From: Hysterangium stoloniferum
Lineage: Eukaryota; Basidiomycota; Agaricomycetes; Hysterangiales; Hysterangiaceae
Length of the DNA stretch: 64,000 bases
Reading direction: 5' to 3'
Assembly: GCA_015178975.1 (NCBI GenBank)
Contig: WHVD01000008.1
Coordinates: 1 to 64,000, forward strand
In this document: positions 1 to 64,000 of the stretch, piece by piece
Numbering within the stretch: position 1 is the first letter of the stretch
Layout: the number at the start of each line of letters is the position of its first letter
The notes under the pieces: model-generated
Seen by the model: only the letters and a program-made list of their open reading frames with translations
Told to the model about the DNA's origin: nothing
Databases searched by the model: none
Program-made: the position numbers and the translations under genes

Positions 1-1855
1 ACGCTGCATTTCCAGGTCTCGAGATTTTGCATCGAGCAGGGAGAGTTCACAGCAACGTGGATCCACTGTCCAGACTCCCTCGGGTACCAGCCTTCGTGAG
101 CCCTATTAGAGATGATTTGCAGGCTATCACCTCGACCTCTCTGGACAAGAGTACTGAGGAAAAAACTATGGAAAGATGAACCCCGCTAAGAAAGCGGTCT
201 TCTCTACCATACTCGATTCTATGGAGCCTTTCGGAGTAACTCAAAAGGTCCGACGGTCAGAATGGGATACTCATAACGCAATAAGGAATGACCAGGAAGA
301 CGAGTCTGACTTCGCATTGCGTCATTCTCAGCTACTAATCAGCATCGAGGAGGGATATATAAAGAAATTTCTAGAGGGTTATTCAAAGGATCCGGTTTTC
401 AGGAATCTCTACGCTTTAGATACCCCTTCACCCAACGCGGTTGTTACTCCTTCTCACTACTTCGTGGGAGCAAACCGACTCCTGTACTTTCGCGACTCGG
501 ACTGGAAAAGTCGAGTCTGTGTACCCAGAACCATGATTAACTCGATTCTAAGGTTGGTGCATGATAACCCTTTTGAGGGAGCACACGCCGGAGGCCAGCG
601 GTTGTTCAACCTGATGAAAGACCGGTTCTTTTGGCCAAGAATGCTACAAGATTGCGTGTCGTACGCGCGTACCTGCGATATCTGCCAAAAAACCAAAGTC
701 GATCGCACCGCTCGTCAAGGAGCCCTCAGACCGGCTGACGTACCTTTTAGGCCATTCGAGGTAGTTTCTATGGACTTAATCACTGGACTACCCGATTCAG
801 GAAAGGATTCATATTCTGCAGTCTTCATTGCCGTTGATAAATTGACGCGTTATGCTATTACAATACCTACCTTTTCGAACCTTACGGCTGAAGGATTCGC
901 ATGAATATTTGTCAAACAGGTAGCAAGCCCCTTCGGACTGCCCTCTCAAATAATCTGTGACCGGGATAAGAGATGGACCTGCAGGTTTTGGTGGGAAGTC
1001 TGTAAGATCTATGGTACCACCCTTGCGGTATCTTCGGCTCATCATCCTCAAACGGATGGGCAAATGGAGAATATGAATGTGACCATAGAACAGATGCTTC
1101 GAGCCTATTGTGCCTCTGCTAAGGAAAGCTGGCCCCAGTGGATTGAGGTAGTTGTTCACGCATACAACTCGACTGTTCACAGTTCCACAAACTACGCCCC
1201 GGCCTTCTTATTAATGGGATACCTCCCAAGAGGAATGTCTCGAGTCCTAGGAGGTGACGAGCCCCTAGTTCCTAGAGAACTATCAGACAGCCCTATGGCC
1301 GACCAATGGATCCTCGAGCTAGAAAATCATCGGCAGATGGCGCGGGATTCCATCGCTCGAGCCCAAGAGATTCAAGCACGAGCGTATAACAAGAAGCAAA
1401 GACCTGTAGAAGATATCTCTGAGGGAGACTTTGTATTGGTGAACCCCCACTCCCTCGAACTGGTGGAAGTCAAGGGAATGGGGAAGAAACTAATACAAAG
1501 AAGGATTGGACCATTTGAGGTCCTTGAGAAATTGAACTCTCAAGTATTTAGGCTTAAGATTCCCCCGGAGTATCCTATGCATCCAGTCATTAATCGGGAT
1601 CATCTGCGGAAATATCAACCCTCTCCTTCCAAGCTAGGTCCGAGACCCCAACTTGAGAACCTAAGAGAGTTGAAATCAGATCATGAAGAATATGAAGTCG
1701 AAGCTATTGTTGGACATAGGAAACAGCGAAATCGTCTGCTATTTAGGGTGCGCTGGAAAGGTTATGGACCCGAGGAGGATTCGTGGTTAAGCAGCACTGA
1801 CCTTAGAAACACTCCGGCACTTTTGAGGGCGTACAAGGCGCTGTTCAACATTTAA
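1..1855 (+). pseudogene. pol 3' end: RNase H tail, integrase, chromodomain (A1)
   Basis: C-terminal part of a Ty3/gypsy polyprotein that would insert element cDNA into host chromatin. Visible in order: the end of RNase H/linker (1-160); an HHCC zinc-binding domain (His in HDNPF and AHAGG, Cys pair in CDIC, 560-700); the integrase core, with the first Asp in VSMDLITG, the second in ICDRDK and the Glu in the HHPQTDGQMEN block; a GPF module (RRIGPFEV, about 1500); and a C-terminal chromodomain (EYEVEAIVGHRK to DSWLSS, 1690-1800). Compared with A2 it has one extra A in an A-run near 165-170 and CGA to TGA at 902-904. The frame is otherwise open to TAA at 1853-1855. The chromodomain probably targets modified histones, as in other chromoviruses; that is family knowledge. 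Confidence 0.95.
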
Positions 1856-2204
1856 TGGGATATATGCACTCAAGGAATCATCTATTCCCTCTCTTTTGTA
1901 ACTTCCTTTCAGAAATATCTCAGTTATTCAGTGAGCCATCTCATTGGCTTTTATTCTTTTTCATTTTTCTATCCCTTCGGTCGATTGGGACAACCATTAA
2001 TTGGCAGCGGACACATTTCCCCAAAACCCGGCCACAATTAATGAATTTTATTTAACGACCAACTGAGTGGAGTTTCAATTCAATATATATAAAAAAAAAG
2101 TACACGTAAATTCGCATAAATTTTCTTTATCTTTCACACCACGTCCTTCACCTATCTACAGCCCTTCCCTCTATCTTCAACTTCACCACTTTTATCGTGC
2201 TATA
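1856..2204 (+). promoter_or_regulatory. Intergenic region with probable ORF3 promoter (A1)
   Basis: The 349 bp between the pol stop and the ORF3 start look like a fungal promoter. There are three inverted CCAAT boxes (ATTGG at 1943-1947, 1984-1988, 2000-2004), a TATA-like TATATATAAAA at 2084-2094, and then a pyrimidine-rich leader of about 100 nt running into the ATG at 2205. The same arrangement recurs in A2, A3 and A4. The leader also ends in CTATCTACAG (2152-2161), which could be a splice acceptor, so ORF3 could instead be made from a spliced genomic RNA. The sequence does not decide between the two. Confidence 0.6.
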
Positions 2205-4250
2205 ATGCTCCCTTTCCAACAAAACAAGCAAGTCCTCCCTAAGTTCAAAAAGGTCCCACGAGCCCCGACAGCCAGTACATCCACGACCGGCGGGGGATTC
2301 ATCACCCGTGTGCCTCGTACAGACAATGTCGAGAGCAATTGGGGTACCCAAGAATCAACCCCCCTGTCGACTTTCTCCTTTGGTGATGAGCCGGGGAAAA
2401 ATACCGGTACGGATTGGAGGAAGCCGTTAGGCCCCTCCGTCAGACCGTCATCTGAGGAAGTCGCTGCTAGCATGCGGAAGCAGGAAATGTTTATGGAAGA
2501 ACACAACACAAGGAGACTCACCCGCAAAAGAGAAAGGCGTGCTGAGTATAGAAGTCAACAGGAGGTGAGGGGAGCAAGAGAAGGAGTCCCCTCCAACCGG
2601 CAGTGGCGTGAGTACAGAGCGCAATGCGGAAACAGAGCTTCCGTGCCGATCCTTCCCCCCGCGGGAGAGAAATGGGCCGACTTCGCGGAGACCGATGATA
2701 GCGAGGGTGGGACGCCTTGTATTAGGACGACGGGAACCAAGAGCTGGAAGGAGAAGGAGGGTACCATCTTTTACGACTGGGAGCTACTTCGACGCATTAA
2801 GTTGCAACGCATAGTTCTTACCTGAGGGGACGGTCAAATGCTGCCCCAACAAGAAAAGGGATACCGTAGGGGACCAATTGAGTTTTCCTCAGACGAGGAT
2901 GAGGAGGAGGACGAGAACAGGAATGGCGTGTATAGCATCCGATCTCTGGGAGAGGATTGCCATGAAGGGTTCCTTCTCCCGTCTAAAGTTCGTTTCGTAA
3001 CCAGCGACCCCAACCAAAGACAAACGCGGAGACCGTCATCCAGAGTATGGAGGAGTCACCGCCCTAGTCAACAGTCACTGGAACGCGAACCTTCCACGAT
3101 TCCGGTCCCACATCTCTCGCCAACGTCGAGGCCCCTTCCCATCATTCACCCTACACACACTCCCTCAGCCCCGATTCTAACGCCTCATTTACCTCCCTCT
3201 TCAAAAGCTGTACCAGTCCCAACCTCACTTGGGATGTCAAGGCCCCCTCCCATCCTTCACCCGACACACACTCCCTCAGCCCAACGCGAACCTTCCCCGA
3301 TTCTGACGCCTCGTCTCTATCCCTCCCCGAAAGCTATACCGGTACCGACCCAACTTCCACCGTCACCGGGTATCCCTCCCGACTCTCCGTATTCATATTG
3401 CGTGTCCTTGGGTAGCCCTATCCAGGACCTTCCACCAGAGTGAATGGATGTCGATTTGGACCCCCCTACATCGGACGTCATCGATCCCCTGGCAAGCAGA
3501 AAGGTGAAGGAGATGCAGAAAGCCACCACTCCTCTCTGAGAACAATCCCCTATTCCTGTCCTTGACAGCCCGGTTCCCCTCATTGAGCCCGTATCCACAA
3601 CTTTCTGGATGCGAGTAGCTGTCAACTACCCTTCCGAACAGTTTCCTGTCAGAAGGGTGCTATCAGAGCTCGTGCCAGTACTTCAGCAACCGGTCCTTCA
3701 AGGGAGCCTCAAGGGTTGTCGCGGTCTGGCTCCATTGTCAGAGATAATGGAGGATTTCTATCTCTCCTTCGAGGATCTCGCAGAGGGGAAGAACTTTGCA
3801 CGAGCAGCACAGGAGATTAAACTCTCTATGTTCCAGCACATCATAGTGGAGCTTCACCGTCTGCCCCCAGACTCAGCGAATGTCCTCTCTATTGCTGGCT
3901 TAGTAGATTTACTCGAGGCCCTCGTCCTGACACCTCCCACAGAGACCACCATGCAGCCACACGTTCCTGCCCTACTGCCCGCGTCTTCGTTTCCCCTCCC
4001 CAATGCTCCTCTTCTCGTGCAGATTTCCGCTCCGCCAGTTAGTGTCCGCGCAGTCATTCGTTTCAGAGAGAAAGCCTACAGACAATGGGCCGACTCCTTG
4101 TACAGGAATTCTAGTGATTTGACTCGGGCGAGAATAGCTGAATCCTTCAGAGTAAAAAGGGAACGATGGGGAAACCTCATTTTGGACCTTGGGGGATCCT
4201 CACAGGAAGCTTGGGGCGGTGTCCCAGATGCTCTTCGACACCTAGTATAG
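2205..4250 (+). pseudogene. ORF3, extra gene downstream of integrase (A1)
   Basis: I do not recognise this protein. It is 681 codons plus stop in a single frame, broken only by TGA at 2823-2825, 3441-3443 and 3538-3540; all three are CGA in A4. I chose ATG 2205 because all four A copies start with MLPFQQNKQ and it follows the TATA and CT-rich leader. N-terminal third: basic, with PKFKKVPR and a charged RKRERR helix. Next a conserved block: WADFAETD, GGTPCIR, FYDWELL, RIKLQ, RGDG. Then an acidic run (SSDEDEEEDEN), a proline-rich repeat region of about 170 residues, and a helical C-terminal domain ending LGGSSQEAWGG. No signal peptide or membrane segment, so it occupies the env position without looking like env. 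Function unknown. Confidence 0.85.
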
Positions 4251-4261
4251 CACATCCCTTC

Positions 4262-4275
4262 GAACTGGGGGGCAC
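4262..4275 (+). other. Polypurine tract (A1)
   Basis: GAACTGGGGGGCAC lies immediately before the 3' LTR, with six G at 4267-4272. The position and purine run fit the plus-strand primer of reverse transcription. The same sequence precedes the 3' LTRs of A2, A3 and A4, and a G-run is also present in D. Confidence 0.8.
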
Positions 4276-4921
4276 TGTAAAGGGTATGCATATATGCATA
4301 CCTGGACTAAGGAATAATAACTGGATTATAGTACTTTATTATTTACCTTTTATTTTCTTTCTTTATATTCTTTCTATATTTCGAGCACACCTTGATTTTG
4401 TAGTTCAAAGCTTTGTGTATACGTATGGGCGCTCTCGGCGCCAAAAGAGACAGACAACCTTTACCCAGCAGACACCACCTCGTAAACAACCCAGACGTCG
4501 AATAGCGAGAGGTGTCAAGGGTAACGTTTCAACTACCTTTAAAAGGTAGTATTCTCTTGCATATTAACGTACTTCGGACTCGAACCACGAAGGTCAAGTT
4601 CCAATCTAAGGTCTTTGCGCTAGTCGACATTATAGTTGACTCGCGCTATTATTTCTTTACTCTAGATATTCAACTTCGCGTTGATTATCTACTTTACATC
4701 TAGCTGCGAGTTGTACCGTGAAGGTCAACTCTTTCATTCTTTCATTCTAGCCGTCAAGAGCAACTGTACAGCTGCTCTTGTGATGCATAGCGTGTCTTCT
4801 TACTAGTACAGCTTGTCTAGTAATCTACGGTATTGTACTGTACGGTCAATATCTGCTAATAGTAATTGAATAGACACTATTCTTCGTATATCGAACGGTC
4901 AGAATCTATCGACTCTTCACA
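4276..4921 (+). repeat. 3' LTR of A1 (family A)
   Basis: 646 bp, starting TGTAAAGG and ending CTTCACA. A perfect 18-bp palindrome, GTATGCATATATGCATAC, lies at 4284-4301, just inside the 5' end. The boundaries are supported by six further family A LTRs here (7337, 19613, 40363, 54013, 57216 and the fragment at 4922), all TG...CA and 640-646 bp when complete. Confidence 0.95.
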
Positions 4922-4999
4922 CATATACATATCATGGTTGGACTGTGGAATAATAGACATATTATAGTACTTTATTATCTAGTTTTTATTTCTTTTCTT
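4922..4999 (+). repeat. Truncated family A LTR fragment
   Basis: About 80 bp resembling the first part of the A LTR, closest to the LTRs of A3 (GGACTGTGGAATAATA against GGACAGTGGAATAATA). It directly follows the A1 LTR and is cut off within its T-rich stretch, where an unrelated polymerase begins. The exact right junction is uncertain by about 15 bp. Confidence 0.6.
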
Positions 5000-6783
5000 T
5001 CATTTTCTTCGACATGCTTGATGTATGTGTTATTGTTTACTTGGACGACATTCTTATCTACTCCGAGAATCCCATGGAATACGACAAACAAGTCCGTGAA
5101 GTTCTCTGGGGACTCAGACAACATGGTTTATTCGCAAATGGTAAAAAATGTACTTTTGACACAGACTCCGTGGAATACCTGGGTTTCATAATGGGACCTG
5201 ACGGACTCCGCATGGACAAAACTAAAGTGCAAGTCATCAAAGATTGGCCTGAACCCCGAAAAGTTAAAGATATACAATCCTTCCTCGGCTTTGCCAATTT
5301 TTATAGACGGTTTATCTGCAGATATTCTGGCATCATGGTTCCCCTTACCTGTCTTATGCGTAAGGATACTCTGTGGAATTTTAATGATAAGTGTCAAAAA
5401 GCTTTCAATCTTTTAAAAATTTCTTTTTCTTCAGCTCCTATCCTGTCACATTGGAAACCAGACTTTCCACTCATTGTTGAAATGGACACCTCGGACTATG
5501 CACTTGGAGCCATTCTATCTATCCAGGACTCCAACGGAGAAGTCCATCCCATGGCTTTTCTGTCCCAGACTTTTACCGGAGCAGAGCTCAACTACGATGT
5601 TCATGATAAGGAACTCCTGGCAATTTTTTCAGCTTTCAAAGTGTGGCGACACTACCTGGAAGGTTCAGGAACTCTGATTGATGTTGTAACAGATCACAAA
5701 AACCTGGAATACTTTTCTACCACAAAATGTTTGACCCATCGGCATGCCCACTGGTCTGAATATCTATCTGCCTTCAATATGATTATGGCCATCTCGGCGG
5801 CAAGCCCGACACTTTAACTAGATGATGGGATGTCTATCCCAAAGAGGGGAGCAACAACTATGCCATGGTAAACCCGCACAACCTGAAACCTATTTTCACG
5901 AATCAGCAACTTACCGCATCAGTCCATGCAACTTTCCTCGTCCATCCCATTGTCCGTGGAATTATCATTATGGATATTGAGAAGTTACATCAAGATATTC
6001 TATCAGCAATTCCACTAGACCCGATTACTAAAGCTCACCTTGACAATCCCATGGACCCCGATCAACCCCGGTGGTCTCTTGATCAGCATGGTTTCATTAG
6101 ACTTGACGATCAGATCTATGTACCAGACTCTGATGGCCTCCACCTCAGGATCCTTCAGTACAAGCATGATCATCCACTTTCAGGACATTTCGGGTACAAC
6201 AAAACTCTATCATTAATAAGAAGAGAATATACTTGGCCCGGGCTCCATGGATTCTTTAAGCACTATTGTAAATCTTGCACTACTTGTCCCCACTCGAAAT
6301 CTCAGTGACATAAGCCATACGGCCTTTTGAAACAACTCCCGGTACTGGAACACCCGTGGAATTCTATCTCTATGGATTTCATTGAACACCTACCGGATTC
6401 CAAAGGCTTTTCCGCTATTCTAGTCGTTGTTGACAGATTCTCAAAACAAGGTATATTCATCCCTACTTATGATACAATTACGTCCATGTAGTTAGCAGAA
6501 CCTTTTATTATCCACATATTTTCCAAGCATGGAGTTCCATCCCACATAACTTCCGATCGAGGATCAGAGTTTGTATCTCACTTCTTTAGATCCCTCGGGA
6601 AATCCTTGGACATGAAATTACATTTCACGTCTGGACATCACCCAGAAGGTGACAGACAAACCAAATGTGTCAATCAGACATTGGAACAATATCTCCACAT
6701 ATATTGCAATTACCAACAGGACAATTGGAAATCCTTGTTACCAGTTGCAGAATTTGCTTACAACAATGCACCCTCAGCCACTA
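5000..6783 (+). pseudogene. Fragment of a second, distinct Ty3/gypsy pol (RT to integrase core)
   Basis: A different chromovirus-type polymerase from A and D. It begins in the middle of RT at the catalytic box (VYLDDILIYS, 5038-5067), runs through the RT thumb (FLGFANFYRRF) and RNase H (MDTSDYALGA, Asp; DKELLAIF, Glu; VTDHKNLEYF, Asp). The integrase zinc-binding region follows (HDHPLSGHFG, CKSCTTC), then part of the core ([33 protein letters not shown]). A frameshift lies near 5790, a TGA near 5824, TGA at 6306-6308 and TAG at 6487-6489. It stops abruptly near 6783, before the GPY/F module. Both ends are missing, so it is a dead, older fragment. Confidence 0.9.
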
Positions 6784-7076
6784 TGTCATATATTTTATCA
6801 CTTTGTTTCTTTGTTTAACCTTTAAGGGACATTAGTCAAATAGTAGAGGACTGGATCCTTTAACTTTGGCTCAAGAGTTTAAGATGTCATTGTTCTGATA
6901 ATATAAGATTTATTGCTAGCTCTAAACTCTAGAATTAGCATATATTAACCCTAAGTAGCTAGGTGGCACTGCCATGGAAACTAGCAGAGTCATGGATTAC
7001 ATATATACTAATAAGGTATCTCTAGCCCTTATAGTATGTAATCTATCCCATCTCCTTGACTACATATTGAGGGAGA

Positions 7077-7260
7077 TGACTCATTGGTGAGTCATATCAA
7101 TATGACTATGCAATGAGTTATGATCAGAGCTATGACTCAGATACATAGTCATAGCTGGTTGGATGACTCTGAAATACATTTATGAGTCAAGTATGGGAAA
7201 TACTGACTCATTCTCCTAGTCACATTACTTAGTAAGCAGGATCCTGGACTAGTATAAATA
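7077..7260 (+). promoter_or_regulatory. Cluster of five TGA(C/G)TCA sites and a TATA box in G
   Basis: Perfect bZIP (Gcn4/CPC1/AP-1 type) heptamers occur at 7077-7083, 7088-7094, 7133-7139, 7183-7189 and 7204-7210, with a near match at 7163. TATAAATA follows at 7253-7260. The spacing upstream of one TATA box suggests a U3 promoter responsive to amino-acid starvation. That role is inferred from known Gcn4-type sites, not shown. Confidence 0.5.
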
Positions 7261-7336
7261 CAGGCTCAAATCATGTATTTAGAATATCATTCAATATCAC
7301 ATCACTTGCTCATTTAGCTACACTTGCCTACTAGGT

Positions 7337-7979
7337 TGTGAAGGGTATGCATATATGCATAATTGGACTAAGGAATAATAGTTGGATTATAGTATTTTAT
7401 TATTTACTTTTTATTTTCTTCATTTACATTCTTTCTATATTTCGAGCATACCCTTATTTTGTAGTTCGAAGCTTTGTGTATACGTATGGGCGCTCTCGGC
7501 GCCAAACGATAGACACTTTTCACCCAGCAGACACCACCTCGTAAATGACCCAGACATCGAATAGCAAGAGGTGTCAAGGGTAAAGTCTCAACTACCTGTA
7601 AGGGTAGTATTCTCTCACATACTAAAGTACTTTGAACTCGAACCGCGAAGGTTGAGTTCCCCTCTAAGGTCTTTGCGCTCGTCGACACTATAGTCGACTT
7701 GCGCTATTATATCTTTACTTTAGATATTCTGTTTCTCGTTGATTATCTATCTTACTTCTAGCTACGAGTTGTACTGTGAAGGTCAACTCTTTCCTTCTCT
7801 TATTCTAGCCGTCAAGAGCAACTGTACAGTTGCTCTTGTGATGCATAGCGTGTCTCCTTACTAGTACTACCAGTCTAGTAATCTATGGTATTGTACTGTA
7901 CGGTCAATACCTACTAATAGTAGTTGAATAAACACTATTCTTCATATATAGAACGGTCAGAATCTATCGACTCTTCACA
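7337..7979 (+). repeat. Solo LTR, family A
   Basis: 643 bp, TGTGAAGG...CTTCACA, flanked by the perfect 5-bp duplication taggt (7332-7336 and 7980-7984). The near-terminal palindrome TATGCATATATGCATA is present. It is what remains after recombination between the two LTRs of a gypsy A element inserted into unit G. Confidence 0.95.
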
Positions 7980-8228
7980 TAGGTCCACACATTGTGCTTA
8001 GGTTGAGTACTCTCCTTGCCAATCTGTTGACCATCTTGTTTCCTTGAGTTGAGCTTTCTCCTCGGAAAAGGGACACGGGCATGTAGTTGAATAAAAGTGG
8101 ATACTGATTTAATTGACAAAACTCCTACATACAGATTAATTTGAATTTGAATCTCCTTTCTCAAGCTACGCTACTTAACTCAAGTAAAAAGAGTTTACAA
8201 GTACGCTAAATAGTAATAATACATTACA

Positions 8229-8374
8229 TCTCCAGGAACAGATCTTCACACTTGGGCCTTCCCAGATCACTGTAGGTCCTTGCCAAATTGGCCTTGGCCA
8301 GAATGGTGTCAGGGTACTCTGGACTTAGTATGAGCTGTCAGACTTCCAACACCTGATGCTCAAGCACCTCTGCC
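8229..8374 (-). pseudogene. TPR-repeat host gene, piece 6 of 6 (most C-terminal)
   Basis: Read on the minus strand this is one kinesin-light-chain-type TPR unit (motifs YPDTILAKANLARTYSDLGR and QVLE), possibly followed by the start of another (CEDLFLE). It carries a TGA where sister units have CGA. It joins piece 5 in frame (KEAEVLE) once C1 and one ctgcc duplication are removed. The left end is cut by unit G. TPR arrays with near-identical 42-residue units are typical of the sensor part of fungal NLR/STAND proteins; no NTPase domain lies in this window, so that identity is inference. Confidence 0.85.
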
Positions 8375-9670
8375 TGTGAGGTATCAGCTTTATCTCATAA
8401 TTTTCTCTTAATTTTCTTTGAATTTATTAATATTTTCTCGAATTTATTGTATTTTTTATTATATTTTTATTGTGAAATATAGGCTCTATTCCTTTTAACT
8501 TCGCATAATAATAGCATATATGAACTCATATTATGCTATTATATCTTAGTTAATTTATTATAATTTTTAACTAATTATTTATATTTTATTTACTTAGTTA
8601 TTACCTTTCGGCACCTTGTGCAGCCTAGTTTGCGCATTTTTGGAGTCATGTGACTTATTACATAAGCCTCCAGTGTCGGGATGTCACAAAGGTCATGAAT
8701 GTGACTACCCGAGTCACACAAGTAACGAATGTGACTACCGAGTCATTATTAGGTTCTGCTGACTCATCGTTTGCTTCCGTCCCGGGACCGCGGCCTTGAA
8801 CCTTTATGTTCAAGCAAGAGGTTAGAACCCTTGTCTCAGAGAGGGGAATCATGTGATAAACAAAGGGTAAATAATGAGTAGAATATGAGGTCATTATGAT
8901 CTCACTAATGACCTCATAAACTAAATAGTTAGCTAATCATTGAGTTATCAAAATGTATATAAGGAGGGCCAAGTTTCCAATAAAACCAATCTATCACACA
9001 CACATTTTACAGTACAGCACAGAAGCTTACCTCATCATCCTAAGGACAATAATAGCCTTAGTCTGATACACTCACTGCAAGCACCTACACTTGCAGCATC
9101 TTGAATCTTTGTCAGCAACTCTTGGACTTAGCTAATCATCTAAGTTCCCCCAGCCTCACAGCTACCCTTTAGGCTTATTAATTAGATAATAAACCTAATA
9201 AGCATCTAAGTATCCTTACTGAAATTCCTGCCAATACTAGATTACTCAAGGCCCAGCCCTAAGTTTATTGAATTAATCAAGTACAAGCACTCAGATAATC
9301 CAATACATATTATTTTTTCTATTAATAAATTATTTGACACCTTGTTAAATAACTATTAATAGTTACAAATAAGCATACAAGAATCCGAAGCTCTTATATC
9401 AAGTCTCTGCCAAGTTACTGCGCATATATTCAGCTTCCAGCCCCTATTCTCAAGGAATAGTTCTTGTATTTGCTAAAAGAGTCATACACAGTTCTATTGA
9501 ACCTTTCAATAATCAAAATAAGCATTGATTTGAGTTGTTTAAGCTTCATAGTGCAGCTCATTAATCTATCAGTATTTAAATTACTGGACCTTTGCTTGTT
9601 TTATTGTTGAAGCTCTGTGACACTATAGCATATATTGAGCTATCTAAGAGAATCCCCTGAATACATTACA
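8375..9670 (+). repeat. Solo LTR C1
   Basis: 1296 bp, TGTGAGGTATCAGC...AATACATTACA, with the perfect TSD ctgcc at 8370-8374 and 9671-9675. A TATA box (TATATAA, 8956-8962) sits in AAATGTATATAAGGAG, a core promoter shared with family B. One TGACTCA site lies at 8760-8766. No coding sequence. Inserted in the TPR gene. Confidence 0.95.
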
Positions 9671-10109
9671 CTGCCTCTTTGGGCCTTCCCAGATCACTGT
9701 AGGTCCTTGCCAAATTGCCCATAGCCAGAATGGTGTCAGGGTGCTCTGGACCTACATATATGAGCTGTTGGGCTTCCAACACCTGAAGCTCAGGTGGCTC
9801 TGTCTCCTTGGGCCTTCCCAGATCTACTCTGTAGGTCCTTGCCAAATTGGCCTTGGCCAGAATGGTATCAGGGTGCTCTGGACCTAGTATGAACTGTCAG
9901 GGTTTGAACACCTGAAGCTCAGGCACCTCTGGCTCTTTGGGACTTCCCAAATCACTGGAGGTCCTTGCCAAATTGCCCTTGGCCAAAATGGTGTCAGAGT
10001 GCTCTGAATCTTGTATGAGCTGTTGGGCTTCCAACACCTCAAGCTCAAGCACTTCTCCCTCCTTGGGCCTTCCCAGATCACTATAAGTCCTTGGCCAAAT
10101 TGGCCTTCA
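9671..10109 (-). pseudogene. TPR-repeat host gene, piece 5 of 6
   Basis: Holds about three and a half 42-residue TPR units read on the minus strand, with period 126-129 bp. Recognisable cores are SDTILAKGNLART, PDTILAKANLARTY and PDTILAMGNLARTY, each followed by DLGRPKE- or DLGSPKE-type linkers. The first unit has one extra base (GGCCAAGG for GGCAAGG), which shifts the frame; another has TGA for CGA, and one has a two-codon insertion (RTYRVDLG). At the DNA level this looks like a 128-bp satellite, but the minus-strand reading explains the period. Confidence 0.88.
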
Positions 10110-10703
10110 TGTTATGACCAGAAATCCTGCCAGACTCCGGGCACTAACTTATATGCACCTACACCCTACATGCACCAATTATCAGTTTACCAGAATACCC
10201 ACTGGACTCCAGATGTCAGACCTGTCCACGCTCAACCTTACTTCATGTATCAGTCACTGGAATACCCACCGGAACCTGCTCCTGTCTATCTCTGACCCTG
10301 TCCCACACACCAGTCACTAGACCCCATTCAGAAAACCCAACAGCTCTCTAACTGAGCCCTGTTCCCATTATGGTTAAATGACCTGTCACATTTCAGACTC
10401 CACTCCTGCCCCATTCCCATTATGGTTTAACGACCTGTCACAATTCAGACTCCACTCCACTCCGTTCCATTCCTAACATTAAGTTTGGTGTTTACTTATC
10501 TCGTTTCATGTTTGCTAGTTTAGTTTTCATTATTACTGGATTTGGTATGTTATACATTCCATGGTCTATGTATATAGTCTGGCAGATGTTGTACATACAA
10601 TCCAGTCAGAAAATCAGCTTAGATTCTCCCCAGTAATCTCAAGTACATTTTCTGCTCTAATATCCTCTTTGAAACACACCACTTTACCTTGTTGGGGCCC
10701 ACG

Positions 10704-10879
10704 TATTAGATCTTTTGGGTTTGCAAACAATGTAGCATGTGATTGATGGGTAACCGGGTATAGTATTACTGCTAGTAGGTACTTAAACTAGGTACTTGTA
10801 CTCTACACTTCATACGTTTACAACGTGTTCTTTGTACCCAAACTGAGTCAAGCGTATTATGAACCCACAAATTCTAACA
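10704..10879 (+). repeat. 5' LTR of the copia element
   Basis: 176 bp. It starts TATTAG, presumably a decayed TGTTAG, and ends CTAACA. It is the same length as the 3' LTR once E3 is removed. The preceding TSD ccacg is at 10699-10703. Confidence 0.85.
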
Positions 10880-11106
10880 CAAACATATAACCTAGCTTGA
10901 AGGGCATTATCAAGCAATGCCCAGTGGGGCTGAAACCACTAGACTTGCACAGCTTTGACTAGCCGCTCGCTTTATCATTGCAGACACTCACGCTACGAAG
11001 TTGACCTGACCTGAACTGATATGCCGCCATGCCTCGTTGAAAAGTGTGTGTTGCGCTGAACCCAAACCTGTGGACGCCCTGTTGAAAAGATTTGCACACT
11101 GAACCC
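10880..11106 (+). other. Copia leader, left part
   Basis: Untranslated leader between the 5' LTR and the B1 insertion. Near its right end are two copies of a roughly 49-bp unit with the core GTTGAAAAG, continued at 22162. I could not match a primer binding site to a specific tRNA. Confidence 0.6.
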
Positions 11107-12193
11107 TGTTATGTATTTCTAGGTTTTTTCTGATTTTTTAACCAATCTCCCCTAATTGCGAAAATGAATATTTAAATGTAATTATATTGCAAAGATAAAA
11201 TTGTACAATATTTGCTTGATTTATCTTGAATTTATACAATTTATTTTGTATTTTTATCTTATAAATTGAGCAAGTTATTGAATGTCTACCTTTTCTTCTT
11301 TTTTGATTAATATGCCGGCAACTCAGCGCTTATTCACAACGCGTGAAAAGATCATGTGATATTCACTTGACATTTCAAACTCTGACAATGAAGAAATGCG
11401 ATATGAAATAATCCCGCATTATCAAGGTAAAATATATATTTATATATTATTATAATAAAATTATTATATTTATAATTAACTAAAAGTAAATATAATAATT
11501 ATATAATAATTTAAAAACTGGCCATCTGGTGCTTATTACACAGCGCGTGGGAAAATTGTCACAACGGGTGACAACCGTCACAACAGGTGACAGTTGTCAC
11601 AAGGGCATGTGACGGTCACAGAGGTGTGTAACAGTCACAAGAGCGCGCAACGGTCACAAGAGCGTGCAATGGTCACAAAGGCGTGCAATGTCACAGAGGT
11701 GCACAACGGTCACAAAGGCACGCGACAGTCACAACATGTGACAGTTACAAGATGCGAAGGGTGTCATACATGTGCACAGGCACGAGAGCATTATGTCATC
11801 ATATACATATGCTACTTGTGAGGTATCAGCATTATCTCATAATGGTCTCTTAATTTTCTTTGAATTACTTGATATTTTCTCGAATTTTTATTGTATTTTT
11901 TACTATGTTTATTGTGAAAAATAGGCCTTATTCCTTTTAACTTCGGATAAATAATAGCATATATGGACTCATATTATGCTATTATTACTTAATTAATTAA
12001 TTATAATTTTTAACTAATTATTTATATTTTATTTACTTAGTTATTACTGTCCGGCACATTGCCTTGCTTGTATGTGTACATTTGGGCATCACATGACACA
12101 TTACCTAATCCGGCTCATACAGTCACACTAGTGACTAGCATCTAGTCACACGAGTGACTGCAACACTAGCCACACGAGTGACTGTAACACTAG

Positions 12194-12558
12194 TGTCATG
12201 TATTTTAAAAGGTTTTTCTATTTTTCACAATTTCCCCAAAACGAAATTCTTAACAAAGGCTTCTAAATGTACTTATATCGCAATTATAAAAATTGTACAA
12301 TATTCTCTTAATTTATATTGAATTTATGCAATTTATTTTGCATTTTTATCTTATAAATTGAGGAAGCTACGAAATTTCTACTTTCTATTCTTTTTTAACT
12401 ATATATCTTCAAACCGGCCACCTGGCGCTTATTACACAATGCGCGGGAACAATTCGTCACAACAAGTGACCAGTTGTCACAACAAGTGACTGGCCGTCAC
12501 GACGAGTGACCATCGTCACAATGAGTGACAGTCACAAGGGCGCGCGACAGTCACAAGG
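12194..12558 (+). repeat. LTR B2, 5' fragment only
   Basis: The first 365 bp of a family B LTR (TGTCATGTATT to one and a half 19-bp units). It stops mid-U3 and joins directly to the A2 polyprotein at 12559. The missing rest of B2 and the missing 5' LTR, gag and protease of A2 imply one deletion joining the two. Confidence 0.75.
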
Positions 12559-15500
12559 AATAAGGCCCCTTTTGGGAAGCACGAGAAGGAGCAACCCAAG
12601 CTCACCTCTCTCCCCGATAAAGGTGTGCTTACTGAAAGAGTCATGCAAGCCTTGGAGGATTGCACTATCGATCCAGAGTCAGCCAGACTAGTGCCTATTT
12701 TTGTTGAAGATCTAAAGGGCGAGGAATGGATTGTTGAAGGAATTGTATTGCAAAATGAGGACGGTTCCATATTAGCCACACCAATCACGGCAATTTCAAG
12801 GAATAGTGCGGCAGTACCTTTAGCCAATCCATCGCTAACCCCTAAGACTATCCGACGAGGGGAGACAATAGGGATAATTCATGACCCCATTCGTTGGGCT
12901 CACAAGCCCAGGTCACTTGAGGAGAAAGGTTTAATGGCAGCAGGCATGACCAAGATCGCACACCTTATCGAAAGTCTCTCTCAACTTGAGGAGGACCGTC
13001 AAGTCGCCTCAGAGAGGCCTAAGCCACCTGTTGAACCAGAGATTGCGGACGATTTCGAACCGCCTGGTCCTAAGATGGCTGCAGTGGCTGATAATGAGAA
13101 ATTTGCCTCAGAGGATCTTCACAAGCTAGTCAACTTGGGACCAGATATACCAATGGAGGTCCTGCCATGTCTCAGATCAGTTTTGACTGAGAACGTTAAG
13201 GCTTTCGGAGTCGACGGACGGTTAGGGCAAGTGGAATGTAGAGTCCCTGTCCCCTTGAAAGAGGGCACCCAGCCCATATCCATGCCTATGTTCCCTTCGT
13301 CCCCTGCCAATAGGAGAGTTATAGACGAGCAAATGGATACCTGGTTCGAACAGGGTGTCATTGAGCCATCTAAAAGCCCCTGGGGGGCGCCAGCCTTTGT
13401 AGTATATCGCAATGGTAAACCGCGGGTGGTCATCGACTATCGGAAACTTAATCATCTCACTGTTCCAGATGAATTCCCTTTACCACGTCAATCGGAGATC
13501 ATGCAAGTGCTGTCGGGATCAAATGTTCTTTCTTCTTTCGACGCGCTAGCTGGGTTTACTCAATTAGAAATGTTGGAGGACGACAAGCCCAAAACAGCCT
13601 TTAGATCTCATAGAGGGCTGTGGCAATTTAAAAGGATGCCGTTTGGGCTCAGAAACGGCCCCTCCACATTTCAGTGTGTCATGCAAACAGTCTTAGCACC
13701 CTACTTGTGGATTTTTTGTCTAGTCTACATCGATGACATAGTCATATTCTCTAAGAACTGGGATGATCATTTGCTCCACCTGAATCAGGTGCTTGGCGCT
13801 ATCGCTTTGGCCGGTATCACTCTCTCTCCCAAGAAATGTTTTATCGGATATAATTCGATCTTGTTGTTGGGTCATAAAGTATCCAGGTTGGGTTTTTTGA
13901 CCAATCAAGAGAAAGTTCGCGCTATATTGGAACTGGCCCCACCCACTAAGGTCTCTGAACTACAACGGTTCCTTGGAATGGTCCTTTACTTTTTGGCGTA
14001 TATACCATTCTATTCATGGATGGTGTCCCCTTTATTCTCGCTCCTAAAAAAGGGAACACCCTGGACGTGGACCGCTGAACACGTCCGAGCTTATGAGGAT
14101 GTTAAAACCGCACTAGGATCAGCACCAGTGCTGGGACATCCAGTTAGTGGGATGCCCTATCGATTGTATACGGACGCTTCAGATTTTGCCTTAGGTTGTT
14201 GTCTCCAACAAGTCCAGAAGATGGCTTTAGGAGACTTGATGGATACTAAAATCTATGCCCAAGCCAAGTTAGCTTTTGACTGTGTGCAGGATGTGCCATC
14301 CTTTGTTCATCGGTACAAAACCAAACAGCCCGAGATTGAGTGGTTGGATTCATGGGGACCCACTTTTGAGGTGACTGAAGTCACTGTTGAATGAGTCATT
14401 GCATACTGAAGTCGCACGCTGAAAAGCGCTGAACGTAACTATTCTGCCACTGAACGGGAAGCGTTAGCAGCAAAGGAGGGACTAGTCCACTTCCAACCCT
14501 TTATTGAAGGTGAACACGTTCTACTCATTACGGACCATGCAGCTCTGCAATGGGCTAGATCGTACGAGAACACTAATCGTCGACTAGCCGCATGGGGGGC
14601 GATATACGCTGCATTTCCAGGTCTCGAAGTTTTACATCGAGCAGGAAGAGTTCACAGTAACGTGGACCCATTGTCCAGACTCCCTCAGGTACCAGCCTTC
14701 GTGAGCCCTATTAGAGATGATTTACAAGCTATCACCTCGACCTCTCTGGACAAAAGCACTGAGGAAAAACTATGGAAGGACGAACCTGCTAAGAAGGCGG
14801 TCTTCTCGATCATAAACGATTCCATGGAACCTTTTGGAGTAACTCAGAAGGTTCGACAGTCGGAATGGGATTTTCATAATGCAGTGAGGGACGATCAGGA
14901 GGACGAGTCCAACTTTGCACTGCATCATCCTCAGCTGCTAATCAGTATCGAGGAGGGATATATAAAGACATTTCTAGAAGGATACTCGAAGGACCCAGTC
15001 TTCAGAAACCTCTACGCTCTAGATACCCCCTCACCCAATGCGGTTGTTACTCCTTCTCACTACTTTGTAGGAGCAAACAGACTCCTGTACTTTTGTGACT
15101 CGGACTGGAAAAGTCGAGTTTGCGTGCCCAGAACCATGACTAGCTCTATTTTAAGATTGGTACATGATAATCCTTTTGAGGGAGCACACGCCGGAGGTCA
15201 GCGGTTGTTCAACCTAATGAAAGACCAGTTCTTTTGGCCAAAAATGCTGCAAGATTGCGTGTCATACGTGTGTACCTGCGACATCTGCCAAAAGACCAAA
15301 ATTGATCGCACTGCTCGTCAAGGAGCTCTCAGACCTGCCGACGTACATTTTAGGCCTTTCGAAGTAGTTTCTATGGACCTGATCACTGGACTACCTGACT
15401 CGGGAAAGGCTTTGTATTCAGCAGTTTTCATCGCCGTTGATAAATTAATGTGTTTCGCTATTACAATACCTACTTTCTCGAACCTTACGGCTGAAGGATT

Positions 15501-16458
15501 TGCACGAATGTTTGTTAAACAGGTGGCCAGCCCCTTCGGACTACCCTCTCGAATAATCTGCAATCGGGACAAGAGACGGACCTGCAGGTTCTGGTGGGAA
15601 GTCTGTAAGATTTATGGCACCACCCTTGCGGTATCTTCTGCCCATCATCCCCAAATGGATGGACAGATGGAGAATATGAATGCGACCATAGAACAAATGC
15701 TTTGAGCCTATTGTGCTTCTGCTAAGGAGAGCTGGTCCCAATGGATTGAGGTGGTAGTCCATGCGTACAACTCAACCGTTCACAGTTCGACAAACTACGC
15801 TCCGGCCTTCTTATTAATGGGATACCTCCTGAGAGGGATGTCTCAAGTTCTAGGAGGTGACGAACCCCTAGTTCCTAGAGAACTATCAGACAGCCCTATG
15901 GCTGACCAATGGATTCTCGAACTAGAGAATCATCGACAGATGGCTTGGGATTCCATTGCTCGAGCCCAAGAGATTCAAGCACGAGCGTATAACAAGAAGC
16001 AAAGACCTGTAGAAGATATCTCTGAGGGAGACTTTGTATTGGTGAACCCCCACTCCCTCGAACTGGTGGAAGTCAAGGGAATGGGGAAGAAACTAATACA
16101 AAGAAGGATTGGACCATTCGAGGTCCTTGAGAAATTGAACTCTCAAGTATTTAGGCTTAAGATTCCCCTGGAGTATCCGATGCATCCAGTCATTAATCGG
16201 GATCATCTGCAAAAATATCAACCCTCTCCTCCCAACCTAGGTCCAAGACCCCAACTTGAGAACCTAAGAGAGTTGAAATCAGATCATGAAGAATATGAAG
16301 TTGAAGCTATTGTTGGACATAGAAAAAAGCGAAATCGTCTGCTATTTAGGGTGCGCTGGAAAGATTATGGACCCGAAGAGGATTCTTGGTTAAGCAGCAC
16401 TAACCTCAGAAATGCTCCGGCACTTCTGAGGGCATACAAGGTGCTGTTCAAAATTTAA
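12559..16458 (+). pseudogene. pol (RT, RNase H, integrase, chromodomain) of A2
   Basis: One frame of 1300 codons. The RT has SPWGAPAFVVYRNGKPRVV, FPLPRQSEIMQ, MPFGLRNGPSTFQ and the catalytic YIDD (13726-13737). RNase H follows with Asp in YTDASDFALG (14167), Glu in ATEREALAAK and Asp in ITDHAALQWA. Then come the zinc-binding domain (HDNPFEGAHAGG, CDICQK), the DDE core, GPF and chromodomain as in A1. TGA codons occur at 14392-14394 (CAA in A3), 14407-14409 (TGG in A3) and 15703-15705 (CGA in A1). The second core Asp has changed (CNRDKR, against CDRDKR in A1). The product would make and integrate element cDNA; as read it is dead. Confidence 0.96.
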
Positions 16459-16818
16459 CGGGATATATGCACTCAAGGAATCATCTATTCTATCATTTAT
16501 TCCATTTCTTTCGTAACTTCCTTTCAGAAATATCTCAGTCATTCAGCGAGCCATCTCATTGGCTTTTATTCTCTTTCATATTTCTATCCCTCCGGTCGAT
16601 TGGGACAACCACTAATTGGCGGCGGACACATTTACCCAAAACCCAGCCACAATTAATGAATTTTATTTAATGACCAACCGAGCGGAGTTTCAATTCAATA
16701 TATATATAAAAAAAGTACACGTAAATTCGCATAAATTTTCTTTATCTTTCATACCATGTCCTTCACCTATCTACAGCCCTTCCCTCTACCTTCAACTTCA
16801 CCACTTTATCATGCTACA
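16459..16818 (+). promoter_or_regulatory. Intergenic region with probable ORF3 promoter (A2)
   Basis: Same layout as in A1: ATTGG boxes, a TATATATATAAAAA stretch (16699-16712) and a CT-rich leader ending just before ATG 16819. Its conservation across copies, with decay mostly elsewhere, supports a real regulatory role. Confidence 0.58.
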
Positions 16819-19587
16819 ATGCTCCCATTCCAACAAAACAAGCAAGTCCTCCCTAAGTTCAAAAAGGTCCCGCGGGCCCCGACAGCCAGTACATCCATGA
16901 CCGGCAGGGGATTCATCACCCGCATGCCTCGTACAGACAATGTCGAGAGCAATTGGGGTACCCAAGAATCAACCCCCCTGTCGACTTTCTCCTTTGGTGA
17001 TGAGCCGGGGGGAAATACTGGTATGGATTGGAGCAAGCCGTTAGGGCCCTCCGTCAGACCGTCATCAGAGGAAGTCGCTGCTACTATGTGGAGGCAGGAA
17101 ACGTTTATGGAAGAACACAATGCAAGGAGGCTCACCCGCAAAAGAGAAAGGCGCGCTGAGTACAGAAGTCAACAGGAGGCAAGGGGAGCAAGAGAAGGAG
17201 TCCCCTCCAAGTGACAGCGGCGTGAGTACAGAGCGCAATTCGGAAACAGAGCTTCCACGCCGATCCTTCCCCCCCTGGGAGAGAAATGGGCCGACTTCGC
17301 GGAGACTGATGATAGTGAGGGTGGGACGCCTTGCATTAGGATGACGGGAACCAAGAGCTGGAAGGAGAAGGAGGGTACCATCTTTTATGACTGGGAACTA
17401 CTTCGACGCATTAAGTTGCAACGAATAGTTCTTACCCGAGGGGACGGTCAAACGTTGCCCCAGCGAGAAAAGGGATACCGTAGGGGACCAATTGATTTTT
17501 TCTCGGATGAGGATGAGGAGGAAGACGAGAACAGGAATGGTGCGTATAGCATCCGATATCTGGGAGAGGATTGCCATGAAGGGTTCCTTCTCCCGTCGAA
17601 AGTTCGCTTTGTAACCAGCGACCCCAACCAAAGACAAACACGGAGACCGTCATCCAGAGTATGGAGGGGTCACTGCCCTAGTCAACAGTCACTGGAATGC
17701 GAACCTTCCACGATTCCGGTCCCACGTCTTTCGCCAACATCGAGGCCCCTTCCCATCATTCACCCAACACACACTCCCTCAGCCCCGATTCTAACTCCTC
17801 ATCTACCTCCCTCCCCAAAAGCTGTACCAGTCCCAACCTCACTTAGGATGTCGAGGCCCCCTCCCATCCTTCACCCGGCACACACTCCCTCAGCCCAACG
17901 CGAACCTTCTCCGATTCCAGTCCCACGCCTTTCACCAACGTCGAGGCCCCTTCCCATCCTCCTTCCGGCACACACTCCCTCAGCCCCGATTCTAGCGCCT
18001 CGTCTCTCTCCCTCCCCGAAAGCTATACTGCTCCCAACCCCACTTCCGCCGTCACTGGGTATCCCTCCCGACTCTCCGTATTCATATTGCATGTCCTTAG
18101 GTAGCCCTATCCAGGACCTTCCACCAGAGTGAATGGATGTCGATTTGGACCCTCCTACACTGGACGTCATCATTCCCATGGCAAGCAGAAAGGCGAAGGA
18201 GATGCAGAAAGCCACCACTCCTCTCCAAGAGCGATCCCCTATTCCCGTCCTCGACAGCCCACTTCCCCCCACTGAGCCCGTATCCACAACTTTCTGGATG
18301 CGAGTAGCTGTCAACTACCCTTCCGAACAGTTTCCTGTCAGAAGGGTGCTATCACAGCTCGTGCCGGTACTTCAGCAACCGGTCCTTCAAGGGAGCCTTA
18401 AGGGTTGTCGCGGTCTGGCTCCGTTGTCGTAGATAATGGAGGATTTCTATCTCTCCTTCGAGGATCTCGCAGAGGGGAAGAACTTTGCGTGAGCAGCACA
18501 GGAGATTAAACTCTCTATGTTCCGGCACATCATAGTGGAGCTTCACCGTCTGCCCCCAGACTCAGCGAGTGTCCTCTCTATTGCTGGCTTAGTAGATTTA
18601 CTCAAGGCCCTCGTCCTGACGCCTCCCACAGAGACCACCACACAGCCACACGTTCCTGCCCTGCTACCCACGTCTTCGTTTCCCCTCCCCAATGCTCCTC
18701 TTCTCGCGCGGATTTCCGCTCCGCCGGTTAGTGTCCGCGCAGTCATTCATTGCAGAGAGAAAGCCTACAGACGATGGGCCGACTCCTTGTACAGGAATTC
18801 TAGTGATTTGGCTCGGGCGAGAATAGCTGAATCCTTCAGAGTAAAAAGGGAACAATGGGGAAACATCATTTTGGACCTTGGGGGATCCTCACAGGAAGCT
18901 TGGTGCGGCATTGTGAGGAGTATGCTTTTACCACAGTTTCATTGTGGTAAAACACTCCTTTTATTTCATTTATATTTTACATATTTTATTCATATTTTTC
19001 TATCTTTCATATTCTTCGAATATTGCATACTTCATTAGTTTGAAGCATTGTGTATACTTGTGGGTGCACTCAGCACAATTGGAACTCAGACAACTTTTAC
19101 CCAGCAGACACCACCTCGTAACGACTCAGACGTCGAATAGCGAGAGGTGTCAAGGGTAGTATCTCAGCTACCATAAGGGTAGCATTCTCTAGTCTACTAA
19201 TAGCCTTTTGGACTCGAACCGCTAAGGTCGAGTTCCGCTTTCAAGACTTTGCGCTTGTCGACACCGTAGTCGACTCATGCTACTATTACTCTATCCTAGA
19301 CACTCAGTCTTTAGCTGAGTATCTTACTTATTTCTAGCTACTAGTTGTACCGTAAAAGGTCAACTCATTATCTTACTGTTCTAAGCCGTCACGAGCAACT
19401 ATACAGTTGCTCTTGAGGCGTGCAGTGTGTTCCTATACTAGTACTAACAGTCTAGTAGTCTATAGTATTGTACTGACGGTCAATACTCTCTAATAGTAGT
19501 TGAATAAACACTATTCTTCGTATATTGAGCGGTCAGAATCCACCACTCTTCACAGGCATCCCAGATGCTCTTCGACACCTTGTATAG
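16819..19587 (+). pseudogene. ORF3 of A2, interrupted by E1
   Basis: Removing E1 (18912-19554) and one ggcat copy leaves 707 codons in a single frame ending TAG at 19585-19587. Premature stops are TGA 17212-17214, TGA 18130-18132, TAG 18430-18432 and TGA 18490-18492; the three TGA are CGA in other copies. It is 25 codons longer than A1, entirely from one extra unit in the proline-rich region (HPTHTPSAP-like and SPSPKA-like repeats). Domain order is as in A1. That four stops but no frameshift are present suggests decay by CpG transition after a period of coding constraint. Function unknown. Confidence 0.85.
18912..19554 (+). repeat. Solo LTR E1
   Basis: 643 bp, TGTGAGGAG...CTTCACA, with the perfect TSD ggcat (18907-18911, 19555-19559), inside ORF3 of A2. 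A perfect inverted repeat (TTTTACCACA at 18926-18935, TGTGGTAAAA at 18943-18952) lies just inside the 5' end. Related to A and D in ends and layout. Confidence 0.95.
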
Positions 19588-19598
19588 CACATCCCTTC

Positions 19599-19612
19599 GA
19601 ACTGGGGGGCAC
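19599..19612 (+). other. Polypurine tract (A2)
   Basis: GAACTGGGGGGCAC immediately before the 3' LTR, identical to that of A1. Confidence 0.8.
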
Positions 19613-20254
19613 TGTGAAGAGTATGCATATATGCATAATTGGACTAAGGAATAATAGTTGGATTATAGTACTTTATTATTTACTTTTTATTTTCTTCATT
19701 TACATTCTTTCTATATTTCGATCATACCCTTATTTTGTAGTTCGAAGCTTTGTGCATATGTATGGGTGCTCTCGGCGCCAAACGATAGTCACTTTTTACC
19801 CAGCAGACACCACCTCGCAAACGACCCAGACGTCGAATAGCGCGAGGTGTCAAGGGTAACGTCTCAACTACCTATAAGGGTAGTGTTCTCTCGCATACTC
19901 ACAGACTTTGGACTCGAACCGTGAAGGTCGAGTTCCACTCTAAGGTCTTTGCACTCGTCGACAATATAGTCAAGTCGTGCTATTATCCCTTTATTTTAGA
20001 TATTCGGCCTCTTGTTGATTATCTATCTTACGTCTAGCTACGAGTTGTACCGTGAAGGTCAACTCTTTCATTCTTCATTCTAGCCGTCAAGAGCAACTGT
20101 ACAGTTGCTCTTGTGACACGTTGCGTGTCTCCTTACTAGTACGGCCAGTCTAGTAATCTACGGTATTGTACTGAACAGTCAATACCTGCCAATAGTAGTT
20201 GAATAAATGCTATACTTTGTATATTGAACGGTCAGAATCAATTGACTCTTCACA
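19613..20254 (+). repeat. 3' LTR of A2 (family A)
   Basis: 642 bp, TGTGAAGAGTATGC...CTTCACA, with the near-terminal palindrome TATGCATATATGCATA. It is followed directly by the right part of C2, starting gcacc, so gcacc is the expected TSD; the left copy was lost. Confidence 0.93.
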
Positions 20255-22161
20255 GCACCTACACTTGCAGCATCTTGAATCTTTGTCAGCAACTCTTGAA
20301 CTTAGCCAATCATCTAAGTTTCCCCTGCCTCACCTTTAGGCTTATTAATTACATAATAAACCTAATAAGTATCTAAGTATCCTTACTGAATTTCCCTGCC
20401 AATACTAGATTATTCAAGGCCCAGCCCTAAGTTTATTGAATTAATCAAGTACAAGCACTCAGATAATCCAATACATATTATTTTCTCTATTAATAAATTA
20501 TTTGACACCTTGTTAAATAACTATTAATAGTTACAAATAAGCATACAAGAATCCGAAGCTCTTATATCAAGTCTCTGCCAAGTTACTGCGCATATATTCA
20601 GCTTCCAGCCCCTATTCTCAAGGAATAGTTCTTTTATTTGCTAAAAGAGTCATATATTGTTCTATTGAACCTTTCAATAATCAAAATAAGCATTGATTTA
20701 AGTTGTTTAAGCTTAATAGTGCCCCTCATTAATCTATCAGTATTTAAATTACTGGACCTTTGCTTGTTTTATTGTTGAAGCTCTGTGACACTATAGCATA
20801 TATTGAGCTATCTAAGAGAATCCCCTGAATACATTACACTACTACAGCAAAAACCAGAAACTCTCTGGAACATTCCAGTGGCTTCCAATGGAACATTAGT
20901 TAATAGATACAAATAGTAGATAGAATATTGTAGAATATTCTATAATGTCTTAGAAGTAGTTAGAACCTTTCACAATGCTCTAGAAAATTCTAGAAAATTC
21001 TAAATGACATCATTCCTTCCAGAATGACATCATTCAATCTTCTAGAATCTTCTAAATGTCTCAGACTAAAATGTATATAAGGAGCTCAGCTCCAGCCTTG
21101 AAAATAAATCAATGAATCAAATCATCTTATCAACCCACCACATCTGTGTGTGACTGCAGCAAGCAGGCTACTCCACCCCTATCTGGGCAGTTGGACATCT
21201 AATTCCACCTCTATCAGAGCTGTTGGAAACCCTTGCCACCTCTATCAGAGTTGTTGGCCCAATCAGATCCCTTGTCACCTCAATCTGAGGTGTTGACTTT
21301 TGTTTGTTCCCCCTTGCCACTTTTTAATTGAGTAGCTGGCTATCTTTTATATATTATTTCTACCTCAGTTAGAGTTGTTGGTTATCAACCAATAATATAT
21401 AAATAATATTACACTATAGCATCTCTTAATTGAGTACTGATTATTAGTTTTCTTTACATTGTTATTTGTAGTCTAAGACTTCAGTCACCTCTAGTTGAGT
21501 AATTTGACTATTTATTACATTGCAAATAATCCCTCTACATTGTTATTTGTACTCTAAGACTTCAGTCACCTCTAGTTGAGTAATTTGACTGTTTATTACA
21601 TTGCAAATAATCCCTTTTCCATTGCTCATTTATTGTGAATCAGTAAAGCATATTCACATAAATACATACTGAGAATATTCTTGCAGAATCCTTAAGACTA
21701 CATTAAGATCCTGATAAGTTAGTATCACAGTAGACCCTGTAGGTTAGTGTAAATAAAGCATATATTAGCCAAATAATGTTTTATTCTATATCTAATCTTT
21801 TGACCTGTTTATAAATATTTTTACTGTTTGATAAATAGTATAAAATATATATAAACTAGCTAGAATTGAAGTTAAATCTAGCTTCGGAATCAGTGAATTG
21901 TTATTCATATTTTAGTAATCATTTTCACAGAAAAAGAACAAGCTTGCAGAAGCAGCTCTCAAAACCTTCTTTGCAAAGTAGGGTGCATACATTCAAGTAA
22001 ACTCTTGACTTCAGGGGTTCTAAGTCTATTCAGGCTGCCACTGATTAATATCAAATACTTAAATTATTTTACCTTGCAGTGAATTGAGTATTTGCACATT
22101 TTGATAGAGCATTGGACTCCTTTTTCAGACAATAGTATTAAAATAAGGTGAATACATTACA

Positions 22162-22384
22162 AACCTGAACCCGAACCCGAATTGTGGATGCCTTGTTGAA
22201 AAGCATCGCACACCAATCCCGAACCCGAACCCGTGGATGCCTTGTTGAAAAGTGTCGCATGCCGAACCCAAACCCGAACCTGTGGACGCCTTGTTGAAAA
22301 GCATCGCACACCAAACTGAACTGTTAGCCACACCCCATCGAACAGTGTGTGCCAAACCCGAACCTGAACTGAAGACACCGAAAC
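22162..22384 (+). repeat. 49-bp minisatellite in the copia leader
   Basis: Three to four units with period 49 bp and core TTGTTGAAAAG (at 22193, 22242 and 22291), separated by GAACCCGAACC-rich spacers, directly upstream of the gag ATG at 22385. More units lie left of B1 near 11030-11106. It sits in the leader where packaging or translation signals are expected; no function is shown. Confidence 0.8.
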
Positions 22385-23544
22385 ATGCCAGAACTGTTAA
22401 TTCCAAAACTCAATGATCGCAACTACACTGACTGGGCTTATCTGATGGAAGCACTACTCGCTGACAAGGACCTGTGGGATGTTGTTAGTGGTGACATGAC
22501 CCGTCCGCCTGGTTCTGCAAACTCAAAGCCAGTCCATGCCTTTGTGTGAAGAGTGGTATAAGTTCTGACTGTTCTATATATGAAGAAATGAGTAGAATGG
22601 GAGGAAGGATGATTCAAGAAGGATGATTCAAGTGGAGGCCTCGACTGTTACAGTTCGAGGCCTGAAGTGTTAGATAGTTCAGATACTGCTACTTATGTAG
22701 TAGCTGACATGTTACCCTGATCACCACTCGTAGTAGACCTAGTTTATGTCTTACGAGTGGTGGTGCTTGGGTAAAAGTATGTCTGAGTTCTAATTGGTGC
22801 CAAGTGCACCCACAAGTATACACAATACTTTGAACTAAGGAAATATGCAATCTTTGAAGAATATAAAAGATAGAAAAATATGAATAGAATATGTAAAATA
22901 TAAATAAAATAAAAGGAGTGTTTTACCACAATGAAACTGTGGTAAAAGCATACTCCTCACACTTGGTGATGAAGCAGAAACTCGCCTGTGCCAAGATTAT
23001 CCTTCACGTTGAAATGTCACAGTTTCCCCATACACGTCATGAAGATCCGAAGATTATTTGGGAAAGTTTGAAACAAGTCCATCAGGCCCACGGTTTCACT
23101 ATCCATCTCGCCCTTCACCGTCATTTTCTTTATATGCAGAAGTGCAATGATCAGACAATGAACTCCTGGATATCAGAAGTCAAAAATGCCGCCTACAGAT
23201 TGACTGATGCAGGTATAGATGTTCTCGAAGAAGACATTATCCTTGCACTTTCAGCTGGCCTTCCTGACACCTACTCCACATTCATTGTTACCCTCGACTC
23301 TATCCCTCCTGACCAATTGACACTTGACAGTGTCATCACCCATCTCATGAATGAGGTGTGCCAAGAACCATCCACTGAAATTCGCCCCGACCCAGAGACC
23401 ACACTCGCCATCTGCAGCAAAGGCAAATGGCCCACATCCGAAATCACATGTTTTAACTGCGGTGGTGGGGATATTATGCTACAGATTGTTCATCTGCATC
23501 ACTGTGAGGTAATCAGAAACTATTATCTAATACTGCAGCCATAG
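22385..23544 (+). pseudogene. Ty1/copia gag, split by solo LTR E2
   Basis: Capsid-type gag of the fungal copia class (UBN2-like). ATG 22385 opens MPELLIPKLNDRNYTDW, a typical start. Coding continues to 22544, is broken by E2, and resumes at 22967 in frame (AFV then MKQKLACAK) when one TSD copy is removed. Later motifs are IWESLKQVHQ, FLYMQKCNDQTMNSWI and LPDTYSTF. A single CCHC knuckle begins CFNC but is frameshifted by one base: the next frame reads GYYATDC, where GHYATDC would be normal. About 246 codons to TAG 23544. It would form the virus-like particle shell. No pol follows. Confidence 0.88.
22545..22961 (-). repeat. Solo LTR E2 (short form)
   Basis: 417 bp, minus orientation, with flanks ctttg and cttgg (a TSD with one mismatch). 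It lacks about 220 bp present in E1. The inverted repeat near its 5' end (right side, 22920-22947) is intact. It lies inside the copia gag, and removal restores the frame. Confidence 0.9.
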
Positions 23545-23642
23545 CAATAGATGAAAATAAGGAGTGTACAGATACTGAGCATGTTCTCTTAGTCATTTAG
23601 TGTGAGTTTTTCTGTATGAAGACTACATTGTTCAAGAAGGAG
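23545..23642 (+). other. Copia 3' tail and polypurine tract
   Basis: About 100 bp between the broken gag and the 3' LTR. It shows no long reading frame and ends in AAGAAGGAG (23634-23642), a likely polypurine tract. It probably contains the join left by loss of the whole pol region. Confidence 0.55.
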
Positions 23643-24297
23643 TATTAGATTTTTTGGGTTTGCAAACAATGTAGCATGTTATTGATGGGTAACTGGGTAT
23701 AGTATTACCGGTTGTGAAGAGTGGCGGAAGTTCTGACCGTTCTATATACGAAGAAATGAGTAGAAGGGAAGGATATTGACCTATTCGGTGCAATATAAGA
23801 GAAAGTGAGAGAAAGAGCACGAGATGACGAAGGAGTCAACGAGTGCGATGGTTCGAGTGGAGGCCTCGACTATTACAGTTCGAGGCCAGAAGTGTTTAGT
23901 AGTTCAGATATTGCTACTTATGTAGTAGCTGACACGTTACCCTGATCACCGCTCGTAGTAGACCTAGTTTGTGTCTTACGAGTGGTGGTTCTTGGGTTAA
24001 AGTGTGTCTCAGTTCTAATTGGTGCTGAGTGCACCCACAAGTATACACAATGCTTCGAACTAATGAAATATGCGATATTCGAAGAATATAAAAGATAGTA
24101 AAATATGAATAGAATATGTAAAATATAAATGAAATAAAAGGAGTGTTTTACCACAATGAAACTGTGGTAAAAGCATACTCCTCACACTGGTAGTAGGTAC
24201 TTAAACTAGGTACTTGTACTCTACACTTCATACATTTGCAACATGTTCTTTGTACCCAAACTGAGTCAAGCATATTACGAACCCGCAAATTCTAACA
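23643..24297 (+). repeat. 3' LTR of copia, split by solo LTR E3
   Basis: TATTAG...CTAACA. Removing E3 and one TSD leaves 176 bp, the same length as the 5' LTR. It is followed by ccaca (24298-24302), the second copy of the element's TSD. Confidence 0.85.
23713..24186 (-). repeat. Solo LTR E3
   Basis: 474 bp, minus orientation, TGTGAAGAG...CTCCTCACA, with flanks ccggt and ctggt (a TSD with one CpG transition). It is the same length as E4. It lies in the copia 3' LTR. Confidence 0.93.
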
Positions 24298-24581
24298 CCA
24301 CAGGCTCCGACCCATCTATCACTTGACCTCCAACCTATGTATCTCGACCCTTGACTCATCTCTGCCTGACCCCTTGACTTCTGTGGGATTCCCGCAGTCG
24401 ACTCCCTGACCTCTCAACCCACAAACCCCTCCCAGACTCCCTGGGATTCCTGTCCACCTGTCTGAAATTGGACAAGACGATCTCACAAGGGTGCAGCCTA
24501 TAAGCTGAAGCCAAGTCCTACCAGATTTCCCACAGGTTTCTCTAGAAACCCTCTGATAAGCTCCATGAACAACTCTTAACA

Positions 24582-24749
24582 CTTTGCCAGAATGGTGTCA
24601 GGGTGCTCTGGACCTAGTATGAGCTGTCAGGCTTCCAATACCTGAAGCTTAAGCACCTCTCCCTCCTTGGGCCTTCCCAGATCACTGTAGGTCCTTGCCA
24701 AATTGGCCTCAGCCAGAATGGTGTCAGGGTGCTCTGGATCTTGTATGAG
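24582..24749 (-). pseudogene. TPR-repeat host gene, piece 4 of 6
   Basis: Minus-strand reading gives one and a third 42-residue TPR units: PEHPDTILAEANLARTYSDL, GRPKEGEVLKLQVLEA, a TGA at 24627-24629 where sister units have CGA, then LGPEHPDTILAK. It joins piece 3 in frame across B3 (RQLIQDPEHP) and piece 5 in frame across F1. Confidence 0.88.
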
Positions 24750-26692
24750 TGTGATGTATTAGCCTTATTTTAATACTATTTTCCAAAAAAGGAGTCCAAT
24801 GCTCTATCAAAATGTGCAAATACTCAATTCACTGCAAGGTAAAATAATTTAAGTATTTGATATTAATCAGTGGCAGCCTAAATAGACTTAGAACCCCTGA
24901 AGTCAAGAGTTTACTTGAATATATGCACCCTACTTCACAAAGAAGGTTTTGAGAGCTGCTTGTGCAAGCTTGTTCTTTTTCTGTAAAAACACTACTAAAA
25001 TATGAATAACAATTCACTGATTCCGAAACTAGATTCAACTTTGATTCTAGCTAGTTTATATATATTTTATACTATTTATCAAACAGTAAAAATATTTATA
25101 AACAGGTCAAAAGATTAGATATAGAATAAAACACTATTTGGCTATTATATGCTTTATTTACACTAATCTACAGGGTCTACTGTGATACTAACTTATCAGG
25201 ATCTTAATGTAGTCTTAAGGATTCTGCAAGAATATTCTCAGTATTTGTTTATGCCAAAAACCGGGTAGAAATTAGAATATATGTATTTCTAATCTCAAAA
25301 TAACCTAAAATATTTATTACTTTAATTGATAACCAACTACTCAACTAGAGGTGGATTAGTAATAAAGGATAGCCAGCTACTCAACTAAGAGGTGGCAAAA
25401 AGGGAACAAGTTGTTTGTCAAAAGCTCAACTAGAGGTGACAAGGGGGTAGGATTATTATATCAGAAGCTCAACTAGAGGTGACAATGGATCCTGAGATAG
25501 CTTAGCTCAGCAGCTCAACTAGAGGTGACTAAGTGTTTGTATATATTTATCCAACAGCCCAACTAGGGGTGGAATAAACTGCTTGCTGCAGTGGCACACT
25601 GATGTGGCTGATAAAATGTAGTAAAGATTGATTGATTTTGATTCAAGGCTGGAGCTGAGCTCCTTATATACATTTTAGTCTGAGACATTTAGAAGATTCT
25701 AGAAGATTGAATGATGTCATCCTGGAAGGAATGATGTCATTTAGAATTTTCTAGAGCATTGTGGAAAGTTGTAACTACTTCTAAGACACTATAGAATATT
25801 CTTGGCATAATGGAACATTGTAGAACTTTATAGAATATTCTACAATATTCTATCTACTATTTGTATCTATTAACTAATGTTCCATTGGAAGCCACTGGAA
25901 TGTTCCAGAGATTTCCGGTTTTTGCTGTAGTAGCATATATGATGACATAATGCTCTCGCACCTGTGTGCGTGTATGACACCCTTCGCATCTTGTGACTGT
26001 CACGTGTTGTGACCATCACGTGCCTGTGTGACCGTCGTGCACCTTTGTGACAGTTGCACGCCTCTGTGACCATCCCGCACCTCTGTGACCATCCCATGCC
26101 TCTGTGACCATCCCGTGCCTCTGTGACCATCCCATGCCTCTGTGACCATCCCGTGCCTCTGTGACCATCCCGTGCCTCTGTGACCATCCCACGCCCTTGT
26201 GACAACTGTCACCTGTTGTGATGGCTGTCACTCATTGTAACGATTTTCCCACGTGCCGTGTAATAAGCACAGGTGGCCGGCTTTATATTATTATAATTAT
26301 TATAATTATTTTTAGTTAGTTATAAATATAATATTTTATTATAATAATATAAATATATATATATATTGCCTTGATTATGCGCGATTATTTCACATCGCGT
26401 TTTGTCGGCGTCGGAGTTTGAAATGTCATGTGAATGTCACATGATTATTCGCGCATTGTGAATAAGCGCTGAGTCGCCGATATATTAATCAAAAAAGAAT
26501 AAACGTTAGAAATTCAATATCTTGCTCAATTTATAGGATAAAAATACAAAATAAATTGTATAAATTCACAATAAATCAAACAAATATGGTACAATTTTAT
26601 CGTCACAATATAAGTACATTTAAATATTCATTTTCAGAATTTGTTAGGGGAAATTGTTTGAAAAATCAGAAAAAACCTATAAATACATAACA
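24750..26692 (-). repeat. Solo LTR B3
   Basis: 1943 bp, minus orientation, TGTGATGTATT...ACATAACA, with the perfect TSD atgag (24745-24749, 26693-26697). On the minus strand U3 comes first, with AT-rich 5' DNA, a ten-unit 19-bp array and the heat-shock-element cluster. Then come TATATAAGGAGCTC and the CACCTC-type minisatellite. Inserted in the TPR gene. Confidence 0.95.
26013..26202 (-). repeat. 19-bp tandem array in B3 (10 units)
   Basis: Exactly ten 19-bp units, for example CCATCCCGTGCCTCTGTGA. Compared with B6 and B7 the CpG-rich half of each unit is largely converted to TpG/CpA, as expected from methylation decay. The long minus-strand reading frames here are an artefact of the repeat. 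Confidence 0.92.
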
Positions 26693-26809
26693 ATGAGCTG
26701 TCGGGCTTCCAATACCTCAAGCTTAAGCACCTCTGCCTCCTTGGGCCTTTCCAGATCACTGTAGGTGCTTGCCAAATTGCTCTTGGCCAGAATGGTGTCA
26801 GAGTCCTCT
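26693..26809 (-). pseudogene. TPR-repeat host gene, piece 3 of 6
   Basis: One TPR unit on the minus strand: DSDTILAKSNLASTYSDLER then PKEAEVLKLEVLEARQL. It joins piece 2 perfectly in frame (LGPEDSDTILAK) across the 29-kb D element when one cctct copy is removed, which proves that the two pieces were one gene. Confidence 0.9.
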
Positions 26810-27439
26810 TGTGAGAGGTATGGTGAAATACACTCAGGAAATATAGTCAGATGAGCTCTTACTATATTTCCTTTATTATTTCTGTTTTCTCTCTTTTATT
26901 ATATCTATAATTAGTTCGATGACCTATGTATGCGGTACATCAACTCTTGTGGGCGCACACACGCCAGACTTATGTATTCTAGCGCCCGTAGTTTAGAACT
27001 CAGACACTTTTACACCGCAACCACGACTTACCCAGACACCTGTTAGTGTCCTGTAAGTTGTGATTGGTGTATCGTCTCAACTGTCACAGACAGGCTTTAG
27101 CTATTTACTCAATCAGAGTTTCGAACTGTACTAGTCAAAACTCAATCCTTACCTCAACCTGTGCGGACTACATCTACGCTACTCTACTATTCAACTCTCT
27201 AGTTACTCTCCTTGACACTCGAGCAGTCACCCAGAATCGCACTTAACAGTCAATTCTACTTATTCGTACTAGCTCTCTACCTTACTCTAGATAGCTACTT
27301 CTCTCTACCGTATTGAACTAAGTAGTCAATATGCGTCCAGTCTGTATTAGACTTAGACAGTCAATACATCTTAGTGTCGTACCTAAATGGTCAATATTCT
27401 TCGTATATAGAATGGTTAGAACTTCCACCACTCTTCACA
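26810..27439 (+). repeat. 5' LTR of D
   Basis: 630 bp, TGTGAGAGG...CTTCACA. A perfect 12-bp inverted repeat lies just inside the 5' end (AGGAAATATAGT 26836-26847, ACTATATTTCCT 26861-26872). It is preceded by TSD cctct. Confidence 0.95.
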
Positions 27440-27440
27440 G

Positions 27441-27458
27441 TGGTGATCCGAGCTGGAC
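27441..27458 (+). other. Primer binding site of D
   Basis: TGGTGATCCGAGCTGGAC starts two bases after the LTR, with the expected TGG complementary to a tRNA CCA end. A3 has the same site with G/C where D has A/T at two CpG positions. I did not identify the tRNA. Confidence 0.7.
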
Positions 27459-27706
27459 CGCTCTTTCCCTACGAAGAAAAAACGATATCTTATGGCTATA
27501 AGCTTCTAAGCACGTAAATGACTACTGGCAAGAACCAAACGTTGAGACCTTTGATGACCCCGAGTAATTCAAAACCTCATCAAAGACCTGCAAGTCTGGA
27601 ACCACCCTGTAACGTCACCATGAGGAAGTCTTTGTTGACTTTTCAAAAACCAGTTCTTCCTGGGAGTCCTCCCGGAGCAGCAGCTGGACCGTCAATGGAA
27701 GCCCCC

Positions 27707-28331
27707 TGTGAAGAGTGGTAGAAGTTCTAACCGTTCTATATACAAAGAATATCGACCGTTGAAGTACAATACCACAATGTATTGACTGTCTAATACGGAC
27801 TGAACGTGTATTGACTACCTAGTTCAATACGGTAGAGAGAAGTAGCTATCTAAAGTAAGGTAGATAGCTAGAACGAATAAGCAGAATCGACTGGTTAAGT
27901 GCGATTCTGGAAAACTGCTCGAGTGCAAGTAGAGTAGTTAGAGAGTCGAATAATAGAGTAGTGTGGATGTAGTCCACGCGAGTTGAGATAGGGATTGAGT
28001 TTCGACTGATACAGTTCGAAACTCAGTTTGAATGAGTAGCTAAAGCCTGTCTGTGACGGTCGAGACGATACACCAATCACAACTCACAGGACACTAACGG
28101 GTGTCTGGGTAAGTCGTGGTTGCGGTGTAAAAAGTGTCTGAGTTCTAAACTACGGGCGCTAGAATACATAAGTCTGGCGTGTGTGCACCCACAAGAGTCG
28201 ATGTACCGCATACATAGGTCATCGAACTAATTCTAGATATAATGAAAGAGAGAAAATAGAAATAGTAAAGGAAATATAGTAAGAGCACATCCGACTATAT
28301 TTCCTGAGTGTATTTCGCCATACCTCTCACA
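27707..28331 (-). repeat. Solo LTR, family D, in gag of D
   Basis: 625 bp, minus orientation, with TSD ccccc at 27702-27706 and 28332-28336. The second ccccc also serves as the left TSD of F2. The near-terminal inverted repeat is retained (28269-28305). Confidence 0.93.
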
Positions 28332-28336
28332 CCCCC

Positions 28337-29176
28337 TGTTACGACCGGACAATCCCGCCAGACTCCGGGCACTAACCCGTATGCCCCCACACACTACAAG
28401 CACCAATCGTCTGTTTATAGGATTTCCCGCCCGGACTCCGTTACGTCAAGACTCATTACGTTCGACCTCATTACGACACATATCAGTCACCGGACTTCCC
28501 CCGGACTCCGTCTCTTTCTATGTCCGTCTTCGTCCCACGCACCAGTCACTGGACCCCACTTAGAATCCCATCACCGCTCTAATCGAGCCCTGTTCCCATT
28601 TTAGTCAAATGACCTGTCACGATTTAGGACTCCGCTCCCGCTCCATTTCCCATTATAGGTTATGCTTTGTCACAATTCGGACTCCGCTCCGTTCCATTGC
28701 ATTCCTAACACCAATTTGGTGTTTACTATTCCCATTTCATGTTTTGTTAGTTTCATTTCGCCATTACTGGATTTGGTATGTCATTCACTCCATGGTCTAT
28801 ATAAACTGGCAGATGTTGTACATACAATCCAGTCAGAAAATTAGCTTAGATTCCCCCCAGTAATCTAATAATATTTTCCACTCTAAAACCTTACTCGATT
28901 CACATCGCTCGCACTAGTCGGAGCCCACGGGCTCCGGCGCATCTACCTCTCTCAACCAACTCGAATCATGACCCACGACCCCCGACCTACAACCCACGAC
29001 CTCCGACTTGCGACCTATGACCCACGAACCCCACCCAGACTCCCTGGGATCCCCGCCCGTCCGTTTGAAATTGGACAACACGATCTAGCGAGGGTGCAGC
29101 CTATAAGCTGAAGCCAAGTCCTACCGGATATCCCGCGGGTTTCTCCGGAAACCCGGCCTGTGTGTGTACCCTAACA
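28337..29176 (+). repeat. Solo LTR F2
   Basis: 840 bp, TGTTACGACC...CCTAACA, with TSD ccccc (28332-28336, 29177-29181). It has an intact TATA box, TATATAAA (28798-28805). At 28925-28929 it carries the undisturbed ccacg site that in F1 received the copia element. I see no coding sequence. Confidence 0.93.
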
Positions 29177-30242
29177 CCCCCCCCAGGTCCATGAGAAGAA
29201 CGTCCACCGACTGAGCAGTTGAACATTCCAGGAGCTAACATCGAGACTACCTGTGCTCCCGAACCCATTCTCTCATTCCCGCCTAGACAGGTCATCCTCA
29301 AGCAATTCTTCGGGGGTCATATGATTTACACTCAACCCATTGACTTACAATGGGAAGCATACTACGCCGATCGAATCCCTGCGGATCAGGTTACTCCCTT
29401 CATGGAGGAGTACAATTCGGATTACCCTCTTCTACCGGTGACTGTAGCAGTCTGGTTAGGTCGTTATCAGGCCATTTTATCAGTGCAAGATCTATTCACG
29501 CGACCTGGAACCCTTGAGGATCTGACCCGCTCGATTCCTGAATGGTCGAGTGAGGTTACTTCTGTTATGGAAGAAGAAAGGATGATTCTTAAGCAAGAAG
29601 TGTTCTCTTCATTTCTCAAAGCGCTCCGCACACACGATGACGCGTTGCAAATCCTTCACATCCTGCTCAGTGGGGATCACATCGTCCCCAAAGTTGACTA
29701 CCAGTATATATACATCCGGATGTTGGAGGAGTCTCTTAATGGGATCACTCAGAATTCTTCGTTTGCGTATTTTACTTTAAGGGGTCAGTTAAGGCGAAAC
29801 CAGAGGAGACTTGATAAGATGGTTTTGGAAGTGCTCTACCCTTATGGTGATTCCATCCAGGTACCCGATTTGCCCATCTCCACAACCAGTTCATTTGTTC
29901 GTACCCTGAATGGATCTCCTGACACTCGTTTCCTTCGTTCGCTCAATCGTCCCATTATTTTGCAAGACTTCCCGTCAGATATGCCATCAGGGAATTCACC
30001 GTTCTTGTGTCGTGTTTGAACGAATTCTGAGTAATTCTAACGTCGGTGATCAACAAGCTGCGACTAGGAATCGATCAGTCGCCAATAGGGGTCGACCGTC
30101 TTTCTCTACTGCATTCACTGAGGGTATAGCTGGTCAAGTTGCTGGTCGAGGATTGCTGAATCCAGTCGATCCCCACCATTCCCTGCCGATTTCCTCGAAC
30201 CCCTTTCTGCCAGCAGGAGGACCCCCTAGTAATTCATCCAGG

Positions 30243-30873
30243 TGTGAGAGGTATGGCAAAATACACTCAGGAAATATAGTCAGATGAGCTCTTACTATAT
30301 TTCCTTTATTATTTCTATTTTCTCTCTTTTATTATATCTATAATTAGTTCGACAACCTATGTATGCGGTACATTGACTCTTGTGGATGCACACACGCAAG
30401 ACTTATGTATTCTAGCGCCCATAGTTTAGAACTCAGACACTTTTTACACCGCAACCACGACTTACCCAGACACCCGTTAGTGTCCTGTAAGTTGTGATTG
30501 GTGTATCGTCTCGACCATCACAGATGGGCTTTAGCTACTCATTCAAACTGAGTTTCGAACTGTATCAGTCGAAACTCAATCCTTATCTCAACTCGCATGG
30601 ACTACATCCACGCTACTCTATTATTCGACTCTCTAACTACTCTACTTGCACTCGAGCAGTTGTCCAGAATTGCACTTAACCAGTCAAGTCTGCTTATTCG
30701 TTCTAGCTATCTACCTTACTTTAGATAGCTACTTCTCTCTACCGTATTGAACTAAGTAGTCAATACGCATTCAGTCTGTATTAGGCTTAGACAGTCAATA
30801 CATCGTGGTATCGTACTTCAACAGTCGATATTCTTCGTATATAGAACGGTTAGAACTTCTACCACTCTTCACA
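30243..30873 (+). repeat. Solo LTR, family D, in gag of D
   Basis: 631 bp, TGTGAGAGG...CTTCACA, with the perfect TSD ccagg (30238-30242, 30874-30878). Removing it restores the gag frame (NSSR then SSSASSYGG). A D element therefore inserted into another D element and was reduced to one LTR. Confidence 0.95.
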
Positions 30874-31852
30874 CCAGGAGTTCTAGTGCCTCAAGCTATG
30901 GAGGGAATTCGGGACGTGGGGGGTGGTACGGTAAAGTACCTAACTCTTCCTTTCAAACTCTGATGCAGCCTCAAGCCAGCACGCCTATCGATGACTTACC
31001 TAAGGATAAAAGGATCGCTCTTAACACCAACAACATCAAGATAAAATGCTCAGACCTTCCCAAATACGATGGAACTCAATCCAAGGCATTGGATTACATC
31101 ATGGATACTATGAGTCTCTCGGAGATCTCAGACTCCATGAGCACATTGTTGGGAGTCGCTCTGCCAAGACGACTTACCGGCGATGCCAAGATCTGGTGGA
31201 GCACCCTAGACCGTGAACATTGCATTGAATTCAGTTGATCTCATGGATCATTTCTTTGGGGTATCGTAGAAGGATTACTTGGAACTCATTGGCGTGAATC
31301 CTTAGCTCTAGAATGGGAAGACATGAAATTTCGACAAATTGGTCACAATCGTGAGACACCCATTCATTACATTCAGTGGAGGGTCAAGCTCTATCGATTC
31401 TTGTATGGGTTCCACAAAAACCGGAAGGATGAAACGCACAGACTCATCCTGACGCTGCCCACGGAATGGCTTTACCTTCTACAGGGACAACCTATCGACG
31501 ACATCATGAGCCTGCAGACTATGCGAACAATTTACAAGAGGCTCTGATTAACGCTTGGGTTCAAACACATCGAGAGCATTATCGGTTCCAAAAGCCCAGA
31601 GTCATGATCGCCGAGCAAGACGAGTCAGATCCCTGGCATGAGGAAGAACACTCTGGAGGAATCGACCCCACTAACCGAGGTCATGTCCTCCTCGGCAAAC
31701 TCGAGGATAAAACCGTCCCTAGGAGATCGAACGTGAAGCAGGGTAAGAAACACGGCAAGTTCTTTTTCGAATGAAGTGACAAAAAAAGTGTTGCCAAACC
31801 CCCAAAGGAGTGTTGGATTTGCGGGAGTTTAGAGCATTTCAAGATCGACTGC

Positions 31853-33016
31853 CCCCACGTGGGCAGGATGTCGCACTATGTCTCTATTAACAAATGCTCC
31901 ACACAGAACCCAATGGAGGAAGCGGAGGATCAAAGGGCTTATGAAACGGTTTATGGATTAAGCGTACAGGGACAAGTACATAACATTGATGAGGAATCGA
32001 TTTTCATTTCTGTCTACCTTCCTCAGTCAGAGGACAACATTGTTTCAGACGTGAATGCATCTTCGAATGAGAACGAGACATCGCAAGTTTATGTTTCCAT
32101 ATCAGACCGTGATTTTCTCGAGAAAGGAGACTGGCTAGATGCTCATTGTCAGAACCGTGAAGGTCTGACTGAGATGAGAGTTTTATCACGACCTGAACCT
32201 CCCACCATTGAGGAAATTGTTGACGAGGACACATTTGCTAACCAATCCAAGGAAATAAGTCAGACCTACATTATAGAAGACCCTTCTGAGTCAGAGGGAT
32301 CAGAGGAGGAGAGCTTCCCCTTCGACCCAGGGCAATTACCCGACTTAATTCCTAGCGATGAATCAGACTCTGAAGCGGACGACTCTATTTCGAACGCCAC
32401 TCCCAAGGTACCTAACAGTAGACGTATCAGGAGGAACGTCAAACTGGCTACAAGAAAAGAAAGCAAAAGACCTAGAGTCCAATACCCCCGATCCAGTCGG
32501 CTTATGAAGGAGGATTCGACTATTATTTATTGCAGAAGGGACCATCTGGGTGGATATTCCAGTATTGGGATTTCAGCATTACATATCTACGGACACGTAG
32601 GGAATTCAGAAGCCTCAAATCCTATTAAAATCAGGCTGGATGCTGGGGCCGCCCTCTCCTTAATTTCGGAGGACTTCTATAAGAAACTAGAGGACCGCCC
32701 TAAGCTCAAGCAAGGACTCAAGCTGCGCCTCGTACAACTTACCGGTAATGCCAAAGTATTAGGATATGTCAACGTCCCCATTTATCTCGAGGACAACACC
32801 GGTATGCTCCTTAAATTTACCGCCAGAACGTATGTTGTCCGAGGTATGACCGTCCCGATCCTTCTTGGAGAAGACTTTCACGTGAACTATGAGATTGGGA
32901 CACTGCGAGACCAACCACTGGGCTCCAGATTGATTTTGCCTGGGAGAGCAGGATCTATCCCAGTTAGTTCTTCTAAGGAGCCACAGCCTTTAGCCTTTTC
33001 GATCAGCAAGATCCCC
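31853..33016 (+). pseudogene. Linker and aspartic protease of D
   Basis: Polyprotein section after the zinc knuckle. An acidic linker (DPSESEGSEEESFPFD) is followed by a retropepsin-like domain: the active-site block reads LDAGAALSLIS (DAG at 32639-32647) and the flap/C-terminal motif is VRGMTVPILLGEDF. Pepsin-type proteases need D-T-G or D-S-G. The A3 copy has MDTGADLSVIS, so DAG here is probably an inactivating Thr to Ala change. The frame is open to the B4 insertion at 33017 and resumes in frame at 34490 (SISKIP then LEELTND). Confidence 0.88.
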
Positions 33017-34484
33017 TGTTATGTATTTTTAGGTTTTTCTGATTTTTATCCAATCTCCCCTAAAACAAATTGATAAAAACACATTTAAATGTACTTATAT
33101 TGCGACGAAATTATTGTACAATATTCTCTTGAAATTAACCTGATTTTGACAAATTATTTCATATTTTTATCATTTATTTTGGGAGAGTTATCAAATTTCT
33201 ACTGTTTATTCTTTTTTATCTAAATATCTTCTAAGTCAGCCATCTGGCACTTATTGCGCAATGCGCGGGAAAATTTGTCACAACAAGTGACTGGCGTCAC
33301 AAAATGTGATGACTTGTCACAAACGCGACTCAGCTGTCACAAACAGCTGAATAATAATAACGTCACACATTATGGAAACATTGTGACATGCGCGGGAAAA
33401 TTATGTAATCAGTGCGCGCACGAAATCAGCAACTTCGTGACACGCAAGAACATTACATCAGCATATATGCTACAATGGAAAGTAGTAGAAACTCCTGGAA
33501 TATTCCAGCAGATTCCAGGTAAAATAGCTAAAAATAGGTAAAACAAGTAGCTAGAACATTCTCCCATGTCTCAGATTTTACTGTATATAAGGAGCTCTGC
33601 TCCACCACTGAAATATAACTCATTTTAACCCATTTATCAGCCACATCAGTGTGCCACTGCAGCAAGCAGTTATATTCCACCCCTAATTGGGCTGTTGGAC
33701 AAATACATACATACACTTAGTCACCTCTAGTTGAGCTGCTGACCTAAGCTAACCCAGAATCCCTTAACCACCTCTAGTTGAGCTGTTGGTTATCAATCAA
33801 TAAATAAATAAATAAACATATCAACTGTTCCCTTTTTGCCACCTCTTAGTTGAGTAGCTGGCTATCCTTTATTACTAATCCACCTCTAGTTGAGTAGTTG
33901 GTTATCAATTTAAGTAGTAAATATATTACGTTATATTGAGATTAGGAATACATATATTCTAATTTCTACCCGGTTTTTGGCATAAATAAATACTGAGAAT
34001 ATTCTTGCAGAATCCTTAAGACTACATTAAGATCCTGATAAGTTAGTATCACAGTAGACCCTGTAGGTTAGTATAAATAAAGCATATATTAGCCAAATAG
34101 TGTTTTATTCTATATCTAATCTTTTGACCTGTTTATAAATATTTTTACTATTTGATAGATAGTATAAAATATATATAAACTAGCTAGAATCGAAGTTGAA
34201 TCTAGATTCTGAATCAGTGAATTGTTATTCATATTTTAGTAGTGTTTTTACAGAAAAAGAACAAGCTTGCACAAGCAGCTCTCAAAACCTTCTTTGCGAA
34301 GTAGGGTGCATATATTCAAGTAAACTCTTGACTTCAGGGGTTCTAAGTCTATTCAGGCTGCCACTGATTAATATCAAATACTTAAATTATTTTACCTTGC
34401 AGTGAATTGAGTATTTTCACATTTTGATAGAGCATTGGACCCCTTTTTCGGAAAATAGTATTAAAATAAGGCTAATACATCACA
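33017..34484 (+). repeat. Solo LTR B4
   Basis: 1468 bp, TGTTATGTATT...AATACATCACA, with the perfect TSD tcccc (33012-33016, 34485-34489). It lacks the 19-bp array. It has a reduced set of GAAnnTTC motifs, the promoter block TATATAAGGAGCTC (33583-33596) and the CACCTC-type minisatellite. It lies between protease and RT of D, and removal keeps the frame. Confidence 0.95.
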
Positions 34485-37242
34485 TCCCCCTTGAGGAACT
34501 AACCAATGACTCACCTGAATTGACTTCCAAACCAGACAAAGGAGTGCGTACTGAAAGAGTCGCATGGGCCTTGCAGGATTGTACTATAGAACCGGAATCG
34601 GCTCGACTAGTACCAATCTTTGTAGGAGAGCTTATTGGTGACCAATGGATAGTCGAGGGAATTGTCTTGCAGAACGACGATGGGAGTATACTAGCTGCTC
34701 CCACCATCGCCATCTCTAGGGAATGCGCCACGATACCTCTCACTAATCCCTCCCCAACGCCAAGAATCATTAGACGAGGGGAAACTGTTGGATTAATTCA
34801 CGATGCGAACAAATGGGCCCAGACCTCTAGATCTTCAACTGAGAAAGCATCCATGCAGTCAACGGCAACCAAGATCGCCCATCTTGTCGAGAGTCTATCA
34901 AGAATAGAAGAGGAACATGTCCTTAATCCTCAATCTTCCGGACTGCCCCCAGAATGGGAACTCACAGACGATTTCGAGCCGGCAGGCCCTAAAACGTCAG
35001 AGGTTACCACCATGGAAACGTTTTGTGCAGAAGATCTGCATAAGCTGGTTAACTTAGGACCTGACATCCCTACCAACATCTCCTCCCGCTTGGAGTCGGT
35101 ATTAACTAAGAATGTCCTAGCCTTTGGAGTAGACGGGCGATTGGGACAAGTAGATGTCAAGGTCAATGTCCCATTGAAAGAGGGCGCACAACCTATTTCA
35201 ATGTCAATGTTCCCAACCTCCCCAGCTAATAGGAAAGTCATTGATGAACAAATGGATACTTGGTTCCAACAGGGAGTAATCGAACCGTCCAAGAGTCCTT
35301 GGGGGGTGCCAGCCTTTGTCGTCTATCGCAACGGGAAACCACGAGTAGTGATTGACTATAGAAAGTTGAACAGCCTAACAGTCCCCGACGAATTTCCACT
35401 GCCACGCCAGTCGGAAATCATGCAAGCGCTCTCGGGCTCCAACATCTTATCTTCCTTCGATGCACTAGCCAGTTTTACCCAACTTGAAATGTTAGAGGAA
35501 GAGAAGCTGAAGACCACTTTCAGATCCCATCGAGGACTGTGGCAATTCAGGAGAATGCCCTTTGGACTTCGTAATGGACCTTCTATATTCCAAAGGGTTA
35601 TGCAAACCGTACTTGCACCTTACTTATGGATATTCTGCCTAGTTTATATTGATGACATCGTGATCTTTTCTAAGACATGGGACGATCATCTAGAACATTT
35701 AGACCAGGTTTTACAAGCCATAATTGCAGCAGGAATCACACTCTCACCAAAAAGTGCTACGTGGGGTATAATTCAATTCTACTACTAGGACATAAGGTGT
35801 CTAGACTCGGATTTTCGACCCATCAAGAAAAGGTCGCCGCTATATTAGAATTAGCTACGCCTTCTAAGATAGCAGATCTTCAACGTTTTCTAGGGATGGT
35901 TCTGTACTTCTCTGCGTACATACCATTTTACTCCTGGACGGTTGCTCCACTTTTCAACCTCTTGAAGAAAGGAGTTCGTTGGAATTGGGATTCTGAACAT
36001 GCCCGAGCTTTTGAGGACATCAAGGTTGCGTTGAGCTCAGCTCCAGTACACCCCGTGAGCGGTATGCCTTATCGGTTATACACAGACGCTTCGGACTTCG
36101 CGCTAGGATGTTGTCTCCAACAAATACAGAAAATGACGCTTAAGGACCTAAAGGATACGAAAATTTATGCCCAAGCACGAGCAGCCTTCGATCAATCATG
36201 AGACGTGCCCATCTTTGTTACTCATTATAAAACCAAGGAGCTGGAATTCACCTGGACGGATTCCTGGGCCACAGATTTTAATGACACCAATGTCATGGTC
36301 GAACACGTTATCGCCTATTGGAGCTGTACACTCAAGAAAGCAGAATGTAACTATTCAGCCACAGAGCGAGAAGCGTTAGCCGCTAAAGAAGGATTAGTCC
36401 ATTTCCAGCCCTTTATTGAAGGAGAACATATCCTTCTGATCACTGACCATGCGGCGTTACAATGGGCCAGATCTTACGAGAATACTAATTGTCGACTGGC
36501 CACATGGGGGGTGGTATACGCTGCATACCCCGGTCTGGAAATCCTACATAGAGCAGGATGAATACATAGCAATGTTGACCCACTGTCCAGACTTCCTCGA
36601 GTACCGGACTATGCTAGCCCTGCGAGAGACGACCTTTTACCGATTGTAGTGGATTCTCATAACCGGAATGACGACAAGATGTTATGGGAGAACAAACCAG
36701 CAGAAAAAGCCGTCTTTCTCACTCATCACGAGTTAGTCGAACCAGTTGGAACCATGGAAGAGGTCCCCCAAATGAAATGGGACTTGCACAACCTCCCTAG
36801 AAACGATGAAACCGATGAAGCGAATTTTACTCTCTCAAATCCACAATTGCTTATAGAGATCGATGAAAATTACGCTAAGGAACTTCGCGATGGATACCAG
36901 AAAGATCCTGCCTTCAGAAATCATTACGCCACCGATCCCATTTCTCCAAACATGGTAACTACTCCTTCGCATTATTTCATCGGCAAGAATAAGCTATTGT
37001 TCTTTTGAGATTCGGACTGGAAAAGTCAAATCTGTGTTCCTAGCAGCATGACGACGACCATACTCAAGCTGATACATGATAATCCCTTCAAAGGAGCTCA
37101 TGCAGGCAGCCACAGACTCTTTAAGCTGATGAAAGACCGTTTCTTCTGGCCGAGGATGTTGCATGACTCTGTGGCATACGCTCGCAGCTGTGACATATGC
37201 CAGAAAACTAAAATCGATCATTCCGCTCGACAAGGAGCTCTT
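34485..37242 (+). pseudogene. RT, RNase H and N-terminal integrase of D
   Basis: RT motifs are SPWGVPAFVVYRNGKPRVV, MPFGLRNGPSIFQ and the catalytic YIDD (near 35647). A one-base deletion in an A-run near 35752 shifts the frame. RNase H follows with YTDASDFALG, ATEREALAAK and ITDHAALQWA. The integrase zinc-binding domain is complete (HDNPFKGAHAG, CDICQK). TGA codons at 36199-36201, 36559-36561 and 37006-37008 sit where A copies have sense codons, mostly Arg. The sequence ends at B5, before the DDE core, so integrase core and chromodomain are absent from this copy. Confidence 0.93.
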
Positions 37243-38335
37243 TGTGATGTATTAGCCTTATTTTAATACTATTTTCCGAAAAGGAGTCCAATGCTCTATC
37301 AAAATGTGCAAATACTCAATTCACTGCAAGGTAAAATAATTTAAGTATTTGATATTAATCAGTGGCAGCCTGAATAGACTTAGAACCCCTGAAGTCAAGA
37401 GTTTATTTGAATATATGCACCCTACTTCGCAAAGAAGGTTTTGAGAGCTGCTTGTGCAAGCTTGTTCTTTTTCTGTAAAAACACTACTAAAATATGAATA
37501 ACAATTCACTGATTCCGAAACTAGATTCGACTTCGATTCTAGCTAGTTTTTATATATATTTTATACTATTTATCAAACAGTAAAAATATTTATAAACAGG
37601 TCAAAAGATTAGATATAGAATAAAACACTATTTGGCTATTATATGCTTTATTTACACTAACCTACAGGGTCTACTGTGATACTAACTTATCAGGATCTTA
37701 ATGTAGTCTTAAGGATTCTAAAATATTTATTACTTTAACTGATAACCAACAACTCAACTAGAGGTGGATTAGTAATAAAGGATAGCCAGCTACTCAACTG
37801 AGAGGTGGCAAAAGAGGAACAAGTTGTTTGTCAGAAGCTCAACTAGAGGTGACAAGGGGGTAGAATTATTACCAGAAGCTCAACTAGAGGTGGCAAAGGG
37901 ATCCTGAGATAGCTTAGGTCAGCAGCTCAACTAGAGGTGACTAAGTGTATATATGTATTTGTCCAACAGCCCAACTAGGGGTGGAATATAACTGCTGATG
38001 CAGTGGCACACTGATGTGGTGTAGTAAATGGGTTAAATTAAGTTATATTTCAGTGGTGGAGCAGAGCTCCTTATATACAGTAAAATCTGAGACATGGGAG
38101 AATGTTCTAGCTACTTGTTTTACCTATTTTTAGCTATTTTACCTGGAATCTGCTGGAATATTCCAGGAGTTTCTACTACTTTCCATTGTAGCATATATGC
38201 TGATGTAATATTCTCGCGCGTCGCGAAGTTGCTGATTTTGTGCGGCGCTGATTACATAATTTTCCCGCGCGTGTCGCGTTTGTGACAAGTCGTCGCATTT
38301 TGTGACGACGGTCACTTTGTTGTGACGACAGTCAC
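37243..38335 (-). repeat. LTR B5, truncated at its 5' (U3) end
   Basis: About 1093 bp, minus orientation, starting TGTGATGTATT at the left. It contains the minisatellite, promoter block and some GAAnnTTC motifs, but stops in the GTGAC-rich U3 segment. The expected ACATAACA end and the TSD are missing, and ORF3 of D begins 27 bp later. The same deletion removed the integrase core, chromodomain and ORF3 promoter of D. Confidence 0.85.
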
Positions 38336-40362
38336 CACATCAACCTTTCAAATCAGTACACTATGTCGCAGGAGCAACAACCCAAACCCAAGTTCCCCAC
38401 CTTCAAAAGAATACCGCGACCCCAACTGATTAATACCACTACCACACCGTCTTGTACTGAACAAGTCGAGCACTCCCCGAGTAATTCTGGAACGCCTTTG
38501 CCAATACCCTCTGCTGTGCAGGGTGACACGGCGGGAACGTCCACCAACTCGGGGAACAGAACTGTTTTTACTCCATATGCTCCTCTCCCCAGACCCCAAT
38601 TTCCCAATTTTAAAAGAATACCTCAACCTCAAACTACAGTTCCTTCTTCCCCACCACCTCGAACAGAAACTGTCAAGCGTGTGGAGGAGACCTCATCATC
38701 CACGAACCCTACATGGATGGACTCCGTTTCAAAAGCTACACCATGGTCCTCTAATACTTGGGGGGCTCCCTCGGGAACATGGAGCAAAACCCCACCACCT
38801 TCTCATAGTATTTTCCCTTCTACTGAAGAGGAGATCAAAAAGAAACAGCAGTCTGAGACTTTCTCTGTGCAGGTCCAGGAGGGATTGAAAATGCTTAAAC
38901 GGAAGAGGAGAGAGGAGTACTTGGAAGGACAGCGGAGGATGGGGGCTAGGGATAATGTCCCTTCAAGGCGGACACGGCAGGAATGGAGGAGAATGGAAGG
39001 GCATGATAATCCTTCAATCATTGCTCCCCCTTCGGGTCATAAATGGACGGATTTTGCTGAAATGGATTGCGGCGATGGGGGCACACCATGTGTTCGGAGT
39101 GTGGGACAGAAAAGTAGGAAAGGAAAAGATGGGGTCACCTTCTACAATTGGGACAAAATACAAAGGATCAAATTACAAAGCATTGCATTGCAACGTGGAG
39201 ACGGAGTTGCACTACCTCCCAGACCCCCTTTACAACGTGGACCTCAGGAACGGACCTACCGGATGGGGCCCAGTGATCTTTCATCTGACTCGGAGGATGA
39301 CATCTCACTACCCCGCCTACGACAGCAAGTACCTCAGTGCTGACTGCCATGAAGGTTTCCTACTCCCTGACAACATTCACTTCTTCACAAGTGATCCTAA
39401 CCAACGATGAAAGCTACCGACTTCTGACAGAGTTTGGAGGGGGTATTGTCCAGCAGACTCTGTGATGCCTTCCAGTTCCACTCACCTCCCTTCACCTCTG
39501 CCGGTCTCTTCCGTACCCACATTACAGCGCTTTACACCCTTTTCAGAGTTACTGGGAGGTCTTGTATCATCCGCCGAGCTGCCTTCTCTTCCCCCTATAC
39601 CATTACCCCTCCCCTTCGTGGGATATTCCCTTATATCACTGTCCTCATCCACACCCAAGCCTTCTCCAGCACCGTGGCCAATCTCACCCCTCTGCACATC
39701 ACCTGACCCCCTCGTCGCCTCCCACTCTACTCCGATGCCTTTGGTCCCTGCGGTGTCGAACACTCCCCTTATTTCCTCTACAACGCGGAGTCCACTGCCC
39801 GCCTCTCCCTACTCCCCTTGCATTTCTCTGGGAAGCCCCATTCAGCATCCTAACGTTACATTAATGGATGTTGATCACCCTATCCCGGAAGTTCTTGCAA
39901 CGCCTATGGAGGAAGTCCTCGAGGCGCCTCTCTCAGCCACAGACATCTCCAAGGAACCACCCCAGGCAATGGAAGTCTTCGAGGAGCCTCCCCCCTTAAG
40001 CGAAAAAGCAAAAGGGAAACGAAGAACTGATATTCAGGCCGACAAGCCCCTTGTCATTGACCCCCCCCCCCGGCCCACCCCATTCGCAGCCCCCCGCCTC
40101 AGCCACCCTCTCCCTTCCACTCTCAGGATATGGCTGGCCCCTCTCGTCCCTTCCCGTCAAGTTGGATGCGCGTGTCCATTAATTACCCCTCCGACATCTT
40201 CACTGTGGGACGCACATTAACGCGACTGGGACCAACCCTGCAGCACCCCCTTCTTAAAGGGCATATTCAGGGGTATAGCCTCTCACATTGTCAGACTGCA
40301 TGAGTGCGTTTTACTTATGCATCAATGACCCTAAGGAACAGCTGCGTTTAGCGGAGGATATC

Positions 40363-41003
40363 TGTGAAGAGTCAATAGATTCTGACCGCTCAATGGACGA
40401 AGAATAGTATTTATTCAACTACTATTATTAAGTATTGACCATTCTGTACAATACTGTAGCTTACTAAACTGATAGTACTAGTAAAAGACGCACTACACGT
40501 CACAAGAGCAACTGTACAGTTGCTCGTGATGATAAGGACCGGAGAAAAGAAGAGTTGACCTTTATGGTACAACTTGTAGCTAGAAGTAAGAAAGATAATC
40601 AGCGAAAGACTGATTATCAAAGGTAGAGATATAGCAGCGTGAATTGACTAGAGTGTCGACGAGCGCAAAGACTTGAGAGTGGGACTTGACCTTCATGGTT
40701 CAAGTCCAAAGATTATTAGTATGCAAGAAGTTGCTACTTTTATAAGTAGCTGAGATGTTACCCTTGACACCTCTTGCTATTCGACATCTGGGTCGTTACG
40801 AGGTGGTGTCTGCTGGGTAAAAAGGTGTCTGTCTTTTGGCACCAAGAGCACCCATAGGTATACACAAGACTTCAAACTAAGAAATACGGGTATGCTCGAA
40901 GGATATAGAGAATTAAAGAAAAGGAATAGAAACTAGATAATAAAGTACTATAATATGCATATTATTCCACTGTCCAATCATGCATATATGCATACCCTTC
41001 ACA
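40363..41003 (-). repeat. 3' LTR of A3
   Basis: 641 bp; on the minus strand TGTGAAGGGTATGC...CTTCACA. It is preceded on the left by TSD atatc. Confidence 0.95.
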
Positions 41004-41017
41004 GTGCCCCCCAGTTC
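41004..41017 (-). other. Polypurine tract (A3)
   Basis: Minus-strand GAACTGGGGGGCAC directly before the 3' LTR, identical to A1 and A2. Confidence 0.8.
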
Positions 41018-41028
41018 GAAGGGATGTG

Positions 41029-43627
41029 CTATACAAGGTGTCGAAGAGCATCTGGGATGCCACCCCAAGCTTCCTGTGAGGATCCCCCAAGGACCAAAAT
41101 GATGTTTCCCCATTGTTCCCTTTTTACTCTGAAGGATTCGGCTATTCTCGCCCGAGCCAAATCACTAGAATTCCTGTGCAAGGAGTCGGCCCATCGTCTG
41201 TAGGCTTTCTCTCTGCAACGAATGACTGCGTGGACACTAACCGGCGGAGCGGAAATCTGCGCGAGAAGAGGAGCATTGGGGAGGGGAAATGAAGACGCCG
41301 GTAGCGGGGCAGGAACGTGTGGCTGCGTAGTGGTCTCTGTGTGTGAGGAGTATGCTTTTACCACAGTTTCATTGTGGGAAAACACTCCTTTTATTTTATT
41401 TATATTTTACATATTCTATTCATATTTTTCTATCTTTCATATTCTTCGAATATTGCATATTTCATTAGTTCGAAGCATTGTGTATACTTGTGGGTGCACT
41501 CAGCACCAATTAGAACTCAGACACACTTTAACCCAAGAACCACCACTCGGAAGACATAAACTAGGTCTACTACGAGTGGTGATCAGGGTAACGTGTCAGC
41601 TACTACATAGGTAGCAATCTCTGAACTATCTAACACTTCTGGCCTCAAACTGTAACAGTCGAGGCCTCCACTCGAATCATTGCACTCATTGACTCCTTTG
41701 TCATCTCGTGCTCCTTCTCTCACTTTCTCTTATATTGCACCGAATAGGTCAATATCCTTCCTTTCTACTCATTTCTTCGTATATAGAATGGTCAGAACTT
41801 CCACCACTCTTCACACTGTGGGAGGTGTCAGGACGAGGGCCTCGAGTAAATCTACAAAGCCAGCAATAGAGAGGACACTCGCTGAGTCTGGGAGCAGACG
41901 GTGGAGCTCCACTATGATGTGCCAGAACATAGAGACTTTAATCTCTGCTGCTCGCGCAAAGTTCTTCCCCTCTGGGAGATCCTCGAAGGAGAGATAGAAA
42001 TCCTCCATTATCTCCGACAATGGAGCAAGACCGCGACAACCCTTAAGGCTCCTGTGAAGGACTGGTTGCTGAAGTACCGGCACTAGCTGTGATAGCACCC
42101 TTCTGACAGGAAACCGTTCCGAAAGGTAGTTGACAGCTACTAGCATCCAGAAAGTGGTGGATACAAGCTCAGTGGGGGGAAGCGGGCTGTCGGGGATGGG
42201 AATAGGGGATCGCTCTCGGAGAGGAGTGGTGGCCTTCTGCATCTCCTTCACCTTTCCACTTGTCATGGGAATGATGACGTCCAGTGTAAAAGGGTCCAAA
42301 TCGACATCCATTCGCTCTTGTGGAAGGTCGTGGATAGGGCTACCTAAGGACACGCATTATGAATACGGAGAGTCGGGAGGGATACCCAGTGACGGCAGAA
42401 GTGGGGTCGGGACCGGTACAGCTTTTGGGGAGGGAGAGAGATGAGGTGCCAGAATCAGGGCTGTGGGAGTGTGTGCCGGAAGGAGGATGGGAGGGGGCGG
42501 AGATGTTGGCGAAAGGCGTGGGACTGGAATTGGGGAAGGTTCGCGTTGGGCTGAGGGAGTGTGTGCCAGGTGGAGGATGGGAGGGGGCCTCGACATCCTA
42601 AGTGAGGTAGGGACCGGTACAGCTTTTGGGGAGGGAGGTAGACGAGGCGTTAGAATTGGGGCTGAGGGAGTGTGTGCTGGGTGGAGGATGGGAAGGGGCC
42701 TCGACGTTGGCGAAAGATGTGGGACCGGAATCGTGGAAGGTTCGTGTTCCTGTGACGGTTGACTAGGGCGGTGACCCCTCCATACTTTGGATGACGGTTT
42801 CCATGTTTGTCTTTGGTTGAGGTCGCTGGTTACGAAGCGAACTTTTGACGGGAGGAGGAACCCTTCATGGCAATCCTCTCCCAGATATCGGATGCTGTAC
42901 GCACCATTCCTGTTCTCGTCTTCCTCCTCATCCTCATCCGAGGAAAAATCAATTGGTCCCCTATGGTATCCCTTTTCTCACTGGGGCAACGTTTGACCGT
43001 CCCCTCGGGTAAGAACTATTCGTTGCAACTTAATACATCGAAGTAGTTCCCAGTCATAAAAGATGGTACCCTCCTTCTCCTTCCAGCTCTTGGTTCCCGT
43101 CGTCCTAATGCAAGGCGTCCCACCCTCACTATCATCGGTCTCCGCGAAGTCGGCCCATTTCTCTCCCAGGGGGGGGGAAGGATCGGTGTGGAAGCTCTGT
43201 TTCCGAATTGCACTCTGTCCTCACACCACTGTCGCTTGGAGGGGACTCCTTCTCTTGCTCCCCTCGCCTCCTGTTGACTTCTATACTCAGCCCGCCTTTC
43301 TCTTTTGCAGGTGAGCCTCCTTGCATTGTGTTCTTCCATAAACGTTTCCTGCCTCCACATAGTAGCAGCGACTTCCTCTGATGACGGTCTGATGGAGGGC
43401 CCTAACGGCTTGCTCCAATCTGTACCGGTATTTCCCCCCGGCTCATCACCAAAGGAGAAAGTCGACAGGGGGGTTGATTCTTGGGTACCCCAATTGCTCT
43501 CGACATTGTCTGTACGAGGCATGCGGGTGATGAATCTCCCACCAGTTGTGGATGTACTGGCTGTCGGGGCCCGCGGGACCTTTTTGAACTTAGGGAGGAC
43601 TTGCTTGTTTTGTTGGAATGGGAGCAT
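41029..43627 (-). pseudogene. ORF3 of A3, interrupted by E4
   Basis: Starts at ATG 43627 (MLPFQQNKQ). It is more damaged than A1 and A2. An extended G-run near 43169-43177 shifts the frame before the WADFAETD block, and a TGA follows shortly after RGDG where A2 has CGA. The proline-rich region is expanded and holds further indels, and a codon is missing near FARAAEIK. E4 splits the sequence at VLTPPT and removal rejoins it exactly (VLTPPTETTTQPHV). The C-terminal block ends SSQEAWGGIPDALRHLV at 41029. Same domain order as A1; function unknown. Confidence 0.85.
41342..41815 (+). repeat. Solo LTR E4
   Basis: 474 bp, TGTGAGGAG...CTTCACA, with the perfect TSD ctgtg (41337-41341, 41816-41820). 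It is the same length as E3. Inserted in ORF3 of A3, in the opposite orientation. Confidence 0.95.
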
Positions 43628-43987
43628 TGTAGCATGATAAAGTGGTGAAGTTGAAGGTAGAGGGAAGGGCTGTAGATAGGTGAAGGACGTGGTATGAAAG
43701 ATAAAGAAAATTTATGCGAATTTACGTGTACTTTTTTTATATATATATTGAATTGAAACTCCACTCGGTTGGTCATTAAATAAAATTCATTAATTGTGGC
43801 TGGGTTTTGGGTAAATGTATCTGCCGCCAATTAGTGGTTGTCCCAATCGACCGGAGGGATAGAAATATGAAAGAGAATAAAAGCCAATGAGATGGCTCAC
43901 TGAATGACTGAGATATTTCTGAAAGGAAGTTACGAAAGAAATGGAATAAATGATAGAATAGATGATTCCTTGAGTGCATATATCCCG
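43628..43987 (-). promoter_or_regulatory. Intergenic region with probable ORF3 promoter (A3)
   Basis: Same features as in A1 on the minus strand: CCAAT boxes, a TATATATATAAAAAAA stretch (about 43732-43748) and a CT-rich leader with CTATCTACAG before ATG 43627. Confidence 0.58.
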
Positions 43988-45889
43988 TTAAATTTTGAAC
44001 AGCGCCTTGTATGCCCTCAGAAGTGCCGGAGCATTTCTGAGGTTAGTGCTGCTTAACCACAAATCCTCTTCGGGTCCATAATCTTTCCAGCGCACCCTAA
44101 ATAGCAGACGATTTCGCTGTTTTCTATGTCCAACAATAGCTTCAACTTCATATTCTTCATGATCTGATTTCAACTCTCTTAGGTTCTCAAGTTGGGGTCT
44201 TGGACCTAGGTTGGGAGGAGAGGGTTGATATTTCCACAGATGATCCCGATTAATGACTGGATGCATCGGATACTCCAGGGGAATGTTAAGCCTAAATACT
44301 TGAGAGTTCAATTTCTCAAGGACCTCGAATGGTCCAATCCTTCTTTTTATTAGTTTCTTCCCCATTCCCTTGACTTCCACCAGTTCGAGGGAGTGGGGGT
44401 TCACCAATACAAAGTCTCCCTCAGAGATATCTTCTACAGGTCTTTGCTTCTTGTTATACGCTCGTGCTTGAATCTCTTGGGCTCGAGCAATGGAATCCCG
44501 AGCCATCTGTCGATGATTCTCTAGTTCGAGAATCCATTGGTCAGCCATAGGGCTGTCTGATAGTTCTCTAGGAACTAGGGGTTCGTCACCTCCTAGAACT
44601 CGAGACATCCCTCTCAGGAGGTATCCCATTAATAAGAAGGCCGGAGCGTAGTTCGTTGAACTGTGAACGGTTGAGTTGTACGCATGGACTACCACCTCAA
44701 TCCATTGGGACCAGCTCTCCTTAGCAGAAGCACAATAGGCTCAAAGCATTTGTTCTATGGTCGCATTCATATTCTCCGTCTGTCCATCCATCTGGGGATG
44801 ATGGGCAGAAGATACCGCAAGGGTGGTACCATAAATCTTACAGACTTCCCGCCAGAACCTGCAGGTCCATCTCTTGTCCTGATCACAGATTATTCGAGAG
44901 GGTAGTCCGAAGGGGCTGGCCACCTGTTTGACAAACATTCGTGCAAATCCTTCAGCCGTAAGGTTCGAGAAAGTAGGTATTGTAATAGCGAAACGCGTTA
45001 ATTTATCAACAGCGACGAAAGCTGCTGAATACAAATCCTTTCCCGAGTCAGGTAGTCCAGTGATCAGGTCCATAGAAACTACTTCAAAAGGCCTAAAAGG
45101 TATGTCGGCAGGTCTGAGGGCTCCTTGACGAGCAGTGCAATCAATTTTGGTCTTTTGGCAGATCTCACAGGTATGCACGTACGACATGCAATCTTGCAGC
45201 ATTTTTGGCCAAAAGAACCCGTCTTTCATTAGGTTGAACAACCGCTGACCTCCGGCGTGTGCTCCCTCAAAAGGATTATCATGTACCAACCTTAAAATAA
45301 AGTTAGTCATGGTTCTGGGCACGCAGACTCGACTTGTCCAGTCCAAGTCATGAAAGCACAGGAGTCTGTTTGCTCCCACAAAGTAGTGAGAAGGAGTGTT
45401 ATGTATTTCTAAGCTTTTTCTGATTTTTTAAACAATTTCCCCTAACAAATTGCGAAAACAAATATTTAAATGTAATTATATCGCAACGACAAAATTGTAC
45501 TATATTTGCTTGATTTATCGTGAATTTATACAATTTAGTTTGTATTTTTAACATATACATTAAGCAAGTTATTAAATTTTTATCTTTTATTCTTTTTTGA
45601 TTAATATGTCGGTGACTCAGCGCTTAGTCACAACGCGCGAAAAGATCATGTTGATATTCACATGGTATTTCAAACTCCGACGCCGACAAAACGCGATTTG
45701 AAATACTCGCGCATTATCAAGGCGAAATATATATATTTTTATATTATTATAATAAAATATTATATTTATAACTACCTAAAAATAAATATAATAATTATAT
45801 AATAATATAAAACCGGCCTGGCGTTTATTACACGGCGCGTGGGAAAATCGTCACAACGAGTGACAACCGTCATAACAGGTGACAGTTGT

Positions 45890-46611
45890 CACAAGGGCGC
45901 GCGACGGTCACAGGGGCGCGCGACGGTCAAAGAGGCGCGTGACGGTCACAAAGGCACGCGACGGTCACAGAGACGCGCGACGGTCACACAGACGCGCGAC
46001 GGTCACACAGACGCGCGACGGTCACACAGACGCGCGACGGTCACACAGACGCGCGACGGTCACACAGACGCGCGACGGTCACACAGACGCGCGACGGTCA
46101 CACAGACGCGCGACGGTCACACAGACGCGCAACAGTCACACAGACGCGCGACGGTCACACAGACGCGCGACGGTCACACAGACGCGCGACGGTCACACAG
46201 ACGCGCGACGGTCACACAGACGCGCGACGGTCACACAGACGCGCGACGGTCACACAGACGCGCGACGGTCACACAGACGCGCGACGGTCACACAGACGCG
46301 CGACGGTCACACAGACGCGCGACGGTCACACAGACGCGCAACAGTCACACAGACGCGCGACGGTCACACAGACGCGCGACGGTCACACAGACGCGCGACG
46401 GTCACACAGACGCGCGACGGTCACACAGACGCGCGACGGTCACACAGACGCGCGACGGTCACACAGACGCGCGACGGTCACAAAGGCGCGCGACGGTCAC
46501 AAAGGCGCGCGACGGTCACAAAGGCGCGCGACGGTCACAAAGGCGCGCGACGGTCACAAAGGCGCGCGACGGTCACAAAGGCGCGCGACGGTCACAAAGG
46601 CGCGCGACTGT
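45890..46611 (+). repeat. 19-bp tandem array in B6, 38 units
   Basis: 722 bp = 38 x 19 bp with no length variant. The major unit is CACACAGACGCGCGACGGT; the outer units read CACAAAGGCGCGCGACGGT or similar. Because 19 is not a multiple of three, the same 19-residue peptide repeat appears in more than one frame, so the long reading frames here are artefacts. It is extremely rich in intact CpG. Confidence 0.97.
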
Positions 46612-46714
46612 CACAACGCGTGACAGTCACAAGACGCGAAGGGTGTCATGCGCGCGCACAGGCGCGAGAGCATTATGTCATCATATATGCTACTGCAACA
46701 AAAACAGGAAACTC

Positions 46715-46983
46715 TCTGGAACATTCCAGTGGCTTCCAATGGAACATTAGTTAATAGGTACTAATATTAGATAGAATATTGTAGAATATTCTATAAAATT
46801 CTACAATGTTCCATTATGCCAAGAATATTCTATAGTGTCTTAGAAGTAGTTAGAACCTTCCACAATGCTCTAGAAAATTCTAGAAAATTCTAAATGACAT
46901 CACTCCTCCCAGAATGACATCATTAAATCTTCTAGAATCTTCTAAATGTCTCAGACTAAAATGTATATAAGGAGCTCAGCTCC
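46715..46983 (+). promoter_or_regulatory. LTR B6 promoter: heat-shock-element cluster, TATA box, palindrome
   Basis: The heat-shock factor consensus is alternating GAA/TTC with 2-bp spacers. A perfect four-block element GAAaaTTCtaGAAaaTTC lies at 46873-46890, and a perfect three-block TTCtaGAAtcTTC at 46930-46942. Several two-block GAAnnTTC sites lie upstream (for example GGAACATTCC, GAATATTC). Two TGACATCA (CRE-like) sites lie between. TATATAA at 46964-46970 is followed at once by GGAGCTCAGCTCC. The same block is seen in B1, B3 and B7. Confidence 0.72.
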
Positions 46984-47040
46984 AGCCTTGAATAAAAAAT
47001 AAATCATATCATCACATCAACCCACCACATCTGCGTGTGT

Positions 47041-47450
47041 CACTGCAGCAAGCAGGCTACTCCACCCCAATCTGGGCAGTTGGACATCTCATTCCACCTC
47101 TATCTGAGCTGTTGGAAACCCTTGCCACCTCTATCAGAGTTGTTGGCCCAATCAGATCCCTTGTCACCTCAATCTGAGCTGTTGACTGATCTGCTGTTTC
47201 CCTGTCACCTCAATCTGAGTTGTTGACTTTTGTTCCCCCTTGCCACTTCTTAACTGAATAGTTGGCTATCTTTTATATATTATTTCCACCTCAGTTAGAG
47301 TTGTTGGTTATCAACTAATAATATATAAATAATCTCATACTATAGTCATCTCTTAATTGAGTACTGATTATTAGTTTTCCTTACATTGTTATTTGTAGTT
47401 TAAGACTTCAGTCACCTCTAGTTGAGTAATTTGACTGTTTATTACATTGC
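47041..47450 (+). repeat. CACCTC...GAG(C/T)TG minisatellite in transcribed part of LTR B6
   Basis: About nine irregular units of 30-45 bp, each with CCACCTCTATCTGAGCTGTTGG or a close variant, downstream of the TATA box and so in the predicted RNA leader. CANCTC and GAGNTG within one unit can pair. Present in B1, B3, B4, B5 and B7 with different unit numbers. Confidence 0.8.
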
Positions 47451-50400
47451 AAATAATCCCGTTCCTTTGTTCATTTATTGTGAATCAGTAAAGCATATTC
47501 ACATAAACAAATACTGAGAATATCCTTGCAGAATCCTTAAGACTACATTAAGATCCTGATAAGTTAATATCACAGTAGACCTTGTAGGTTAGTGTAAATA
47601 AAGCATATATTAGCCAAATAGTGTTTTATTCTATATCTAATCTTTTGACCTGTTTATAAATATTTTTATTGTTTGATAAATAGTATAATATATATATAAA
47701 CTAGCTAGCATTGAAGTTAAATCTAGCTTTGGAATCAGTAAATTATTATTCTTATCTTAGTAGTTGTTATCACAGAAAAAGAACAAGCTTGCACAAGCAG
47801 CTCTCAAAACCTTCTTTGCGAAGTAGGGTGCATATATTCAAGTAAACTCTTGACTTCAGGGGTTCTAAGTCTATTTAGGCTGCCACTGATTAATATCAAA
47901 TACTTAAATTATTTTACCTTGCAGTGAATTGAGTATTTGCACATTTTGATAGAGCATTGGACTCCTTTTTCGGAAAAAAGTATTAAAATAAGGCTAATAC
48001 ATTACAAGGAGTAACAACCGCATTGGGTGAAGGGGTATCTAGAGCGTAGAGGTTTCTGAAGACTGGGTCCTTCAAGTATCCCTCTAGAAATTTCTTTATA
48101 TATCCCTCCTCGATACTGATTAGGAGCTGAGGATGATGCAGTGCAAAGTCAGACTCATCCTCCTGATTGTCCCTTACTGTGTTATGAAAATCCCATTCCA
48201 ACTGTCGGACCTTCTGAGTTACTCCAAAAGGTTCCATGGGATCGTTTATGATCGAGAAGACCACCTTCTTAGCAGGTTCGTCCTTCCATAGTTTTTCCTC
48301 AGTGCTGTTGTCCAGAGAGGTCGAGGTGATAGCTTGTAAATCATCTCTAATAGGGCTCACGAAGGCTGGTACCTGAGGGAGTCTGGACAGTGGGTCCACG
48401 TTACTGTGAACTCTTCCTGCTCGATGTAAAATTTCGAGACCTGGAAATGCAGCGTATATCGCCCCCCATGCGGCTAGTTGACGATTAGTGTTCTCGTACG
48501 ATCTAGCCCATTGCAGAGCTGCATGGTCCGTAATGAGTAGAACGTGTTCACCTTCAATGAAGGGTTGGAAGTGGACTAGTCCCTCCTTTGCTGCTAATGC
48601 TTCCCATTCAGTGGCAGAATAGTTACGTTCAGCGCTTTTCAGCGTGTGACTCCAATATGCAATGACTTGTTCAACGGTAACTTCGGTCACCTCAAAAGTG
48701 GGTCCCCATGAATCCAACCACTCAATCTCGGGCTGTTTGGTTTTGTACCAATGAACAAAGTATGGCACATCCTGCACACGGTCAAAAGCTAACTTGGCTT
48801 GGGCATAGATTTTAGTGTCCATCAAGTCTCCTAAAGCGACTTGTTGGAGACAACAACCTAAGGCAAAATCTGAAGCGTCCGTATACAATCGATAGGGCAT
48901 CCCACTAACTGGATGTCCCAGCACTGGTGCTGATCCTAGTGTGGTTTTAACATCCTCATAAGCTTGGACGTGTTCAGCGGTCCACGTCCAGGGTGTTCCC
49001 TTTTTTAGGAGTGAGAATAAAGGGGACACCATCCATGAATAGAATGGTATATATGCCGAAAGGTAAAGGACCATTCCAAGGAACCTTTGTAGTTCAGAAA
49101 CCTTAGTGGGGGGGGCCAGTTCCAATATAGCACGAACTTTCTCTTGATGGGTCAAAAAGCCCAACCTGGATACTTTATGACCCAACAACAAGATCAAATT
49201 ATATCCAATAAAACATTTCTTGGGAGAGAGAGTGATACCGGCCAAAGCGATAGCACCAAGCACCTGATTCAGGTGAAGCAAATGATCATCCCAGTTCTTA
49301 GAGAATATGACTATGTCATCGATGTAGACTAGACAAAAAATCCACAAGTAGGGTGCTAAGACTGTTTGCATGACACGCTGAAATGTGGAGGGGCCGTTTC
49401 TGAGCCCGAACGACATCCTTTTAAATTGCCACAGCCCTCTATGAGATCTAAAGGCTGTTTTGGGCTTATTGTCCTCCAACATTTCTAATTGAGTAAACCC
49501 AGCTAGCGTGTCGAAAGAAGAAAGAACATTTGATCCCGACAGCGCTTGCATGATCTCCGATTGACGTGGTAAAGGGAATTCATCTGGAACAGTGAGATCA
49601 TTAAGTTTCCGATAGTCGATGACCACCCGCGGTTTACCATTGCGATATACTACAAAGGCTGGCGCCCCCCAGGGGCTTTTAGATGGCTCAATGACACCCT
49701 GTTCGAACCAGGTATCCATTTGCTCGTCTATAACTCTCCTATTGGCAGGGGACGAAGGGAACATAGGCATGGATATGGGCTGGGCGCCCTCTTTCAAGGG
49801 GACAGGGACTCTACATTCCACTTTCCCTAACCGTCCATCGACTCCGAGAGCCTTAACGTTCTCAGTCAAAACTGATCTGAGACGTGGCAGGACCTCTGTT
49901 GGTATATCTGGTCCCAGGTTGACTAGCTTGTGAAGATCCTCTGAGGCAAATTTCTCATTATTAGCCACCGCAGCCGTCTTAGGACCAGGCAGTTTGAAAT
50001 CATCTGCAATCTCTGGTTCAACAGGTGGCTTAGGCCTCTCTGAGGCGAATTGACGGTCCTCCTCAAGTTGAGAGAGACTTTCGATAAGGTGTGCGATCTT
50101 GGTCACACCTGCTGCCATTAAACCTTTCTCCTCAAGTGACCTGGGCTTGTGAGCCCAATGAGCAGGGTCATGAATTATCCCTATTGTCTCCCCTCATCGG
50201 ATAGTCTTAGGGGTTAGTGATGGATTGGCTAAGGGTACTGCCGCACTATTCCTTGAAATTGCCGTGATTGGTGTGGCTAATATAGAACCGTCCTCATTTT
50301 TCAATACAATTCCTTCAACAATCCACTCCTCGCCCTTTAGATCTTCAACAAAAATGGGCACTAGTATGGCTGACTCTGGATCCATAGTGCAATCCTCCAA

Positions 50401-50550
50401 GGCTTGTGAGACTCTTTCAGTACGCACGCCTTTATCGGGGAGAGAGGTGAGCTTGGGTTGCTCCTTCTCATGCTTCCCAAAAGGGGCTTTATTGACGGTG
50501 AAGGTCAAAGGTTGAGGTTCCTTAGAAGAACTGGCTGGAATAAAACCCTG

Positions 50551-51198
50551 TCATCCTGGGAGAATAAGTCTTGATCCCAACGGCTGATCTCTTAGAGTAC
50601 CAATTTCGTAATTAATATGGAAGTCTTCTCCTAAAAGAATTGGCACCGTCATTCCTCTAACGACATAAGTTTCCGCCACGAACTTCAGTAACGTTCCGCT
50701 GTCATCCTCCAGGTAAATAGGAATATTAACATATCCGATAACCTTAGCATTACCCGTGAGCTGGATTAGACACAACTTGAGTCCTTGTTTCAACTTATAT
50801 ATGCCCTGCAGCCCCTTGTAGAATTCCTCCGATATAACGGAAAGATCCGCTCCCGTGTCCATTCGGACTTTAACGCGTTCGGGTGAATCGGGAGTTCCTA
50901 CATGACCGAAAACATGGAGCACTGCAACTCCTATGCTAGAGTAACCACTGGGGGGATCCCGTTTTCGATAAAGGATCGTAGTATCCTCCTTCATCAGTCG
51001 ACTGGGATGAGGGTATTGGATTCTAGGCCTCTTACTTTCCTTGCACAGGGACAAGCTTACGCTCCTGCGCTCACTTCGACAAGGAATATGCTTTGAAGGG
51101 GAATCCAATACCAGATCATTGTCACTGTCCTCCGAATCCGAGTCCTCATACGGTAGTAAGTCAGGGGGATTCCGGGATCAAACGGGAATGTGTCAACA
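50551..51198 (-). pseudogene. Linker and aspartic protease of A3
   Basis: Contains the active-site block MDTGADLSVIS (Asp-Thr-Gly at 50859-50851), QLTGNAKVIGYVNIPIY and VRGMTVPILLGEDF, a retropepsin-like domain that would cleave the gag-pol precursor. The frame ends at TGA 50553-50551, where D has AGA in PGRAGS. The acidic linker upstream carries small compensating frameshifts (about 51201-51110). The catalytic triad is intact, unlike in D. Confidence 0.88.
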
Positions 51199-53941
51199 TC
51201 AGCTCCAGGCGAAGAGCAAGTTCGAGCTGATTTGTTCGTGAGAATCTCCAGTGTGACAGTACTTCTCGGTCAGGCCTTCAAGGTCCTGCCGATGAGCACT
51301 CAATCGGTCTCCCTTTTCGAAGAAATCTGCGGTGAGTATGGATACATAAACTTCAGATGGAAGAGCTTCACTAGTCGTTCGATTTTCCTCCTTTACTAAT
51401 TTGTCTCCGACGTGGGGCGCATAAATGGAAACAAAAGTCAATTTGTCATCAGAGCTATTTACTTGTCCTTGTATAGATAGTCCATGAACCGCTTCATATA
51501 ACCTTTGCTCCTCAGCTTCCTCCGACATATCCTGTGCGGAGCATTTGTTGATAGAGACATAATGAGACATTTTGCCAGCTTGGGGGCAATCTATCTTGAA
51601 ATACTCCGGACTTCCGCATATCCAACATTCCTTGGTGGGTTTGACCGAGCTCTTCTTGTTACTCCTCTCGAAGAACATTTTTCCATGACACTTTCCCTGC
51701 ATTGGATTAGCGATGTCAGGGACGGTCCTTCTCGTCGAGCCTCTCTTGTTAGTCTCACTAACAAGAACATGGTTAGGTGAAGAGAAGTCGTCGGTGACTC
51801 TAAAATCCACTTCCTGACCCTCTGATAACATTACGCGCAGTTTCTGGAACCTGTAACGTTCCCGGTGTGTTTGGACCCAAGCGTTAATCAGAGCTTCTTG
51901 CAGGTTATTAGCATAAGTCTGCAAACTCATGATATCGTAGATGGGTTGTCCTTGAAGAAGGTAGAGCCATTCCGTAGGCAGCGTGAGAATGAGTCTGTGT
52001 GTCTCATCTCCTCTGTCCTGGTGGAACCTGTACAGGAAATGATAGAGTTTAACTCTCCGCTGGATATAGTGGATGGGTGTCTCGCAATCGTGACCAGCTT
52101 GTCGAAATTTCATGGCTTCCCATTCTAAGGCTAAGGATTCACGCCAGCGAGTTCCAAGCAATCCTTCCACAATGCCCCAGAGAAATGACCCATGAGATTG
52201 ACTGAATTCAGTACGATGCTCATGGTCTAGGGTGCTCCACCAGACCTTAGCGTTTCCCTTGAGTCATCTTGGCAGAGCAACTCCTAACATCACACTCAAA
52301 GAGTCTGATATCTCCACAAGACTCATGATGTCCATGATATAATCCAAGGCCTTGGATTGGGCTCCATCGTATTCGGGGAGGTCAGACCATTTGATCTTGA
52401 GGTCATTGGTGTTAAGAGTGATCTTCTTGTCCTTAGGCAAGTCATCAATAAGCGTGCTAGCTTGAGACCACATCGGAGTTCGAAAAGGGGTATTAGGCAC
52501 TCCATTGTGGCGCTCCCCACGTCCCGAGTTCCCTCCTCGGTCTGAAGTATTCGAACTCCCAGATGAATCACTAGGGGGTCCTCCTGATGGCAAGAAGGGA
52601 TTCGAAGTGATCGGCAGAGAATGGCGGGGACCGTCTGGGTTCAGTGATCCTCGACCAGCGACTGGGCCAGCTATACCCTCAGTGAACGCTGTAGAGAAGG
52701 ACGGTTGACCCTTGCTGGCAACCGATCGGTTTCTGACAGTGGTCACCTCGTTCCTGACATTAGGGCTGTTGGAAACTCCCTCAAATGTGACGCGAGAGCG
52801 AGGATCTCCCTGAAAAGACGTGGGACCGGGTTCCATCGCGATTTGTCTCTCCATCTCCATCGTGTTCAGGAGTCGACGCAGCTGAGGTTGATGAAAGGGA
52901 GCACAGACCTCAATCCTCTATTCTTGAAGGCGTTCTATCACCTGTGTCCTCAGGTCCAGTGGAAAGTCCTCCAATATCACAGTTGAGAGAACATAGGAAA
53001 TGAGTATCTGGAGACCCATTTAGGTTGCAAATGAAAGAATTAGTTGTGGAGATAGGTGAATCGGGGACCTGAATCGAGTCATTATAGGGGAGGAGTACCT
53101 CTAAAACCATCTTATCGAGTCTTCTTTGATTTTGCTTCAGCCGACCCCTTAAAGTGAAGTATGCAAACGGCAGATTTGGCGTGACTCCATTGAGAGACTC
53201 CTCCAACATGCAGATGTTCATGTACTGGTAGTCAACCTTAGGCATGACATGATCTCTGCCGAGCAGGACGTGCAGGATCTGCAACGCATCATCATGCATA
53301 CGAAGTGCCTCAAGGAATAGAGAAAACACCTCCCGCTTGAGAATCCTTCTTCCTCCTTCTGTAGCGGTAGTCACCTCATTCGACCATTCGGGAATCGATC
53401 GGGTCAAGTCCTCAAGGTTCCCTGGTCGCGTGAATAAATCTCACGCTGATAAGATCACCTGGTAACGACCTAACCAAACTGCTACAGTCACTGGTAAAAT
53501 GGGATAATCCTTATTGTACTCCTCTACAAAGGGAGTAACCAGATCCTCAGAGATTCAATCGGTGTAGTACATATCCCATTGTAAGTCGATGGGCTGAGCA
53601 TAAATCATATGACCTCCGAGGAACTGCTTGAGAATAACCTGTCTCAGAGGGAACTTGAGAACTGGCGTGGGTGCTCGACCAGGCTCAACATTGACTCCAG
53701 GGGCGTTCAACTGCCCAGGTGACGAGCGTTCTTCAGGTGGGTCGGGTGGAATGTTCGTTGACGATTCCGCTACTACTCCGGAAGGATCCTCCAGAGGAGT
53801 TGATCCTTGGAGAGTCGACAAAGACTCTCTCAAAGTGACATTACGGGATGGTTCCAAATTAGTGGATTTTTGACGAGGCATGGAGCTACTCGGAGCTGAT
53901 GAAGACCTAGGTGTTTGGTTCTTGCCCATAGTCATTTGCAT
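51199..53941 (-). pseudogene. gag of A3
   Basis: ATG 53941 (MQMTMGKNQ; the MGKN methionine may be the true start). The N-terminal region carries TGA near 53557 (CGA in D) and near 53442. A roughly 5-base deletion near 52965 shifts the frame. The capsid domain follows (EYDGAQSKALDYIMD; FLWGIVEGLLGTRW), with a TGA at 52266-52264 where D has CGA. The nucleocapsid knuckle reads CWICGSPEYFKIDC: the His ligand is Tyr, which should weaken zinc binding. Forms particles and packages RNA in intact relatives. Confidence 0.9.
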
Positions 53942-53993
53942 GTTCGGGTTTTAGTAGTCCAATAATAAGATCTTTCTTCATAGAAAAAGAACG

Positions 53994-54011
53994 GTCCGGC
54001 CCGGATCACCA
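53994..54011 (-). other. Primer binding site of A3
   Basis: Minus-strand TGGTGATCCGGGCCGGAC begins two bases inside the 5' LTR boundary. It is the same site as in D apart from two CpG-type differences. tRNA not identified. Confidence 0.7.
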
Positions 54012-54012
54012 C

Positions 54013-54652
54013 TGTGAAGAGTCGATAGATTCTGACCGCTCAATGTACGAAGAATAGTATTTATTCAACTACTATTATTAAGTATTGACTGTTCTGTACA
54101 ATACTGTAGCTTACTAGACTGATAGTACTAGTAAAAGATGCACTACACGTCACAAGAGCAACTGTACAGTTGCTCGTGATGATAAGGACCGGAGAAAAGA
54201 AGAGTTGACGTTTACAGTACAACTTGTAGCTAGAAGTAAGAAAGATAATCAGCAAAAGACTGATTATCAAAGGTAGAGATATAGCAGTGTGAATCGACTA
54301 GAGTGTCGACGAGCGCAAAGACTTGAGAGTGGGACTCGACCTTCACAGTTTGAGTCCAAAGATTATTAGTACGCAAGAAGTTGCTACTTTTATAAGTAGC
54401 TGAGATGTTACCCTTGACACCTCTCGCTATTTGACATCTGGGTCGTTATGAGGTGGTGTCTGCTGGGTAAAAGGTGTCTGTCTTTTGGCACCGAGAGCGC
54501 CCGTAGGTATACACAAGACTTCGAACTAAGAAATACGGGTATGCTCGAAGGATATAGAGAATTAAAGAAAAGGAATAGAAACTAGATAATAAAGTACTAT
54601 AATATGCATATTATTCCACTGTCCAATCATGCATATATGCATACCCTTCACA
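54013..54652 (-). repeat. 5' LTR of A3
   Basis: 640 bp; on the minus strand TGTGAAGGGTATGC...CTTCACA. It is followed on the right by TSD atatc. Confidence 0.95.
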
Positions 54653-55143
54653 ATATCAAACGGGTGGAACTCTCCATGTTTCGGTCCTTACTTGTCAACT
54701 CTTCTTGTGTTCTTCCTGAACACACACCAACCCACTCAGCAGTGGACCTCGTTGACTTGTTGGAGCAACTGTTACCGGATTCGGACACCTCGAGAGGAAT
54801 CCCCCCTGGGGGAGACATGAGCTCCACACCGCTTATCACTCCTACCCCGCCATCACTACACCCTCGACCCCCTCTCATTGCCCACATTACTGATGCTTCT
54901 GATCGCGTTCGCGCCATAATTCGAATACGCCAGAAGGCCTACGGTTGTTGGGTCTCGTCAATCCAAAAACTGGATGGGTTGACATCCGCCAATGATGCTT
55001 CAAAGCGGGAGGACATTGCTCTTTCCTTTTGTGCCAAGCGTCTCACCTGGGGCAACGCTATCCTACACCTTGGGGGTTCATCGCAGGACGCATGGGGAGA
55101 AGTTCCAAGCATCCTTCAACATCTTCTTTGACATAGCTCTTCG

Positions 55144-55156
55144 ACCTGGGGGGCAC
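55144..55156 (+). other. Polypurine tract of D
   Basis: ACCTGGGGGGCAC, with six G at 55148-55153, lies directly before the 3' LTR of D and matches the A-family tract apart from its left edge. Confidence 0.8.
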
Positions 55157-55757
55157 TGTGAGAGGTATGGCAAAATACACTCAGGAAATATAGTCAGATG
55201 AGCTCTTACTATATTTCCTTTATTATTTCTGTTTTCTCTCTTTTATTATATCTATAATTAGTTCAACGACTATGTATGTGGTACATCGACTCTTGTGGGC
55301 GCACACACACCAGACTTATGTATTCTAGCGCCCATAGTTTAGAACTCAGACACTTTTACACCGCAACCACGACATACCCAGATACCTGTTAGTGTCCTGT
55401 AAGTTGTGATTGGTGTATCATCTCGACCGTCACAGACGGGCTTTAGCTATTTACTCAATCAGAGTTTCGAACTGTACTAATTGAAACTCAATCCTTACCT
55501 CAACCCGCATGGACTACATCTACGCTACTCTACTATTTGACTCTCTAGTTACTCTACTTGACACTCGAGCAGTCACCCAGAATCGCACTGAACAGTCGAT
55601 TCTACTTATTATTACTAGCTCTCTACCATATTGAACTAAGTAGTCAATACGTGTCCAGTCTGTATTAGACTTAGACAGTCAATACATCTCAGTGTCATAC
55701 CTAAACGGTCGATATTCTTCGTATATAGAACGGTTAGAACTTCCACCACTCTTCACA
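55157..55757 (+). repeat. 3' LTR of D
   Basis: 601 bp, TGTGAGAGG...CTTCACA. It is about 30 bp shorter than the 5' LTR because of an internal deletion near 55620. It is followed by TSD cctct (55758-55762), matching the left end of D. Confidence 0.95.
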
Positions 55758-55831
55758 CCTCTGGACCTAGCATGAGCTGTTGGGCTTCCAACACCTGAAG
55801 CTCAAGTGCCTCTGCCTCCCCAAGTTGGGCC
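55758..55831 (-). pseudogene. TPR-repeat host gene, piece 2 of 6
   Basis: Minus-strand reading gives the linker half of one TPR unit (EAEALELQVLEAQQLMLGPE). A 5-bp insertion (ccaag on the plus strand, about 55820) relative to sister units shifts the frame against piece 1. It joins piece 3 in frame across D. Confidence 0.85.
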
Positions 55832-57099
55832 TGTAATGTATTCAGGGGTTTCTCTTAGATAGCTCAATATATGCTATAGTGTCACAGAGCTTCAACAATA
55901 AAACAAGCAAAGGTCCAGTAATTTAGATACTGATAGATTAATGAGCTGCGGTATTAAGCTTAAACAACTCAAATTAATGCTTATTTTGATTATTGAAAGG
56001 TTCAATAGAACAATATATGACTCTTTTAGCAAATAAAAGAACTATTCCTTGAGAATAGGGGCTAGAAGCTGAGTATATGTGCAGTAACTTAGCAGAGACT
56101 TGATATAAAGCTTCGGATTCTTGTATGTGTATTTGTAACTATTAATAGCTATTTACCAAGGTGTTAAATAATTTATTAATAGAGAAAATAATTTGTATTG
56201 GATTATCTGAGTGCTTGTACTTGATTAATTCAATAAACTTAGGGCTGGGCCTTGAATAATCTAGTATTGGCAGGGAATTTCACTAAGGATACTTAGATAC
56301 TTATTAGGTTTATTATGTAATTAATAAGCCTAAAGGGTAGCTGTGAGGCTGGGGGAACTTAGATGATTAGCTAAGTTCAAGAGTTGCTGACAAAGATTCA
56401 AGATGCTGCAAGTGTAGGTGCTTGCAGTGAGTGTATCAGACTAAGGCTATTATTGTCCTTAGGATGATTAGATAAGCTTCTGAGCTGTGCAGTAAAATGT
56501 GTGAGAGATATGATGATTTTATTGGAAACTTGGCCCTCCTTGTATACATTTTGATAACTAAATGATTAGCTAATTATTTAGTTTATGAGGTCACTAGTTA
56601 GATCATAATGACCTCATATTCTACTTATTATTTACCCTTTATTTATCACATGATTCCCCTCTCTGAGACAAGGGTTCTAACCTCTTGCTTAAACATAAAG
56701 GTTCAAGGCTGCGGTCCCGGGACAGAAGCAAACGATGAGTCGGTGGAATCAATTAATGACTTGGGTAGTCACATCCGTGACTTGTGTGACATCCGGACAC
56801 TGGAGGCTTATCTAATAAGTCACATGACTCCAAAAATGTGCAAACAAGGCTGCAGCAAGGTGCTGAAAAGCAATGACTAAGTAGATAAAATATAAGTAAT
56901 TAGTTAAAAATTATAATAAATTAATTAAGTAATAATAGCATAATATGAGTCCATATATGCTATTATTTATGTGAAATTAAAAGGAATAAGGCCTATTTTT
57001 CACAATAAACATAATAAAAATACAATAAAAATTCGAGAAAATATTAGGTAATTCAAAGAAAATTAAGAGAACATTATGAGATAATGCTGATACCTCACA
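55832..57099 (-). repeat. Solo LTR C3
   Basis: 1268 bp, minus orientation, TGTAATGTATTCAGG...GATACCTCACA, with the perfect TSD gggcc (55827-55831, 57100-57104). Same promoter core as C1. I see no coding sequence. Confidence 0.95.
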
Positions 57100-57167
57100 G
57101 GGCCTTCCCAGATCTCTGTAGGTCCTTGCCAAATTGGCCTTGGCCAGAATGGTGCTAAGGTGCTCTG
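57100..57167 (-). pseudogene. TPR-repeat host gene, piece 1 of 6 (most N-terminal seen)
   Basis: Minus-strand reading EHLSTILAKANLARTYRDLG gives the first half of a TPR unit. The gene's N-terminal part, where an NTPase or other effector domain would be expected, lies to the right beyond F3 and A4 and probably outside the window. Confidence 0.85.
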
Positions 57168-57215
57168 TGTTAGGACCAGAAACCTGCCAGGCTCCAGACC
57201 CCATCGGAGGATAAC
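57168..57215 (+). repeat. LTR F3, 5' end only
   Basis: 48 bp starting TGTTAGGACC and matching the start of F1 and F2, cut by the A4 insertion. The rest of F3 should lie to the right of A4, outside the window. Confidence 0.7.
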
Positions 57216-57858
57216 TGTGAAGAGTCGATAGATTCTGACCGTTCAATATACAAAGAATAGTGTTTATTCAACTACTATTAGCAGGTATTGACCGTACAGT
57301 ACAATACCGTAGATTACTAGACAAGCTGTACTAGTAAGAAGACACGCTATGCGTCACAAGAGCAACTGTACAGTTGCTCTTGATGGCTAGAATGAAAGAA
57401 TGAAAGAGTTGACCTTCACCGTACAACTTGTAGCTAGATGTAAAATAGATATCAACGCGAAGCTGAATATCTAGAGTAAAGAAATAATAGTGCGAGTCGA
57501 CTATAATGTCGACTAGCGCAAAGACCTTAGATTGGAACTCGACCTTCGTGGTTCGAGTCCAAAGTATGTTAGTATGCAAGAGAATACTACCTTTGAAGGT
57601 AGTTGAGACGTTACCCTTGACACCTCTCGCTATTCGATGTCTGGGTCGTTTACGAGGTGGTGTCTGCTGGGTAAAAGTTGTCTATCCTTTTGGCGCCGAG
57701 AGCACCCATACGTATACACAAAGCTTCGAACTACAAAATAAAGGTGTGCTCGAAATATAGAAAGAATATAAAGAAAGAAAATAAAAGATAAATAATAAAG
57801 TACTATAATCCAACTATTATTCCTTAGTCCAATTATGCATATATGCATACCCTTTACA
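57216..57858 (-). repeat. 3' LTR of A4
   Basis: 643 bp; on the minus strand TGTAAAGGGTATGC...CTTCACA. It shares the TGTAAAGG start with the A1 LTR. Confidence 0.95.
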
Positions 57859-57872
57859 GTGCCCCCCAGTTC
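57859..57872 (-). other. Polypurine tract (A4)
   Basis: Minus-strand GAACTGGGGGGCAC directly before the 3' LTR, as in A1-A3. Confidence 0.8.
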
Positions 57873-57883
57873 GAAGGGATGTG

Positions 57884-59927
57884 CTATACTAGGTGTTGAA
57901 GAGCATCTGGGATGCCGCCCCAAGCTTCCTGTGAGGATCCCCCAAGGTCCAAAATGATGTTTCCCCATCGTTCCCTTTTTACTCTGAAGGATTCGGCTAT
58001 TCTCACCCGAGCCAAATCACTAGAATTCCTGTACAAGGAGTCGGCCCATCGTCTGTAGGCTTTCTCTCTGCAACGAACAACTGCGCGGACACTAACCAGT
58101 GGAGCGGAAATCCACGCGAGAAGAGGAGCATTGGGGAGGGGAAACGAAGACGCGGGCAGCGGGGCAGGATCGTGTGGCTGCATGGTGGTCTCTGTGGGAG
58201 GCGTCAGGACGAGGGCCTCGAGTAAATCTACTAAGCCAGCAATAGAGAGGACATTCGCTGAGTCTGGGGGCAGACGGTGAAGCTCCACTATGATGTGCCG
58301 GAACATAGAGAGTTTAATCTCCTGTGCTGCTCGTGCACAGTTCTTCCCCTCTGCGAGATCCTCGAAGGAGAGATAGAAATCCTCCATTATCTCCGACAAC
58401 AGAGCCAGACCGCGACAACCCTTGAGGCTCCCTTGAAGGACTGGTTGCTGAAGTACTGGCACGAGCTCTGATAGCACCCTTCTGACAGGAAACTGTTCGG
58501 AAGGGTAGTTGACAGCTACTCGCATCCAGAAAGTTGTGGATACGGGCTCAGTGAGGGGAACCGCTGTCAAGGACGGGAATAGGAGATTGTCCTCGGAGAG
58601 GAGTGGTGGCTTTCTGCATCTCCTTCACCTTTCTGCTTGCCAGGGGATCAATGACGTCCGGTGTAGGGGGGTCCAAATCGACATCCATTCGCTCTGGTGG
58701 AAGGTCCTGGATAGGGCTACCCCAGGACACGCAATATGAATACGGAGAGTCGGGAGGGATACCCGGTGATGGCGGAAGTTGGGTCGGTACCGGTATAGCT
58801 TTCGGGGAGGGAGAGAGATGAGGTGCCAGAATCGGGGAAGGTTCGCGTTGGGCAGAGGGAGTGTGTGTCGGGTGAAGGATGGGAGGGGGCCTCGACATCC
58901 CAAGTGAGGTTGGGACTGGTACAGCTTTTGAAGAGGGAGGTAAATGAGGTGTTAGAATCGGGGCTGAGGGAGTGTGTGTAGGGTGAATGATGGGAAGGGG
59001 CCTCGACGTTGGCAAGAGATGTGGGACCGGAATTGTGGAAGGTTCGCGTTCCAGTGACTGTTGACTAGGGCGGTGACCCCTCCATACTCTGGATGACAGT
59101 CTCCGCGTTTGTCTTTGTTTGGGGTTGCTGGTTACGAAACGAACTTTAGACGGGAGAAGGAACCCTTCATGGCAATCCTCTCCCAGAGATCGGATGCTAT
59201 ACACGCCATTCCTGTTCTCATCCTCCTCCTCATCCTCGTCCGAGGAAAACTCAATTGGTCCCCTACAGTATCCCTTTTCTTGTTGGGGCAGCGTTTGACC
59301 GTCCCCTCGGGTGAGAACCATGCGTTGCAACTTAATGCGTCGAAGTAGCTCCCAGTCATAAAAGATGGTACCCTCCTTCTCCTTCCAGCTCTTGGTTCCC
59401 GTCGTCCTAATACAAGGCGTCCCACCCTCGCTATCATCGGTCTCTGCGAAGTCGGCCCATTTCTCTCCCGTGGGGGGAAGGATCGGCACGGAAGCTCTGT
59501 TTCCGCATTGCGCTCTGTACTCACGCCGCTGCCGCTTGGAGGGTACTCCTTCTCTTGCTCCCCTCGCCTCCTGTTGACTTCCATACTCAGCACGCCTTTC
59601 TCTTTTGCGGGTGAGTCTCCTTGCGTTGTGTTCTTCCATGAACATTTCCTGCTTCTGCATGCTAGCAGCGACTTCCTCAGATGACGGTCTGACGGAGGGG
59701 CCTAACGGCTTGCTCCAATCTGTACTGGGATTTTTCCCCGGCTCATCACCAAAGGAGAAAGTCGACAGGGGGGTTGATTCTTGGGTACCCCAATTGCTCT
59801 CGACATTGTCTGTACGAGGCACACGGGTGATGAATCCCCTGCCGGTCGTGGATGCACTGGCTGTCGGGGCTCGCGGGACCTTTTTGAACTTAGGGAGGAC
59901 TTGCTTGTTTTGTTGGAAAGGGAGCAT
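57884..59927 (-). pseudogene. ORF3 of A4, the best preserved copy
   Basis: ATG 59927 opens MLPFQQNKQ. The frame is open without a stop for about 460 codons, to a single short indel near 58565 (LDSGSPH, where A2 continues LDSPLPPTEP). It is then open to the normal end at 57884 (LGGSSQEAWGG, ALQHLV). All three CGA codons that are TGA in A1 are still CGA here. Domains: basic N-terminus (PKFKKVPR; RKRERRAEY), WADFAETD / GGTPCIR / FYDWELL / RIKLQ block, acidic DEDEEEDEN run, proline-rich repeats, C-terminal helical domain. It is the best template for any search. Function unknown. Confidence 0.88.
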
Positions 59928-60276
59928 TATAGCACGATAAAAGTGGTGAAGTTGAAGATAGAGGGAAGGGCTGTAGATAGGTGAAGGACGTGGTGTGAAA
60001 GATAAAGAAAATTTATGCGAATTTACGTGTACTTTTTTTATATATATATTGAATTGAAACTCCGCTCGGTTGGTCGTTAAATAAAATTCATTAATTGTGG
60101 CCGGGTTTTGGGGAAATGTGTCCGCTGCCAATTAATGGTTGTCCCAATCGACCGAAGGGATAGAAAAATGAAAAAGAATAAAAGCCAACGAGATGGCCCA
60201 CCGAATAACTGAGATATTTCTGAAAGGAAGTTACAAAAGAAAGGGAATAGATGATTCCTTGAGCGCATATATCCCG
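59928..60276 (-). promoter_or_regulatory. Intergenic region with probable ORF3 promoter (A4)
   Basis: Minus-strand CCAAT boxes, TATATATATAAAAAAA (about 60035-60050) and a CT-rich leader before ATG 59927, as in the other copies. Confidence 0.58.
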
Positions 60277-62047
60277 TTAAATGTTGAACAGTGCCTTGTA
60301 CGCCCTCAAAAGTGCCGGAGCGTTTCTAAGGTCAGTGCTGCTTAACCACGAATCCTCCTCGGGTCCATAACCTTTCCAGCGCACCCTAAATAGCAGACGA
60401 TTTTGCTGTTTCCTATGTCCAACAATAGCTTCGACTTCATATTCTTCGTGATCTGATTTCAACTCTCTTAGGTTCTCAAGTTGGGGTCTCGGACCTAGCT
60501 TGGAAGGAGAGGGTTGATATTTCCGCAGATGATCCCGATTAATGACTGGATGCATAGGATACTCCGGGGGAATCTTAAGCCTAAATACTTGAGAGTTCAA
60601 TTTCTCAAGGACCTCGAATGGTCCAATCCGTCTTTGTATTAGTTTCTTCCCCGTTCCCTTGACTTCCACCAGTTCGAGGGAGTGGGGGTTCACCAATACA
60701 AAGTCTCCCTCAGAGATATCTTCTACAGGTCTTTGCTTCTTGTTATACGCTCGTGCTTGAATCTCTTGGGCTCGAGCGATGGAATCTCGTGCCATCTGCC
60801 GATGATTTTCTAGCTCGAGGATCCATTGGTCGGCCATAGGGCTGTCTGATAGTTCTCTAGGAACTAGGCGCTCATCACCTCCTAGAACTCGAGACATTCC
60901 TCTTGGGAGGTATCCCATTAATAAGAAGGCCGGGGTGTAGTTTGTGGAACTGTGAACAGTCGAGTTGTATGCGTGAACAACTACCTCAATCCACTGGGAC
61001 CAGCTTTCTTTAGCAGAGGCACAATAGGCTCGAAGCATCTGTTCTATGGTCGCGTTCATATTCTCCGTTTGCCCATCCGTTTGAGGATGATGAGCCGAAG
61101 ATACCGCAAGGGTGGTACCATAGATCTTACAGACTTCCCGCCAAAACCTGCAGGTCCATCTCTTATCCCGGTCACAGATTATTCAAGAGGGCAGTCCGAA
61201 GGGGCTTGCTACCTGTTTGACAAATATTCGTGCGAATCCTTCAGCTGTAAGGTTCAAAAAGGTAGGTATTGTAATAGCGTAACGCGTCAATTTATCAACG
61301 GCAACGAAGACTGCGGAATACGAATCCTTTCCTGAATCGGGTAGTCCAGTGATTAAGTCCATAGAAACTACCTCGAATGGCCTAAAAGGTACGTCAGCCG
61401 GTCTGAGGGCTCCTTGACGAGCGGTGCGATCGACTTTGGTTTTTTGGCAGATATCGCAGGTACGTGCGTACGACACGCAATCTTGTAGCATTCTTGGCCA
61501 AAAGAACCGGTCTTTCATCAGGTTGAACAACCGCTGGCCTCCGGCGTGTGCTCCCTCAAAAGGGTTATCATGCACCAACCTTAGAATCGAGTTAATCATG
61601 GTTCTGGGTACACAGACTCGACTTTTCCAGTCTGAGTCGCAAAAGTACAGGAGTCGGTTTGCTCCCATGAAGTAGTGAGAAGGAGTAACAACCGCGTTGG
61701 GTGAAGGGGTATCTAAAGCGTAGAGATTCCTGAAAACCGGGTCCTTTGAATAACCCTCTAGAAATTTCTTTATATATCCCTCCTCGATGCTGATTAGTAG
61801 CTGAGGATGACGCAATGCAAAGTCGGACTTGTCTTCCTGGTCGTTCCTTATTGCGTTATGAGTATCCCATTCTGACCGTCGGACCTTTTGAGTTACTCCG
61901 AAAGGCTCCAGAGAATCGAATATGGTAGAGAAGACCGCTTTCTTAGCGGGTTCATCTTTCCATAGTTTTTCCTCAGTACTCTTGTCCAGAGAAGTCGAGG
62001 TGATAGCCTGCAAATCATCTCTAATAGGACTCACGAAGGCTGGTACC
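60277..62047 (-). pseudogene. Integrase and chromodomain of A4
   Basis: One frame from 62047 to TAA 60277, with a single TGA at 61185-61183 (CGA in A2 and A3, CAA in A1). Zinc-binding domain (HDNPFEGAHAGG, CDICQK), core Asp in SMDLITG, the ICDRDK Asp, Glu in HHPQTDGQTENM, GPF module and chromodomain (EYEVEAIVGHRK to DSWLSS) are all intact. Upstream sequence is cut by B7 within the post-RNase H linker. Confidence 0.94.
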
Positions 62048-64000
62048 TGTAATGTATTAGCCTTATTTTAATACTATTTTCCGAAAAAGGAGTCCAATGC
62101 TCCATCAAAATGTGCAAATACTCAATTCACTGCAAGGTAAAATAATTTAAGTATTTGATATTAATCAGTGGCAGCCTAAATAGACTTAGAACCCCTGAAG
62201 TCAAGAGTTTACTTGAATATATGCACCCAACTTCGCAAAGAAGGTTTTGAGAGCTGCTTGTGCAAGCTTGTTCTTTTTCTGTGATAACAACTACTAAAAT
62301 AAGAATAACAATTTACTGATTCCGAAGCTAGATTTAACTTCAATGCTAGCTAGTTTATATATATTTTATACTATTTGTCAAACAGTAAAAATATCTATAA
62401 ACGGGTCAAAAGATTAGATATAGAATAAAACACTATTTGGCTAATATATGCTTTATTTACACTAACCTACAAGGTCTACTGTGATATTAACTTATCAGGA
62501 TCTTAATGTAGTCTTAAGGATTCTGCAAGGATATTCTCAGTATTTGTTTATGTGAATATGCTTTACTGATTCACAATAAATGAACAAAGGAACAGGATTA
62601 TTTGCAATGTAATAAACAGTCAAATTACTCAACTAGAGGTGACTGAAGTCTTAAACTACAAATAACAATGTAAGGAAAACTAATAATCAGTACTCAATTA
62701 AGAGATGACTATAGTATGAGATTATTTATATATTATTAGTTGATAACCAACAACTCTAACTGAGGTGGAAATAATATATAAAAGATAGCCAACTATTCAG
62801 TTAAGAAGTGGCAAGGGGGAACAAAAGTCAACAACTCAGATTGAGGTGACAGGGAAACAGCAGATCAGTCAACAGCTCAGATTGAGGTGACAAGGGATCT
62901 GATTGGGCCAACAACTCTGATAGAGGTGGCAAGGGTTTCCAACAGCTCAGATAGAGGTGGAATGAGATGTCCAACTGCCCAGATTGGGGTGGAGTAGCCT
63001 GCTTGCTGCAGTGACACACGCAGATGTGGTGGGTTGATGTGATGATATGATTTATTTTTTATTCAAGGCTGGAGCTGAGCTCCTTATATACATTTTAGTC
63101 TGAGACATTTAGAAGATTCTAGAAGATTTAATGATGTCATTCTGGGAGGAGTGATGTCATTTAGAATTTTCTAGAATTTTCTAGAGCATTGTGGAAGGTT
63201 CTAACTACTTCTAAGACACTATAGAATATTCTTGGCATAATGGAACATTGTAGAATTTTATAGAATATTCTACAATATTCTATCTAATATTAGTACCTAT
63301 TAACTAATGTTCCATTGGAAGCCACTGGAATGTTCCAGAGAGTTTCCTGTTTTTGTTGCAGTAGCATATATGATGACATAATGCTCTCGCGCCTGTGCGC
63401 GCGCATGACACCCTTCGCGTCTTGTGACTGTCACGTGTTGTGACAGTCGCGCGCCTCTGTGACCGTCGCGCGCCTCTGTGACCGTCGCGCGCCTCTGTGA
63501 CCGTCGCGCGCCTCTGTGACCGTTGCGCGCCTCTGTGACAACTGTCACCTGTTATGACGGTTGTCACTCGTTGTGACGATTTTCCCGCCCGCCGTGTAAT
63601 AAACGCCAGGCCGGTTTCATATTATTATATAATTATTATATTTACTTTTAGTTAGTTATAAATATAATATTTTATTATAATAATATAAAAATATATATAT
63701 TTCGCCTTGATAATGCGCAAGTATTTCAAATCGCGTTTTGTCGGCGTCGGAGTTTGAAATATCATGTGAATGTCACATGATTACTCGCGCGTTGTGAATA
63801 AGCGCTGAGTCGCCGACATATTAATCAAAAAAGAATAAAAAGTAGAAATTCAATAATTTGCTCAATTTATTAGATAAAAATACAAAATAAATTGTATAAA
63901 TTCAAGATAAATCAAACAAATATTATACAATTTAATTGTCGCAATATAATTACATTTGAATATTTGTTTTCGCAATTTGTTAGGGGAAATTGTTTAAAAA
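62048..64000 (-). repeat. LTR B7, running off the window
   Basis: Minus orientation, starting TGTAATGTATTAGCC at the left. It contains the CACCTC-type minisatellite (62600-63010), the promoter block, the heat-shock-element cluster (63100-63345) and a short 19-bp array. It is nearly identical to B6 outside the array. Its right end and TSD lie outside; the left flank is gtacc. Confidence 0.93.
63444..63538 (-). repeat. 19-bp tandem array in B7, 5 units
   Basis: Five 19-bp units (plus-strand form CCGTCGCGCGCCTCTGTGA or close), against 38 in B6. CpG sites are largely intact, as in B6. Confidence 0.9.

Follow-up and report, generated by a model that had tools for sequence, protein, structure and literature searches.

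TPR pieces and the elements between them

Is a short repeat that recurs at six places near the start of a fungal contig a satellite, or what remains of a gene? The contig, C533, comes from Hysterangium stoloniferum, an ectomycorrhizal basidiomycete, and the window analysed here is its first 64 kb. A sequence-only reading had placed the six pieces on the minus strand as TPR units, and they were recovered within 22 bp of where it put them; only the leftmost, P1, shifts, since 8229-8250 reads as the start of another element and lies outside the host part. The features of the window are listed below, with matches to copy B, the second of two gene copies, A and B, located further along C533.

8251..8374, minus: P1, last TPR piece found; TGA; adjoins an LTR-like end at 8250
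8375..9670, plus: presumed solo LTR, family alpha; target-site duplication (TSD) CTGCC (GGCAG on minus)
9671..10109, minus: P2, about 3.5 TPR units; TGA, +1 frameshift, two 3-bp insertions; first 137 bp 95.6% identical to C533:97460-97595
10110..24581, minus: delta2 LTR element and further insertions, together 14.5 kb; TSD decayed (CAAAG/TGAAG); copy B counterpart C533:93024-97459
24582..24749, minus: P3, TPR piece; in-frame TGA, present too in copy B (92970-92984)
24750..26692, minus: presumed solo LTR, family beta, 1943 bp; TSD CTCAT; not in copy B
26693..26809, minus: P4, TPR piece; 97.4% identical to C533:91685-91801
26810..55757, no strand: 28.9-kb gap with a gamma LTR at each end (26810-27439 and 55157-55757); TSD AGAGG; not in copy B
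55758..55831, minus: P5, TPR piece; a 5-bp insertion, also in copy B, shifts the frame; 98.6% identical to C533:91616-91689
55832..57099, minus: presumed solo LTR, family alpha; TSD GGCCC; not in copy B
57100..57167, minus: P6, with which the TPR sequence resumes beyond the severing LTR; covers unit phase 7-75; 100% identity to the copy B tail (C533:91553-91620) across 68 bp
57168..57215, minus: end of delta1, the severing LTR element; also in copy B

All six pieces consist of minus-strand TPR units of 42 codons, so that the unit measures 126 bp and not the 128 bp first given. They share 88-96% identity with the 126-bp majority unit taken from the intact neighbour, with scores of 179 (P4), 111 (P5) and 121 (P6), compared with a best of 23 for a random control of 300 window stretches of 117 bp. 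Discounting one TSD copy per join, the window holds about 965 bp of TPR sequence, or 7.7 units, where eight had been counted. In a TPR profile search run piece by piece, with stops as X and against Pfam cut-offs, P2 (1.3e-13) and P3 (4.6e-9, TPR_12) are above the cut-off, P4 (3.4e-4, TPR_10) and P1 (7.4e-4) fall below it, the best match of P6 is 0.066, and P5 gave no TPR match. Left of 8229, where base 1 of the window is also the contig start, blastn at E 1e-6 found no further TPR piece, and a simple pattern scan found no second junction for the element ending at 8250.

In favour of a dispersed noncoding satellite that resembles TPRs by chance there is only the scatter of the repeat in the window and its ~126-bp spacing. 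Outside the window, on C533 and on other contigs, this unit builds open frames 1130-1534 codons long, and in A and B these are attached to NB-ARC exons. In 90 units from five open-frame arrays, variability, ranked by sequence entropy, is highest at codons 7, 20, 17, 10 and 32, then 39 and 21, while codons 5, 15, 16, 28, 29 and 40 show a single residue throughout. Such concentrated variation also speaks against a satellite, a vanishingly unlikely origin that we rule out on the long open TPR frames.

Joins and inserted elements

At every one of the five joins, neighbouring pieces share 5 bp of the unit, the length of a target-site duplication. In the alignments two joins have phases 75/70 and 125/120; the other three come to 13/8, 36/31 and 85/80 once we count end bases missed by the aligner or, at 8375, give them to the LTR. 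The duplicated 5-mers are GGCCC, AGAGG, CTCAT, the decayed CAAAG/TGAAG and GGCAG. The claim that four of the five joins are in frame thus needs correction, as all five keep the unit phase and the frame is instead lost inside the pieces, by +5 bp in P5 and +1 bp in P2.

Ty3/gypsy LTR retrotransposons are marked structurally by TG...CA ends and 5-bp target duplications. The insertions show both features, with an imperfect TSD at delta1 and delta2, and the presumed solo LTRs and the ORFs for reverse transcriptase, RNase H and integrase further resemble this group, which passages of Miyauchi et al. 2020 (PMC7550596) describe as abundant in basidiomycetes. These ORFs lie between the pieces and describe the transposable-element content of the window as a whole, not element by element; the integrase core match is below Pfam's cut-off. 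The interior of the gamma-bounded gap is other LTR-element sequence, and nothing unusual was noticed in the elements themselves. A third array, on contig C130, likewise bears LTR-like inserts, one with GCCAG.

We also considered an insertion hot spot inside the unit, because 8 of 10 phases looked clustered near 7 and 70–80. Tests of circular uniformity gave no support (Kuiper p of 0.36, 0.54 and 0.24 for 7, 8 and 10 sites, two of the 10 being entered one-sided and the C130 insertion with GCCAG left out); an axial test picked post hoc gave 0.086, 0.040 and 0.005 for the same three sets, and no targeting is claimed.

The gene upstream of the severing LTR

The NB-ARC domain that had been anticipated to the right of 64000 is indeed there. 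Beyond the window lies copy A, an esterase–NB-ARC–TPR gene with 17 TPR units at C533:78030–73106 (minus), and on the same contig its inverted copy B, with 18 units, at 84714–89763 (plus). The two stand head to head, about 1.1 kb apart, and are 93.8% identical over 7.77 kb. The NB-ARC part of copy A occupies C533:76989-73106, minus; the P-loop GMAGVGKT is found in both copies, which are 71% identical to P0002 over residues 424-860. The esterase part (A 78030-77028, B 84714-85715, with AHSLGG seen in B) is called by homology to P0002 residues 1-288 and not by scanning A and B as assembled proteins; P0002 itself matches PGAP1 (4.1e-6), NB-ARC (9.8e-10) and TPR_10 (5.7e-86). In copy A, TPR_10 reaches 2.5e-97 over the 831 of 1130 codons of the frame that were scanned, and the NB-ARC profile scores 16.6 bits against a cut-off of 23.5 on the scanned part of the exon, which excludes the P-loop. 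Genome-wide there are 51 NB-ARC matches, and neither copy is one of them. In tblastn the upstream exons align across stops that are identical in A and B, and we take these stretches for putative introns.

In both cores the last-exon frame stays open up to the LTR (1130 codons in A, 1172 in B), and both terminate in the same LTR with the ending LLGGEC*. In copy A the stop is the second codon of the LTR (GAG TGT TAA), and the window pieces pick up again at its far end. The join of core and tail at delta1 shows, by eye, an imperfect 5-bp overlap (GAGAG/CAGAG), and 57100-57215 is 97.4% identical to C533:91507-91620 across the TPR/LTR junction.

Copy B as a partial empty site

The first tail stretch of copy B holds P6, P5 and P4 uninterrupted in 262 bp, with the pieces of A overlapping on it by 5 bp; by eye, the same stretch also includes the first 18 bp of P3. 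The tail of copy B thus provides natural empty sites for three insertions of A. The earlier reading had suggested looking for an empty allele in other strains; what exists is this partly uninterrupted copy on the same contig, and it covers only P6 to the start of P3.

Together with the 5-bp overlaps, this run bears out the proposal that a single TPR array, belonging to an NLR-type host gene, was broken up by inserted LTRs. We consider it very probable that the pieces, taken together, form the 3' tail of a single gene encoding an alpha/beta-hydrolase esterase, NB-ARC and a kinesin-light-chain-type TPR array, severed and then shattered by LTRs. Captured gene pieces can occur in LTR-rich regions, and the leftmost piece has only one explained junction, so one could also imagine several gene fragments delivered by elements (transduplication). 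The pieces are, however, consecutive in order and strand with 5-bp overlaps, and for P6 to the start of P3 the single run in copy B refutes such delivery, which is very unlikely overall.

As A and B are, in the assembly, inverted neighbours on one draft contig, they could be assembly products or unmerged haplotypes, the insertions missing from B then being allelic. A head-to-head arrangement about a kilobase apart, in opposite orientation and with the observed divergence, would be unexpected for unmerged haplotypes; we regard this as unlikely, and even then the pieces would remain one array.

Order of events and decay of the tail

For the single severed gene the sequence shows the following order. 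Delta1 sits in the TPR array after 17-18 units and supplies a stop at its second codon, so that the esterase-NB-ARC-TPR frame upstream stays open while the tail downstream is cut off. The tail acquired delta2, between P3 and P2, and the 5-bp frameshift; delta2 is common to copy B and is therefore older than the duplication. The locus exists as two head-to-head copies, both with these changes, whose tails were then broken further, each by LTR insertions of its own: another four in A, within the window, and at least two in B. The five insertions of the earlier reading are confirmed; they are of unequal age, and the older severing LTR, whose far end lies beyond the window, had been missed.

After delta1 the tail would have been untranslated and so free to decay, probably in part through CpG deamination in DNA rich in transposable elements, while the truncated core may still yield a working receptor. 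In-frame TGA codons occur in P1, P2 and P3, and the window pieces by themselves have no open reading frame across units, given the TGA, the frameshifts and the five insertions. Across the two short tails TGA is found at four different sites, whereas cores A and B are open to the LTR.

Could the gene still be one functional unit, with core and tail spliced across the elements and TGA read through? TGA does recur at codon 39 in several arrays (exact 15-mers genome-wide: 8 TGA, 41 CGA, 70 CAA), some of them otherwise open (C29, C45), which is why we considered programmed readthrough. The tail frameshifts, however, one shared by A and B (+5) and one in A only (+1), the 15.9 kb between core and tail and the 49-kb extent of the tail make a spliced unit extremely unlikely. 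At such codon-39 sites TGA is found at 0 of 30 in cores A and B and at 3 of 9 in the two tails, two of the three being orthologous. Deamination of CGA to TGA, at the one possible CpG of the majority unit, would account for this more simply than readthrough, which we rejected.

Divergence between A and B is 2.2% in the NB-ARC exon, 5.7% upstream and 3.8–5.3% in the shared LTR (delta) stretches. CpG sites account for 38 of 156 differences upstream, for 7 of 27, 23 of 46 and 9 of 15 in the LTR stretches, and for 0 of 26 in the exon; the excess divergence of the flanks is thus due in part to CpG change. Gene conversion is a possible source of the exon similarity and of the stop-free cores. That the truncated cores have been under purifying selection since the locus was duplicated is not supported, as the A-versus-B dN/dS of the exon is 0.74 (7 synonymous, 19 nonsynonymous changes); pairs with C45 or C29 give 0.34-0.49. 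One observation counts against the chronology: the gamma LTR pair in A differs by 6.0% (20 of 36 differences at CpG), slightly above the delta stretches between A and B, although the gamma insertion should be younger.

Relation to known NLR genes

By its sequence, the gene is of a known kind, a sesB-like/NB-ARC/TPR NLR with near-identical repeats. In the sections of Dyrka et al. 2014 (PMC4986451) that concern such genes, Pa_2_10340 of Podospora anserina shares the alpha/beta-hydrolase esterase N-terminus, NB-ARC, TPR units near-identical within the gene and variation at few unit positions. Unlike there, the present locus is from a basidiomycete, an LTR-supplied stop ends the array in both copies, and what is left of the units is a pseudogene tail in fragments; the main text of that paper contains neither 'pseudogene' nor 'transpos'. 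A second parallel, in the passages of PMC12222747 devoted to it, is nwdp-2 of Podospora, an NLR pseudogene whose repeats are conserved internally and overlap with those of live paralogues; this paralogue has been lost at least from the reference strain, and in some strains nwdp-1 is functional. Those passages describe stop codons only, whereas here LTRs inserted serially and the contig also holds a counterpart in which part of the sites are empty. In a targeted literature search of titles and abstract openings, with many subscription papers outside its scope, we found no published account of LTR disruption of fungal NLR repeat arrays.

The suggestion of a relaxed or rearranging immune-type gene fits the publications on such families; the window tail, with its stops and frameshifts, is dead and gives no sign of activity. 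As read from its letters, this part is a pseudogene tail and not a rearranging receptor, and the truncated cores A and B may still work as receptors. One could speculate, doubtful as it is, that the C-terminal part of these NLR repeat arrays is a dispensable zone trimmed repeatedly by LTR elements, a stop in the first codons of an LTR giving shorter working receptors and the cut-off units, kept as mutated repeats in a compartment of transposable elements, possibly feeding live arrays by gene conversion.

The locus offers a relative chronology of retrotransposon damage to a fungal NLR, through severing, decay, duplication and independent shattering, alongside a natural, partly empty counterpart elsewhere on the contig. 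There is a hint that annotation easily overlooks genes of this kind, as no hit among the top 120 of 905 proteins has the length of this contig, despite its long open NLR frames. The locus also makes it testable whether fungal NLRs shortened C-terminally by LTR insertion may yet be functional.

TPR units in the window and the elements between them

On the minus strand, TPR units can be read at six stretches of the window, from P1 (leftmost, 8251-8374) to P6 (rightmost, 57100-57167). Aligned to a reference, the 126-bp majority unit from the intact neighbour, the pieces are 88–96% identical to it, and the three pieces for which alignment scores were compared reach 111, 121 and 179, where the maximum for random window stretches (n=300) is 23. 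This bears out the original reading of these stretches as TPR units. In separate profile searches of each piece, with stops written as X, TPR matches below 0.001 were obtained for four of the six, two of them above the Pfam cut-off; one of the remaining two has a TPR match at 0.066, and the other (24 residues) is without a match. In-frame TGA codons are present in P1, P2 and P3, and frameshifts in P5 (+5 bp) and P2 (+1 bp).

The sequence-only reading had also proposed that the pieces rejoin in phase once the inserted elements are removed, and this holds: at each of the five joins a piece runs, in unit phase, 5 positions beyond the point where its successor begins, directly at two joins and, at three, after adding one or two end bases that are unaligned or, at 8375, LTR-owned. 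The flanks carry the exact duplications GGCCC, AGAGG, CTCAT and GGCAG; at the P3/P2 join the duplication is decayed (CAAAG/TGAAG). The inserts start with TGT and finish with ACA, and comprise two 1.3-kb presumed solo LTRs (same family, opposite orientation, 90.7% alike), another presumed solo LTR of 1.9 kb, a span of 28.9 kb with LTRs of a 0.6-kb family at its two ends, and a 14.5-kb span. Retroelement domains were matched in seven of the nine window ORFs scanned, the other two being without any match.

ORFs between pieces: reverse transcriptase, RNase H, integrase zinc-binding, zinc knuckle
ORFs left of P1: RNase H, chromodomain

The inserted sequences fit Ty3/gypsy elements, the integrase core and zinc-knuckle matches falling below cut-off. 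At 45755-46605, within beta-family-LTR-like sequence, lies a minisatellite with a 19-bp unit that is present in about 37 overlapping copies; smaller versions of it occur in other copies of that sequence (26008-26285 and 63420-63621).

A severed NLR gene and its putative tail

An NB-ARC domain had been predicted to the right of position 64000, and one is found there in copy A, an NLR-type gene on the same strand as the pieces, in the P-loop stretch and the long frame following it.

78030–77803 (-), homologous to the related NLR protein P0002
77744–77028 (-), homologous to P0002
76977–76522 (-), homologous to P0002, with the P-loop GMAGVGKT
76495–73106 (-), 1130-codon frame, rest of NB-ARC and 17 TPR units

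The tblastn alignments of the upstream stretches of copy A and of a second copy, B, run through stops that are identical in both; these are taken to be intronic, and the gene structure is a predicted one. The NB-ARC assignment of the two copies rests on homology to P0002 (NB-ARC profile match 9.8e-10): the Pfam profile gave 16.6 bits on part of copy A vs a cut-off of 23.5, and the 51 NB-ARC profile matches in the genome include neither A nor B.

The frame of copy A terminates in …LLGGEC*, its codons GAG TGT TAA spanning the junction with an LTR that opens with TGTTAAGGACTG. The opposite end of this severing element lies at 57168–57215, immediately ahead of P6, and the core end and the tail start carry the same 5-mer bar one base (GAGAG/CAGAG). 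From the two ends and the near-identical 5-mer we infer that the window pieces are the tail of copy A.

Copy B as an empty site

Copy B, 81932–89625 (+), is inverted and head-to-head with A, 93.8% alike across 7.77 kb, and has the severing LTR at the identical place (89764–91552), followed by a tail. In this pair of esterase-NB-ARC-TPR genes, C533:73106-78030(-) and 84714-89763(+), both frames end on the first codons of the same LTR; a partial third NLR N-terminus, 58-62% to P0001/P0002, lies between the two at C533:81312-81764(+). The tail of B runs uninterrupted at 91553–91814 through P6 (100%), P5 (98.6%) and P4 (97.4%) and, as read by eye, on into P3 for its first 18 bp, and the A pieces placed on it overlap by 5 bp at 91616–91620, 91685–91689 and 91797–91801. 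Judged from these alignments, copy B shows the pre-insertion state for three insertions of A, and the join LGPEDSDTILAK, proposed earlier as an example, is indeed continuous in it. The 5-bp frameshift of P5 is common to A and B, and the tail was therefore dead before the duplication; the P3/P2 element, present in B too (93024–97459), therefore also predates it. Two insertions are specific to B.

91815–92446, 0.6-kb presumed solo LTR, TSD CAGAG
92521–92937, LTR-like, AGGAG at both sides

In the reconstructed order of events, an LTR first severed the array, the P3/P2 element then inserted and the frameshift arose, the locus underwent inverted duplication, and each tail thereafter took separate insertions. 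Divergence between A and B in shared stretches of the severing and P3/P2 elements is 3.8–5.3%, and the LTR pair of the 28.9-kb gap in A differs by 6.0% (20 of 36 differences at CpG), slightly high for a younger insertion, though CpG-rich, which leaves a small tension.

Decay of the tail and state of the cores

By eye, the sole possible CpG of the majority unit lies at codon 39, the CGA in EA[Q/R]QL. Deamination turns CGA into CAA (sense) or TGA. Genome-wide, exact 15-mers at this codon number 41 with CGA, 70 with CAA and 8 with TGA. TGA occupies the site in 0 of 30 cases in the cores of A and B and in 3 of 9 in the two tails (two of the three orthologous), and P1 and P2 carry additional TGA codons whose sequence context differs slightly. 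This distribution is consistent with decay, within TE-rich DNA, of a tail that is not translated. Outside contig C533, TGA at the EA*QL codon occurs at five places (C29:236816, C29:237950, C45:195981, C334:898155 and C346:603078), with the frame open on either side in C29 and C45.

The last-exon frames of A and B are open as far as the LTR. Over 393 codons of the NB-ARC exon, dN/dS between A and B is 0.74 (7 synonymous, 19 nonsynonymous), and for pairs involving C45 or C29 it is 0.34–0.49; continued function of the truncated cores is possible.

Other arrays and known background

LTR-like interruptions were seen in three of the seven arrays inspected (A, B and C130; the others being C45, C29, C44 and C202), which is no frequency, since A and B were picked via the window and C130 via a suspected gap. 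The C45 and C29 arrays are uninterrupted, but have TGA stops within.

C130:87423-93368, interrupted NLR TPR array (L045)

Here a gamma-type LTR-like insert follows about 20 units, with imperfect flanks (CCAAA/CCCAA), and a second insert has GCCAG flanks. Across 90 units from open frames of five arrays, chosen by pattern (C29 and C130 excluded, off-pattern and off-spacing units dropped), variation is greatest at codons 7, 20, 17, 10 and 32. This concentration at a few unit codons is in keeping with PMC4986451, which already describes sesB-like/NB-ARC/TPR NLRs whose repeats are near-identical, polymorphic in number and hypervariable at certain positions.

Contig C533, of which the window is bases 1–64000, is 1,606,866 bp long, in an assembly of 111 Mb and 554 contigs. 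Among protein relatives of the neighbouring NLR, the best twelve all come from Hysterangium stoloniferum, an ectomycorrhizal basidiomycete (PMC7550596). A pseudogenised NLR with such repeats is mentioned in Podospora (PMC12222747). In a targeted literature search, judged by titles and abstract starts, none of the papers listed described an NLR TPR array severed by an LTR. The locus is a well-documented new instance of an already known kind of gene.
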